In this document: piece by piece, positions 1-64,000 of the stretch
How the letters are laid out: each line of letters begins with the position of its first letter
Numbering within the stretch: the stretch's first letter is position 1
NCBI RefSeq assembly: GCF_008831285.2
Contig: NC_045149.1
Span: 9,202,417 to 9,266,416 of the forward strand
Reading direction: 5' to 3'
Length of the DNA stretch: 64,000 bases
Origin: Nymphaea colorata
Taxonomy: Eukaryota > Streptophyta > Magnoliopsida > Nymphaeales > Nymphaeaceae
The notes under the pieces: generated by a model
Told to the model about the DNA's origin: nothing
Database searches by the model: none
The model's input: only the letters and a program-made list of their open reading frames with translations
Program-made: the position numbers and the translations under genes

Positions 1-1350
1 CAAGAAGCTTGGTCAAAACCACTTGGTTTTAATTCTTAAGAAAGGTGAAAGCATATTACTAACTATAGGCCCATAGCCCTGGGAAATAGTGTGTTTAAAT
101 TTACATCTCAAGTGATGGTTGCAAGGATGAGGCCAATCCTAGACAGGATTATTTCAAAGCAGCAGGGTTCTGTTTTAGAAGGCTGAAATATGCATCAATC
201 TTACCTTTTAGCGCATGAAATGATCCATGCTATGGCACGAAGCAAGTCAACTACCATCAGGGTCAAGATTGACTTGTCAAAAGCCTACGATAGAGTATAC
301 TGAGATTTTTTAAAGGTCTTCCTGATCTATCTTGGGTTTCATCCAATCTGGGTTGAAAGAATTATGACTTGTGTGGTCACCACATCTTACTCTATGCTTA
401 TCAATTGAAGAGTGGGCAACTTTTTTAATAGTGAACGAAGACAAGAAGATCCACTGTCTCCATATCTTTTTCTTATTGCTCTTGAGATCTTTACAAGGAA
501 ATACCAGGCAGCTAGTAGGAGGCAAAAAATTTATGTTTCGAAGATTGGCCGAAGAGTAGATGGCGTGTTTACAACTTTGTATGTGGATAATATGTTTTTT
601 TATCTTAAGGCTTCCCCTCGCTCTTTTTCTACTTTGTTGAGATTCTTAAGGAGTTTGAGAACTCTGCTGTGATGAAAATTAATGCTTGGAAATCCAATTT
701 TTTCAGCTTTGCTATTTCAATAGCGACATTACTACTGTCAGTGAACGATATGGTTGAACGATAGGTCTATCCCCATCTCGCCTAACTGCTGCTGATTGGG
801 ATTGTGTTGTTATTATGATGCAAAACAGATTGAGCAAGTGGAAGAGCAGGATCTTGGCTGGAAAACTTTGTCTTATCAAATTCGTACTTCGCTGGCATCT
901 CCAACTATTAATTTATGGATCTTAAATGCCCAGCAGCAGTGCTTAAGAAGATTGAAGATGTGATAATTCAATTTCTATGGAAAGACTCAGACATTTCAAG
1001 CAAAATGCATCTCTTATCAGCCAAAGCTTTTACATTACCTATTATTGAAAGTGGTGTAGGACTAAAGGGACGAGGGGATGTCAATATATCTTCTCTCAGT
1101 TTTATGGGATGCATTGTAGCCATGGATCATGGTATTTGGGCCAAGGTCTATACACTAAAATATTTTGACAAGAAAGGCACTTGGGATGACCTAAATAGCA
1201 GAAGTCATTCTCCACCATGGAAAGACATTTTCCAAGCTTGGAAGAGAGTTAGACATGACATTTGTTGGGAGCTCAGGAATAGAGAGATGGCTAGATTCTG
1301 GTCAAACCCTTGGAAGAATGGGAGAATCATCAACTGTCTTCTTATATAGC
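1..1350 (+). pseudogene. LINE (L1-type) ORF2 remnant, reverse transcriptase to C-terminal part
   Basis: The translation, spread over several frames and broken by stops, reads as the reverse transcriptase of a plant L1-type LINE. It starts with a YRPIAL-like block near 65, has a DLSKAYDRVY-like block near 270-300 and a DPLSPYLF-like block near 450-475. The catalytic YADD position at 580-591 reads YVDN, so an active-site aspartate is lost. The part from 915 to 1349 is the open C-terminal region (144 residues) with Trp-rich IWKD- and FWSNPW-like blocks. It is cut by the window edge on the left. The RT fold is clear; activity is excluded by the stops and the altered active site. It is related to, but not recently duplicated from, the LINE at 56-61 kb. 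Confidence 0.85.
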
Positions 1351-1412
1351 TTGTTTACATACACTACCATGATCTTCAATGGTTTTACCATGATAGTGTA
1401 TGTAAACAAGCT
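1348..1412. repeat. Inverted repeat, 24-bp arms with 17-nt loop
   Basis: Left arm 1348-1371 and right arm 1389-1412 are reverse complements over 24 bases with one mismatch; each arm starts or ends in AGCTTGTTTACATACACTA or its complement. The structure lies exactly where the LINE coding remnant ends. Confidence 0.85.
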
Positions 1413-2792
1413 TTATCTTTTGATGTTCTTAAGGTAGTTAGACATTTTGGTCCACTTTGATTTGTACTTATAATTCTTTATTTTTACATATTATTCTTTA
1501 TTTTTTCTTGAATGGAAGGGGACCACCCCAGCCCACTTTCGTCGGAAGTTTAGTACGAATTGGTAGCAACTACAACCATCGGACCTCGTTAGTCGTTATG
1601 GAAAAGAAATGGGTAAGTGGCTGTTCGAGTTAGGGAACAGAACATTTTTTGGGCTTACGAATTCTCAATTTCTCATGCAAGCATGGACCTAGCAATCCGA
1701 CTTTAGCATGAAGAAGACCTTGCTACCAGTTAATACAAAGTGGCCCTCCTCTCCCCACGGTCGGCCAATCAGTGAGGAAAGTGCTGAATCAGGAACAAGT
1801 GAATAGCGCCTCGTCACTTGGACAACCAAGATGCAAGACGACAGGTGTTTCTCTCTCTCTCTCTCCCTCTCTATCTCCTTCTCTCTCATGTTGGTCTAGC
1901 GATTCTCAGACATCTCACCAATCTGCATTAGATGAAAAAAATCTTGGTCCTGTTAGATACATTTTTATCTTCCTTTGGACAACGCATGCTGTTCTATAAA
2001 GAAAATGTTTATATTCTAGACTGGTAAACCGGGTAATGATGGCTAAACATAGAGTAACAAGGAACGTGTGAAAAAATAACCGTAGCCCGGTTCCCTGCAC
2101 ATGATTGCTGCCCACCGACGTTTTACAGAGTATTTTATTTACCATAAACTTGGATCTTTCTCTCACTCTTTTGCTGTGCCAGCCATATTGGGTTCATCTA
2201 GTCTTTATATTGAACTCTCATTTAGAATTAGTTAGGGCAGCAGAATATGGTGCAAAATGTTAACTATTGATGGCAAGTAACTGAAGCAGGTTCATACAGC
2301 AGGCTTACGTATCAAATGTCAGACAGAAGACATCCTGCAATCCATAGAACATTGATAGTGCTTGTATAATCTGAAGATGCATTCATTGTCACAGTCATAT
2401 GACATGCTTGACATAAGCTTTTTATCATCTTATCGGCGTACATTCAGATATTAATTTTTCTATACGATAGTGTAGATTACGTACAATGGTTGTAGCTATA
2501 TGGTACAGCGCAATGGAAGCGCGTCCTCTATAACTCCAATTTTAGTAGGTCCCAAATGGCAGATAAGAAGGTTTAGTACTCCGTCTTGCAGTGCAATGTG
2601 AAAATGGGTTGTTTTTAGTTCTTTTGCTTGTCTAATCGTGGCTCTTAATCATGTGGAACGAGCAACTTCTGCCGAATGTCAATATTCTCATTTTTCTCTG
2701 TTCTCTTATTTCTTTTTTAGTTTTGATCGCTATAAATCTTCAATGTTGGGATATGGTTATTTGTCTTCTCAGTGAGCCTGTTTCTTGTATAG
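1413..2792. other. Intergenic or intronic stretch without a recognised gene
   Basis: No protein family was recognised on either strand. The stretch contains a CT-rich microsatellite at 1848-1888. The missing first exon of the METTL21-like gene could lie here or left of the window; I found no convincing ATG exon ending in the required phase. Confidence 0.5.
1848..1888. repeat. CT-rich microsatellite
   Basis: An imperfect (CT)n tract with a few CC and TA interruptions. Confidence 0.85.
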
Positions 2793-5700
2793 GTTAAACT
2801 CTCCAAGTACTTCTGCAATTAGTTTCGATGTTATGGGCCAAAATCTTCTTTTCTCTCAGGTATTTCTTGGCATTATTCTGTCCAGTTCTTTTTCTTCCTT
2901 TAATGTTCTTGATTCATGTATATGATCTGTTAGAATATGAAAAAAATTGCATGCTTCAATATTTAGATTCATCGTATTTTTCTTCACCAATCTTTTGTAA
3001 TGAGCACAAAATTAATCTTTCCCCTGTAAATAGGATCCAAATTCAAAGCATTTGGGGACTACTTTGTGGGATGCCTCCATGGTATTCGTTAAATTCTTGG
3101 TAAGATCTTTGGTTTTTATGTAACAAGTGGTGATCATTTTTTTTCCACCACTACACATCTTACAATTTCTCAATGTTGTACTTAGAAATGTGAAGTCGAC
3201 CAAAAATTTTTTGCTTGGGAGATGAACAGAATTCTAGTCACGATGGTTTATCTAACCTGATGAAACTGAATTGTCTTTGGTGCTTATGTGTTCTTATTTT
3301 CAAGATATTTCTTTTCACATATATGAGTAGTTGTCATCAGGGCACTTGCTAAGATATCTAGTTGTTTGGGCATGCTCTCTCCTTATTTCTCTCTCTGCGC
3401 CTTAACAGATCCTTTAGGAAATGAGTGGTCCCTCTGTCACAGGTCTTTGCAATGTAATGGTCCTCCTATGTCATACAAGTCTTTCAATTACTCAACTTGC
3501 AAGAATCGTGGATGTTTGAAAGGAAAACAAAAAGGAATATAGAGAAAACCTGAGGCCACGAGATTGGAATCAAATTTTAATCCCTCATACTGCAATCAGC
3601 TCATTTCATCAATAGAGCCCTTTGTAGGATCAGAGCACGTCAAGACACACTTTGACAAGGTCTTCTTCATTTGCATAGAATAACTTGAATTATCAGATGC
3701 ACCTTAAAGACTAGCAGGAGAATAATCTCATAGGCCAAGTTGCAGACCTTTTGATCACAGTGAATGGTTCTCTGTATTTTCTGATCTATGTGCAGTGTTG
3801 TTTGTGGATTATGTGCTTATAGTAAGTAGTTAGTTGGGTAGACTTTGGTAGAGTTTTACCAATACTTGATCCTCAATGTTGAACTTGGTGCTTGTCCACC
3901 CATTTCTTCATTATCTTAGTTGCCTTACTCAAAAATGTCTGTGCCAGATTTATTTGCTTGAGTCAGTCTTGCACAAACTAATAGACCAAGGATGAACAAT
4001 TTTTGTACAACAAGAGGATGCCATGATAAATGGTTGTTGTCATGTGGCTTGTTCAAAGGGTTTGTGACTTGAAGATTTACTCTTCTATAAATTGCAGCAG
4101 AATTGATTTACATATAGGAGTTTCACCAAGTCTTTAAGATTAGCACTTACAAAGTGCCTTAAAAATTACTGTAGCTAGTTGTTCATGCACTCCGGTTGCT
4201 CGTCCATCTGTAGGTGACAGTTTGTTGAGAAAAGTAGATCAAAGCCAAGTAGTTGAAACACTTCACACCAGATCTGTTGCATGAAGTGAGCATCGGAATC
4301 ATGAACCATTTGGAACTCCCCAATGCTTCACAGTGCAGTTGACAAACAATTCTATTGTTTTCTTTTAAGGCACTCTTTGGAAGATGGAAATATACAGGAG
4401 TTGGTAGGGGTGGGTGCACCCCCCATCAATAAGACCTCGGCATATTTAAGGAATCATAACTAACTACCACCAAAATTGTGTTGATCTGTCTGCCTTCAAT
4501 AAACTATTATTAAAGCCCATAAAGATGCTTTCTCAGAGATGTTATAGAATGGTCAACTAAGTCAGATGGGTACTTCAGTAAGGTCCACGTACCCGTGTCG
4601 CCGTACCCATATCCAAAATGGGTACTTTGACACTTGGGTACCTATAGATCCAAACTGCTTAATTTTACTTTGATTTAATTTTTTCCACCTTACTTTTTAT
4701 TCTATTATTTGGATGTGAAAATTCGATTGATGTTCATATTTGACTAGGGGGCTGCTTGCTTGTTCATATGTTTAAAGTTTTTCATAGGTTTCTTAAACAC
4801 ACTGTTGCAAGAGCCGTTGATATATATTTTCTATGTTATTTATTTGATTATGTTGATGTATATTCTTTATTTCGATACATATTTTCTAAGTATTTTTTAT
4901 TGTTTATATATATATACAGCCGTACCCCCGCACCCAAGTTTTTTGAAAATGGTCAGTATCCGTACCCGCACCGGTACCCGTACCCGTACCTATGTGACAT
5001 AGATGGTCAAAGATGCGAGATTGGTTGTCTTTTCATTAGTTCCATGTCCTTGCCCGCAAATGAGACATGTTTGCATCTGCCCCTCAAAATTGCTTTTTTT
5101 TTAAAAAAACTAATAGCATGCCTTCAATAAGTACTAAAGATCACTCTTGACTTGAGTGTCTTACCCTAAAAGTGTCATGGCACTTTTAAGCAGTTTTTTG
5201 CAAAGATTATCCTATTACAACACAAGGGCACATTCTTCTTTTGTCAGACCTCGAGTCTTCCCTGCTTTTGCTATTGACGTGAGGTGTTGACCCATTGAGT
5301 ATTGATTCATTTCTTTGAATATGCAATTAAAAAGAGAGCCCTCTAGTTGCACTGCTGAGGTCTCCATCCATGTGGTTGCTATTCCAAAGCAAAGTCAAAC
5401 TTGAGCAAAACTTCCTGCCAACAAGCCTACTTGGGGCTAAATTTTTTGTGTTAGAACGTATCTCACCACAGAAAAAATGATTCTAGAGCTTGGTCTGGCA
5501 GATCCTAACCTATCCCTAGTTGGCTTTTGTTTGGATCCTAAAATACCAAGAGCTAGGACAACTGGTAAGTGCTAAACATTTTTGAAAATCTTTGCTATTG
5601 AACTTTTCTTAAGTCTTTCTGGACACACTTGGACTGTTATAATTCTCCTCTTTGATGCATGCATGTTTGTGCATTTGGGACCTTAAAATTGGCTTTACAG

Positions 5701-8700
5701 CTCTGGTACCAACTCTAAAACTCAACCTAAACTAACCCAAGTGCCTGATCTAACAGATCCCATCTTATCTCATATCAGGCTTCAGCTTGTACTATGTACA
5801 TTAAAAGGTTACTGTTGAACAGAAAAAGCACAGGGAACACAAAAGGTAACATGGAAAACCCTCAACACGAGGAAAAAACCACGATATTAGGAAATGATTC
5901 CGACGCTCACCAGCTGTCGGTCCCTCTCTCTCTCCTAAATCTCATTCCACTTTAAATTAGGGTTACACAGGTTACTTAAATAGGACCCAACATGGACTAC
6001 CCCTTTAGGATGGGTTGGATCGGGTCCAAACCTGGACCCAGTCATACATAACACGTCAACACTCCCCCTCAAGTTGGGCATATAGGTCGAACATGCTCAA
6101 CTTGAATACATTTCTCTCAAATGAAGTAGATGGCAAGGCCTTGATCAGTGCATCAGCTGTTTGATTTTCGGACTTCATGTAGGTAGGATAAACTCTTTGG
6201 CATCAATCTCCACATGCTTCGTTGTATCATGTCACACCAGATTGTTGGCCAAGTTGATTACAGAATTGTTATCACAATACATCTTCATTGGACCCTCAAT
6301 TTCGAGGTCAGTCAATAGCACTTTTAGGTTTCAGCCACAACAGCTCAGCTACAACCCTATATTCAGCCTTAGCACTAGAGCGGGAGCAAACAACCTATCT
6401 CTTACTTCTCCACACCACAAGTTTTCCTCCCAAGTACATACAATAACATGAGGTGGATCTTCTGGTATCCACACATCCTACCTAGTCAGCATCTGAATAA
6501 CCTAATCTCAAAGGAGTCTTGCTTAACATACAAAAGACCCTTGCCAGGACTCCTCTTTAAGTAACATAAAATCTTGTCAGTTGCTTTTAAGTGAACATTC
6601 GCGGGTGCACGCATAAACTGACTCATAACGTTCACAGCAAAGGTAATATCAAGTCTAATAGGAGTGAGATAAATGAACTTCTCAACAAAACATTGATATC
6701 TTCTATTTGTTTCTTCACAAAGAGGCTCCTTATATTTGAGGCTAAGTTTGTTTCTAGCATCTATAGGAGTAAAAGCAGGTGTACACCCAAGTTTCTTAAT
6801 TTACTTTAATAAATCTAGAGTGTACTTTCTTTGATTTAACACAAGACTTGTGCATGACCTAGCAATTCAATGCCAAGGAAATATTTTAACTTGCCAAGGT
6901 CCTTGAGGTCAAACTCAATAGCCAACAGTTTCTTTGACTTCGTTATTTCATCTTCATCGTTACTTGTGACAATCATTTATCAACATATACCAATAGAATA
7001 GTTACCTTGCGCTCCTTTCTCACAAAGAGGGTGTGATCCCCATTCTCTTGATGACATGTTGTCTCATTACAAGTCTAGTCATTCAAACCACGCCCAGGAA
7101 CATTGCTTGAGCCCATACAACGCTTTCTTCAACCTGCAGCATTTTCCAAGTTCCTCATATCCTGGAGGCATGTACATATATACTTCCTCATCGAGGTCTC
7201 CATTTAGAAATGTGTTCTTAATATCTAGTTGGTACATCTCCCGCTCCTTTACTACTGCTAAGGAGATAATTCTGCTGGTCTTCATCTTTGCAACATGAGC
7301 AAACGTTTCCAAGTAGTCATTTCCATATTTTTGACTAAACCACTTGGCAACCAAGCGAGCTTTGTACATTGCCACACTTCCATCTGGCTTATATTTAACA
7401 GTGTAGACCTACTTGGATCCTACAAGATGGGCCGTTTCAGGGATATTTACCACTTCCCACGTTCTATTTTTATTCAATGCTTTCATTTCTTCTTGCATCG
7501 CATAAGCCCACTTGGGATTACTTTGAGTCTCAATAACAGTTCTGGGAATCACATGTATAAAAAGAAAAGATATAAAACATTTGTAGTTCTTGCTCAATTT
7601 ATAACATGATATGAAATTACCAATAGGGTGTTGAGTACATGACCTAATACCCTTTCTGAAAGCAATGGGTAACTCTTCATTTCCAACTTCCACGACTTGG
7701 GGGAAGGTGTAGGATTTGGATTGGGATCAGTGTCACCAGTCAACTCACCTGCTAACTCTGTTGCAATTGATCTTTCCCTAGAATAAACCTGCCCAAACAA
7801 GCGGTCACATTCCTCATTTCCAATTGAGCAATCATCATCCTTTTTGTGCTCCAGAAAGTCTGTAAATTCCTGTTTGTACTCCAGAAAGTCTGTACACTGA
7901 ATCTCTTGAGGAGAATACTTTTTCCTTCTTGTGAACCTTTCTCCCTGAAGAGAATTCTCACCAAAATAGGAAACATGTTCTAGGAAGGGGACATCTTTGG
8001 TTACATATACATGACCAGGTGGAATGGTCTAGATTCTTATATCCTTTTTGAGTAGGAGAATAATCATGCCCTTAATTGACCTGGGGTCAAGTTTTTTTAT
8101 AATGGGATTGTGATGTGAATAAAACAGACACAATCAAAAACCCGAGGTAGAAGGGAAAAAGGTTCACGACTCTTTGCTAACATAGAATGAGGCGTACGCC
8201 CATTCAACACACTACTAGGCATACGGTGTATGTCACACGGATACGTGGGATTAGCCCATGTATCCGTATCGATACGCCGATACGGCGATCTGGATACAGA
8301 TACTTCAAGTCTTCACGGATACGTTTGGATCGGGTTTGGTCAGACCCGATCCAAACCTTAAAAAAATGATCTGTTAAACGTTAAATTAGGTCGACCTTCT
8401 TCCTTTTTCACCCGACCTTCTTCCTCTTCACCCGACGAGCGATGGCGGGCGGCAGTGACGACTTCCGGCGACCCACGGTGATGTCCGGTTGTTGCTGGCA
8501 ACAGCCGGCGACAGACAGGTAAGTGGATTTTTTTTTTTCGTTTCGAGTTTAATGTGTTCTTCATTTGGGGGTTTTTAAGGGTTTTCGGATTGCTTCAACT
8601 CATTCACTTTTTGTTGAATGATGTGTGATGCGTGATGGGTTGTTCGTTGATCTTCGTCACTAGATCAAATTGACACCATGCTTTTTCTGTTATTTGTTGT

Positions 8701-11700
8701 ATTTGATTGTGACTGCTTCATTCCTTTTAGTAAAAATGGGAGGGGAACCAACCCCCGCAGCTTTGCTTTGGATATCTATGCATCATCAGATATGAGATAC
8801 CAAGTAGACAATGAACTTGAAGTTGTTAATTCTAGATTCGAAGAACCTTCTATTCCATCAACATGTGAAATTGTTGATGAAGATGAGTCTGAGGACAATG
8901 TGGGCATTGACAATGAGTAGAATGATGAGAATCAACAATGTTTTGTGATAAACAATGTTAATGTTTTGTGATAAACAATGTTTGTTTGTTTGTTTTTTTC
9001 AATTTATATTTTTTTGAGAATATTATATTTGTCGTATCCGCGTATCCGGAAATTGTGAGACTTGCCGTGTCTGCACCCGTATCACCATATCTGCACCTGC
9101 ACTCGTGTGACATAGCATACGGTTAATCAAATACGCATTGGTTAGTGCAGCAACCCCCCCCCCTCCCCCCACAATACTTCTTTGGAAGATGTCATTGTAA
9201 CGAGAGAGCCCTGGTGACATTTAACAACTGACGATTCTTCGTTCAACAACCCCATTTTGAGGAGGGGTATAACCACAAGATGTCTCATGAACAATTCCCC
9301 TTTGCCGAAAGAAACTGTTGACAGAGTAACACGTATACTTATGTGCATTGTTAGAGCGGAAGGCCTGAACAAAAGCTCTAAATTGAGTTTCCACAAGGAT
9401 GACGAAGGTCTCAATGACATTGGGCACTTCACTACAGTCCTTCAACAAGTTCACAAAGGTATTACGAGAGCAATCATCTATAAATATAATAAAGTATTGA
9501 AAACCATGACAAGAGGGAATTTTTTGAAGGCTCCCACACATCTGAATAGATTAAAGTAAATACTTTATTAGAACAACTTGTAGAAACAAGGTATGAAGCC
9601 CTAACATGTTTAGTCAAGATGACAAACATCACATGATAACATGGTCATATCTAGACTGGAAAATAAGTCAGGAAACAACTGTCTAAGCGCTTCAAATGGA
9701 AGATGCCTAAGTCTCATGCCACCGCAAGACAAGCTAAAAGAAGTCCTCTCTACTCTTCTTCATCTTGTTAACCGCCGTCACGAGGGCTATAGCAACACAC
9801 ATGGTAATCGATATAGACCCTCAGAAGCCAAATCAATCACAATCCTCTTCCCCATCACCAAGTCCTGCAACACACAATTATTAGCAGAAAAAATAAGTTT
9901 GCAATTCAGGTCTTTCATAATCTTTCTAATAGACAAGAAGTTTAAGGGAAGGTGAGGAACATGTAAGGCATTATGAACCAAAAACTTGTTTAACAAGGAG
10001 AGACTCCCTTTCTCGACTACAGAGATAGATGAACCATCGGCAAGAGAAACTCGTTCCTTCCCAGAAGAGAGCTTATATTCATGAAAAACCTTAGGTTTCT
10101 GGTCATGTGGTGCGTAGCACCATTATCAACAATCGACGCTCCCACATAAGAATTACCTTTTTCACCAGAGATTACAAGGGCGCGATTGACTTTCACATCA
10201 TCTGATGACTCAACCCGACTAGTATCAATGCAGCTTAGCTATGCGTGAAGCTCAAAAATCTGGTCAGTAGAGATTGTTGGTTTTCCCCTAGTGTAATATC
10301 AGAGATAGTCCCACTAGAAGCAGATGAAGATCCCAACAAAACTCAATGGTGTGACCAGATTGCTTGCAATGAGTACACTTCCAAGAAGGTGGGGAAGCCC
10401 CCATAGGAGCTCGGCTAACAAGAGCGGACCGCTCACTGCATGGAGAACGATCCCCCTCTTTTCCTACCATAACAAGACGTCACTGTTCTTTAGCCTTATT
10501 CTGAGAATAAACATCCTCAATGCTAACCATATCTTCTTAATTAAGAATTTGACTTCTAATGCCTTCGAAATCGTCATTCAACCCAGCCAAGAACATAAAC
10601 ACCCTGTTATTCCATTCCTTGCCCCAGTACTGCATCTGGTCTTGGGGACAACTCCATGTGTTATCAGAATAGTAGTCAAGTTCCTCCCATTTGGATTTTA
10701 CTGCTGCATAAAATTCAGCTGTAGAAAGCTCTCCTTACCGTAGAGCATATACGTCTTTCATCAGCTGATACACACAGACATCCTTTTTTTTCTGACTAAA
10801 CGTTTGTTTTAAGATAACCCACATATCTCGGGCAGTCCTCTTACTAATATCCATGTTTTAACTTGGTTGTCCTCAAGAAACCACATGTGCCACACTGGGC
10901 TAGCCTCAGGTGGTTCAGTCCTCTTTCCATTGACATAGGCAATGCGCCCCAACCAACAATTCCCATAGTGATGGCAGCAGATCAACACAAATAATTATCT
11001 TTGGTGAGTCGAATAATAGTAACTTGAACAGGAATGTTCTTAGTTCTAGGGCTCCCGACATCTAGTTGATACATACAAACAGGGGTTTTCCTCAAATCTT
11101 CCATCTTAATGCAGCAGTAAACCAACAGAGAGTATACGTTTTACTAATGGCTGACGCTACTAAGGAAGAAGCATTAACCGCTGCTTCTCTGCAACAAGTA
11201 CCAGAATCTGCTACGAGTACCAGGAAAAAAGGCAAAGAGGCATGTGGCCAGTGCAGGCCATGACGAAAGCTAAGAAGACGACAGTGGACGATGGTAGTAG
11301 AGGCAAATATCCTTCGGCTGTTGCTGGTCGACATTCAATGAAAAATACAATAGGCGAAACTGTCAATGGGGGCAACACCAGAGCTCCACAGCAGTGGCAG
11401 AGGAGCGACGTTAACACCGGCAGTGGCGAACAACAACGATGCAGGGAACAACAACAATGGTAGCAGGGACACCTGGAACAACAGAGGCAACGTCGGAGCT
11501 TTATGATAGAAAGGAGCGACGAGCGACAGTAGAAAGGGCAACCGGCGACACAACGATGGGCGACGATAGGCAACAGTGAAAAGGGTGACCGGTGACATAG
11601 TTGACTGGTGACACAGCGAGGGCGACGACTGGGAAGACGTAGGCAACAACAACAATTCAAGCGAAGGCAGCAGGATCGCAGGTGACAACTGCAGCTCAGG

Positions 11701-14700
11701 TGACGGCGGAAGAGTCCCAGCGACAACGATGGCAGCTGAGGATGACGTCGTGCAAGAGGACAACGTTGTGTGAGGTGACTACCGGAAACCCCAAAATGTG
11801 GACGACAGAGGACGGCTGGAGACTGAAGGAAAAAAGGTTGGTCTCATGCACGATCAACACCAGCGATGGTCGGATTCACGCCCAAAAAATAAGCTCAGAA
11901 ATTCGGCTTTGATACCATGTTGAACAGAAAAAGCATAGGGAACACAAAAGGTAACGTGGAAAACCCTTAACATGAGGAAAAAAACACAATATTAGGAATT
12001 GATTCTAGCGCTCACCAGCTGCCGGTCCCTCTCTCTCTCTTAAATCTCATTCCACTTCAAATTAGGGTTACACAGGTTATTTAAATAGGACCCAACATGG
12101 ACTGCTCGTTTAGAATGGGTCGGATCGGGTCCAGACCTGGACCCAGTCATACATAACACGTCAGCAGTTACAAATCAGGACAATTGCTAATGTGGGATAT
12201 GTTGAACGTAAAGATGGAAACCTTGAACATTTCTAAAAATTTTTGATATAGGACTATCCTCAAGTCCTTTCTCATATATGTAGGGCACTCAACTCAACAC
12301 TTCCCCTACCCCTCTCCCAACTCCTCCCACAGCCCCGCACCCCCAACCTTCACCACCCCGTGCCCCCACCACATAAGCCCACACTCACTCAACAACATTA
12401 AGGCATATGCATCCACTTGTCTGCAATCTTGGGTCTGAATAATGAATTTGGTTTTGGTGCCTAGTGTAGTATGCCCATAAAAATTAGCAAGGTCCATATC
12501 CATAAACTTTTTGTTAGTGACCCTCATCTAGGAGGCTAAAGAGATACCTTTATCCCCCATTCTGGCCATTGCCCCTACCATGACCATTTTTTTGCACTCT
12601 AGCACTTGATTGATATGCTTGTTTGCTCTTTTTCTTTAGCAGCCAGAGTAGTACCGAAAGTGTTAACTGAAAAAGTTGTTAGGTTTTTCTACTCTTGGCA
12701 TGGAAGTTAACCATATCTAAAACTCGGAGCAGTAAAGAGATCAAAATGTCCTATTTATGGTATGTGCAGCCATCACTATGAGTTCCAAAGGTATTTATGA
12801 GCTCAGAATTTTTTTACTCACGAAAAAAAGAATCAAAAAATTATCCATATGGATATTGGGCCATCTTGGACTTGAAGCAGAGACCTCACTCTTGAAGTAA
12901 ATCATTGCACCTACGATCCAACCAATTGGGTGAGAATCAATAGATTTTTTTGGAGGAGCGATTCATCCTTCTCGAATGCAGCATACAACCCTCCGTTGTA
13001 CTGTGCTCTCCAAGTGTGCTTGTTCCCCTCTTCTTCCTTACCAATGAATGGCAAGTCTTTGTGAAATAACTCCGATGAGAAGAAAAAAGAAGGCGTTAAG
13101 AGACCCTCCTGGCCCAACCCTAGACACTCTAAGATCGTTTTCCAAACCTGCTCCCATCTCGAGTCAAAGATAGATAAATAGACACATCCCATTGCATTGA
13201 TCGGGGGGCGCTCGTAGTGACTAAGGGGGTCGGAGACCAAGAAGTGAGTTATTTATACCAAACATTCTTCTTATGGCTAGATCCAATATCCTGGTCCTTG
13301 TAGAAAAAGAATTTCACATTCTTCCTTTCATTTATGGGAAGGAAAGATTATGGAAATCCTATTGATTGCTGCTTTCTCCAGACCTCCGGGAAAAGCATGA
13401 AAAAAGGCTTGAATGGTCCGATCCCTCGGTCACCCCTTTCATTTTGGGGTGATCTCGTTTTTTTTGGTATGTGAAAATGCGTTGTTAGGTGCTCCGTTTT
13501 TCCCATTCAGGCCAAACCTAAACCCGTGCTCGAAAGTAGTTGTCCATACATTGATAAAGGATGTATGGATTCTCGAGAAGAGTGGAGCCGTGGTAAACAC
13601 CCCCCCCCCTTCCTCCCCGAACCGCCCAGATGTGTATGTGTTTGTTTCTAAGTTCATGTTAAATATGCAAATATTCATTATAAACTCATAAAGGGCATGG
13701 ATACGAATTTAGTAGTGTAAAACTTTGGATTTTATTTAGAAAAAACAGACACTTTGTTTCTAAGTTCATGTTAAACATGCAAATATTCATTATAAGCTTA
13801 TAAAGGGCAAGGATATGAACTTAGCGGTGTAAAACTTCAGATTTTATTTAGAAAAAACAGACACTTTGGGTTGTGAGTTAATCACACCATTTTATTGAGA
13901 CAATGAAATGAGAGTCTACATATTTCCTCAAAAAACTAAAAAGAAAGCATATCTCAAACTTCAATTACTTTGAGAAGGAAAACAATCAAAAGGAAAAAGA
14001 AGGATGACTGCTAGCACTTTTTCAATACTTTACTTTGAACTGTCAAAAATGTAATAGAATTTGAACATCAAATTAGGCAAAGGCTGCATATGGCATATAT
14101 TTTTGCTAGCCTTGCTATCATTTGTTACAACAAAGATAAACTAAAACTCACACTTCACATTCAAATGCAATGAAACCCTAAAAATTTTGGACATTTTTTT
14201 GTAGAAAAAGGAACACTTAGGGTTGTCAGAGTCATTCAAACCATGTCCATTTGATTGAAATAATTAAATCAGAGGTGACATCTACTCTCAAATAATAATA
14301 AGAATAAACACAGTTCAATTACTTCGAGGAAGACATTAATTGAACTATCAAAAGCAAAAAGAAAGATGACCGCTAGTAGTTCTTCAATACCTTGCTTTGA
14401 ACTGTCAAACTGTAATAGAATGTAGTTGTGTAAATTGATTGAGAAAGGCTGCATACGGCAACTACTTTTGCTAGATTTGGTACCATTTATTGTGATGAAG
14501 ATAAACAACAATTCTTGCTCCACATTCGTAAACCATGTGATGAGTAGGGGTCTATCTCTACCAAGCTTGCTTTTCAAAAATAACAAACTATGAGTTAAAA
14601 CATAAAAGCTTACAGCATGTGTAAGGTGTCATTACCTAGCAAAATCAGTGAGAAACAAAATATACTTGTCATTGTGCTCATTTTAAATTTACAATGAAGA

Positions 14701-17700
14701 CATAAGAGCAAGTACAGTTCTCGAATGAATAGTTAATGATAAATCTGCTGTTGTCATCATGTTCCTGTGCTCATTCCATCTAAGATTTGCTGTCATTTGC
14801 GTAATATAACTGAAGGCTTGCTGGCTACCAGATGGCCCAGAGATTCTTCTGTTTTTTGGCCCTCCAGTAGATTCCCTTTCTGAAATCATGTTTAAACAGA
14901 ATACGTATTTATCTTTGGGCATGCTTCTAAAACATTTGCATCAATACGTGAAATTGCTCTCACAATATAGATAAGCATTATTAGAAAATTAGAAATATGT
15001 AATCTGTCCAGTAACAATATAAATAATATGTTGACATTGATGATGAAATAATTGAGCATGATCCTCTTGGATTCTAGCTTATGCTTTTGCACGTCTAATT
15101 GACATGTATGATGAATTTGCATTTTCATTTCAACTTCTTTGGACATCTTCTTCAAGGGCCTTATCTTGTGGCAACCTGATCAGTGGTCAGGATGTAGATT
15201 CCTATTCTAAAATGTACTAGTGGAACACAAAGCATCGAATTAGCTCAAACATTATTTTTCTTTGAATGCTATCATGCCAGTAAAAGTTATGTTTGTGTTC
15301 CTTAATGTGTACACCTGCTTTATTCTATACATGCCTACTCTATTCTGTGATATGGGATGTTTAGATTCTCCAGGTTGCATTTTACCATTAGTGAATTGCA
15401 ACATAAATCGACTAAGGTGAATTTTCTCGTATAACTACGTTTGAATCACCTTCATTTCATTATTGCTATTTGAAGACCCTAAATGACTTTAAAATGCACC
15501 CTACTCTTATGGAAACCCAAGTTTAATTCATTATTTTGCTGAATCAGGAAAAGAATTGCAGGAAAGGGCAGTTTTGTGCTGAGAAGCTGAAAGGAAAACG
15601 AGTTGTTGAACTTGGAGCTGGTTGTGGACTGGCTGGATTTGGTGTGTTTTTGTTTTCTAATGCATCTGCACTCTAATATTCACATTTCCACTTGGTCCGT
15701 GCAACTTTTTCTGAAACCCTCAGATGCACCTAGATTGGTGACATTGGCCAACCTGTATTGCTTAGCACTATGAGAATCACTATTTTAGCATTGTCACATT
15801 ATCGATGTTAAATCCAACAAATCCAAATATATGAAACAAGAAGATTCAATGTTATTTCAATCTGCATGAGAGTACATCAGCAGCAGCAGCACTCTTCACG
15901 TCATTCTCTTCTTGTGTAAAGAGAAAGTTACAGCAATAGGGAACAAAACCCTTACTAATACTCTACTAAAGACAGTAAAATACAAGGCCACCCTTAGTTA
16001 ATAAAAGACTGACCTCACTTACCAGGGGTAAAACTGTAAACTAAGTTAAAACATATTACATTAAGAGGGACATAAATAATCTTTGCCTAACGTGAGCAGA
16101 ATTAGACCTATTAACTTTAACAATCGACTCATTGACCTAGTTGACTGTTGTGCTAGACAGATTGAATTATCAGTGAAATCAAGGCAGTCCTTCAATTGTT
16201 TGCCTGAAATCCATGTTTTTCTCTTCTTTTTTTCTTCACAATTTATACTTTGAAGTACTTTAGACTTAGAGAGTAATCCATGTTTTGAAGGTGATGCTTT
16301 AAAAGTTGTTATCGTAGGCATGGCAATTCTGGGATGTGATGTTATATCAACAGACCAAGTTGAAGTCTTGCCCCTGCTTATGAGAAACGTTGAGCGGAAT
16401 ACTTCGAGGATCACACAAGCTACAGGAAATTCGTGTTCAGGTCTGTTCTCTGCTATTGCAATAAGTTAATTGATCTGGAAGGATTTATTCTTCATGCATT
16501 ACATTCATAACCTTTTCAGACCACGGAAGAGAAGTATTGAAAGCAATAAGAAGTGTTATGCTGTATGACTGTGCTACTTAATCCTTGATACCAAAGTTAA
16601 TAACTTGTATTTATTGGATGTACCATTGTGTGAGCTATGAAATCTGTACATTTAAAATGCTGTCCTTTTACCAAATTTGCATTGTCTTCTTTTTCCATTT
16701 ACTTTTAGGTTTCAAGTGCAGACTCTTTTGCTTTTGATTTTACTAGATGTGGTATGGTGTGTTCTCCATGTTTTCCTTTTTTGGGAACAGCATTCATTTT
16801 TGTTGGTCTATAGACTGAGTTGCACTTTGAATATCTTTATCTTGAGAGAAAATACAGTGTGATTTAGTTTATGATTAAATGGATATGCTGTGAGAATTTA
16901 CTCCTATAGGGACAAAAGGTTACTGATGCGAACATTCTTGAGCTAGAATCTACTACAGAAAAGAAGTTGAAAAATATGAAGAAAAAAGTGGAGGAAGAAT
17001 AAGATGCCAATAAATACATGATGGTTATCTTGTATCAGAAGAATATAATTTTGACTTTGCATTAGGGAATAGCATTTTTTTTAGCTGAAGGCAGAACTGG
17101 TCAACATTGAGAGCAAGTATAAATCATTTATAGTTAAAGAATTAAAGTAGCTTAAATATGCCATTTGATGGACATATAGGGCCAAAGAACTTGCATGTAA
17201 CTTCTGATAACAAAATTTCTGGTTCTAACTTCAACCATCATTAGCTAGTTAGTTGCATGAACACCAGTCTTCAGCTTGGTTAAATTGTTCATATCTTGGA
17301 AAAGACTGATCTAGTCTAACTTGAGCATTGTGTAAAGTCATTGATTGGCCTTTAAAGCCGGAATTGATTGCACTTTGCAAGAATGATGTTTTTTCTGTTG
17401 TCTCTTAACTTCTTATTCTCTTACATTGGTTCAGCCTCTTTCGGTTCCATTGAGGTGGCAGAACTGGACTGGGGGAACCAAGATCATATAAGAGCTGTTG
17501 ATCCTCCCTTTGATTATATTATTGGCACAGATATTGTGAGTTGGTGATTGAATAGTCTTTACTGTGAATATGTAGCTGTTAGACTATCAGTAAAATTGTC
17601 AGCTTCATTTCAAGCATCTTTTACTTTTTAGAGTAACCAATGGGTGTATGGCATGTAGAAATTAAGTTCATTGTCATTTATTTTAAAAATGTTTTCTTCT

Positions 17701-20124
17701 TCAAATTTCGGCATCTGTGGCCACTGTTATCTAAGCCTTCTATCCAGACCAGGTTGGGGTCTCAAAGACAGATCCATGGCCAATTGTTTGTTTCATGCAA
17801 CTAATTTGACCACGTATTCACTTTGGACTGTGGACAGTGGAGCATGTTGGAAAAAATATATAATGTTACCAGACAATCTGCAGCTTTGTGCTGTGCATCA
17901 ACTCACAAAATCATGTGTAGCTTCTTCAATAATTTTTGACCATGTATATTTTGTTGTGGTAGGCTCTCAAGCTTAACACAATAATCCTGTCTAAAATGCT
18001 TTAAGCTCTCATTCAATTTGCTCTCTAAGAGAGCTCCTGTTGTCAAATGCTTTGTTGATTCTCCAATCCTATTTTGTGCATATGGTAAAAACATTTTCCA
18101 CATGTGGAAGCATTAGGGGCTTTAAATGATTATATTTATATGTAAGAGCTCAACAGAATTGATCCTGTCCAAACTGCTTTAAACTTCTTTCTATTTGATT
18201 TTCTAATGAGCTTGTATCTGAAAAAGCTGTGCTGATTCTCCACTCCTAGTTTTTCACATTGTTAAAAATATTCCCATCCACTCATGGAAGCATTCGGAGA
18301 TTTAAATGATTATATGTGATTTTAGTGAGGTTTGTGAGTTGTCATCGATGTCAACAAAAGTTCTGTCATGTATGTTAAAACACAAGAGCAGACGCTCTTA
18401 TTATCACAAATGTTCCAGGAACATAGATTTGCTCCTTCTGCCCCGTTGGATGTCAGCCACAATTCATTTGTGGTTCCAAGGTGTTTGATCTTAAGGGGAT
18501 CACTCAGTTGGTGACATGGTCTTTGTTCATAAGAACTAAAATGAACATTGAAAATCTGACCTGCTGACCTAAATCTGGTCCGTGTTGATGGTAGAGGACA
18601 GACTACCTGTCTCTTGGATGCTGTAGCTGCATCACATTGTATGGGAAGCTCTTCCTAATAGTGTAAGCAGATTAGGGCACAAAAAAGCCTAACATGCCCC
18701 TAAATATAGAGAATTAGATCAGATCCATATTAGGTCCATACATGAAGCACCAAATATGAAATATCACATCTTAACAACCTCCCTCAAGCTGCGCATGCAT
18801 TTGTGTCATGCTCAACTTGCTGAGTTGCTTCTAAATTCTAAGAAACCAAAATCTCCTTATGGTTACCCTTTAGTGAATGAATTTTCCAGTGTACCTTGCT
18901 TCTAGCTCTTGCTCTTGCTCTTCTCTGCTGCCTAACAAAGTGTTGCCTATATCAATGTGTTTTGTTCTTCCTTTCTAGATGCCATTCAATGAAATTTTAA
19001 TAGCTTTTTTGTTATCATAGAATAAAATGGGTTTTAGTAAAGCTTCACCTAACTCAAAGATAAGAGACTTGATTCTCTACCCAGGAGGCAGAACACACTA
19101 CATTTAATGGAAAAAAAGTCAGGAACCGTAACATATAATAAAAGAAAGGTCAGGATCCATAAAAGAAAAGAAGAGCTATGCACCAGCAACATTTCCTGCT
19201 CTTGTACCATATTAGAACATTAAAAATGTGACCTGCTGCTGCACTGAATCTGTTCTGCATTGGTAGTAATCTTAGTAGAGGACTGAACATCTGCTCTTTG
19301 GTGCTGCAAGGGCTTCATATATCATGCATAACACTTCTTTATATTATAAACATATTAGGGAACAAAAAGTTCACAATACCCCTACAAGGGTATCGCTGGA
19401 TGAAATCTGTATTAGCTCCATTCTCAAAAAGCTAAACATATAAATTTCACTCTTTAACAACTAACACCCTATAAATTCCATCTTTTCGGTGTGAGAATGG
19501 AGAAATTTTATCAGTATCGGTTTGATAGCTATAGAGTATTTAGTCATGGACTTTATAGATGTTTTGGTTATTAATCACAACAGCTAAAATTATTAAACAT
19601 ACTCTCTGGTATTTTATTGTAAATTAATGATGCCTCCTCCATGGCTCATTACGTGCTAAGGTTTGCTGGCTCATATGATAGTTGGCGCTTTTATTCAGAA
19701 TGGCTTTTTTTAATCATCTCCATATGCTGTCCTGATTTAAGATATTAAACCGCTTCAAAATTCATGTTTTAGGTCTATGCTGAGCATCTCTTGGAGCCAC
19801 TTTTCATGACAATTCTTTCTCTATCTGGACCTCGAACAACAATCATGGTGACTATTTGGCCTCCTTGTTGAATTGGCAACTTGTTATGTGCATGAGCAGA
19901 TTATTAATGTCCGAACATGCTTTCTGACAGCTGGGAAATGAACTCCGTTCTACCACATTGCATGAAAAAATGATGAGAATTTGGAAGAGCATTTTTGAGG
20001 TGAAGCAGGTCCCCAGAAAAAAGGTAGTGTATGTGTATCTATATATGAGTCAATATGTGTGTGTATATGTATGGAGAAAGAGAGGGGAGGGCTTGACCAA
20101 AAACCCGACATAAGAGGAGAACCA

Positions 20125-20157
<33 letters not shown>

Positions 20158-20459
20158 TGCATGCATGTGTATGTGTGTATTATAGTGTTTCCTTAGTCGT
20201 ACTTGATGGACCTCAATATCATTCCATGCAGATGGATAGCAAGTACCAACACGTGAACATCCAGCTATTCATAATGAAACCAAAATGTCAGACGGGAAAT
20301 ATAGGAGGTGCACACCAGATGCTCAATTTGGAGGACGGAGGACCTGGCTGTGTAAAGAACAAAAGTCTAGAGGTTATAGGTGGTGAAAGTGCTAATGAGG
20401 AGGAATTTGCTAACGACAATGAAGAGATAGATGGAGAAGAAGAGGCAGCAAGCAGCTAG
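2793..20459 (+). CDS. METTL21-like protein (lysine) methyltransferase, 5'-partial
   Basis: Eight exons can be joined: 2793-2859, 3034-3099, 15548-15641, 16318-16440, 17435-17535, 19773-19847, 19931-20023 and 20232-20459, with GT-AG borders and matching phases. They give about 281 residues after one missing upstream exon. The conserved start block [16 protein letters not shown] is followed by a [13 protein letters not shown] segment. The SAM-binding motif I is [14 protein letters not shown], an LDWG block follows, and the DxxY post-motif typical of METTL21/METTL18-type methyltransferases is DIVY, split by an intron. The family is known to methylate lysines in chaperones and translation factors; substrate and location of this plant member are not shown by the sequence. 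The last exon adds an acidic tail rich in Glu and Asp. The third visible exon follows a 12.4-kb intron (3100-15547) filled with nested transposons. The 3' end is only about 235 bp from the LTR of another retrotransposon. Coding exons are intact, so the gene is probably functional if that intron is spliced. Confidence 0.88.
3640..5711 (-). pseudogene. Ty3/gypsy retrotransposon remnant with integrase core
   Basis: Read on the minus strand, 3640-4556 and the part right of 5003 give a degenerate gypsy integrase with many stops. Recognisable blocks are an LPKADRST-like segment, an ILVVV-like segment, a DSDAHF-like segment (catalytic Asp region), an LLGFDL..FST block, a QMDEQPE segment (family usually QTDGQTE) and a [15 protein letters not shown] segment. 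A KWVDKH segment of the C-terminal part follows near 3900. At 5700-5711 the minus strand reads TGGTACCAGAGC, an 11 of 12 match to the usual initiator-Met primer-binding site, with LTR-like sequence beyond. Only about 650 bp lie between that site and the integrase, so gag, protease and most of RT are deleted. No 3' LTR was found to the left. Confidence 0.75.
4557..5002. mobile_element. Non-autonomous hAT-like MITE, family I, copy 1 (446 bp)
   Basis: Terminal inverted repeats are CTAAGTCAGATGGGT (left) and, on the other strand, CTATGTCACATAGGT (right). An 8-bp target-site duplication ATGGTCAA stands at 4549-4556 and 5003-5010. Clusters of GTACCC and its complement lie near both ends (4585-4650 and 4918-4990). 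The interior is AT-rich and non-coding. The 8-bp duplication is characteristic of hAT transposition. The element sits inside the gypsy integrase remnant, so it is younger than that element. Confidence 0.85.
5712..5812 (-). repeat. Ty3/gypsy 5' LTR, 3' portion
   Basis: This segment adjoins the gypsy primer-binding site at 5700-5711 and is continued at 12172-12299 once the inserted copia element (5813-12166 plus GTTAC duplication) is removed. On the minus strand it is the downstream part of the LTR. Confidence 0.55.
5813..6061 (-). repeat. Copia A 3' LTR
   Basis: 249 bp, TG...CA ends, pairs with 11918-12166. A CT-rich run lies near its middle. Confidence 0.93.
6062..6076 (-). promoter_or_regulatory. 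Copia A polypurine tract
   Basis: On the minus strand CAACTTGAGGGGGAG abuts the LTR; this is the usual plus-strand DNA priming site of copia elements. Confidence 0.85.
6090..7693 (-). pseudogene. Copia A reverse transcriptase and RNase H region, broken
   Basis: Minus-strand reading from 7693 begins with the RT entry block ([18 protein letters not shown]), then KARLVAKW, the [18 protein letters not shown] block with the catalytic region, and [10 protein letters not shown] near 7100. Towards 6100 the RNase H end shows [14 protein letters not shown] and a TKHVEID segment. Frames change several times and stops are present, so no functional polyprotein remains. Confidence 0.85.
7700..9560 (-). 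pseudogene. Copia A integrase, interrupted by a MITE
   Basis: At 9221-9541 the minus strand encodes the integrase core: an [14 protein letters not shown] block, then [13 protein letters not shown] in place of the usual RSDNGxE, and a [12 protein letters not shown] block. The C-terminal domain resumes at 8219 with [10 protein letters not shown] and an FGENSL-like tail to about 7930. The 888-bp MITE at 8228-9115 was inserted between an LINRM and a PSSVLNGR segment. Replacement of the catalytic Asp-Asn-Gly context and the frameshifts make it inactive. Confidence 0.8.
8228..9115. mobile_element. Non-autonomous hAT-like element, family I, copy 2 (888 bp)
   Basis: The ends are GTATGTCACACGGAT and, reversed from the right, CTATGTCACACGAG. 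The 8-bp target-site duplication CATACGGT is at 8220-8227 and 9116-9123. Subterminal repeats here are GTATCC/GATACG variants rather than GTACCC. The interior holds a GC-rich exon-like segment (about 8390-8518) with an ATG at 8442 and a GTAAGT splice-donor-like end at 8519. A second open segment at 8710-8920 encodes an acidic tail ending in a stop. It may be an internal deletion product of a larger transposase gene; no hAT catalytic core is visible. Confidence 0.85.
9640..10180 (-). pseudogene. Copia A protease and GAG-pre-integrase region
   Basis: The minus strand at 10116-10127 encodes D-N-G-A followed by a HHMT segment, the protease active-site region (usually DSGATxHMT) with Ser replaced by Asn. 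At 9787-9996 the GAG-pre-integrase part reads [15 protein letters not shown] and a [12 protein letters not shown] block. It continues in the order expected for copia elements towards the integrase on its left. Confidence 0.8.
10280..11110 (-). pseudogene. Copia A gag with CCHC zinc knuckle
   Basis: Near 11020-11060 the minus strand has a copia gag start block (a TKDNY-like segment). A WHTWFLED-type segment is recognisable near 10880. The knuckle at 10336-10377 reads [14 protein letters not shown] spacing (CX2CX4HX4C). Stops occur in between. The stretch from 11110 to 11905 is the leader: it is rich in CGAC/CAAC simple repeats, and the long open frames on both strands there look like low-complexity artefacts. 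Confidence 0.7.
11906..11917 (-). promoter_or_regulatory. Copia A primer-binding site
   Basis: On the minus strand TGGTATCAAAGC directly follows the 5' LTR; it matches the 3' end complement of plant initiator methionine tRNA at 11 of 12 positions. Confidence 0.85.
11918..12166 (-). repeat. Copia A 5' LTR
   Basis: 249 bp; pairs with 5813-6061; followed by the GTTAC target-site duplication. Confidence 0.93.
12172..12299 (-). repeat. Ty3/gypsy 5' LTR, 5' portion
   Basis: On the minus strand it begins TGTTGAGTTGAG at 12299 and runs to the copia A insertion point; with 5712-5812 it gives an LTR of about 229 bp. The paired LTR is missing, so this is inferred from the primer-binding site and the TG start. 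Confidence 0.5.
12306..12720 (-). pseudogene. Possible copia gag remnant
   Basis: Minus-strand frames show a [20 protein letters not shown] segment followed by a degenerate knuckle-like stretch with YGHTTLG, in the layout of a copia gag C-terminus. The cysteines are largely gone and a Pro-rich/GC-skewed tail (12300-12365) follows. Assignment is tentative. Confidence 0.4.
12800..12935 (-). mobile_element. tRNA-headed SINE-like fragment
   Basis: On the minus strand a tRNA-like head starts near 12935. It has an A-box-like TCACCCAATTGG (12922-12933) and a B-box-like ending TTCAAGTCC (12868-12876) at tRNA-like spacing. An A/T-rich tail follows to the left. No target-site duplication was established. 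Confidence 0.4.
12940..13620. other. Possible organelle-derived insertion (NUMT candidate)
   Basis: This block has even base composition, few homopolymers and long open frames on both strands (for example 12911-13240 minus, 109 residues; 13413-13691 plus, 92 residues). It looks unlike the AT-rich intron sequence and transposons around it and resembles plant mitochondrial spacer or ORF sequence in style. I could not match it to a named mitochondrial gene. It ends near a poly-C run at 13600-13609. Confidence 0.3.
13641..13864. repeat. Tandem duplication, two units of about 112 bp
   Basis: Units 13641-13753 and 13754-13864 both start TTTGTTTCTAAGTTCATG and end in AAAAAACAGACAC, with roughly ten differences between them. 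Confidence 0.9.
13866..14530. repeat. Older diverged tandem duplication, about 350-bp units
   Basis: The segment starting CTTTGGGTTGTGAG (about 13864) is echoed from about 14215 (CTTAGGGTTGTCAG). Shared blocks include a GCAAAAAGAAAGATGAC-like block, TTTGAACTGTCAAA..TGTAATAGAAT and AGGCTGCATAYGGCA. Divergence is higher than in the 112-bp repeat, so it is older. Confidence 0.75.
14531..15547. other. End of the large intron, nothing recognised
   Basis: AT-rich intron sequence without a recognised element; it ends in the acceptor at 15547. Confidence 0.6.
17966..18318. repeat. Diverged tandem duplication inside an intron, about 175-bp units
   Basis: Two copies share blocks such as ATCCTGTCYAAA.TGCTTTAA, GCTGATTCTCCA..CCTA, CATGGAAGCATT and TTTAAATGATTATAT, offset by about 175 bp, in the intron between 17535 and 19773. 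Confidence 0.75.
18540..19459 (-). mobile_element. Internally deleted LTR retrotransposon (920 bp)
   Basis: Two related LTRs, 18540-18776 and 19210-19459, enclose about 430 bp. Both contain GAACATTRAAAATSTGACCTG near the start and end TTAACA. The 5-bp duplication ACTAA flanks the element (18535-18539 and 19460-19464). A polypurine tract (minus-strand GCTTGAGGGAGG) abuts the left LTR and a primer-binding-like TGGTACAAGAGC (minus strand) the right LTR, so it points left. The internal part keeps no coding domain. It lies in the METTL21-like gene intron. The LTRs have diverged strongly and contain indels, so it is old. Confidence 0.75.
20126..20180. repeat. (TG)n microsatellite
   Basis: About 14 uninterrupted TG units followed by GCATGCATGCATGTG, in the last intron of the methyltransferase gene, about 50 bp before its acceptor. 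Confidence 0.9.
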
Positions 20460-20695
20460 TTATCAGATGAATGGGAGGTGAGGAGATCTGGTGCATTGGC
20501 TGCTGCTCTACTTAAAAACGTAATGATTAAATGAAAGAGAGGACTCACAAATTTTTTTAACTTGGTAACCAGTTCATGGCAGTTTATCCTCAACAATGCA
20601 TACCATTGTGACAATTTTTGGTTTGCAATTAATCAATTTACAACACGCTTATTTATCATCAGTTCTTTGAGGAATTTTGTTGTGTACTACAATTA

Positions 20696-20967
20696 TGAGA
20701 TAATATACTGGTTTGAGGTTTTCTGTATTTTGAAACTTTATTATTAGGTAGTTATTTGAATTTTTAAATACTTATTGGACTCTTTATGGAAGGGGTTAAA
20801 CATAACCTAATTAGTTCTTTTTATTCAATTAGAAGTGAAGGAGTCATAACTTTCAACGTGCCCCTTCTCTCTCGTGACTTTTCTCGTTCTCTCTTCTCTA
20901 CGTTCTCTCAACTATCTCTCTCTTCTATGTCTTCATTCTTACTGATTTGACATCAAAGTTCTATAAG
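20696..20967 (+). repeat. Copia C 5' LTR
   Basis: Pairs with 29966-30241; the right boundary is approximate. Confidence 0.85.
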
Positions 20968-21399
20968 ATTTTGATATCTAATACCAAACTACCGAATGAA
21001 GTTAGATGCAAGAGGAGGAAGAGAGAAATGGGCTCCACGTCCAAGCAAGAGAGAGATGAAAGAGAGCAACAACAAATGACGTCTGCTTCTTGTTATCATT
21101 ATATACTCATTATGATTTAAGGTACATCATAAAATATACAAAATAACATTAAGATTTGCAAGTATGTCATCACTCATGATGTGTTGGGTGTGTGGATCAA
21201 ATGGGTCGGGTCTAGGTGACTCGATTCATGTTGTACAAACTTAATACCCCTTCTCAAATTGTGGGTTTGATCATGCATAGCTTATTCTTCAATTCCCAAA
21301 ATTGGTGCCTTGTGAGTTCCTTGATAGAAAGATCAACCACTTGTTTAGACGTGGCTATATAAGTGGGAACAATCTCTTCTTCCACAACCTTTTGACGAA

Positions 21400-22900
21400 T
21401 GAAGTGTTAGATTAATCTCTATATGCTTAGTGCGATTATATAAAACAAGATTGAAGACAATCTTGATCGCGCTTTAGTTGTCACAAAATAAAGATGACTG
21501 AGCAATGGGAATGGAGAGTTTTTCAAGCAGATTGACGTAACCATGAAGCTTTAGTTGTGCCTGCAGCCATTGCTCTATATTCTACTTCAGTGCTAGATCT
21601 GGCAACTGCACGTTGTTTCCTATTACTCCAACAAATAAGATTGGAATCAAGGAAGAGACAATAACCGGAAACTAATAGTCTATCATCTGGATCACCAGTC
21701 CAATCTGCATCAGTATAAGTAGAAATGTTGTGGTCATGCAAAACAATTGACTGTCTTGTGTAGATGAGTCCATCCCCAAGAGTATCCTTAAGATAATGCA
21801 AAATATATTTGGTAGCATCCATATGCCCTTTTGTGGGTGTGTGCATAAACTGAGGGACTTAATTCACAATACATACTATGTCTGAGCGTGTAAAAGTGAG
21901 ACATTACAACATGCCAACTATACTCTGATGGAAACTAGGATTTGAGTAGGCATCACTCCCATGAGAGGCATTTAATTTTGTGTTGAGAACACTAGGTGTA
22001 TTTATGGGCTTGCAATTTGTCATATCTGCCATATCCAAAATATCAAGAGTGTATTTATGTTGTGTAAGAGTTAATGTGTCACCCTTTCTATCAAGCTCAA
22101 CACCCAAGAAATACCGTAGTTCGCCGAGATCCTTCATCTTGAATTCTTGTTCCAGTACCTTCTTAACATGGGATATATGCCATGAAGAGTTTTCAACAAA
22201 AACTATGTCATTTATATATATGAGTAGTCAAGTGGTAACTTCACCTGAATGTTAGATGAATAAAGAACGATCAAGTGAACTTCTGAGAAAACGAGCTTGC
22301 TATATATGGAGGAAAAATCTATTGAACCATGAACGAGATGCTTGCTTAAACCCATACAGCGATTTTTGTAATTTGCACACCCATTTGGTTGGATCAATGG
22401 TAGCATATCCTGGAGGTTGTTCCATGTAAACTTCTTCCTTTAGATAGCCATCAAGAAAAACATTTTTAACATCCAACTAATATAAATTCCAACCATATGA
22501 GATAGCAAGAGAGATGATAACCCGGATCGTTCTCATCTTGATGATTGGACTGAAAGTCTCGTCATAATCTTCTCTGCACTACCGAGTGAAGCCTCTAGCC
22601 ACGAGTCAAGCCTTATATCTATCAATGCTTCCATCAGGCTTATACTTGAGTTTGTAAACCCATTTTGAACCCACTACATTCTATTTGGATGATGAACAAT
22701 CTCTCATGTTTGACATTCATTTAAGGCAACTATTTCTTCATTCATGGCTTCAATCCAATGTTTGCGTGTGCATGCTTGCTCATAGCATTTTGTCATGAAG
22801 AGCTGAAAATCCAAAGAAAAATTATCATAACTTACATATCTATCAATAGAGTGCCGCACACGTTCTGATCGACGTGGACAAATAGTGGCAGTTTCTGGAT
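21400..22900 (-). pseudogene. Copia B reverse transcriptase and RNase H
   Basis: From right to left: a degenerate RT start, then the catalytic block at 22207-22218 reading YIND instead of YVDD, then MKDLGELRYFLGVEL (22092-22137). The RNase H part follows with the YTDADWTGDPDDR block and the SSTEVEYRAMA block (21550-21720). Frameshifts separate these blocks. The changed catalytic Asp and the breaks exclude activity. Confidence 0.85.
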
Positions 22901-23049
22901 CAACTAGAACTGATTGTCAATTATACACCAGTCCTGGAAACCGATTAGGTGAAGTCATGTTCATGTTGTTGGTTTAAGTAGATGAAGGTATGTTGTCCAT
23001 CCGAGTGTTTGTGGTTGTCTCGAGCTCATCAATTGTTCTGTCACTTTGT

Positions 23050-23930
23050 GCGTGGTGTGTATCAGCTTCTTAGTCTAATATTTTAGCATTCAGCCATGAG
23101 TCATATACATCATTTCTAACATTAAGTGTTGCATGTGGCTCCTTTAAATTCTTCAACCTGAGCTCATCAAAAACAACATGTCGTGAAATATGCACACGTC
23201 CAGTCTTTGGATCGTAGCAGCGATAACCTTTATAATTTTCTGCATAACCCACAAATCTACACATGACAACTCGATCTTGAAACTTATTTCTCAAAGAAAC
23301 GTCAACATGAACATAACAGATGCATCCAAAAACACGCAGCTCATCATAATTTGGGTGTTCTTGATGTAAAATAAAAAATGGAGATTTTCCTTCAAACATG
23401 GATAGTGGCAGACAATTAATAACATGAACAACAGTATGGAAGGGTTTAGTCTATAAAGTCATGGGCACATCAATGTTGTGCATCATACTGAGAGCACTTT
23501 CAACTATCTGCCTATGTTTTCTTTCAGCAATACCATTATGTTGTGGTGTGTATGAACATGAAAACTGTCCAGTGATCCCATGATTTAGTAAGTACTCAGT
23601 AAATTCATTTGAAATGAACTCGTCACCACCATCACATTGGAAATGCACAATATTACTAGAGTATTTGTTTGGGACTAAGGCGTGGAATTGAGTGAACAAG
23701 CGGAAAACTTCTGATTTGCTTTTCATGAAGTGAATCCAAGTGTAAGGAGAATAAGAATCAATGAAAACAACATAATATTTACTCTTGGAAGAAGAAGAAA
23801 TAGGAGCAGACCCCCAAACATCAGAATAAAAGGTGTCAAATAACTTCGAAGCTCGCTTATTTATTGATTGAAAAGAAAGAACATGACTCTTACAAATATG
23901 ACAACTTGAGCACATGCTAGACTCATTGAC
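23050..23930 (-). pseudogene. Copia B integrase
   Basis: At 23451-23915 the core shows a YVVFIDSYSPYTW block, the FQCDGGDEF block (catalytic Asp) and YTPQHNGIAERKHR (catalytic Glu). The zinc-binding N-terminal end (CSSCHICKSH) is at about 23890. At 23070-23399 the C-terminal domain follows with LRVFGCICYVHV and DPKTGRVHISRHVVFDE. A frameshift or stop near 23400-23450 separates the two. Confidence 0.87.
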
Positions 23931-24009
23931 CAGACTTAGACTTGACTTTTGTAATAGTCCGTCTGCAACAAGACTTCGAATGAAAGACCGACTACAATGT
24001 GCTAAACCA

Positions 24010-24880
24010 CCGTGCTAAAGAGATGACATATCATACTTTGTGATATTGACTTCACTATAACTGGGAAAGGATAAATATGAAACACAAGACTTAGACACTT
24101 TTGGAGCTAACATACATGTCTCATTTACGAACACCCTTAGCGAATGTCTTCTTGGTTTGAGCATCCTTAACATAAACAGAAGGAGTAAACTCAACAGAGG
24201 AATGAGTATCATCAATAAGCTTTGACACAGAAATGATATTTTTCTTGACATTTGAAACAACAAGAACATTCTTTAAGGGTATTAAGGAATGATCCATGGA
24301 TAAGTGTGCATTTCCAATATGTGATATTTTGTAATGGGAACCATCTCCTGTGACAACTGAGTTGGTTAAATAAGGGAGAGCAATAGAAAGCTTATTTGCG
24401 TCACCAGTTACATGAGCTGCAGCACCAGAATCCACATGTCATTGTCCTTCCTCATTGTGCTTGAGATTGACTTTAGACAACACTGTCATTAAAATCTATT
24501 GCACATCAGAGTAAATGTTTGATGCCACAGTCGTATTTGAAATAGGTGATCTTGTTGCCTTATTGTTACGCCTGACCTGCTTTCCCTTGTTCTGAGGGTC
24601 ATGCCAACATTCTTACTTCACATGACCTCTCTTATTGCAATAAAAACAAGTAGATATTTTTTGTGGTATATTTTTCTGTGCATTTGTGTTAGGTGTAGGA
24701 ATGATACATCTCCCCATTCCTACCTGTGAGTTGCAAATTCTTGGACGACTTCCTTGCAAAGCATGGGTCCCAGTGACCAACACATTGTGACTGCCAGAAT
24801 TAATTAATTCATGTCATTGTACACGACTCGCTTCATGATGAATCCATTTTGCTTTTAGGTCTTCAAAAGAGGGAATAACA
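24010..24880 (-). pseudogene. Copia B gag C-terminus with CCHC knuckle, and protease
   Basis: A CX2CX4HX4C knuckle near 24610-24650 begins CFYCNKRGH and carries one stop codon inside. The protease active site follows with MDSGAAAHVTG at about 24400-24435, Asp-Ser-Gly intact. The GAG-pre-integrase part is at 24015-24269. Confidence 0.8.
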
Positions 24881-25368
24881 TGCAACACCGACGGATGCTT
24901 GCCTTGGGTTCACTGGTCTTTTGGGTAGCGTCAGTGGACGACAACTAGCAACGGAGTGGCGGTGGACGGTGAGGGCACTAGAGGCGACGGACGGTGAGTG
25001 GGCCTGCCTCTATTTCTTCCTCTTGATTACGAAAGAGTCGAAAGCTATCTGTGACCCATCCCTTTGTTTCCGTTGAACTTCGAAATCTTAATCGCTCGAC
25101 TGCATGAGTACCCTAGTGTGATGAACCAATTATATGTGTGAAATGGCTTCTACCATCATGAACTGAACTACTGAGGCATTTCAAGGTTCTGACTTGATAC
25201 TTGTAATCTTCTGTAATTTTCCAGAATTTGTGCCTCGAGATAGTTAGGCTCTACCGCTTTGCTGATACTCTTTGTTTTCTTGGATGTTATGAACTGATTA
25301 AATTTAAGACCTTTTAGCTTTTGCTTCAGTCATTGTCTAAACTTGTTACAATTGATCTGGAATTGCAG

Positions 25369-25509
25369 GTTGTAATATGGAATGCTTTGACCTCTGAGAA
25401 AGTGGCAAGATGGCCATCTAATCACACTGGTGCTCCACGGTGGCTAGAGCACTCACCAGTAGAGGCATCCTTTGTTTCATGTGGGACTGATAGGTCAGTT
25501 CGGTTCTGA
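25369..25509 (+). pseudogene. Single WD40-repeat exon fragment
   Basis: Directly after an intron-like acceptor (GGAATTGCAG) the sequence reads VVIWNALTSEKVARW, then TGAPRWLEHSP and a SFVSCGTDRSVRF block: one and a half WD40 blades of a plant transducin-type protein. The following codon is TGA where a WD repeat would have Trp (SVRFW), so the exon is broken at its end. No neighbouring exon of the same gene was found; both sides are retrotransposon sequence. It is probably a captured or stranded gene fragment within the copia B/C complex. Confidence 0.65.
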
Positions 25510-25789
25510 ATTATTAGATTAAGCATGATATGAAAATTTTGAGCAAATGATGAAATTTTTTCTTGTTCTTTTGTGATTTTAAAGCCAACAAGGATTTAGT
25601 GCAGATGTGTTCACCAGAAATTTAGAACAATTGATAGGTTGGTTACACATTTCAATTGGATTTAACTTGTGTTTTGTTGCTTGTCTTGTCTTGTTGTATG
25701 GCTCTTAGACTTGGAACATTGTCTTAATGATGTGATGATATCATTTGCTTTTCTCAAAATTTATAATTTTTTAATTAAAAAATAATATT

Positions 25790-25872
25790 GTCACCGTACC
25801 GTCGTACCAAGATTTGTACCCGTACCTGTTTTCCCGTATCCATACCTGCACCCGTACCCAGGTGACATAGTC
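25790..25872. mobile_element. hAT-like family I, right-end fragment
   Basis: GTACCC-type repeats lead to the end CCAGGTGACATAG, the family I terminus (reverse: CTATGTCACC). The copia C gag resumes immediately after it. No left end or matching TCATTGGA duplication was found, so its extent is unknown. Confidence 0.65.
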
Positions 25873-25879
25873 ATTGGAC

Positions 25880-26560
25880 ATGGGAATAAATATATATTGG
25901 AAGATAAGCCAACAGAAAAAATTGGCAAGTATGCATGGTAGGAGGAAGAAAACAACATAATTAGTGTTTGGCATATGAATTGCACTCAGCCTCATATTAT
26001 TGTTGGGCTCTGCTATTATAATACAACTAAAGATATGTAGAATTCTCTTCAGCAGACAACAGGAATGTTACAAATGCAGCAAGATGACATGGAATTAATC
26101 GAATATACTTATGAAAAACTTAACTCCTTAAAACCTTCATGCAAGCATTGTTTCAAATCTCACATAGAGCAAATGATAGTTGTTAAATTTCTAGCTCAAA
26201 TGCTTACATGATAAGATTTTTCTCGTCTTGAGGAGGCCTTTAACATGCTAAATAGATTGGTTGTTACCCTTCCTCTATCTACAAATAATTCATAGCCATC
26301 TGCACTTGCCTCATTTAGAGGAGGAGGAAGTGCACAATATCTTTCTCATGGTAGAGGAAGAGGTCATGGTCCACGAGGACGTCGAAGACTCCAATGCACT
26401 TATTGTGGTTGTCTTGGTCACTTAGAGGATATGTGCTGGAACAAAGTGGGTAAACCTAAGACATATGCGTCCATGACTGTAACATCTTCATCCATTTTAG
26501 CTCCAAACTCACAGTCTATTGGTATGGTTTTTCGATAGATGCTACTTCTCTCAAGTTAAG
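25880..26560 (+). pseudogene. Copia C gag with zinc knuckle
   Basis: An ILEDKPTEKI-like segment, then EEENNIISVWHMNC, a YYNTTKDMWNSL block and, at 26395-26436, the knuckle CTYCGCLGHLEDMC (CX2CX4HX4C). Before it is a Gly/Arg-rich GRGRGHGPRGRR segment. Several stops are present; the N-terminus is replaced by the hAT end. Confidence 0.82.
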
Positions 26561-26677
26561 TCTAGCTGAACTTGACTTAATTATGGAGCATCGATCAAAT
26601 ACTGCACCTTTCACCTCATCGACTTCTACTGCTATCACAAATTTAGCATTTTCTGTAGGTAGAACTCCCTCTAATGG

Positions 26678-27840
26678 TTGTTGGATAATCGAACTTACAG
26701 AAATTTTATCCCTCACAATAGAATACTATCTCCGGTTGGAGGACATGAAGATGTTCGTCTATCTCTATCTTTACATGTTCATGAAGTGTTATATACTCAT
26801 GAATTCTCAAAGAACTTGTTATCTATAAGCAAAATAACTAAAGAGATGAATTGTCGAGTTAATTTTCACCTGGGTACTTGTGTATTTCAAGACTTATCGA
26901 CTGGGAGGAAGGTTGGTGGAAGCCATGAGGGAGATGGAATCTACTTCTTGGATACATTCGTTAAAGCGGCGTCACTTTAAGTTGATTCACCTTCAAGTGC
27001 ATTCTAATAGCATCTCAGACTTGGTCAGCCATCCTTTCTTAAACTTCGGTAGTTATGTCCTCAGATTTCTTCTACAACCTCTATCGAGTGCGAAACTTGT
27101 CAATTAGGCAAGCATAGTCGTACATCTTTTCCTTCTAGTCAAAGTCAGTCTAGCCAAAATCTATTTGATTTAGTTCATGTTGATGTATGGGGACCTACTC
27201 GGTTCCAAATCACTTGTCGTCTTGTTATTATATGTCCATTGTTAATGATTTTCTTGAGTCTCTTGGGTTTTTTTATATGAAAGGCATATTTGAAGCTTTT
27301 TGTATCTTGAAATCGTTCATATTGAAAATAAAAACTCAATTTAATTCTTGTGTCAAGGTTGTTCGCACTGACAATGCACTCGAGTTTAAATCTACTTCTC
27401 TACTTGAATTCTACAAATCTCATGGTATTGTGCTACAATTTACATGCCCTCATACATCTCAACAAAATATAGTTCAAAAAAAACACTGACATTTGTTGGA
27501 TGTAGCCCGCACTATTATGATTCATTCTCATTTGCCTACCAAATTTTAGGAAGATGCAATCCTAATTGCATGTTGCCTAAATAGAATGTCATTATCTTCA
27601 ATAAACAACAAGATACCAATTTAAATTCTTTACCCAAATAAGGTCTTGTTCTCTTTACCTCTGCATGTATTTGGATGCACATGCTTTGTACGTTGACTTG
27701 AACCGAATCGAGATAAATTAGTTGCACGAGCAACTAAATGTGTATTTGTGAGATACTCTCGAAATCAAAAAGGGTATCGATGCTTATATTTGATATCTAA
27801 TCGAGAGTTTGTCAGTGCTAATGTAAGCTTCCACGAGTCT
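26678..27840 (+). pseudogene. Copia C GAG-pre-integrase and integrase
   Basis: At 26678-26980 a HEFSKNLLSISKITKEMNC block and CVFQDLSTGRKV are the GAG-pre-integrase part. At 27187-27489 the integrase core has VVRTDNALEF (catalytic Asp; family RSDNGxEF) and CPHTSQQN in place of CPHTPQQNG, and ends in a Lys/His run before a stop. The C-terminal part continues in other frames to about 27840. Confidence 0.82.
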
Positions 27841-28125
27841 TCTCCATTCTCAGTCTGAAATGCCTTCTTTTGTTCCACTTCCAATTCCTCCTATTCCACT
27901 TGAGTTCATTCCGTTTATATCATCACTCACTTATCTCAATTCCTCCATTCCACAGTTTAAAGGCTCTTCCTTTGTATATTCAAAAAAGAATCCATCATCT
28001 AATGACCTTACACTGTCTTGCTCTTGGGAGGTATGTAATTCTGATTTACATGATATGTCTGAGTGTTCCATTGATGTTTCTTATCCTGATGATGTATCTA
28101 TTGCACTATGTAAAGGGATCAGACA

Positions 28126-29955
28126 ATGCACAATTCATCTCTTTCTAAATTTGTTAGTAAATCTCATTTGGGATATCATATGTGCAAATTTATTGATGCA
28201 TTGTCAGCTATTTCTATTCCTATCTCCCATGAACAAGCTCCTTTGGACTCTAAGTGGTACCAAGCAATGAAGGAAGAGATGGACTCCCTAATGTCATGCC
28301 ACACTTGGGAACTTGTTGAACCTCCAACTGGATCAAATATTGTTGGCTCGAAATGAGTCTTCACTATCAAGTATAACTCTGATGGTATAGTCGAGCAACA
28401 CAAGGCACGGTTGGTAGCAAAATGGTACACACAAATGTATGGTATTGATTTATTTGAAACTTTCTTCTCAATGGCACGTTTGAGTAGTATACGACTAATT
28501 ATACCTGTTGCAGTTCATCATGGATGGAATATGTACTAATTAGATGTAAAAAATGTCTTTTTGTATGGAGATTTATATAAAGCAGTTTATATGCAGTAAC
28601 CGCCAGACTTTGAGAAATAGGAGGAGTGTACTAAGGTATGTTTGTTAAAAGAGGCTATATACGATTGAAGCAAAGTCTCAAAGCATGATTTCAGAAATTG
28701 TGTGATGTTGTATCTAAGTTTGGGTTTCATAGATCTTCTTTATATCATTCATTGTTCATAAAAATGACTTCATGAGGTATGGCCAGGCTTTGAGAATCAA
28801 CAAAGCACTCGCGAAGAGAAGCGTGACAGGGGGAGTGTACCAAGGTATGTTTGTTAAAAAATGTTATATACGGTTTGAAGCAGAGTCTCAGAGCATGGTT
28901 TCAAAATTTGTGTGATATTGTATCCAAGTTCGAGGTTTCATATATCTCTTTTAGATCATTTATTGTTCATAAAAAGGACTTCATGAGATATGGTGGTTAT
29001 AGTGATATATGTGGATGACATCATTTTAACTGGTGACAACGAGCAAGAAATATAAGACACAAAGAAGTATCTCCAACAACACTTTGTTACTAAAGACCTT
29101 AGCTCTCTACGTTACTTCTTGGGAATAGAAGTAGCAAGAAGTAAAAAATGTTTAGTTTTTTTCCAAAGAAAATATGTTCTTCATTTGCTACAAGAGACAT
29201 ATATGACTGGAACTAAACCGACATCTATTCCTATGAACTACCGTATTTACTTATATGATGATAAATTTGAACATGTGGATAGCAAATCATATAGGTCACT
29301 GATTGGGAAGCTCCTCCTATATGTAACCATTACTCAGCTTAATATATCTTTTGTAGTAGAAAAACTGAGTCAGTTTATGGACAAGCCAAGAAAAGTACAT
29401 TGGGAGCAGCTATGTTTGAAATTGCTAAAAAGTTCTCTTGGAAAATGTATATTATTTAGAAAAAATTCATCACTCCAGATAGAAACTTATTTTGATGCAA
29501 ATTATGCAGACTCTATTAATGACAGAAAGTCCACTACGGAATTCTGCATTTTTTTTAGAGGTAACTTAGTTTCTTGGTGAAGTAAAAACAAGTTGTTGTG
29601 GCTCGATCCAGTGCAGAGTCCTAGCCATGACTCAAACTGTCATTGAAATCACATAGGTGAGAGTCATGCTAGAAGGTCTTGAATTCAAATAGAACTACCT
29701 ATAAAAATGCACTGTGACAATAAAACAGCTACTTATATAGCCAATAATAATTTTGTCTTCTACGAACAGACCAAACATATCGAGGTGGATTGCCACTATA
29801 TTTTTAGAAACTTAGTTCAAGCATGGTTTATTTCTACTAAATATGTTGCTTCTGAAGATCAAACTGCAGATATATTTACTAAATCTCTTTCTATATCAGA
29901 TTTAATGAAGCGTTGTAACAAGCTGAGCATGATAGACATCTATGCTCCAGCTTGA
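28126..29955 (+). pseudogene. Copia C reverse transcriptase and RNase H
   Basis: RT begins with WYQAMKEEMDSLMSCHTWELV (28255-28320); the GSK context is followed by a stop. The catalytic YVDD at 29008-29019 is intact (YVDDIILTGDN). RNase H follows with the FLGIEVARSKK block (29119), DANYADSINDRKST and, at 29707-29955, MHCDNKTATYIANN and TKHIEVDCH. The frame is broken several times, including by an internal duplication at 28628-29010. Confidence 0.85.
28628..29010 (+). repeat. Internal direct duplication in copia C RT, offset about 205 bp
   Basis: The segment from ACTAAGGTATGTTTGTTAAA to GACTTCATGAGGTATGG (28630-28783) is repeated from CCAAGGTATGTTTGTTAAA to GACTTCATGAGATATGG (about 28839-28992) with scattered differences. 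Confidence 0.85.
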
Positions 29956-29965
29956 GGGGGAGCGT
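29951..29965 (+). promoter_or_regulatory. Copia C polypurine tract
   Basis: CTTGAGGGGGAGCGT immediately before the 3' LTR. Confidence 0.85.
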
Positions 29966-30241
29966 TGAGAAAAAATACTGGTTTGAGGTTTTGTGTATTT
30001 TGGAACTTTATTATTAGATAGTTCTTTGAATTTTTAAATACTTATTGGACTCTTTTTATAAGGGGTTAAACATAGCCCTAATTAGTTCTTTTTGTCAAAT
30101 TTGAAGTGAAGGAACCGCAACTTTCAACATGCTCCCTTCTCTCTTTTGTGACTTCTTTCTCGTTCTCTCTTCTCTACCTTCTCTCAACTATCTCTCTCTT
30201 CTATGTCTTCATTCTTACTGATTTGACATCAAAGCTCAACA
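29966..30241 (+). repeat. Copia C 3' LTR
   Basis: Pairs with 20696-20967; CT-rich second half; the right boundary is set at CTCAACA. Confidence 0.87.
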
Positions 30242-32957
30242 ATTCTTACCGAGTAACTTGGGGAAGATGATACTTTGTGCTTTCTAGTGGGTTCATGTTC
30301 CTTGGTAGCTTTTGACAAGGAAATGGAGCAAGGAAACTACCATATACCTACTCCTGAAAATTGAAATGCTCTCCTGAGATACCAAAATGTCCTTGATGTC
30401 CAGACTGCTGTTAATCATATAATGAGACATCAATTAACTGTCCTCTTGGCATGTATCTGCATTAGTTTTTTTTTTTTTTACTTTACTTACCGATTTAAAA
30501 GGTGTGGTTCTTTGTGTTTTTATTTAACAATACTTTTCATGTTCAACCTTTCCATTTTGTCATTGCTGAAATCATAATGTCATCGTTTTTAATTTAGAGA
30601 AACTGAAGTTAACAAAGGGTCGCCTTGCCTTTTGGAATTTCAACCAGTTCAAAATTAAGCCCCTGAATCTTACTTCAATATAATAATTTATTCATGGGTA
30701 GCTCCTCACTTTTGCGAGGAATTCTCACAGAGCCTTCTAGTGACAGAAAACATTATTTTTTTATATATAAAGTGACAAAATGCCTCCTAAAGTTCCACTC
30801 TTTCCTTGGCCAATAAAAGATATATTTCCTAAATATGTGTTATTTTATATCAAAAATTAATATCTTCTGCCAATTAGCACTAGGCAGTTCTTTAAGAATT
30901 TCTTTCAAAAGCTGAGTGCCTATTTACTAACTTCTAAAAGTTAAATATGTTCAAATATTAAGCACCCTTTTTGTTATTTTTTCTAGGAAATTTGGCATTC
31001 TTCTTGTCCTATAAATCAATCCACTCGGACGCAGCAAGCTCTTCTCAGCTGAACAAGGTTGGTCTTGGAAACGACTTCCAAAAATTCTCTTCCAGAAAAT
31101 GCTATAGCCCAAGTGATCAAATAATTTGATTAAAAAAAGAAATGGATGTAACCCGTCTTTCAATGTAAATTTCAACAATCTTCCAACCTTAATGTCCACC
31201 AATGGCATGATACGGCGTCATTGTCTTTCCCCGCAAATTTCTCCAAGGGTACCTTGTGGCAGGGAAGAAGCCATCCATCCCACATGTGGGCATGTGTGGG
31301 CGACTGCCCACACATTCCAATAGAAGTCCCTTGTTGACCTCAAATTTGTGCATATTTACATATAAAATGCCCTTCAAATGTATATTGAGTACCCCCTCAG
31401 CCAAATACAAATACGTCTATCTTCGCCACTGCATTGTGATGGCAACACCACGCATTTTCACGATGGAAGTGCCACGTGATAGCATAGACTTCCTCAAAAA
31501 GATGCAAAATTTTGGTAACCTTGACGACACACAAAAAGTAGACGCAAAGAAAATGTGCACCGTTGCTGCAAAGGCTTCACGAAGGTTGCGGTTTGTCCCT
31601 GTAAAAAGAAGCTGTCCAATTTGACAAGGATTGAAGGAACTTATCCGCCCTGAGTTCCCAGTGTTCCTTTTCCATCCCACTGTTTCATATGAAACCTTGA
31701 TGACAAAGTAACAAAAAATTACATAAGTTTTAGAAAATTTCATTTGTTTTATATAAAAATTTTGAAAAATGATATTGGACTTTAATCAAAATTTAAAAAC
31801 TTTAATTTGGCCCCCTCATGAAAAATTTCTGGCTCCGCCTCTACTTAGCGTTGAGTAGAAAACAGTAACTTTACAAAAAAAATTATCCAACCAATTAGGA
31901 GATTTTGAGAGTTTAGCTACCCAGAGACTGAAGGAACTATGTGTGTATGCTTTCTATGAAAGGGCCACTAGCAGCCATTGAGAAAACATATTAAGGGGAT
32001 GGTGGGCCATTTTAAGAAGTAAGAAGCCACTCAAGAACTTTTAGGTTGGTTTGAGGCATGAGCTAAGCAAACAGAAGATGCCATGGAGGGTGTCGTCCTT
32101 GTCATAAAGACCGAGTTCAACACAACCATAGGAGTTTGTGTGTAGGGGAGAGGCGGGAATTTTTCATTTAGGGAGGAGGTCAAACTATAGTTTCATTTTG
32201 ATATGACCGAAATATAGTTTTCAAAAATTTATTATAGACTAAATGAAATTTTTAAAAATTACATTTAGATTTTTTATTTTGGAAAAATTGAAGTGGTCCA
32301 TGGTAATGCTAAGTTGTGGTGGGGATTACGACTTGATGGAGATATCGTCTTCAATCATTATTCTGTTGCAACATGGAATCAAATGAAGGAATATCTTCCA
32401 AAGCAAGTTTCAAGGTAATGCTAATTATCTCCTTATGCATGAAATAAAATCAACAGCAAGGTAGAACATAGTGGCTTGGTAACTCAACATGATAGGCATT
32501 TCGTATGGAGAGTATTTACCGGTTAGACTTGCCCATCGGCATGGATCGTAAACTCTGTATATCGACTAGATTTGCCCATCAGCATGGATTTTCTCAGTTC
32601 CTTCATGGCCTTCTGAAGAGAAAAGCCTGAGAGGGTGATACGGAGGTAGAAAGGAATAAGATTGTAGCACGTCGGATGAAGGTGCAAAACCAGAAACGGA
32701 TTCTATAGGGGGTAACTTGCTTATCAATAAACTTCAATTACCGGAAGGTTGGCAGGTTGATAACAAATCTATGGTGGATCCCACGGTTCGCCGGGATGAA
32801 CGGTGACGATGGACGTTGCCAGCGGCGCGAGACTTCGCCCATGTCACCTGATCCGTCCCGCCCCTGAGATTCTGCAACCCAAGTGAGTGATAAGAGTGAC
32901 GCCACAGAGCCCCTACTGGAGTCCTGGACCGCTTCTTCCTTTGGCAAGTCCATCCAA
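30242..32957. other. Intergenic region, decayed repeats
   Basis: No gene was recognised. It contains a small palindrome-rich spot near 31280-31315 (CCCACATGTGGGC and neighbours), A/T-rich stretches at 31740-31830 and 32200-32290, a Ty3/gypsy gag fragment at 32290-32420, and a 44-bp-offset short direct repeat at 32525/32569 (AGAYTTGCCCATCRGCATGGAT). The GC-rich part from about 32760 is likely 5' leader of the next gene. Confidence 0.5.
32290..32420 (+). pseudogene. Ty3/gypsy gag fragment
   Basis: The + strand reads VHGNAKLWWGLRLDGD followed by VATWNQMKEYLPKQ, matching the retrotransposon gag pattern (A..WW...TW..MK..L...F). It stops at TAA after about 40 residues. Confidence 0.5.
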
Positions 32958-35900
32958 ATGATGGTTTCTTCTTCTTGTTTTTGTTCTTCCGCAAGCTTTA
33001 CTTTCGTGCATCATGCCAACCGCTCAAATGGCTGTTGCCGTCATCGTCATCTTGCTCTCCGGCCTCCGACGTCACCACCATCCTGCGTCGTCGGGCATCA
33101 CCGGATGCTGCATTCCTTCTTCACGTTGACAGGCGTCAGCAGATTGGTGGTGCCTCCCCATCGCCTTAGATCGTCGTCTCAAGGTCTGTCATTTTCCTCG
33201 TCTGTCTTTGAATGGCCACCGGGTCATTGTCTACATACGCCAATAATCTTGATGGTTGAAGAACTCAGCTTATTTGTGGAAAGCGAAGCAGCGTAGTTCC
33301 TTGTGCAAATTTCTGCAACTTGAGTTGGGTTCTCTTTCTTAACAAAATTCAACCAGCAATGCCTTGGGCATCAAATAGTTTGCTTGTTAAGCAAGAAAAA
33401 TCTTGTGGGCAGGTTGGCGGTCTTCTGAAAACAGTTGCTGGATTTTGAAGCATCTTTTACTCATTGGATGAAGCCATATGTTTGTCGTTTTACGAGCTAC
33501 AAACAAATCGGAGAAACTCGAAGATGCCACTACTAGACAGTTTGCCTTTTCTGAGCTAGTTCTTGCACCCACTAAAATACAAGCGGCATCAGTTTAAGTG
33601 ACATCTTCCTCGTACCTTAGGGAAAAGAAAACACCAGAGGATGCCACCATGGCTTTCTCAAGAAAATGATCGTGGCACCACTTTATATTGCGGAGAGAAA
33701 ACGTGTTTTCAGGAACGAAAGCGGATGTCTTGATTAAGTAATTGTATCATTAAACTTGAACAAATATCAATAAAGTGTCGTGTGCCTCTTCTTTTAATTC
33801 AGGCCAGTGTTTTTCTTTGAATTCAAGCGTGTTCATCATGCTTGTAGAAAACTTGAAATGGACCTGACAAGCTGACGGCAAAAAAAATGAAATAAGTCTA
33901 GACAAATTTTAAGACTATAGGACAACAAAAAGAACTGAACTCGTAGTTGGTAGCTAGGTATGGGGATAGTGTCTTTATTCCCTTTCAAACACTCACAGTT
34001 TCCAGTATAGTTGCCACTTGCCAGAGGGAGAATAAGAACGGGAAGCACTCATTACAAGATCATCAAGAAGCAGAAAATGAATCAGAAGGGACAGGGAGAA
34101 GTAAAAGTGAAATACTCGATCATGTAAAATACTAATAAATTTATGTGAAGTAACTAACATTGACAAAAAATGATGAGAAAATCCAAGACAATAAATATCC
34201 CATGCCCATTTAAAACAAAAATTACATAGGAATCGAGATTCCCTGGACTGGAAAAGAGCTGATGCTTGGCGATCCTGGTTCTTGGTAGATGCTGTTTCCC
34301 AAACCCAAGGTCGAGGTTCATACCTATCCTAAGTAATTGTGGTAATTATAGTTTCCAGTTACATGTGGCAATGTTTTAGGATTGCTATGCACCAACTGGG
34401 AGTGGAGAATTATGTGCACTTATCAACTATGTAGTTGTCATATTGCGTTTTTCTGCTCTAGTTTCCAGATATTAGTCATAATGCCTTGTGATCAATGTTT
34501 CAGGGCTTTCAGACGAACTGGTTGATGGGCCAACTTTTGTTCCATTGAACGCTGATGATCCAAGATATGGTCCACCAGTAAGCAGAATGTAACCATTTGA
34601 TAGTCAATAACTTTCTAGTGGATTTTAATCGACATATTTTTTAGTATATTTAATGTAAACCATTTGAAATCTAGTCTTGATTATCTAGGATTGTTAAGCT
34701 ACAGAGGAGGTGACATAGGAAAACCATCTCAGTGGGAACATAAGGTTTTATGTACTATTTGCTCTTATCTATGTTATATTTGTTTGTTTAATAGACATTC
34801 CTATTAGCTTAGTGGATTTATGTACTGTTTAGAAAAGACAAAGAGAATTAAAATTTGATTTAAGCACTCAAGTAGCCCAGTGATGCTGTGGATTAACAGA
34901 AAATTCACCTGCAATGTTTGAAAAGCAAGCCAACCTAAATCTTTTAGCGATTTTTTAAGAAAGCCTCATTAGGATGCACTCTCATGTCCTTGGATCACTT
35001 CTCACTCCTGTCTAGAATCGGCATTTTTGTTTAAAAGAATATGGAATCTGAACGTTGCATTATTTCAGTGAGGTCAGAATTTGAAGCTTATTCCTTTTTC
35101 TGTGTTTTATTCTAACATGTTAATTCAGTTTCTCTATAGTTGTTTGAGAATCACTGTTAAAATCAGTTTCTATTTACAGTTGCTGAAAGCATCGAGAATA
35201 TCATTTTGCTGTTTTACAGGCTCTGTTGCTGCTTGGCTTTAAACTTGAAGAAACAGAGAAGGTGATGCTTTCTCCATCATTGTTGCTGATGCACAGAAAA
35301 GACATCTAAATAATTGGACATGCGCGCAAATGTGAATCCACAACCTGTATAGATAGGCAAGTTTTTGGTTGAGGACATTGCACAAAAACATCTGTACCTA
35401 TGTCATACAAGCAGGTCTGCAGATACAAAGATTTAACCTCTCCTGTAAAGTTCTTGATGTGACCAACATGTAATGGAACAGGGACAAAATTTGGAATACC
35501 CATGTCACATATATGCATATAGACAACATGCAACATGCACATGCATCGTTTAGGAAAGCCTTTTCGTGTGAATATTTAACAGGCCATCAGTACAGATCAC
35601 ATGGATAAGCTTATAAGGCTACCAAAACAGCATCTGTCATGAAGTTAGCTTTTCAATATATAAAGGAGATGATATGGGAGCCAGAACACCCATATGATGC
35701 TGACTAATGACAATATATAAAAGGATTCACATGGAGATGTCTTGCTTCATAGGTAGAACCACAGTAACCGGTATCTTTCTCAGAAAATTATGAAGCATTA
35801 ACAATTTCAAGAATGAGAAAAATAGAAGCAAGGAAGCAACGGGTTCTGCAGCATTTCTGACAAAAATGTAAAGGTACAAATAAAGGAGTGTCAATGTAAA

Positions 35901-38900
35901 CAAAAGGAAACAAACATAAAATATTTACAAAGCTTCCTTAAAATATCAGGTATTATGGAAAATTTATCTGGATGACATGAGAACATGATTGCTTTTTTTT
36001 TTCTTAATTTCTGGTGATATTTTGCTGATATTATTGATCCACTGCAAATCTGTAGCAATGTTATGGTACTGTTAAACTTATCAGCAATTTTGGTGACTGC
36101 ATAGAACATGCATAGACACGTGGGCATATGCATGTTTATATGCACATTTAGATGTATGTCTACATGTGTTCGTATGTGTTTACAGCCAACAAATTAAAGA
36201 CATCTCCATATATTCTGATTTTGTCCCTGAAAATAAAGGAAGCTCCACTAGCTTCGAGGGTCTGAGATTCTCATGATTATTCCTTGAAAAAATTCGCATA
36301 AACTGGCCTATGTTTGCCATCTTATTATCTGTCTTTCAGATTTATGTTTTTTATAGAGCTAACCATGTGAGTTTATCTATTTCATTGCTGCCTTGCAGAT
36401 AAAAAAGCTTCTAGATGAATTAGATGGTGGATTTCTGAAGGTATCTTGATAGAATTTTGACATGCATATTAATGACAATCATTTTCTGCATTGTCGCCTC
36501 AGACTTTTGAATATCAATTCATTTCAGATGGCAAATTCATATCAGCAATTTTGGAGAGCAGAAAACAAAATACAAGCAACTCAATATCGATATTCTAATT
36601 GCCAGTGCCATCAATTATAGATGGCATTCATATCTTTGTGTTAGGGCTATATTTGTCCACTATGTGAAAGTAATATATATCCAGCGCACCTAGTATCTAA
36701 AAGGACATGCCAACTCATGGTATAAGAAGGATACTGTTATTTTTATCAGTGATTGTGCAGAAATGATTATTTCAGATGATTGTGCAGAAATGATTATTTC
36801 AGAATTCAAACTATGGCTGTTCCAAAGATTTGATATGTTGAGGTGAAATGAAAGATTCTTACTTAGAGATATAAATGAACAAACTGTAGATGGTTTCCTT
36901 TGATTTGGTACCTTAAAAGCTGAAAACAAATATTTCTTACTTGAAGAGGAAAATGGCATAGTGTTCATAGGGTCTCTTATTATATGTTTGTATGCATGGG
37001 AGCTATGCTGTCAAAATTGCTAGGCAGTGTAGCTAGTGTCCTGAGACACATTAAGCAGCCCCCATACTGATAAGATGCAATATTAATTTTTGAAATTAAA
37101 CAACAAAAGCTGAAACATTGATCCCAGAGAAACCAATGATAATCAACTCATACATAGTAAAACAATTAAAATGAACAATGACACGAACATGCAAACATTC
37201 CTTAGCATGATTAAATAATAACTGAAAGCTGGGAAGAAAAAAATTAACAAAGTTGAATGATTAATGTTTTAAAGTTAAATAGCATAAAAGAAGCAAATTT
37301 ACATTTTAAATACTAGTTCTGGATGCTACAGCATGCAAAATCTTGTAAGTTCCTCAATACCAACTGTCCTATCTTAATTCAAATTTCTCAGATGTGAAAG
37401 TCTAAACTGTAGCCTAGAATTACTAATCTAATATTAAAAAACATAAAAGAGAGAGAACTGGACATGACCATATCTTCCATGTGACCATTGTTTGCATAAA
37501 ACTGTCTAGCCTCTTCTATTATAATTCTAATGAACAAGAAGTATTAGAATGTCATTACACATACATGCAATGTAATTAAAACCTAAAAGTACAAATGAGT
37601 GTTCAAAGTATAATAGTCTGTGAGCTCTCTCTCTTTCTTATACATATACGTTTAATGCAAAGACATGCAACATATCAAAAATGAGAGAATGAAATATGCA
37701 TGAAAGCAAAAAGGAGAAAAAGAAGAAATCTGGCTCCGATGGCAGAAGAAGGAATAAAAAGACAGTTCAAGGAAAAAAGGCCTAGACTATTGAATGCTTA
37801 AGCAAGCATAGGTGCCGAGACCATGGTTTGGCATTTCCAAATGGCAAGTAACATAGGAGCAGCCAGCCTAGGAAAAAAACAAGTGTTGTGGAAGAGAGAG
37901 ATAAGAAGTCTATGTGGTACCCTCCCTTCCCATTTACATATTTCATGTTACAAGATACAGCATCCTCTTAGGACAAAATGCCATCAACAATACAAAATTA
38001 AGATGCATGAAAATATGGGATAGAAGTATGTTCACACCTCTTGTCTTCGGGGTTTCCTCAGTGTAAAAAATCTTACGAATCAGGATATTTATAAAGATTA
38101 TTTCTCTCAATAGATCTCAGGGGCCTTGATATGTCAGTTTTTCTTTGAAATTTATCAAGCATCCACTGTAAAGGGGAAGGTATTATGATGCAACCACTTT
38201 AAAAAGGAAAGATACTATCACAAGGGAAGGAACTCGAAAATGTAAGAGAAACTTGTATCTTGGAGGAGAGGTGTACTGGAGCTAGCCCTGTCTAATGAGA
38301 AAAATAAATATAAGTTCAAATAAATATGAAAAAGGCAATGAACTGGAGTATTCCGTCCTACATACTACAGCAGGCAGATCCCATATAGCCCTTCATGACA
38401 CCCTGCCATGTGAGGGAATTCACACCCTCTTCTCCCTGTCATAGAGGGGTACACGGGGTGGCTTTATGCAGGATTATATATATAACAATGGAAGATGACA
38501 AAGTTAACTGTGGCTAGGATAAGTAAGTGAAAATGTGCCTGATAACAGTCACAATGATAAACCCACAGAAAAAGAACAGCAATGGGCACTAAGGCCTGAA
38601 CACAACTGAGGAAGAGAAGGGATAGTTGTATTATCGAATCACTAAAAGACTGTTTAAACAGCTTAAATAAGAGAATGAATAGTGGCCTATATATACTATA
38701 CACACAAAGAATAAAGAATAAACAAACAGAGAGAGAATTGAACGGCTAGCTCCAACAAGGCTGGAAATAAAACCAAAAAAATACAGAAAAGTTAAAATTT
38801 AATCTGAAAAAATCTATAAAATCCTATATACAAATATACATTTTAAGCATATGCATATACATACATATGCGAACCTATAATCACATATGAATATAGATAA

Positions 38901-41900
38901 ACATATAATATATATACCATGTTTACAAGATATCTACTAACAGTAAGAAGAATAATGTCCTGCACACCTTCCACATCTTTTCCTCTTTGGGAAATTGGAC
39001 AGATACCTGAACTATCTCCCTTGTCATCTCTTTATTTTTGTGAATGTCATAAATGTTGTGTTCAATTTCCAAGTTGTTGACCAGAAAGGTAGATTTGGTT
39101 CTTTTCTTGGAAATTTTATTTAAGTTCTTTTCTAGTCAGGCACCTGAACATGGTAACTTTGGGCTCTTTCATTTGTAATTTTTTTCATTTTCCATTAGTT
39201 GTTTCTAGCATAATTATGCAGCTCATTCTTCAAACAACAGCTTGACTCTTCATTTTTTATAATCTAAATATTGCTTTCTCTTGTAGATTATTCATTGTAC
39301 AACTGAGATGATAGGTTGCTCCTTGTGGGAAGCAATAAATAGAGAACAACCCATACTAGAGAATATCAAGGTAAAATTTTTTGTGGTTAGTGTATCTCTG
39401 GTTCTTAGCATACAGTACTTTTTTCTATCTTTTTCCATGATTACAAGTTTTAGTTTTACCATCTTAGTAATTGTTGGGTACTCTAGGTGGTATGCTATAC
39501 TATATTTCATCTGCTTTGTTATATTAAGCAAATATATTTGGTTATTTTTTATTGTATCCTATTGGTCTTGTTCAATTGATAGGCTTGAAGCAACTTCCGT
39601 GGTAAAGAATTTTCATGCATTAATGCCGAAAAGTTACTGTTTTATTTTGGCATCTCATAATGCATTGTTATTAGAGTTTGTTAGTAACTTAGTACTACAT
39701 GAGAATTGCAATTCCGTGGAAATCATTATAACAGAAGATCCCAGTTCCTATAAGGAAATTCAGATTTCCAGTGCTGGAGCCAAATTTCCTTGTAGGGGAC
39801 GTCCTGTAACACCTCAGAAGTTTAGTCTTGTATCGAAGATTGTGAGGGATCTTCAAGGACTTATAAGGGGAGGCTATTAATGAGATGATTGTCCTGGTTC
39901 ATAGTCTTTTTCAGGTTAGGGCCGAAACTGCTAGGGGGTGGGTTGGGATCCGTCGAACCAGGGGCCCAAGCTCGGGAGTGGGTCGGGTTGTTATAGTGGT
40001 ATCAGAGCCGGTTTCAACACTCGGACCTGGGGTCCCACACGCGCGGACGCGTGTGCCTTAAGAGGGGTGGATTGTAACACCTCAGAAGTTTAGTCTTCTA
40101 TCGAAGATTGTGAGGGATTTTCAAGGACTTATAAAGGGAGGCTATTAATGAGATGATTGTCCTGGTTCCTAGCCTTTTTCAGGTTAGGGCCGAAACTGCT
40201 AGGGGGCGGGTTGGGATCCGTCTAACTAGGGGCCCGAGCCCGGGAGTGGGTCGGGTTGTTATACGTCCAATTCCCAATCCTAAACTTGAAGTGTGAGCTA
40301 GGTTCCCCTACTTGAAAAATCATTATTGCGCGAGTAATTTGAAATGTCCATTCAGAAACTATGATTCGCTGAGGAATATTAAAGAAATGAATCTTATGCT
40401 TGTGGTAGTCTCCATAATGCTTCCCGAGCAATTCTCTCAGATAGTCATTTCCTAATTCTTGTAAAAGGTATTTCTCAATTATGCAAAGCTACAGACCTGA
40501 AAAAGATACTCAGATTAAAAGAAATAATCTAAAGCAGCAAAACATAGGGCCTCTTAGGAGCATGCTGCATTCTATTGTTTAAAGGTGTTTATGACTTTGC
40601 AATTTTCCTGTATGTTACATAGGGATATAAATGAGAATCACCTTTTTCTTGATACTTTCTCCAGTACATCATTCCCAAGTGAGATATTCATATGTGCTTT
40701 TCTCAAAATGGATGTTAAGGGGAAAGAGAAAGGGGCGCTTGTATATACTGCTTACTTTTAACAAGTTGTTGAGCAATGATATCCATTGCTTACTTGATTG
40801 GATATCAAAAAAATCCTCTCTGTGGAAATAATTTATTTGTTCCTCATCTTGGGGATATAAGCATTGATTTTTAATTCATTATTTCTACTTGATCGTACCT
40901 CCAAAGTGTGTTGGCTTTTTATTGTGCCTGAACAGTTAAATGTGTTGAATATCATACTATCATCTTTCAGAATCTGGATCACTTGGCCATATAACCAAAG
41001 CTTCATTCTGTAGATAGGCAAAAAGATATGAAACCACTTAAAGAATTATGTCAAGGACCTTTTTTGTGTCCATGTCAATTGTCATTGATAATTTTTAGTT
41101 CCATATGAAAGCTTACTCCCAGACCCTTGGCGAGGATCTATTATTTCAAAAAAATAGAACAGTTACATAATAAATAAATAAACAAAACATTAGTGCAGTA
41201 CGAAGACTTTTGTGGACAGTTTTTGCGGCAAAATGTTGGCCCTCTGCATAGTCATAGATATCAATGATAATTTTGAAATATTGTGTTTTTATTGCCAAAA
41301 GTATCAGATGTTTTTAACAGGAAATTCTCATGATATAGAAAATATTGGAAAATTTATTTTCCTGAATAATATTGCAATTTTCTCCCCTTTTATAAGAAGA
41401 ACCTTTTTAATGCATTTTTATTCTGTGTTTTCCTTTTTGTTTTTAAATTTTTTTATAATTATTTTGGTTTTTTATAAATATGTTTATAAGAAAATTGAAA
41501 AAAAAAACTCATGATCTCATATTTTTTCCCCATTTTTATAAGTTTTTATGATGTTTTTAATTTCCAAGAGAAACAATTTGCTGAAAAAAGATGCCTGAGA
41601 AAAACCTTGTCAGTATAAACCCAATAACAGCATTTGTAACTATGGTCCTATGTCAGTGGAGGAGAGAAAGAGAATGGCTTAAGAGCAACAGCGGTCCTGA
41701 TAAGCATAAAATGAGCTGCTTATATGCACTTCTTCATACTAGCAGTGAACTCATCTTTTTAGAACACCATTTCGTCCTTGTGTATTTGACTCATAAAATC
41801 TGATAATTATCAATAAAATATTGTGGTATGTAAAGATGAGGCCAACTTCTGGGCCTCATGTGATTAAACCAATAAAACCGAGGATGTCATGGCTTGCTAT

Positions 41901-44090
41901 AATATCATGAGAATATAGAGCGTTCGTTCAGTAGTTATTTTTTAGTAATTTAGTATAAAATATAGTGGCTTTATTTATTCTTCTAATTTTTCGTTTTACA
42001 TGGCCTTCCACCAACCTCGTTGCTTTTGATGTATAAGGTGGCAAAGTCTCTCCCGAGAATATGCTTTCTGTCAGGATTAACCGGAGAAGAGATGATGATG
42101 TTCATTGATGCATTCCCAGAAACGGGTGAGAAAAAATGTTATACTTAATCCTTTAAGTATGTACGATGAGTTACTAGTAAGAATTTTCCAAAGGATCCTC
42201 AAATCATGCTGGTTTTGTTCCTTCAGGTCAAATCAACATTATTAAGAAGCCATGGCATTACCTTTTACAGTCCAGTCTTAAATTCCTTCTTCTTTTTATC
42301 ATATTCAACATCCTTCTTGCAGATCGCCCTCAATCCCCTATGCTTTGCCTTTAATTGCCGTTGCATGGATTAGTTGACATTCGTGGAAACTATTGGTGAA
42401 GTCATGAAGACCTTGATCTTCAATGTGGTGCTTGATAGTCAAGGTCTAAATTGCATAGTTGGAGAATTTTAGCTTGAGAAGAGGAATGGTGTTTGCTGGT
42501 GTTTCTTTTTCAAAAGATAATTTTGAATAGATTTTTATGATAAAAAATTGTTTAAATAGAACACCAAATAAGAAAAACCAGATCAAACTAGTGGCAAGAC
42601 CAAGGTCGAACTTAGGAATGTGATTCAAGGCCAACGTACAATTTGAACAATTGCCATTTTATTAAAACTTCAAAAAATGAAAATCCAAAACTGCATTTCA
42701 AATAAAAATGAAACAATAACAGGAAACTTCTAACTAAAACTTGAGGTCTTCCAAGGGCCGATAAAGCTCTAACAAGATGCTAATATAAGTTTGTATGGAT
42801 TCGCCTGTGCCACCTTCCTGATTTTCTTGGAAAGAAATCTGCAAGAAACCTAAAAAACCTGTCTTATAAAGCAAATGATTAGAAAATACTAATAGAAAAA
42901 CCAAAACTCTAACTATAACTAGGAAAAATAAAGCAACAAAAGAGAGATGCCTAAGACTAAACGAAAGCAGAAATAACCTTTCTAGGGGCAGTTTTGAGAT
43001 TCTACATAGAAAAAGGTAACTAGGTCCATTTGGCGGGAAATTCTGTATGGATATTCTCAAGACACTCAGAAAGCATATCCAAGTTATAGAATTCAAAGAC
43101 AATACATGAATCATGAAATATTGCCATATGAAAGTACCAAAGTACCCTTAGACTGTTATGATCAAAACAGAAAACCGCCAGCATGTAACTAGTTCCTAAA
43201 AATGTAGTAACTACTTCAGATTACCTGTACTAACATATTTTCTGACTGCCTATTTAGCAGAATTAAGATCTGATGGATTAAGAAACTACTATTCAACTGT
43301 AAATCCAAAAATGACCAGGACTTGTCCTAAACATCCTAATGTAGCCTAATGTATAAAAAAGCAGAACTAAAGGAGAACTCAATCAAAATCTATCCCTAAC
43401 ATACTAGAGCATCCTAATTTTAGCATGTGCAGCATACTGAGAACAGAATTAACGCATGGTCATCTAGCAGCTAAATCAGCAATAAATCATTGCAGCTCTA
43501 ATCTAAGTTGCTTTCTGGAAAAACAGGAACCAAATCAGTATCAACTTGACTGCTACATAACATATGATCTCTTTAAACATGACAGAATCTAATGAAAAGA
43601 CGCCTATTTCTAGCAGCTAAAAGCCAGATATAATTGCTTACGAACTTGCCATCAATCTGTTGTTAAACTGCAATAAAAACAACTGAAGCAGCAAAATATG
43701 AGAACAAAAGGCAAAGAAACAAATGATCCTAATGTATCTAACGTGGCTCCTAGATGGTCCATTTGCTATTTTAATCTAAATATGATGGGAAATAAAACTC
43801 AGCACTGATCTAACTCTACAAATTTGAATCAAGAAAATTCAGATTGAAAAAAATGAAGCTACTAGACCTAGAGAAGATAAAAAACAGGCACGTCCAGGAT
43901 AAGATTCATTCTAACTACAAAAAAGGGGTGAGAAGATCAACCTCAAGGGAAATCCAACAATTTAGGGAGAGAAAAAGGCAGACCAACCTTGAAAGTTGAA
44001 CATATCTCCTAAAGTTTTCCACCTTCCTGTAAAATCTTCAATATGCTATCAACATGATCAAAGCCCTTCCAAAGCCATTTACACACACAC

Positions 44091-44153
<63 letters not shown>

Positions 44154-44504
44154 GATATACAAATTACAATTTGGCTGTTAAATTCTTAGTAGCTTGACAT
44201 GACAGCTTGGCCTAATAGATGATATCCGCAAAAAAAAACTTACAACTAGGACATTCTATCTACAACTGAACCCTTACCGTCCCTGTTGTGGTTTCACAGG
44301 ATTGGAACCTACATTGTTTGCAGCGCTTGTGCCAAAAAGTGCTAACAAACCACTGGAGGAGTTGATTGAGGACATCGTAGGGGACCATGAAATGCTGGTT
44401 AGTTCTCATCTCTGCTATATCGTTATACTGCAATTTTTTCTGTTTCTGGACTTCACTATGTTAACTTGGATTTGCAGACTGCTAACCAGTCAACTCCACC
44501 TTGA
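32958..44504 (+). CDS. Predicted plastid protein with DUF3783-like C-terminal domain
   Basis: Eight exons join in frame: 32958-33183, 34504-34577, 35220-35261, 36399-36440, 39287-39370, 42038-42125, 44300-44397 and 44478-44504, giving about 226 residues ending TANQSTPP. The N-terminus starts MMVSSSCFCSSASF and is rich in Ser, Arg and Pro with almost no acidic residues, like a chloroplast transit peptide. The second ATG at 32961 could also be used, and the frame is open further upstream to 32883. The middle has ADDPRYGPPALLLLGFKLEE and an LLDELDGGFLK segment. The C-terminus has PRICFLSGLTGEEMMMFIDA, GLEPTLFAALVPKSANKPL and a final EDIVGDHEML. This resembles proteins with the uncharacterised DUF3783 domain; function is unknown. 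Exon 1 rests on composition and phase fit and is the least certain part. The acceptor of the sixth exon is AAG rather than a pyrimidine-AG. A TRIM lies in the intron between 39370 and 42038. Confidence 0.75.
36750..36803. repeat. Perfect 27-bp tandem duplication
   Basis: TGATTGTGCAGAAATGATTA plus seven bases is present twice without change at 36750-36776 and 36777-36803, in an intron of the plastid-protein gene. Confidence 0.95.
39997..40009 (+). promoter_or_regulatory. TRIM primer-binding site
   Basis: TGGTATCAGAGCC is a full match to the initiator methionine tRNA 3' complement. Confidence 0.9.
40036..40055. repeat. Perfect GC-rich stem-loop inside the TRIM
   Basis: CACACGCG (40036-40043), loop CGGA, CGCGTGTG (40048-40055). 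Confidence 0.85.
41190..41600. repeat. Dispersed AT-rich repeat, copy 1
   Basis: Shares ordered blocks with 61915-62290: TTTGAAAYRTTGYGTTTTTAT, a GGAAAT block, ATAATATTG, a CCCCT-containing block and a final GAAAAA..GCC-type block. It is much diverged; class unknown. Confidence 0.5.
44081..44147. repeat. (AC)n(AT)n microsatellite
   Basis: About 22 AC units with one GC interruption, followed by about 12 AT units, in the intron before 44300. Confidence 0.92.
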
Positions 44505-45098
44505 GGTTTCCCAATCAAGAAGTGGCTGGAAATCGAGTGAAGTTTGTCATGAAGCTGATTGACATGGACTGCCGTTCACATTTCTTATATTGCAAATGGA
44601 TGTATGTTTACCACCATAAGCATTGAGGTTGGGGGGCGGGAGGGGAGGAGAGGAAGAAAATTCTCATGACATACTTTGAATAAGATTTATGTTTTAGCCA
44701 TAAAGTTGTATGAAGCACAAGGAAAGATAGCACATGTTACGAGAATGCATGGCATGTTATGTGGTGTAGTGAAACATAAAACAGGTTCGGTGGGTCGCCC
44801 GATGAGACAATCTGTATTCAAGCCTTGTTTATGTGCTTTGCTAATTGCATTTATGAGAGGTGATATTTAACATGGTAGCTTATAGAGTTGAACCATCTTC
44901 AGATGAGTAAGCGGTTAGCAACCTACTGCCCAAAGAAGACCCGAAGACCTGGATGGGGTATGGTACACCCATCAATTAAAATGTTGTGCTCTCACCTTTT
45001 GCGGTCCAAGAGACTTATGCAAGCGAATCGACGACAAGCCTTCTACACACCTGCATGCCCGACCAGCTATGTCACACCCCTTGATGCAGAGTTGAACC

Positions 45099-45172
45099 TA
45101 GGGCTGGGCGTCGGGCCGGGCCGGGCCCGACAGCCAGGCTTGGGTCAACCCGGCCTGTTTAGGCCCGATAAA

Positions 45173-45240
<68 letters not shown>

Positions 45241-45372
45241 TTTTAAATAATATTTTTTATTCTTAATAAATACATTTTATATTAAAAAAATATTATTTTA
45301 TAATTAAAAAATATTTTTTTAATTTAAATGGGCCGGGCCGGGCTGGCCGGCCCGGCCCGATACCCACCCTTA
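45099..45372. mobile_element. Non-autonomous hAT-like MITE, family II, copy 1 (274 bp)
   Basis: The ends TAGGGCTGGGCGTCGGGCC and, reversed, TAAGGGTGGGTATCGGGCC are inverted repeats. The 8-bp target-site duplication is GTTGAACC (45091-45098) and GTTGGACC (45373-45380), one mismatch. Subterminal GGCCCGG/CCGGGCC clusters occur on both sides of an A- and AT-rich centre (45176-45320) that includes a long (AT)n run. Confidence 0.88.
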
Positions 45373-47416
45373 GTTGGACCATCTTAAAGGTGGTTCCAAT
45401 TCACCAATCTAACCACAGCTCATAAATTAAAACACACAAAAGCAGCACCAACAGAATGTGATAAATTCTATTTATCAAGTTTAAAAGAGAAATTAGTTTA
45501 TAAGTTTTGTTGTCACCCTTCTTTTTGAGCTGTTTTGCTGCCTTCCTCAAACTTCTAATAACAAAATCTCAAGGGCTCTTGTTAGATAATGAAACTTGAG
45601 TACGGGTAACAACTAACAAGTTGGATGTCTTTATGGATGAGCATTATCTTCTAGCACTTCAGTATTCTCCCATGGCATACTTTAATGGTGGGAGAATGGT
45701 AGGAAGGTTGCCTGGATACGCAAACTTACGGCGCTCCCGGTTTGCAATTGTTGGCATGTCAATGCTTTTTAGGTATGAAAAGATCGGCATTGTTTTCAAT
45801 TCGTAGGAAAACTTCAGACTTACTTTTTGACTGTGCTCTGAAAACTTAGGTCTGTTTCTGGGAAATATTAAAAAAAAAAAAAAAAGGAAGTGTGCTGCTT
45901 AAATCATTCTCAGGGAAACAATATTAATTCTTTAACTAATTATACGGCTAACTTAACATAAGAAAAAGGAAAAATATGGAATTTTTGACAAGGAAAAGAT
46001 TGCAGGAACGTGCCTCATCGTTAAGCTAATTACTAAGAACCGCCTAATAATTTGAGAAATTGTGGACGACCGGCTGAGTTTTTCAAAACGATTCTCAAAA
46101 GTGTTTTAACTTCACTCCTTCCGGCACGGCCAAAGGAGGAAACGTTAAAAGGAAAGAGAGTAAGAAAAAGCATTGGTGAAAGGAAGAGGAAGGGGGTTCA
46201 TCGTCTTCTTCTTCCTTCACTACGGCGGCTCATGTCATTCAACCATGATTTGGAGACGTTAGAAACATGGTGAGTTTTTTACAATTAGCTTAAAACTTTA
46301 AGCGTACGTTTGTAAATTTTTCAAATGAAATTAACGGAAACTGGGTTTCCACTGATTAAGTCTTCGGGCATGTCTTCGAAACATTGTTTTTTATTAAAAA
46401 GGATGTCTGGAAAAGTATTAATGAATTTGGCCTTTGATGACGGAAACTGCCGCCGCTTCTTTTTCCGTTCTTTCTGCACTTCCTCAAAACTGAGAACTCT
46501 TTACATGGGAAATCACAGGTTGCCTATGAAGCAGTAAGGGTTAATTACGAAATTGCTTTCTATAACAAACTTGAACAGATAATCCAGACATTAAGAAATC
46601 AGACACCTGCTCTTTGGACAACTTGTCTCTTCTCCATAACAGATGTTACTTTGGTGCATCTTGTCCTCGTTTTATTTGTTTTTTCCTTCAAGCTGCTATT
46701 ACAGATAATCACAGGTTCCATTTTTGCTAAAAAATCATTGCTACATTAATGTGGTAATGCTATTTGGATCTTTAGGAACATGCAATCTGACATAAATCTG
46801 TCACAGAATTGCTTACAGTCATCATCCCACCTATCATCTGCCCATCTGTTCTCTTTTTTTCAATGATCTGCAGAAGTTCTAAAATGGTCTGAACATGTCG
46901 AGACTCAAAAGGTTGAAACAGCTAGATGGTTTACAATTTGTAAGTGTTAATAATTCATGAATGCTTCAAAGGGTCGTGTTATTGCAGCTTGGCTACTACG
47001 AAGTTAAAAATTGTGATGCCAAACCGAAACATAAAGAATTTTAAGTTTATGTAAATAAAAACATAAATTAGAAAAAAGTGCGAACAGAGGCCGGGGTTTC
47101 TCGAATAGAAAAAAAATTCCGAGTCGTGGGCATAATATCAGCGGTGGAAGGAGTAGTTGCCGCCGCGTCTCTCTCTCGTTCTCCCGTGGCTTTCCTATCT
47201 AACTGGGCAGCACTAGGTCGAACCATAGTTGGCCAGGCCTCTCTCTCTCTCTCTCTGATAGAACGTCCTCCGCGGCTCTGCCCATCTGCATAGGGTTCTA
47301 GGTAAATGTTTGGGTCGGCTTACTGGGTGTCTACCTAGATCTTTCGATTCTCACTTCTATTGCAGTTTGTTCTGAATAAGATTCTTGCTTCCATTGCAGT
47401 TTGTTCTGAATAAGTT

Positions 47417-47419
<3 letters not shown>

Positions 47420-47451
<32 letters not shown>
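47420..47451. repeat. (CT)n microsatellite in leader
   Basis: About 15 CT units; a shorter CT run lies at 47239-47259. CT-rich leaders are common upstream of plant genes. Confidence 0.9.
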
Positions 47452-47452
<1 letters not shown>

Positions 47453-47883
47453 TTTTCTTGCTATTGATATTTGTGGAGTGGTGGGAGGTGTTGGAATCTG
47501 GTGGTGATGGTGGTGGTAGTGGTCACAGGGATACATTTTGAGGTTTGGTTTCCTGTTTATTTGGAAGTTCGGGAGAGTTGTCTAACGAGAAGCATGTGTA
47601 GGGTTGCATTTTCTTTGTCGTCTTTCCTCCTCTCCGTTTGTAGGCGGTGGCTGTGTTGGAATTTTAAAGATTATTTGATTTTTCTGGAGTGTGTGCGTGC
47701 GGCTGACTTTTGGCGGGGATGAGTGATGGAGTAGACTGATGGAAGGTGGTTTTGGGTGGTTGGCTCTGAATGCAGTAGTGGCTGTGTTGGTGTTGGCATT
47801 GGCGGTGGTCTGCGGTAGTGGTGGCGGTGGTGGTGATCTCATCGTCGGACGTGTTGATAAGAGGCTACAGTAAACCCTAAAAA

Positions 47884-49219
47884 ATGAGCCAGAGCCAGAG
47901 CCAGAGTCAGAGTCAGAGCCCTAGGAGCAGTAGGAGCCCATCTCCCAGGGTTCACCGAAGGCGTAACAGCGGCGATCGCTACTCCTACCGTGATGCTCCT
48001 TATAGAAGAGAACCGCGTAGAATTTCAAGGTTCTCGTCTTCCTTTTCATGCTTTTAGTATCGATAGCTACTTATTTTTTATGGTTTACTGATTTAAGTAG
48101 CTTATGCTTGATAGCGTAAAATAGCACCCGTGGTTTGGTATTCATCCCTGGCTCATGACCAATTTCACTGTTCAGGTTTTGTCGACATAAATTGCTTCTT
48201 TTCCGACGGCCATGCAGTTTTTCTGGATATTAATATTTCTTTGACTCTGTTATATTCTTTTCCTTCATATATTTTCTAATGTCTTCTAACATCTGTTTTC
48301 GTACCTGAGGAAGTCATCATGAATACCTGGAGCATTGGTGTGTTGTACTTGGTAGTACTAGATATATTTATGGATTTATTTGTGGTTTTTTTTATGACCA
48401 GAACTTTCAGCCTTGGCAAATGGACAATTAAAGAGTTAGAATATGATTCGTTCCTTTTCATTGGTGGCTCTGTAGCATGTCCATTTCAGAGTTTGACAAA
48501 ATGATGATTATGTTTTTCTTAACATGGGAGGAAACCCTTCGAAGCAAGTGTTTGGAGGTTTATACAAGATTGATCGTCCCTGTAAAAACAGATTAACCAA
48601 CTTGCAATTCTAAGTGGACTGTTTTCTATCAAGAAACTCTATCTTCAAGGACCAGCCTTTATTGGTCAGATTGATGATTAGACTACTTGAGATTGTTAAT
48701 TTTCTTTATTACTGAACTTTGGTTTTTTGTGAAAGAAAGACTATATGTCAACTTCATTTGGGATTCTGATGGGAGTACTTGGGGATGGTTCATTCTAGTA
48801 CGTTCTATTGAATTCATTGAAAATTTGTTTGTTTCAATGGTATATAACAACATAGCATCCTTCCCGCTGGTTTTGCTACAATTAGGAAGGTGGTGGGTAT
48901 ATGCTTTCACTAGTCAGTTTGCTTTCGTAACATATTTCAAAAATTTTATACTTTTTTAGGTTTCATCTCTTAGCCATAATTAGTAGCTGCTAAAAATTCA
49001 TTCTTGCTGTCTTAGACTTGCTGTGATGGGTGCTGCTACGTTACCTGGAAGGGCACTGCATCCATGTCAACAGAGTTGGACATGGGTGTGGATACGGGAC
49101 AAGGCAAATTGATGGTCATTTTTTATATTTATGAATATGAATAAAGCCAAAACTGGCTATGGGCAGGTTGAGATTTGTTGTGTGCAGGGAATATGAATCA
49201 CGAACATATATAATGGACA

Positions 49220-49310
<91 letters not shown>

Positions 49311-52300
49311 CACACACACACACACACTCTGGAAGGATTATTAAGCAATATATAAGGTAGCAAATATGCTCAGTTATGTTTGAAATTTCTTTGGCACAAA
49401 TCTAGTTCCAAGTTCTAAGTCACTCCTATGTATTAGATATTTAGATGTTATAAACTACCCCCTTATTTCCATACATCATCACCTGTTGGACATGCATATT
49501 GAGCATTTTGTACTAGGCCAAATGACATTCTGTCTCATATCTTGCTTCCATTTTGGTGCCTAGAAGGTTTACAAAATGGGAGACAAGATAGTAATTATTA
49601 ATAATTAGGTTGAAGGACATTTTGTTGCTGTTCCCTACAAAATTTTTGGATACTGGGTTGCTCCCATGCTATTCCCATGTATGAGTTGTTACAGTTTGTT
49701 GTGATCCAAAAAGTACCTTTCAGAAATTTCTATTTTTCAGTTTGTTGTCTGTTTGTCTAGCCATGTTTAGATTTTACGGCAGCATTAGTTTTTTTTTTCC
49801 ATCTTTCACCATCAATCAATAGGAGTTCATCATTCAGGCTATTCTATTTGCTAGATTGTGCGGTATGGATACTCAACTGTTGTAAATGAATGGACTAGAT
49901 CCATTTGATCATTTTTTAGCCAAATAACTAAAACAACTGTAAATCGTTTAAAAGTAATAATATCGTAGCATTTCTGTCAACATCTGCTTGTTGCACATCT
50001 TCTAGGAAGAAATGATTCATTCAAAGCAAGTGTAGCAACTAGGAACCAAACTTCAGGGACAGGTATAATCTATGCATGGGCTCCTCAAATATTTTCCCTA
50101 TGCTGAAGAAAGGCCCTATTCTGGTATTGCCTTTTGCAATGCACAATTGCCTACCTCAGCAGATTCTTTGTAAGGTGTTTCTTTCTTCATTTTGCTTCTC
50201 ATTGAGAAAACCTTGAAGTTTTAAGAAATGGAAAATTTTTGAAGTAATACAAAAAGTTATGATGTAATATATCCTTGACTTTTTTTTTTTTTTGCAATAT
50301 AAGAAGAAGTGAAGAAAAATTGGAAGAACTTTTAAGAAGTAAGAGAGAGGAATAGTGTTTGCATTTTTAAGATATACTAAAAAGTCCTTTTCACCAATCT
50401 CACTTAATATTGTTGATAGATATTAACATTATTGATGGGAAATTGCAATACATAATCAGGCACACACATGCATACACATATGGGCTTTTGAAATATGTGG
50501 GCTGAGTAAATATGAGAGTTATGTAGACTAATTTATAATCTGTCCAACCAAATTGATTCGTGGTTTACGAAGTGTCACATATAAATTTAGGTTTTTAAAG
50601 TTAAAAGCTATGTCACATGGGTGCGGATATGGTACAGGTATGGGTACGGAGATATGGGTTCAGGTACTGTGATTTTGAAAATTACGGGTACGCGGGTACA
50701 GCAAAATTTTAAATTCTCAAAAATAATCAAATGAAAAAAAAAAAGCATTAATAGTCTTATAATCTACAAAAAGATCTCAAAATTTAAAAAAAAAATGAGA
50801 GGAAAATATAGAATCTTATTGGAAGGGAAATATAAAAGAAGGGAAAAATAAAAAATTAGAGAAAAAATTAAGTTGGAAAATATAATTTAAAGTTTTAAAA
50901 TGCAGCCGTACCCGTTCCCGTGTCGCCGTACTCACGTACCCGACATGGGTACCTGGGCAAAATAGGCGTACCTGTGTCACACAGGTTAAAAGTATAAGAT
51001 GCCATTTAATTTTTTGAAAAAGTAACTTTGCACAGATATGATACCTTGTGAACTGTATAAATCAAGTTGATCAGAGTCAGATGAATCAGTTTATGTATTT
51101 CATAAAACATTATATGTGTATGTGTGTGTGGTTTTGAGAGAGAGAGAGAGAGGGAGAGAGACAGAACTACTGGTCTGATTAGCAGGTTGCTTGCACCAAT
51201 CAATGGTCGAGAAAGGGAGAGAGAGGGTGTCGAAATGATGAATTTTTTCCAGCTATAATTTGCAGTAGGGGTGTGGGCATCGGGCCGGGCCGGCCCGCTA
51301 AGACCCGGCCCGATAATATTGTCGGGCCGGGTACCGGGCCCGGCCACCAAAAGTCAGGCCCCGCCCGGCCCGCCGCGTAGAGGGAGACGAGACGGGAAGG
51401 GAGAGCCGGAGAGGGGGAGCGGAGAGGGAGAGGAGGAGGGAGAGTGGAGAGGGAGAGGGGGAGCGGACAGGGAGAGGAGGAGCGGACAGGGAGAGGAGGA
51501 GGGAGAGGGAGCAGAGAGGGAGAGGGATAGGGAGACAGGAAGGGAGAGGGGGAGCAGAGAGGGGGAGTGGAGAAGGAGGGGAGTGAGCGGGGGACGGGGA
51601 TGGAGGCGGAGAGGGAGAGGGAAAAGGGAGAGGGAGAGGGAGCAAAGAGGGAGAGGAAGAGGGGGAGCGGAGAGGGAGGGGAGCGAGCGGGGGACGGAGG
51701 CGGAGAGGGAGCAGAGAGGAAGAGGAAGAGGGAGAGGGAGAGGGAAAAGGGAGAGGGAGAGGGAGACGGGAAGGGAGAGGGATCAGAGAGGGAGACGGGA
51801 AGAGAGAGGGAGGGGAGCGAGCGCCGCAGGCCGCCCAACCGCCCGAGGGCGGGAGTCGGGCCGGGCCGGGCCGCCCTATCGGGCCCGGTCCGGCGGAGGC
51901 CCGGCCCGACGCCCAGGCCTAATTTGCAGTATCAAGAACTTCAGTTCATACAACATCTATATGTCAAACCAACAACTAGTTGGACCAAATTGCAATTGCT
52001 GGTTTGGCGACTAGTCCCTGTCATATAAGTTGCCAGGGACTATTTTCATTAGTTGAGTACTAACCAATGCCTGGTTGTTGATTGACTAGAGAATCAGAGA
52101 TTTTGTACCTAAAATAAGTTTGTTGGATTTTTTGCATTTTTGAATTGTATATGTTGTGCTTTTCTTTTTTGACTTGTTTAACCATATGTGTACATGGTTT
52201 ATGTGCTTGATATATGTTTTTATTTTTCCCTAATAGTGTGTATATGTGTGTGTGTGTGTGAGAATCTTTAGAATCTATATCACAATATACAAACATTGCA

Positions 52301-53620
52301 GTATATATAGGATTTACAAGTTTGTGTGTATGTGTGTGCACATGTGCATTTGTGTACTTTTTATACTTCATTGAATTTAATTTTTGGTCAACAAACCTGG
52401 ACTCACTCAAATGATCTAATCCCAATTCATCATTTCTAGGTTCTTGGTCTTCCTGTCTTCAACTTCCAAATTCGACAACTAAGCATGCTTAATGCTACTG
52501 TTAACTTCTTTCATACTTGAAATGAGTTGTTTTGACATGATTTTAGTAGAACTTCTTCGTCCTTGAGTCTCTGTGTTCCAGGACTTTGAATTGTATATAA
52601 TTAAGGTGAAGCCCATCTTAAGATGGATAATTTAAGATAATTAGAAGCAGGACATGGTAAGATTGCTCCTGGAAGTCTGCCTAACCTTTTCTGTCAACAA
52701 ATATATTTAGTTCTCCATGAAGTATCTTATGCAAAAGTATGACGTTTGGCTTATGAATCATATTCATCATGTAGGTTTTTTCATGTGTTGTTTTCATTTA
52801 ATGATGTCTTATGGAGTATTACCATGTTTGCACTACATTTTGCAGAATGAATGATTTGTGCAAGAACTGTAAGCGTCCTGGGCATTATGCAAGGGAGTGC
52901 CCAAATGTTGCTGTCTGCAACAACTGTGGTCTTCCTGGGTAAAACAAGAAATGCTAAACTTAGATAATCTCTGGGTTTTGATCTTTTTTCTCATAGACTC
53001 TTTTCCTTAGCAAGTTCCTGGCATGCCAGATTCATATTAGTTGTATATTCTCCAGGCACATTGCTGCTGAATGCAGTACAAAGTCTCTCTGCTGGAATTG
53101 TAGGGAGCCAGGCCATGTCGCAAGTCAGTGCTCGAACGAAGCCATATGTCATACTTGTGGAAAATCCGGCCACCTTGCTAGAGCATGTCCTGCACCACCA
53201 TTGCCGCCTGGTGATATGAGGTTATGTAATAACTGTTACAAGCAGGGGCACATTGCTGCTGACTGTACAAATGAAAAGGCCTGCAACAATTGCCGGAAGA
53301 CAGGCCATTTGGCACGTGATTGCCCTAATGAGCCAGTTTGCAATTTGTGTAACGTTGCTGGCCATTTTGCGAGGCGTTGCCCCAAGTTTCAGATGATGGG
53401 AGATAGAGTTGGTGCTGGCGCTGGCACTGGCGCTGGCGGCATGGGGAGAGGCAGTGCATTCCGGGATGTAATATGCAGAAGCTGTAATCAAGTGGGTCAT
53501 ATGAGTAGGGATTGCATGGGACCCATGATGATATGTCACAACTGTGGAGGCCGTGGGCATATGGCATTTGAATGTCCATCTGGTAGGCTTATTGATCGTG
53601 GACCTCCTCGAAGGTACTAA
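47884..53620 (+). CDS. CCHC zinc-knuckle nucleic-acid-binding protein, nine knuckles
   Basis: Three exons (47884-48029, 52846-52938, 53056-53620) give 267 residues. Nine CX2CX4HX4C knuckles follow each other, for example [28 protein letters not shown] and [14 protein letters not shown]. This is the plant relative of CNBP/Gis2-type proteins, which bind single-stranded RNA or DNA; the exact role here is not shown. The N-terminus has five Ser-Gln pairs and then an Arg/Ser-rich part ([11 protein letters not shown]); such RS-like tails suggest a link to RNA processing. A Gly/Ala-rich spacer (GAGAGTGAGG) stands between knuckles 7 and 8, and a Gly-Pro-Pro-Arg-Arg-Tyr end follows. The second knuckle is split by an intron inside the Gly codon before its His. 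The 4.8-kb first intron holds two MITEs and an (AT)n run. The ATG is the first of this frame after the leader. Confidence 0.93.
49222..49327. repeat. (AT)n and (CA)n microsatellite
   Basis: About 80 bases of uninterrupted AT dinucleotides, then TTTA and nine CA units, in the first intron of the zinc-knuckle gene. Confidence 0.93.
50608..50984. mobile_element. Non-autonomous hAT-like MITE, family I, copy 3 (377 bp)
   Basis: The ends are CTATGTCACATGGGT and, reversed, CTGTGTGACACAGGT. A perfect 8-bp duplication GTTAAAAG flanks it (50600-50607 and 50985-50992). GGGTAC/GTACCC clusters stand near both ends; the centre is A-rich. Confidence 0.93.
51266..51921. mobile_element. Non-autonomous hAT-like MITE, family II, copy 2, with purine-rich expansion (656 bp)
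   Basis: The ends are TAGGGGTGTGGGCATCGGGCC and, reversed, TAGGCCTGGGCGTCGGGCC. A perfect 8-bp duplication ATTTGCAG flanks it (51258-51265 and 51922-51929). GGCCCGG clusters lie at both ends. The middle (about 51380-51815) is almost pure purine on the + strand, built of GGGAGA/GGGGAG/GGAGGA units. The long open frames crossing it on both strands are low-complexity artefacts. Confidence 0.92.
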
Positions 53621-53965
53621 ACTGGTATATCTGGCCCTTTTGTTGGAGGCAAACCTGTGCTTTATGGATTGTCGGTCCAGATTTTTTTGTTTTTATTAGT
53701 ATCCGAGCTTGGTGAATTTCTGTCTGTTGTTGACCTGCATTGCAATTGCAAATAGTGGATGAAACTTCTTCCATATATTTGGGAAGTTTGTGTTAAATTT
53801 GTGACCAGGATCTTTAATTTTTTCTTCCATGTTCCAGTGTTATCTGTTTTTAATCCTTTTTTCTCCAAACCGTTTGCATGACTAAGAACACCCTTTGCGG
53901 AAGATGGTACCTTATGCAATACCAGTAGAGCATACACGGTACTCTGCACTTATTTCATGTGTTAT

Positions 53966-54260
53966 CAGTTTGATCTGGTGGTGCTATACTTCTACATGTG
54001 CATCTAATGACTTGGATGGTCTTAGGTCTCTGCTTCAGTTCCTCTTTGCATATGATTAAGTTGCCTCTTTGTCTTGTTTCTTAAGATTAATAAAACTGGT
54101 TAACTCTACACACTTAATTTCAATTGTTTAGTTTGATCTATTAGTCATGTTTCAACTTTCATGTCTACTCGTGTGTAGCATCAAATGACTTGGATGATCT
54201 TAGGTCTCTGCCGCAGTTTCATTTTCCATGATGAAGTTGCGGCTTTGTCTTCTTCTTAAA
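53966..54260. repeat. Diverged direct duplication downstream of the zinc-knuckle gene, offset about 180 bp
   Basis: ATGACTTGGATGRTCTTAGG appears at about 54007 and 54187. Before each is a GATCT..GGTG or TTAGTCATG-type block with CTAC.TGTG, and after each a TCTCTGC..CAGTT and GTTGC.GCTTTGTCTT block. Confidence 0.75.
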
Positions 54261-56269
54261 CTTCATCGATCATTTCTGGTCATGTCAACGTTTGTTGATC
54301 CTAATTTTCACCTCAGCTATTACAAATTCTATTTTAGGAAGAACGCCGTCTTCCCTTTCAGACATGCATGCTGGGGGTTGGCTGACCCCCACCCCTGAAT
54401 TTGCAGTGCTATTTGTGTGCGTTTCTTCTTGTCATGTCAGGATCACAGTCTAGAGGACGGTCCATCCATTGCCCATCTATCTGTATAAAAGCTAGGTGAG
54501 TCTGACAATTCATAAGCCAGATCGACCCTTCCTCGAGGTGCCATCCACTCTACGACCACAATAATTCGTCTTAATACAAAAGACGCTGATCTCATCTCAA
54601 TTTAGCATGGTTGGCTTTCCTGCAACTTGATATGGCTCAAGTTTCTTTTTTGATCCATGTAAGTGTAAATGAATAATAGTCTTGTAGCTTGTTTGTGATA
54701 GATAACCTTGGCAATGAGCATGTAAATATGTTTTGGTGATATATTATGGGAACAATTACAAATCAGTGCTCAACAAACGGAGTGAATGGGTAGCTGTCCA
54801 TCTTTTGAAAAACGTCGAACAGGAACTCTACTTCTCCCTTTATTTCTCAAACAACCGGTTTTTACTCAAAACACTAAAATAATTATCCAGATGACCAATC
54901 TTTCCCGGTATTTGTAAGTCGCCTTTTTTCTTTAATATATAGTTTTTTTAATTGTTTAACAACATTGGTCATTAGCGACACAGCCGAACCAACGAAAAAA
55001 TAACAAAAAGCTAACCTTTGAAGCTGATATGATTGGCTTTTTGAGAATAATATACTTAATGTCATTCATTTTTCCTTTTTGGAGTACCTGGAAATGGGCC
55101 GAAGTGGGTATATTAATAGTGTATCGACAATTTGATTCTTAACTGATTCTCATATAGTTTGATTCTTAACTGATTCTCATAAATTACAAATGATGGCAAG
55201 TTTAATACCTTAGTTGACTGATGTATCTTAGTCTACTTAGGTCTCAAAGCATTCCTAAACCCTAAAGCATGGTGGAAAGAATGGGGGCTTCATCTCCACC
55301 CAAAAAGTAGACTAAGTTATTACTCAAAAAGTAGAATAAGGCATTGCCAGCAAGCTCTCCCTGCCCCAATGGGTGTACAGCTGTTTGTGCAGGAGGTGTG
55401 AGATGGTGCATGTTTCCTATTCAATTCTGGTGTATGCTCTCTTATGGATGGAGATATCAATATGTCCAATTTGGATTGCATATCTGGCCAAACTGTTTAA
55501 AAAAAATTAGATACAGAAAAATTTTTAATATCTGATTAAAAAATGGGATCGGATTTGCATTTATATTTCGTTTAAAATCAATATCATATATCTAATGTCT
55601 TACATTTTTTAAATCAAGCAGGTTGAATTCAAAATTCCAATTCAAATTGTGAAATCAGATTTTGATTTGGACGACTCTTCTTCATTTAATCTGAATAAGA
55701 ACATGCGACTATATGAAACAACGGATACAGTTAAAACTATTTTAATTCAAATATGATCTGTCCTTGTGGCATTGAAATTGACTAGAGATGTAGTGAACGG
55801 AATAGTTTATATATATATATAAAGCATCTAATCTAATGGCTGACCAAAATTGATAAATCCGATTCTATCTAAGCCTTTGCCTTCCCTCTATATACCAACT
55901 TCATTCTCCCTCAGCACACCATCCCTTTCCCTCTCTCAAATGGATCCTCCTCTTTCCCTCTCCCTCATCTCCATGGCACTATGGCAGGCATTGCAAGAAG
56001 ATGAAGAGAAGAAACTCAAGAGAGAGAAAGTGTATGAACAAGCTCCAGCTGGTTGGATCCTACAGGGTCAGACTTTTTTTCGGGTGAATTTTTTTCAAAT
56101 TCAAGAGAAAATTTCCGTGGTAAAGCCGTACAAGTGAGGATTTTCTCTCTCGATAATTAGTAGTTTTTTTTTTTTTAAGATCAAACGGGGCCTAAATGGC
56201 AAGAATATAATAAAGAAAAGGAATAAATATTTTGAAAGTTAATATTAGTTTACAATTTTCTTTCGTTTT
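54261..56269. other. Intergenic, nothing recognised
   Basis: AT-rich sequence without a recognised gene. It includes a 27-bp direct repeat at 55131-55181 (TTTGATTCTTAACTGATTCT units) and a CT-rich patch near 55920-55970. Confidence 0.5.
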
Positions 56270-56663
56270 TTTTTTCAAATGTCCACGATAGTTCGAGCAG
56301 CCCGAATATCCAAAATCACTATATACCCTTCGTCATTTCTTGTTTGTCGTGGCGAAGGCCGTGGCGGGCGGATGAAGTGTGATAGAGAGGAAAGAGAAGT
56401 CACTCAGGAGAGAGAGCGTCTGAGAATGTACAAGGAAAGAGGAGCGAATCAAGGGTTCGGGGATATGTCGGTCGATCTTCAGCCTGAGTTTCCCTTGCTG
56501 GGGGTCGGGATATGCAAGGATAAAAGGGAAGCGATGGCTGAACCGACGCTGCCAGGAGGATCGCCTGCTTCGTGAGCCAAGATTGTTGCTGGTACTGGCT
56601 TGGTGAGTTCTTCGGATGAGCAGCCGCTGCGAGTGGAGGAGGTAGAAGGCTGTCCTCGGGATC

Positions 56664-57937
56664 ATGAATGAAGATTTCGAGCAGATGGCCAAACCCTTCA
56701 GTGGTCGGTGGTGGGGTGTTTTTATGGAGCGTCGGCAAAGGTTAGTATTGACTATAGCTTTGCTTTCAAAGAGCTTGCGCGCTTGTGGGGCAGCAAAGTC
56801 ACCCCCAAATTCACGTCTCTTGGGCGTGGGGACTTTCTTGTTGGGGTCGCCAGCAAAGCGGAGCTTGAGGTTGTCCTTCAGAGGAAAAACATGGTCGGTG
56901 GCAGGGAAAATGATGGTGGCCTATAGATGGAAAGTCGAAATCGAGATGAAAATGGCTAGGGAGATTAAGACTTCGATATGGATTTGTTTGCCAGGGCTCA
57001 GTCCTTTGCTTTGGAACCTTGTATTTTTCCTGTGGTTGCGGTCCTTGCTGATTGTCTTCTGGGCGATCTCCTGGGGGTTGATCTGCAAACTAGAAACATT
57101 TCTCGCAATGGTTTTGCCAGGCTGCTAGTCGACCTCCCACTTCAGGCTGAACTAAAGCTGGATGTGGATCTCTGTGTTTAAAAAGAATGCTTCAAGCAGC
57201 CTGTCATCTGCGAAGGCCGCACCCCGATTGTGTGGAATCAATGCTCATGGCATATCCACCTGTCCCTTCTGTATTGCTCATGAGCAGAGAAATCAAAAGG
57301 GCAGAGATGATCAGCATACCCAGTGGAACTCTCACTACAATCAAAGGGCTCAGTTGCCTTTGAATCAGAGCCCAACGCTCAATGTTGGAAATGTATTTCA
57401 ATTTTTGTCTGAAAAGCAAGCCGCTGATCAAGAGCGACCAGTAGTTCCAAACAATGGTCAGGGCAGCATGCCTCCAGCGGTTCAATGGATCCAGCAGCTG
57501 TCTGACTTCACGAGGTACACCAAGAATAAGTGAGGACAAAAGAATCAGATAGCTGATTTCGAGCAAGGGCTGAGCATAGAAATCCTTCTGACAGACCGAT
57601 GTCCAATTCGTTTGGTGTACTTCCTGACAATATCAACTTGCCCTTTCAGGTAGAGGTTCCTCCAGGATTTGAATTTCAGGCTAAAACAAAGGAGACTAAG
57701 GAAATAAATGTCATCTTGGACTCCCCCAACATATCCTCTCAATCAAGGGCATGGAAAACTCGACCTCTTCGTAGCCCAATCAGTAGGGAAAGAGGTCATA
57801 AAGGTGCTAGGGGGAGGGATGTTATTCAAGACATCAACAATTCATTGATAGCCCGTTTGGCAGTAGATGGTGTTCGGGGTAAGCTCAAACGTTTAACTTT
57901 GAAACCCAAGGGAATAAGGGGGGTTTCCCATAATTGA
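56664..57937 (+). pseudogene. LINE ORF1 (DUF4283-like, zinc-knuckle-like), frameshifted
   Basis: In changing frames the sequence gives a FAFKELARLWG..FTSLGRGDFLVGV block (56748-56850), an LGDLLGVDLQTRNISR segment followed by GFARLLVD (57050-57130, matching the usual LG..D..T....R..FAR pattern), a CGINAHGISTC knuckle-like segment near 57230, and a C-terminal open part at 57599-57937. In plant L1 elements ORF1 encodes the RNA-binding protein. Confidence 0.7.
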
Positions 57938-57940
57938 GTA

Positions 57941-59000
57941 ATGAAATTTGTTGCTTGGAACTTATGTCACACGGGTAGGTGTCGGCACATCTCCAAAAAT
58001 GTAAGTGTGCGGTGTGTCGCCGTGTAGCGAGAATATTTATCTGTTATTATTAAATTATTATTATAAATAAATAAATAAATATATATATAATATTAAGAAT
58101 ATACTCTACTATACATGAATTATTCAATATTATATATTATATACAAGTATGAACATTAAACAAGTAAACAAAAACACAACTCTAGTCAAATGCGAGTTGG
58201 GTGCATGTCTAAAATGAACAAAAATGATCTGGTACAGTCAGCCGCACACGACTCTTGTTGACTTGTGTTGGGTGCAACACCCGCACTCCATTCGTGTTGA
58301 CACGGGTACATCAGTCATTTTACAGAGTTCGTGTGACTTAGATTGGAACATTAGGGGCCTAGTTTGACTTGCTGCTTTCCTTTTGTGTGACCGGCTATGT
58401 TTTCCCTATTTGATCCTATGTTGACAGAGAAAGATTTTTATGGTTTGAAGCTGCAATGGCAACAATATGCTTGATGCAGCAACCAGCTTCATTGTAAAGA
58501 TAACTCGTGGGATGGGACCCCTCCATAATCCGTGGTAGTATAGTTCCAATGGATGCAGGCTTGATTTTCCTCCAATGTACTGTGCAGAGTAATAACAACC
58601 AATTTCTGCTGGGAGGTCTGTACCTGTCAACCGACTGGAAAGCTAGGGGTTTGGAGGTTAACGTCCTTAATTGCTTAGTGCCTACAATAATCCTTGCCTC
58701 CTCATGGGCGAATTCAACTCTATGAAGCAGCCATGTGACAAAACTGGTAAGGCTCTGAACCACGATGCGTGTAGAGACTTTAACATGTTTCTAGCGAATT
58801 GCAGGTTTGCCACCCTCCATGACCCAACCCGCCGTTTCGCTTGGTCGAACAACCAGCAAGGTCAGGGTAGAGTGTTATGTTGATTGGATTGGAGCTGCAT
58901 TAATGACAGATGGAAGTCGCTGTAGGGCCTTGGAAGCAGTCTTTCAGTCCTTAACAGGGATGTATTTGATCATAGTGCGCTAATGGTTGACGTGAACTTT
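57941..59000 (+). pseudogene. LINE ORF2, endonuclease (APE-like) region, broken
   Basis: ORF2 starts at 57941 with MKFVAWN and, after the inserted MITE, continues IRGLV. Near 58700 it has LLMGEFNSMKQPCDK (family GDFN: Asp replaced by Glu), then FNMFLANCRFATL and RRFAWSNNQQGQGRV at about 58790-58875. Stops and shifts are frequent. Confidence 0.75.
57962..58341. mobile_element. Non-autonomous hAT-like MITE, family I, copy 4 (380 bp)
   Basis: The ends are TTATGTCACACGGGT and, reversed, CTAAGTCACACGA. The 8-bp duplication is CTTGGAAC (57954-57961) and ATTGGAAC (58342-58349), one mismatch. It interrupts the LINE ORF2 start exactly between an AWN and an IRG segment. Subterminal repeats are degenerate (GTGTCG, GGGTGC types). 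Confidence 0.88.
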
Positions 59001-59250
59001 GAGCTCCTCCCCATTTCTACCTGACATGGTACAACTTTAGGTACTGTAACTTTAGGAACAGAAAATCAGATGTAAGGAAATAGTTAGCGAAATCTAGCTT
59101 TAAGAAGAAAAGGTTGTCCAAATCCTTCAAGAATTGAAGAAACTTGATAAGGTTCGACGGGCTCTATCTAGATAGAGCAAAACTGAAGTTGAAGATGTTG
59201 CTAAGCGAATTTTTGGTCTTCGCAAGGAACCGACTCTTGTTCAATCTAGC

Positions 59251-61290
59251 ATGGACAATGGGAGTCACATAGATGCATGCTATGAAGAGCTTCTTAGGCG
59301 CGAGCTTGAGCAGGCCTTGACTAAGGAGGAGCTAATGTCGAGACAACGTGCTAAAGTTAGATGGCTAATGGACGTTTACAGAAATGCCTCCTATTTCCAA
59401 GCTGTGGTTAAAAGCAAGAAAATCAAGAATAGCATCACTCGCATCAGTGGCAGGAATAGACAAGGCACCGATCCAAACTCCATGATCTCTGTTTGCGTAG
59501 AACACTTTCAGCAACTTCTGGGCATTACGGAGGGATCGGGCGAGATCCCAGAGCCGCTCGTGGGCCACTTGTTACAGGGGAAGAGAACTTCTCTCTCTTT
59601 AGGCAGGTTTCACTCAATGAAATTAAGAGCATTGTTTTCAAAGCTCGTCCTAATGGTGCCCCGGGGCATGATGGGTTCTCAACGGGCTTTTTCCAAGTTC
59701 ATCAGGATCCCATTGGACACGACGTGTTGGTGGTTCTTCAAAACTTTTTGCAGTCTGGCAAGCTGGTGCGAAGCACTAGCCAATCCCTAGTAGTTTTCAT
59801 TCCTAAGAAAGACAATTCTCACATGGTAACTGACATGAGACCGATAGCTCTTTGCAATTCTTTGTACAAAATTATCTCCAAGCTTCTTGTGGTTCGCATG
59901 AGACCCATTTTGAACAGGATCATTGATCGAAATCAAGTGGCTTTCCTCCCTAACAAGAGCCTTGCTAGAAATGTTATTATCAGCCATAAGACAGTATATT
60001 CTCTTTCAAAGTTCAGAAAGGGGTCCCTGTGCTCAAGTCTGGACATTTCTAAAGCATATGACAAAGTCAATTGGGACTTCCTATGTAAGGGGCTTATTCA
60101 TGTTGGCTTTGACAAACTTCGAACTGACAGAATCATGACGTGTCTCTGCCGCGTCCATGGCCATCAGCCTCGACGGTAGGCAAGGTAAGGATTTTCAAAT
60201 CTGTTGAGGTTTACATTAAGGAGATCCTCTCTCTCCTTACCTCTTGATGTTGTCTTAAAAGTCATATTTTGTGGTTATTACAGCAGAATACTCAGTGGGC
60301 ACATCAAAGTTCTGTGGATCCCATGGATTGGCAGATCTCCTTTCTTCCTTGCCTTTGCAGATGACGTTTTCCTTTTCAGTAGGGCGGAAAGGAGAACCGC
60401 AGATAACATCAAAGCCTACCTATCCATGATCAAGGAGTGTGTAGGCCTATCCATTAATAGCTCCAAATCTACTATGGTCCCATTTAATACTGGTAGTGAG
60501 CTGGCTAGTTGTTTGGCGTCCGCCCTAAGATGGAATATTTCACATCTGCCCATGGGCGATATGGGTCTTCCTTTATTTGCAGGCAGCATGACACTTGACC
60601 ATTGCGGTGATCTTTTTCCAAAAGTTGACAAAAGACTAGCAGCTTAGAAAGTTCCTCTACTTTCCCACGCTGCTAGACTTTGTCTGTTGAAGCATGTTCT
60701 ATCACAAGTTACTGGCTTTTGAGCTTCTTGTTTTCGCTATTCGTTAGTTCTGTTTAATAAACTTAATACAGCCACGGCCAACTTCCTCTGGGGTGAAACA
60801 AACGGTAAGCCAAAGAGCCACCTCGCTGCTTGGAATGTCTTGTGCCAGCCTATTAGCGAAGGTGGCGTTGCCTTTTTAGTTTTCTTGACAGGTGCAAGGC
60901 TATGATTGCCAAAATGGGTTTGCAGGTTTACAGTCAACAGCAGGAGGATTTTGCGTTGTTCCACCAAAAATGTTTCAAGACGCAGAACATTTGGTCAATT
61001 AAGCATTATGGCGAGGCGTCATGGTTTTTGAGTGGCATGCTTTGGGCGATTAAAGATATTCTTTTTAGCATCAAATGGACGGTTGGGAAAGGGGCATATT
61101 AAATTTTGGAATGATAATTGGAGCGGCTCTCATCTCTATAGCAAGGTTGACAGTGTTATATTGAGCAACCTTCATGGTAGTTTTAATTTATGGATAGCTG
61201 CGTTCATTATTTCAGATTACACCCTTAAGCCTTCCCTCAAAACTTTCTTAGCCGACTGCAAATCGACACGCCCATGCTGAAAGAGGGTGG
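59251..61290 (+). pseudogene. LINE ORF2, reverse transcriptase and C-terminal region, broken
   Basis: RT blocks: KARPNGAPGHDGFSTGFF (59640-59695), LVVFIPKKDN (about 59790-59820), MRPIALCNSLYKIISKLL, NQVAFLPNKS, SLDISKAYDKVNWDFL (60038-60085) and the catalytic FADDV at 60354-60368. The C-terminal part continues with CKAMIAKMGLQ and an IKFWNDNWSG segment near 61105. The frame breaks near 59530, 60180 and 60650, so it is inactive although FADD is intact. Confidence 0.85.
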
Positions 61291-61399
61291 CGATAAGCTG
61301 CTTTTTTAAACCAAGCCTATAGGTAATCTCTCTCTCTCTCTATGCCGTTTGTGTCTGAACTCAAAGCCAAAGGCAATATACTAACTGTTGCCAACCAAC

Positions 61400-61500
61400 G
61401 TCAGTGGCAAAAAACCTTCCAACCAAGCTGGGAGGAGAGAGGGCCCAACGACGGTGGCAAAAGACCTTCCAGCCAAGCTTGGAGGGCAGAAGGCGTCTGA
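61400..61500. repeat. Short tandem duplication, about 53-bp units
   Basis: GTGGCAAAARACCTTCCARC followed by CAAGCT(T)GGAGG occurs twice, starting near 61404 and 61456. Confidence 0.75.
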
Positions 61501-61914
61501 GAGATGACTTGAACTGGATCAAATATTTTGAAGACAGAATTGTTCTGTCCTCTCATGTTCCTGCTTGGGATGTTGCCTTAAAGCATTGTGTAGGGATTTT
61601 GGAATTCACCTTACCATTTTTGGTTCGTCCCAGTGTATTTTGATGTACCGTATTCATTTCTTTTTAATAACAGGTAGGAGGCCTGTCCTAAAAGCCGTGG
61701 CTGGTGAATATTAATAAGGAATTAATTACCCACACAAATTGCTTGATTTACATATTAGTACCTCATTACCTTTTATTTATTTAATATGGATGCCCACGAG
61801 GCACGAAAGTTTAGAATTTAAAATATTAATTCCTCTTAACCAAAAATTTCTGGCTCCACCACAGTGGACTGGACTGTTTGTTTTAAACTAAGATGCAATA
61901 CATCACCATAGTTA

Positions 61915-62290
61915 CGATATTTGAAACGTTGCGTTTTTATCGCCGGAAAACTATAATATATTTTGAAAGGAAATAACTTGCAATATTTACAAAAAATTGC
62001 CAAGAAAGTATTTCTGGTGATAATATTGTTACATTTTCCCCTCTTTAGTGAGGATTTTTTCATAAATGTATGGTTCCATTATTTTTTTATATTAAAATTT
62101 AAAAAATCTTTTGAATCTTTTACCAATATATTTATAAAGAAAAATAGTAAATAACTCTTATTTTCATATTTTTATCTATTACTTTTACATATTTTAGAAG
62201 CTTCCTGAGTTACCAGGTTTCCTTAATATTTTCCTGAAGTACCTAAAAAGACCTTGCCGAAAAAAAACCCAGAATTATTTTTATGAATAT
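61915..62290. repeat. Dispersed AT-rich repeat, copy 2
   Basis: Diverged partner of 41190-41600. Just left of it, AAAAATTTCTGGCTCC (61842-61857) is also found at 31821-31836, suggesting common repeat parts. Confidence 0.5.
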
Positions 62291-62433
62291 GCTGGAAACA
62301 AAGCTACAAAAAATTGAGTCCTCATATTCTAACAGGATATTTTCATACTATCATTCTTCTTCTTATTATTATTATTACCATCATCATTATGATTAATATC
62401 CATCACATTAATAAGCAATTACTTACCTAAGTA

Positions 62434-62850
62434 CTAGGCCTTATCTGGGACGCCTATTGTCCCTGAGGCGATTGCATCGGAGGTCGCTGATGCCCGTACT
62501 TCAGCTTCTTCCTCATCCAAGTCCGCATCATCCTTATAGGAATCTAAGAATTGCCTTATCATCTTCCTCTCGTCAGTTGTGAGTTCAGCATCACCGTCCA
62601 TGAATTTCTTCCTTCTTTGCCTGGCTTCGATGTTTACATCCTCGTTGAAAACCTGCCATGTGTGTAGATGGGACAGAGAGAGAGAGAGTCATTCACTTAT
62701 ATTGACAAAGAAATATCCAGACATTTAAGACGATAACACTACCTCAATGTAATTGTTGACATGTCCGTCCATGTTTGGACTTGTGACCAGCTCATTACTG
62801 TTATACACCCATTCTCCATCCACAATATATTTGTATTCGTACCGCCCTTC
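62434..62850 (-). CDS. CBM48/AMPK-glycogen-binding-domain protein, 3' end (SEX4-like candidate)
   Basis: Two exons on the minus strand, 62743-62850 and 62434-62652, join in phase 0 and end in TAG (62434-62436), giving 109 residues. The first reads [17 protein letters not shown], then [12 protein letters not shown]: the end of a carbohydrate-binding module of the AMPK-beta/CBM48 type, with the conserved YKY.VDG.W and N-N motifs. The second has a charged helix with [16 protein letters not shown] and an acidic, Ala-rich tail. This order resembles the C-terminus of SEX4-type phosphoglucan phosphatases, which act on starch in chloroplasts. The phosphatase domain is not in view, so other CBM48 proteins of starch metabolism remain possible. 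Upstream exons should lie to the right; none was identified with confidence up to the window edge. Confidence 0.78.
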
Positions 62851-64000
62851 CTGTAGAAAACCATTGTCGCAAACCATTTGTATCTTTTAATCTTATACAC
62901 CAGACCTTTTTTTCACTTGGAACACAGGAATTTTTAAGGTGCCAATGATGCCAACTACAGGAATTAGTATCAAGTATATAACGAAAAAACTAGGGTTGTT
63001 GACAAATCAGTGGGTCTTGAAATTTCACACCACTTTCCCCAGTTATATAGTTCTGCATAGGAGATAATCAACAAAATCCAGTAAGCGCCTGTGATCACGC
63101 TGCTTACTTTAAGTCTTTCTATTGTCCCTTCCACCTTCCCAGTTTGTAATTTTTCAATGAATTAATGTGCTTCATTGTTCAGGCAACCATTCTGGGATCG
63201 ACGCAGAATCACAGATCAAATTACCAAATAGTATACAGTTATCATCTTCTAAAACAAGCAGAGGGACATTTATGTTGTTAATAGCATATTGGCAATGAGA
63301 AAATGTCCTTTATAAGAGGAAAAAGATAACCTTCGGATCCAAGTCCAGTGATAGCTCTAAAAACAATGGAACTCATGATCGTTTTCTAAGACTATGGAAA
63401 TGGAATTGGGTAACACAACGCAACATTATCATTCGAAATCAGGTTGTCCTATCCGATGCAACATGTTCATATTCTTGCTAAAATTGAGCTCCAATGAAAG
63501 CATGCTCAATTTTTATGAATATTGAGACATTTTTATGCTATGACGATGAATATTGAGACATTTTATGCTATGACGATGTTAGAATAATTTTCATGCATAT
63601 GAGAGCTAAACGTTATATGTAAAAGGCCACTTAGAAATGTCAATTTTACCTGTAGGTGATACAGCAATTAGTTCTGGCAGTGTCTAGAATCTAGATGCAG
63701 TAGTATCAATGTTGTACACTGACCAAATTGAAATTTTCTCTAAGTGTGTTTGTTAGGCACTGGGTATCTGGAGTACTAGTTGTAAGGTCCTAGGGCCTTC
63801 GAGGACCATTTAACTAGTTTCTACCGTAAATTACAAATATGTTCATCTACACAAAACACATGCAAAACCATTTGTATATGCCTTTCCTTTTCTGTTACAG
63901 AAGATGATAACATACCCGCAAAATATTTGTACCACAGCTATAAGCACACTTGCCTCTGGGCATTGAAAAGGTTAGCCCATCTCAACAAGATCATATTTCA
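62851..64000. other. Probable intron of the CBM48 gene
   Basis: AT-rich, no clear exon. A direct repeat of GACGATGAATATTGAGACAT-like sequence lies at about 63520-63575. A short open minus-strand segment near 63930-64000 might be an exon but has no recognised motif. Confidence 0.4.

Follow-up and report, generated by a model that had tools for sequence, protein, structure and literature searches.

The window, by which we mean the whole 64,000-nt stretch of Nymphaea colorata DNA analysed here (contig NC_045149.1:9,202,417-9,266,416 of assembly GCF_008831285.2, forward strand), contains four short elements with inverted ends, each enclosed by its own 8-bp duplication. Copy 1 (446 bp, 4557-5002, plus strand) lies between ATGGTCAA/ATGGTCAA duplications at 4549-4556 and 5003-5010, giving a feature span of 4549..5010; copy 2 (888 bp, 8228-9115, plus strand; span 8220..9123) is flanked by CATACGGT/CATACGGT, copy 3 (377 bp, 50608-50984, minus strand; span 50600..50992) by GTTAAAAG/GTTAAAAG, and copy 4 (380 bp, 57962-58341, no strand assigned; span 57954..58349) by CTTGGAAC/ATTGGAAC. 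The flanking octamers are perfect for copies 1-3 and agree at seven of eight bases for copy 4, and at flank lengths of 3-7 and 9-12 none of the four shows a full match. All eight ends are imperfect 15-bp inverted ends, each 1-4 bases away from CTATGTCACACGGGT; the family ends are also written CTATGTCAC, with the tip CTATGT. Direct reading thus bears out the original prediction of four copies at these positions, with inverted ends and a separate 8-bp duplication for each.

A relaxed scan of the window (up to 5 mismatches per end and up to one in the octamer) returns exactly these four elements, whereas 1147 first-order Markov windows of the same length contain none in 1012 cases, one in 126 and at most two (nine cases). 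The end motif at 3 mismatches is found 12 times in the window against 0.78 expected. A search presuming no end sequence (exact octamer plus an inverted match of at least 11/14, over 100-4000 bp) recovers copies 1 and 2 only. A fifth, one-sided piece, which had also been predicted, is present as a right end at 25856..25870 on the minus strand (CTATGTCACCTGGGT when read inward), and has a GTACCC/GTATCC array immediately upstream of it; this end stops at 25870 rather than at the predicted 25872, and no partner for it was found in the window, relaxed ends included. Its final 56 bp are 77% identical to the right end of E09, one of the transposase-bearing relatives described below.

Copy 4 sits in a decayed LINE. 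When its flanks are joined with one octamer, they read MKFVAWNIRGL in a single frame, with the insertion point between N and I, and a stop closes that frame after two further residues. We take MKFVAWNIRGL to be the customary start of the plant LINE endonuclease frame, and a reverse transcriptase domain (PF00078, 1.1e-17) lies downstream at 59460-60176. Because the LINE frame is continuous across the joined flanks, copy 4 is shown to have inserted into pre-existing sequence.

Across the genome (407,766,735 bases, 407.8 Mb, in 783 contigs), the 15-bp end searched at up to 2 mismatches yields 5,737 matches (2,877 + 2,860), compared with 411 (198 + 213) for the reversed motif. The excess of 5,326 ends over this control corresponds to about 2,660 elements if each of them shows both ends. 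Together with the simulated windows, these counts bear on the simplest rival, namely that an AT-rich plant window would show such inverted ends and octamers by coincidence. Of the 1147 simulations, 135 do contain one or two elements of this sort, yet the window holds four, the genome matches far exceed the control, and copy 4 interrupts a LINE frame; on these three grounds we regard a chance origin as refuted, with a negligible probability left to it.

Ends at up to 2 mismatches occur once per 71 kb genome-wide and once per 9 kb in the window, where seven are found against 0.9 expected per 64 kb; these seven include the right tip of copy 3, a palindrome picked up on the opposite strand. Density in the window exceeds the genome average about eightfold, a post hoc comparison in that the window was chosen for the copies seen in it, and the density of one element per about 13 kb given in the original prediction is local to the window and does not hold for the genome at large.

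To characterize the family, we fetched 100 sites carrying an exact 15-bp end, the first listed on contigs 1-5 rather than a random draw, and viewed them inward, 20 over 8 kb and 80 over about 780 bp, with three of these 80 extended. Sites were counted as bounded when a second end (at least 7 of the first 9 bases) was accompanied by a flank match of at least 7/8. By this definition an 8-bp duplication bounds 56 of the 100 sites, 40 of them perfectly, compared with 0.38% of 20,000 draws of random octamers from the same loci. The remaining 44 have no bounded partner in the stretch viewed, including seven viewed over 8 kb, among them E09. All but two of the bounded elements (54 of 56) are 309-808 bp long, 40 falling at 309-422 bp and 14 at 562-808 bp, and the two others measure 3,276 and 3,504 bp. 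No octamer recurs among the 56, and two pairs among the 100 sites are identical over 20 flank bases, marking duplicated loci. Exact pairings over the 100 sites are found 41 times at length 8, once each at 4 and 7, and never at 9 or 10, in agreement with the expectation that genome copies recovered with the 15-bp ends would carry 8-bp duplications.

This distribution of lengths weighs against Mutator-like elements with shortened duplications. Mutator-like elements encode a MULE transposase and make duplications of 8-10 bp (9 being typical), some of them with short ends, so that an 8-bp duplication next to short ends would be compatible with such an origin; the virtual confinement of exact pairings to 8 bp, however, and the hAT transposases encoded by the longer relatives E42, E55 and E09 speak against it. 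For these three lineages a Mutator origin is rejected on duplication length and hAT domains, and for the family as a whole we consider it very improbable.

The octamers themselves show a target preference, which over the 56 bounded sites reads S-T-T-n-n-A-A-S, with T at position 2 in 31 and A at position 7 in 29. The pattern nTnnnnAn fits 18 of the 56 against 5.6 expected (p 5e-6), and in an earlier set of 38 octamers that included the four from the window it fits 14 against 3.7 expected; three of the window's four conform, the exception being CATACGGT. The available text of PMC10368747 and PMC2803484 reports the same target pattern for the hAT element Hermes. The 8-bp duplication, the nTnnnnAn preference and the short (about 15 bp), imperfect inverted ends are all characters of hAT elements. 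A point against is that the tip CTATG departs from YARNG, a tip common among hAT elements.

Inside the ends lie clusters of a short repeat. In copy 1, a GGGTAC/GTACCC array occupies the left subterminal region (4568..4641, plus strand) and a GTACCC/GTATCC array the right (4922..4985, minus strand), and copy 3 has a left GGGTAC/GGGTGC array at 50619..50699 (plus strand). A count over 41 elements (the four of the window, E42, E55, E09 and 34 bounded ones taken from the first 60 sites) gives 248 instances of GGRTRC/GYAYCC in the 145 bp that lie directly inside the 15-bp ends, although these copies are related by descent and the counts are not independent; 200 mononucleotide shuffles give a mean of 13 and a maximum of 23, and the reversed motif gives 12. 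At 15-105 bp the repeats point inward in 207 of 232 cases, at 105-160 bp there are 16 (14 outward), and at 160-300 bp only one. The predicted GTACCC/GTATCC arrays near the ends are therefore real, with copy 4 as the weak case: its 3 GGRTRC-type sites are all in the right half, none being in the first 200 bp. According to the available portion of PMC10368747, Hermes and other hAT elements have subterminal repeats, which in Hermes are bound by the BED domain. By analogy, we infer that the GGRTRC repeats may serve as transposase-binding sites.

Copy 4 departs from its neighbours in other respects as well, and could represent a separate hAT family that shares just the terminal 15-20 bp with the others. 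Its ends match the 15-bp motif at 14/15 and, on the right, at 11/15 (4 mismatches), its repeat array is weak, and at 1e-6 it has no internal match among the 100 fetched sites, so that only ends and duplication are common to it and the others. Its tips and duplication length are nevertheless those of the other copies, its octamer fits nTnnnnAn, and a sample restricted to exact 15-bp ends may miss closer kin. We regard a separate family as unlikely.

The longer relatives carry the coding evidence. E42 (C2:69146-72421, 3,276 bp) and E55 (C2:21319261-21322764, 3,504 bp) are flanked on both sides by perfect duplications, GTCATATG and GTTAAAAC, respectively; both were reached by extending upstream from sites (L042 and L055) that have a dimerisation domain near exact ends. 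Elements with a transposase were reached from at least 3 of the 100 sites, most sites having been viewed over only about 780 bp. In Pfam and structure searches run on single frames, a 459-aa frame of E42 contains PF04937 (4.5e-41) and PF05699 (6.9e-13), and a 184-aa frame contains a CCHC pattern, with a cluster of in-frame stops between the two frames that marks the element as decayed. E55 encodes PF04937 (3e-37) and PF05699 (1.4e-8) in separate frames, its coding sequence being spread over several. The third, E09, is a 3,552-bp stretch between two family ends at site L009, with PF04937 (DUF659, 8.5e-43) and PF05699 (hAT dimerisation, 2.1e-8) again in separate frames; its flanks do not match (CCTGTGGC / GGTTTAAC), and we reject it as a full parent and use it as a lineage marker only. 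A further site, L061, was considered as another deleted relative of the E55 type and discarded, as it has no second end or duplication in 5.8 kb.

All three relatives thus encode, between family ends, the RNase-H-like DUF659 core and the C-terminal dimerisation domain of a hAT transposase; the genes of E42 and E55 are decayed, and no intact transposase was seen among the three. The C-terminal part of the 459-aa frame of E42 matches Hermes PDB chains (9.4e-5). In the printed alignment, the glutamate of its CCERNW motif aligns with residue 572 of chain 8edg, which we take to be a catalytic residue of Hermes. Of the catalytic D, D, E of hAT transposases, the residue placed on Hermes is this glutamate; SDGW and TDNA motifs are present in the sequences of both E42 and E55. 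A longer relative with the same ends, encoding a hAT transposase with a BED finger and a dimerisation domain, had been predicted; the relatives supply DUF659 and the dimerisation domain, and of the BED finger they show a BED-like CCHC pattern (E42 nt 902, E55 nt 1180), the N-terminal parts of E42 and E09, the two scanned, giving no Pfam BED match.

These domains also decide against MITEs of the P-element superfamily. P-element transposons make 8-bp duplications too, so that duplication length alone is compatible with them. The available text of PMC3985635 groups DUF659 and P-element transposases within a single RNase-H clade, which is a further point in favour of this reading; the same text describes P elements as being without a hAT dimerisation domain and classes DUF659 among hAT transposases found mainly in green plants. 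All three transposase-bearing relatives have that dimerisation domain, however, and the duplications follow nTnnnnAn. A P-element origin is rejected for the E42, E55 and E09 lineages on the encoded domains, and its overall likelihood is very small. We are instead highly confident that the four copies are MITEs of a plant hAT family with longer relatives of the DUF659 transposase type: the short elements are under about 1 kb, without transposase, bordered by inverted ends and a duplication, and present in many copies, as MITEs are.

The relation between miniature and longer forms can be followed piece by piece. Bases 2-413 of copy 2 align with E55 2-424 (81%) and bases 575-870 with E55 3179-3475 (92%), such that copy 2 is without the 2.75 kb between the matched parts and has about 160 bp at the junction with no match to E55. 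On this alignment, copy 2 is a relative of the 3,504-bp E55 that has lost its interior. Two coding relics remain in it. The first, at 8442..8536 (plus strand), stems from the 5' region of the transposase gene, aligns with E55 and with E42 235-329 (76%), and carries a CAG|GTAAGT that, judged by sequence, is splice-donor-like. The second, at 8789..8917 (plus strand), corresponds to the C-terminal tail of the transposase, the last 43 codons before the stop, and is 84% identical to the E55 tail, which in E55 is separated from the preceding hAT dimerisation domain by an intron-like gap. The 18 codons ahead of it (8735-8788) show no match to E55. The 61-aa frame of copy 2 gives no Pfam match and no BLASTP match to the E09 tail, and its last 43 residues were identified only through E42 and E55.

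The other copies in the window retain less. Copy 1 agrees at 86% with the right end of the 3,552-bp E09 over its own right 88 bp, and the left 137 bp of copy 3 match the right end of E42 at 71%, in both cases only one end being matched; copy 3 matches site L064 over its full length (69%). Among the fetched sites, two classes are more explicit. Class B, which makes up 16 of the first 34 bounded elements, starts with roughly 125-150 bp from the right end of E42, followed by a piece of E42 1533-1577 (in 15 of the 16) and then, where detected, by 30-90 bp of the E42 left end. This 45-bp piece codes KSVEYLKGLFIEII, part of DUF659, and has an inverted orientation with respect to both ends. Of the 54 short bounded elements, 24 carry it, always in one orientation: 17 of the 23 that follow the class B end rule and 7 others. 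Because a single inverted insert is common to all the relic carriers, it argues for one founder. Class A2 (L022 and L068) joins E09 1-92, 946-1018 and 3358-3552 in order. As mapped here, the miniatures would have originated by internal deletion, copy 2 from an E55 type, class B from an E42 type and class A2 from an E09 type.

Class B copies (n=16) lie 3.4-16.6% (Kimura) from their own consensus and six of the seven class A copies 3.4-9.0% from theirs, while the two class A2 copies are 1.6% apart; L011, a poor fit to class A at a distance of 0.45 from the consensus, is excluded from the age range. These distances suggest repeated waves of amplification, and the class B range, along with the 1.6% between the class A2 copies, fits the long-lived family that had been proposed.

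As a plausible mechanism, a full-length element would supply a transposase whose N-terminal zinc finger binds the inverted tips together with the GGRTRC clusters; this enzyme would excise a short copy and reinsert it at staggered 8-bp targets. Short forms would arise by internal deletion, probably while the excision gap is being repaired, a step we infer from known transposon biology. Amplification of each class would then have started from a single founder or a small number of them, the waves differing in age.

In plants, hAT MITEs are a familiar kind of element (PMC7385995 and PMC12595863, in the text available). The closest likeness in description is to BniHAT-1 and BniHAT-2 of Brassica nigra, which, as given in the accessible part of PMC7385995, are 673 and 666 bp long with 25- and 12-bp inverted ends and 434 and 331 copies; like these, the present elements are short, with inverted ends, 8-bp duplications and high copy number. 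They differ, in a comparison by description rather than by sequence, in that here one genome holds both transposase-bearing relatives with perfect duplications and several miniature classes that can be aligned with them piece by piece. With Hermes, the house fly hAT element (PMC10368747, available portion), the family shares 8-bp nTnnnnAn duplications and short subterminal repeats, as well as the match of the C-terminal region of the E42 frame to Hermes PDB chains; in contrast, the core belongs to the DUF659 type of plants, and the repeat that forms the clusters is GGRTRC instead of the AAG(T/C) of Hermes. The DUF659-type plant hAT transposases in the available text of PMC3985635 likewise combine PF04937 and PF05699 in one element; proteins are described there, whereas ends and miniatures are added here.

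In a partial literature search we found no paper treating DUF659, MITE and terminal inverted repeat together. Searched as six variants, the family end sequence gave a sole match, a tobacco small-RNA paper containing CTATGTTGCTCGG (PMC3237444, in the text available); Repbase and P-MITE lay outside this search and may list the family. That paper publishes the small RNA 'nta-miR390c', AGCTATGTTGCTCGGACTCTC, as a miRNA. A count by eye that starts at the third base of this RNA finds agreement with the E42 left end CTATGTCACACGGACGC at 13 of 17 positions, a possible link to a transposon end that is only a lead. Viral contigs scanned with CTATGTCACACGGGTACG gave nothing, as expected of a plant element. 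We conclude that this is a hAT MITE family of a well-known plant type, with an end sequence not met in our literature search.

A broader reading, possible and on balance rather doubtful, would join these strands: hATs of the DUF659 type with CTATGT tips may give rise to MITEs throughout plants and have gone largely unrecognised in that role; small RNAs arising at their ends, nta-miR390c for one, may be transposon-derived and not microRNAs; and the most successful miniature class here may go back to a single abnormal repair event, in which 45 bp of the transposase gene were copied in inverted orientation between the ends. The general picture of plant MITEs is unchanged by our findings. What they provide is an anchored family in which transposase lineages, miniature derivatives and deletion junctions are found within one genome, linking hAT transposases of the DUF659 type with a defined end sequence and a preferred target, and making the birth of hAT MITEs directly readable, as simple deletion in copy 2 and as inverted filler in class B.

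In two pairs of copies of the hAT family, among the sites carrying its exact 15-bp end (L019/L033 and L030/L031), the 20 flanking bases are identical between partners, which lie on contig 1 and are separated by megabases. This identity indicates that the surrounding DNA was duplicated and that the copies were carried along with it. The 3,552-bp transposase-bearing stretch E09 is located within another site of this kind (L009, G000:C1:1669320-1677319); by eye, a retrotransposon RNase-H reading flanks it to the left and unmatched sequence to the right. Judged from these flanks, E09 looks like the product of a rearrangement between two copies.

The window itself contains two retrotransposon pieces: at 23451-24011 an integrase core, whose score equals the cut-off of PF00665, and at 29056-29577 a reverse transcriptase of Copia type, which falls just short of the PF07727 cut-off. 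Seven zinc knuckles of the CCHC type occur in a protein encoded at 52997-53617 (PF00098, 4e-39). Purine-rich GGGAGA-type repeats occupy ~420 bp at 51395-51812, where several readings have open frames, and a 249-bp sequence occurs twice, at 5813-6061 and 11918-12166 (92% identity, 6.1 kb spacing).

Beyond Nymphaea, the published 21-nt tobacco small RNA nta-miR390c is more similar to the tip of the family than to the miR390a/b entries listed alongside it, which start with AAGCTCAGGAGGGATAG (excerpt of PMC3237444). Tobacco nta-miR390c may have a transposon origin.
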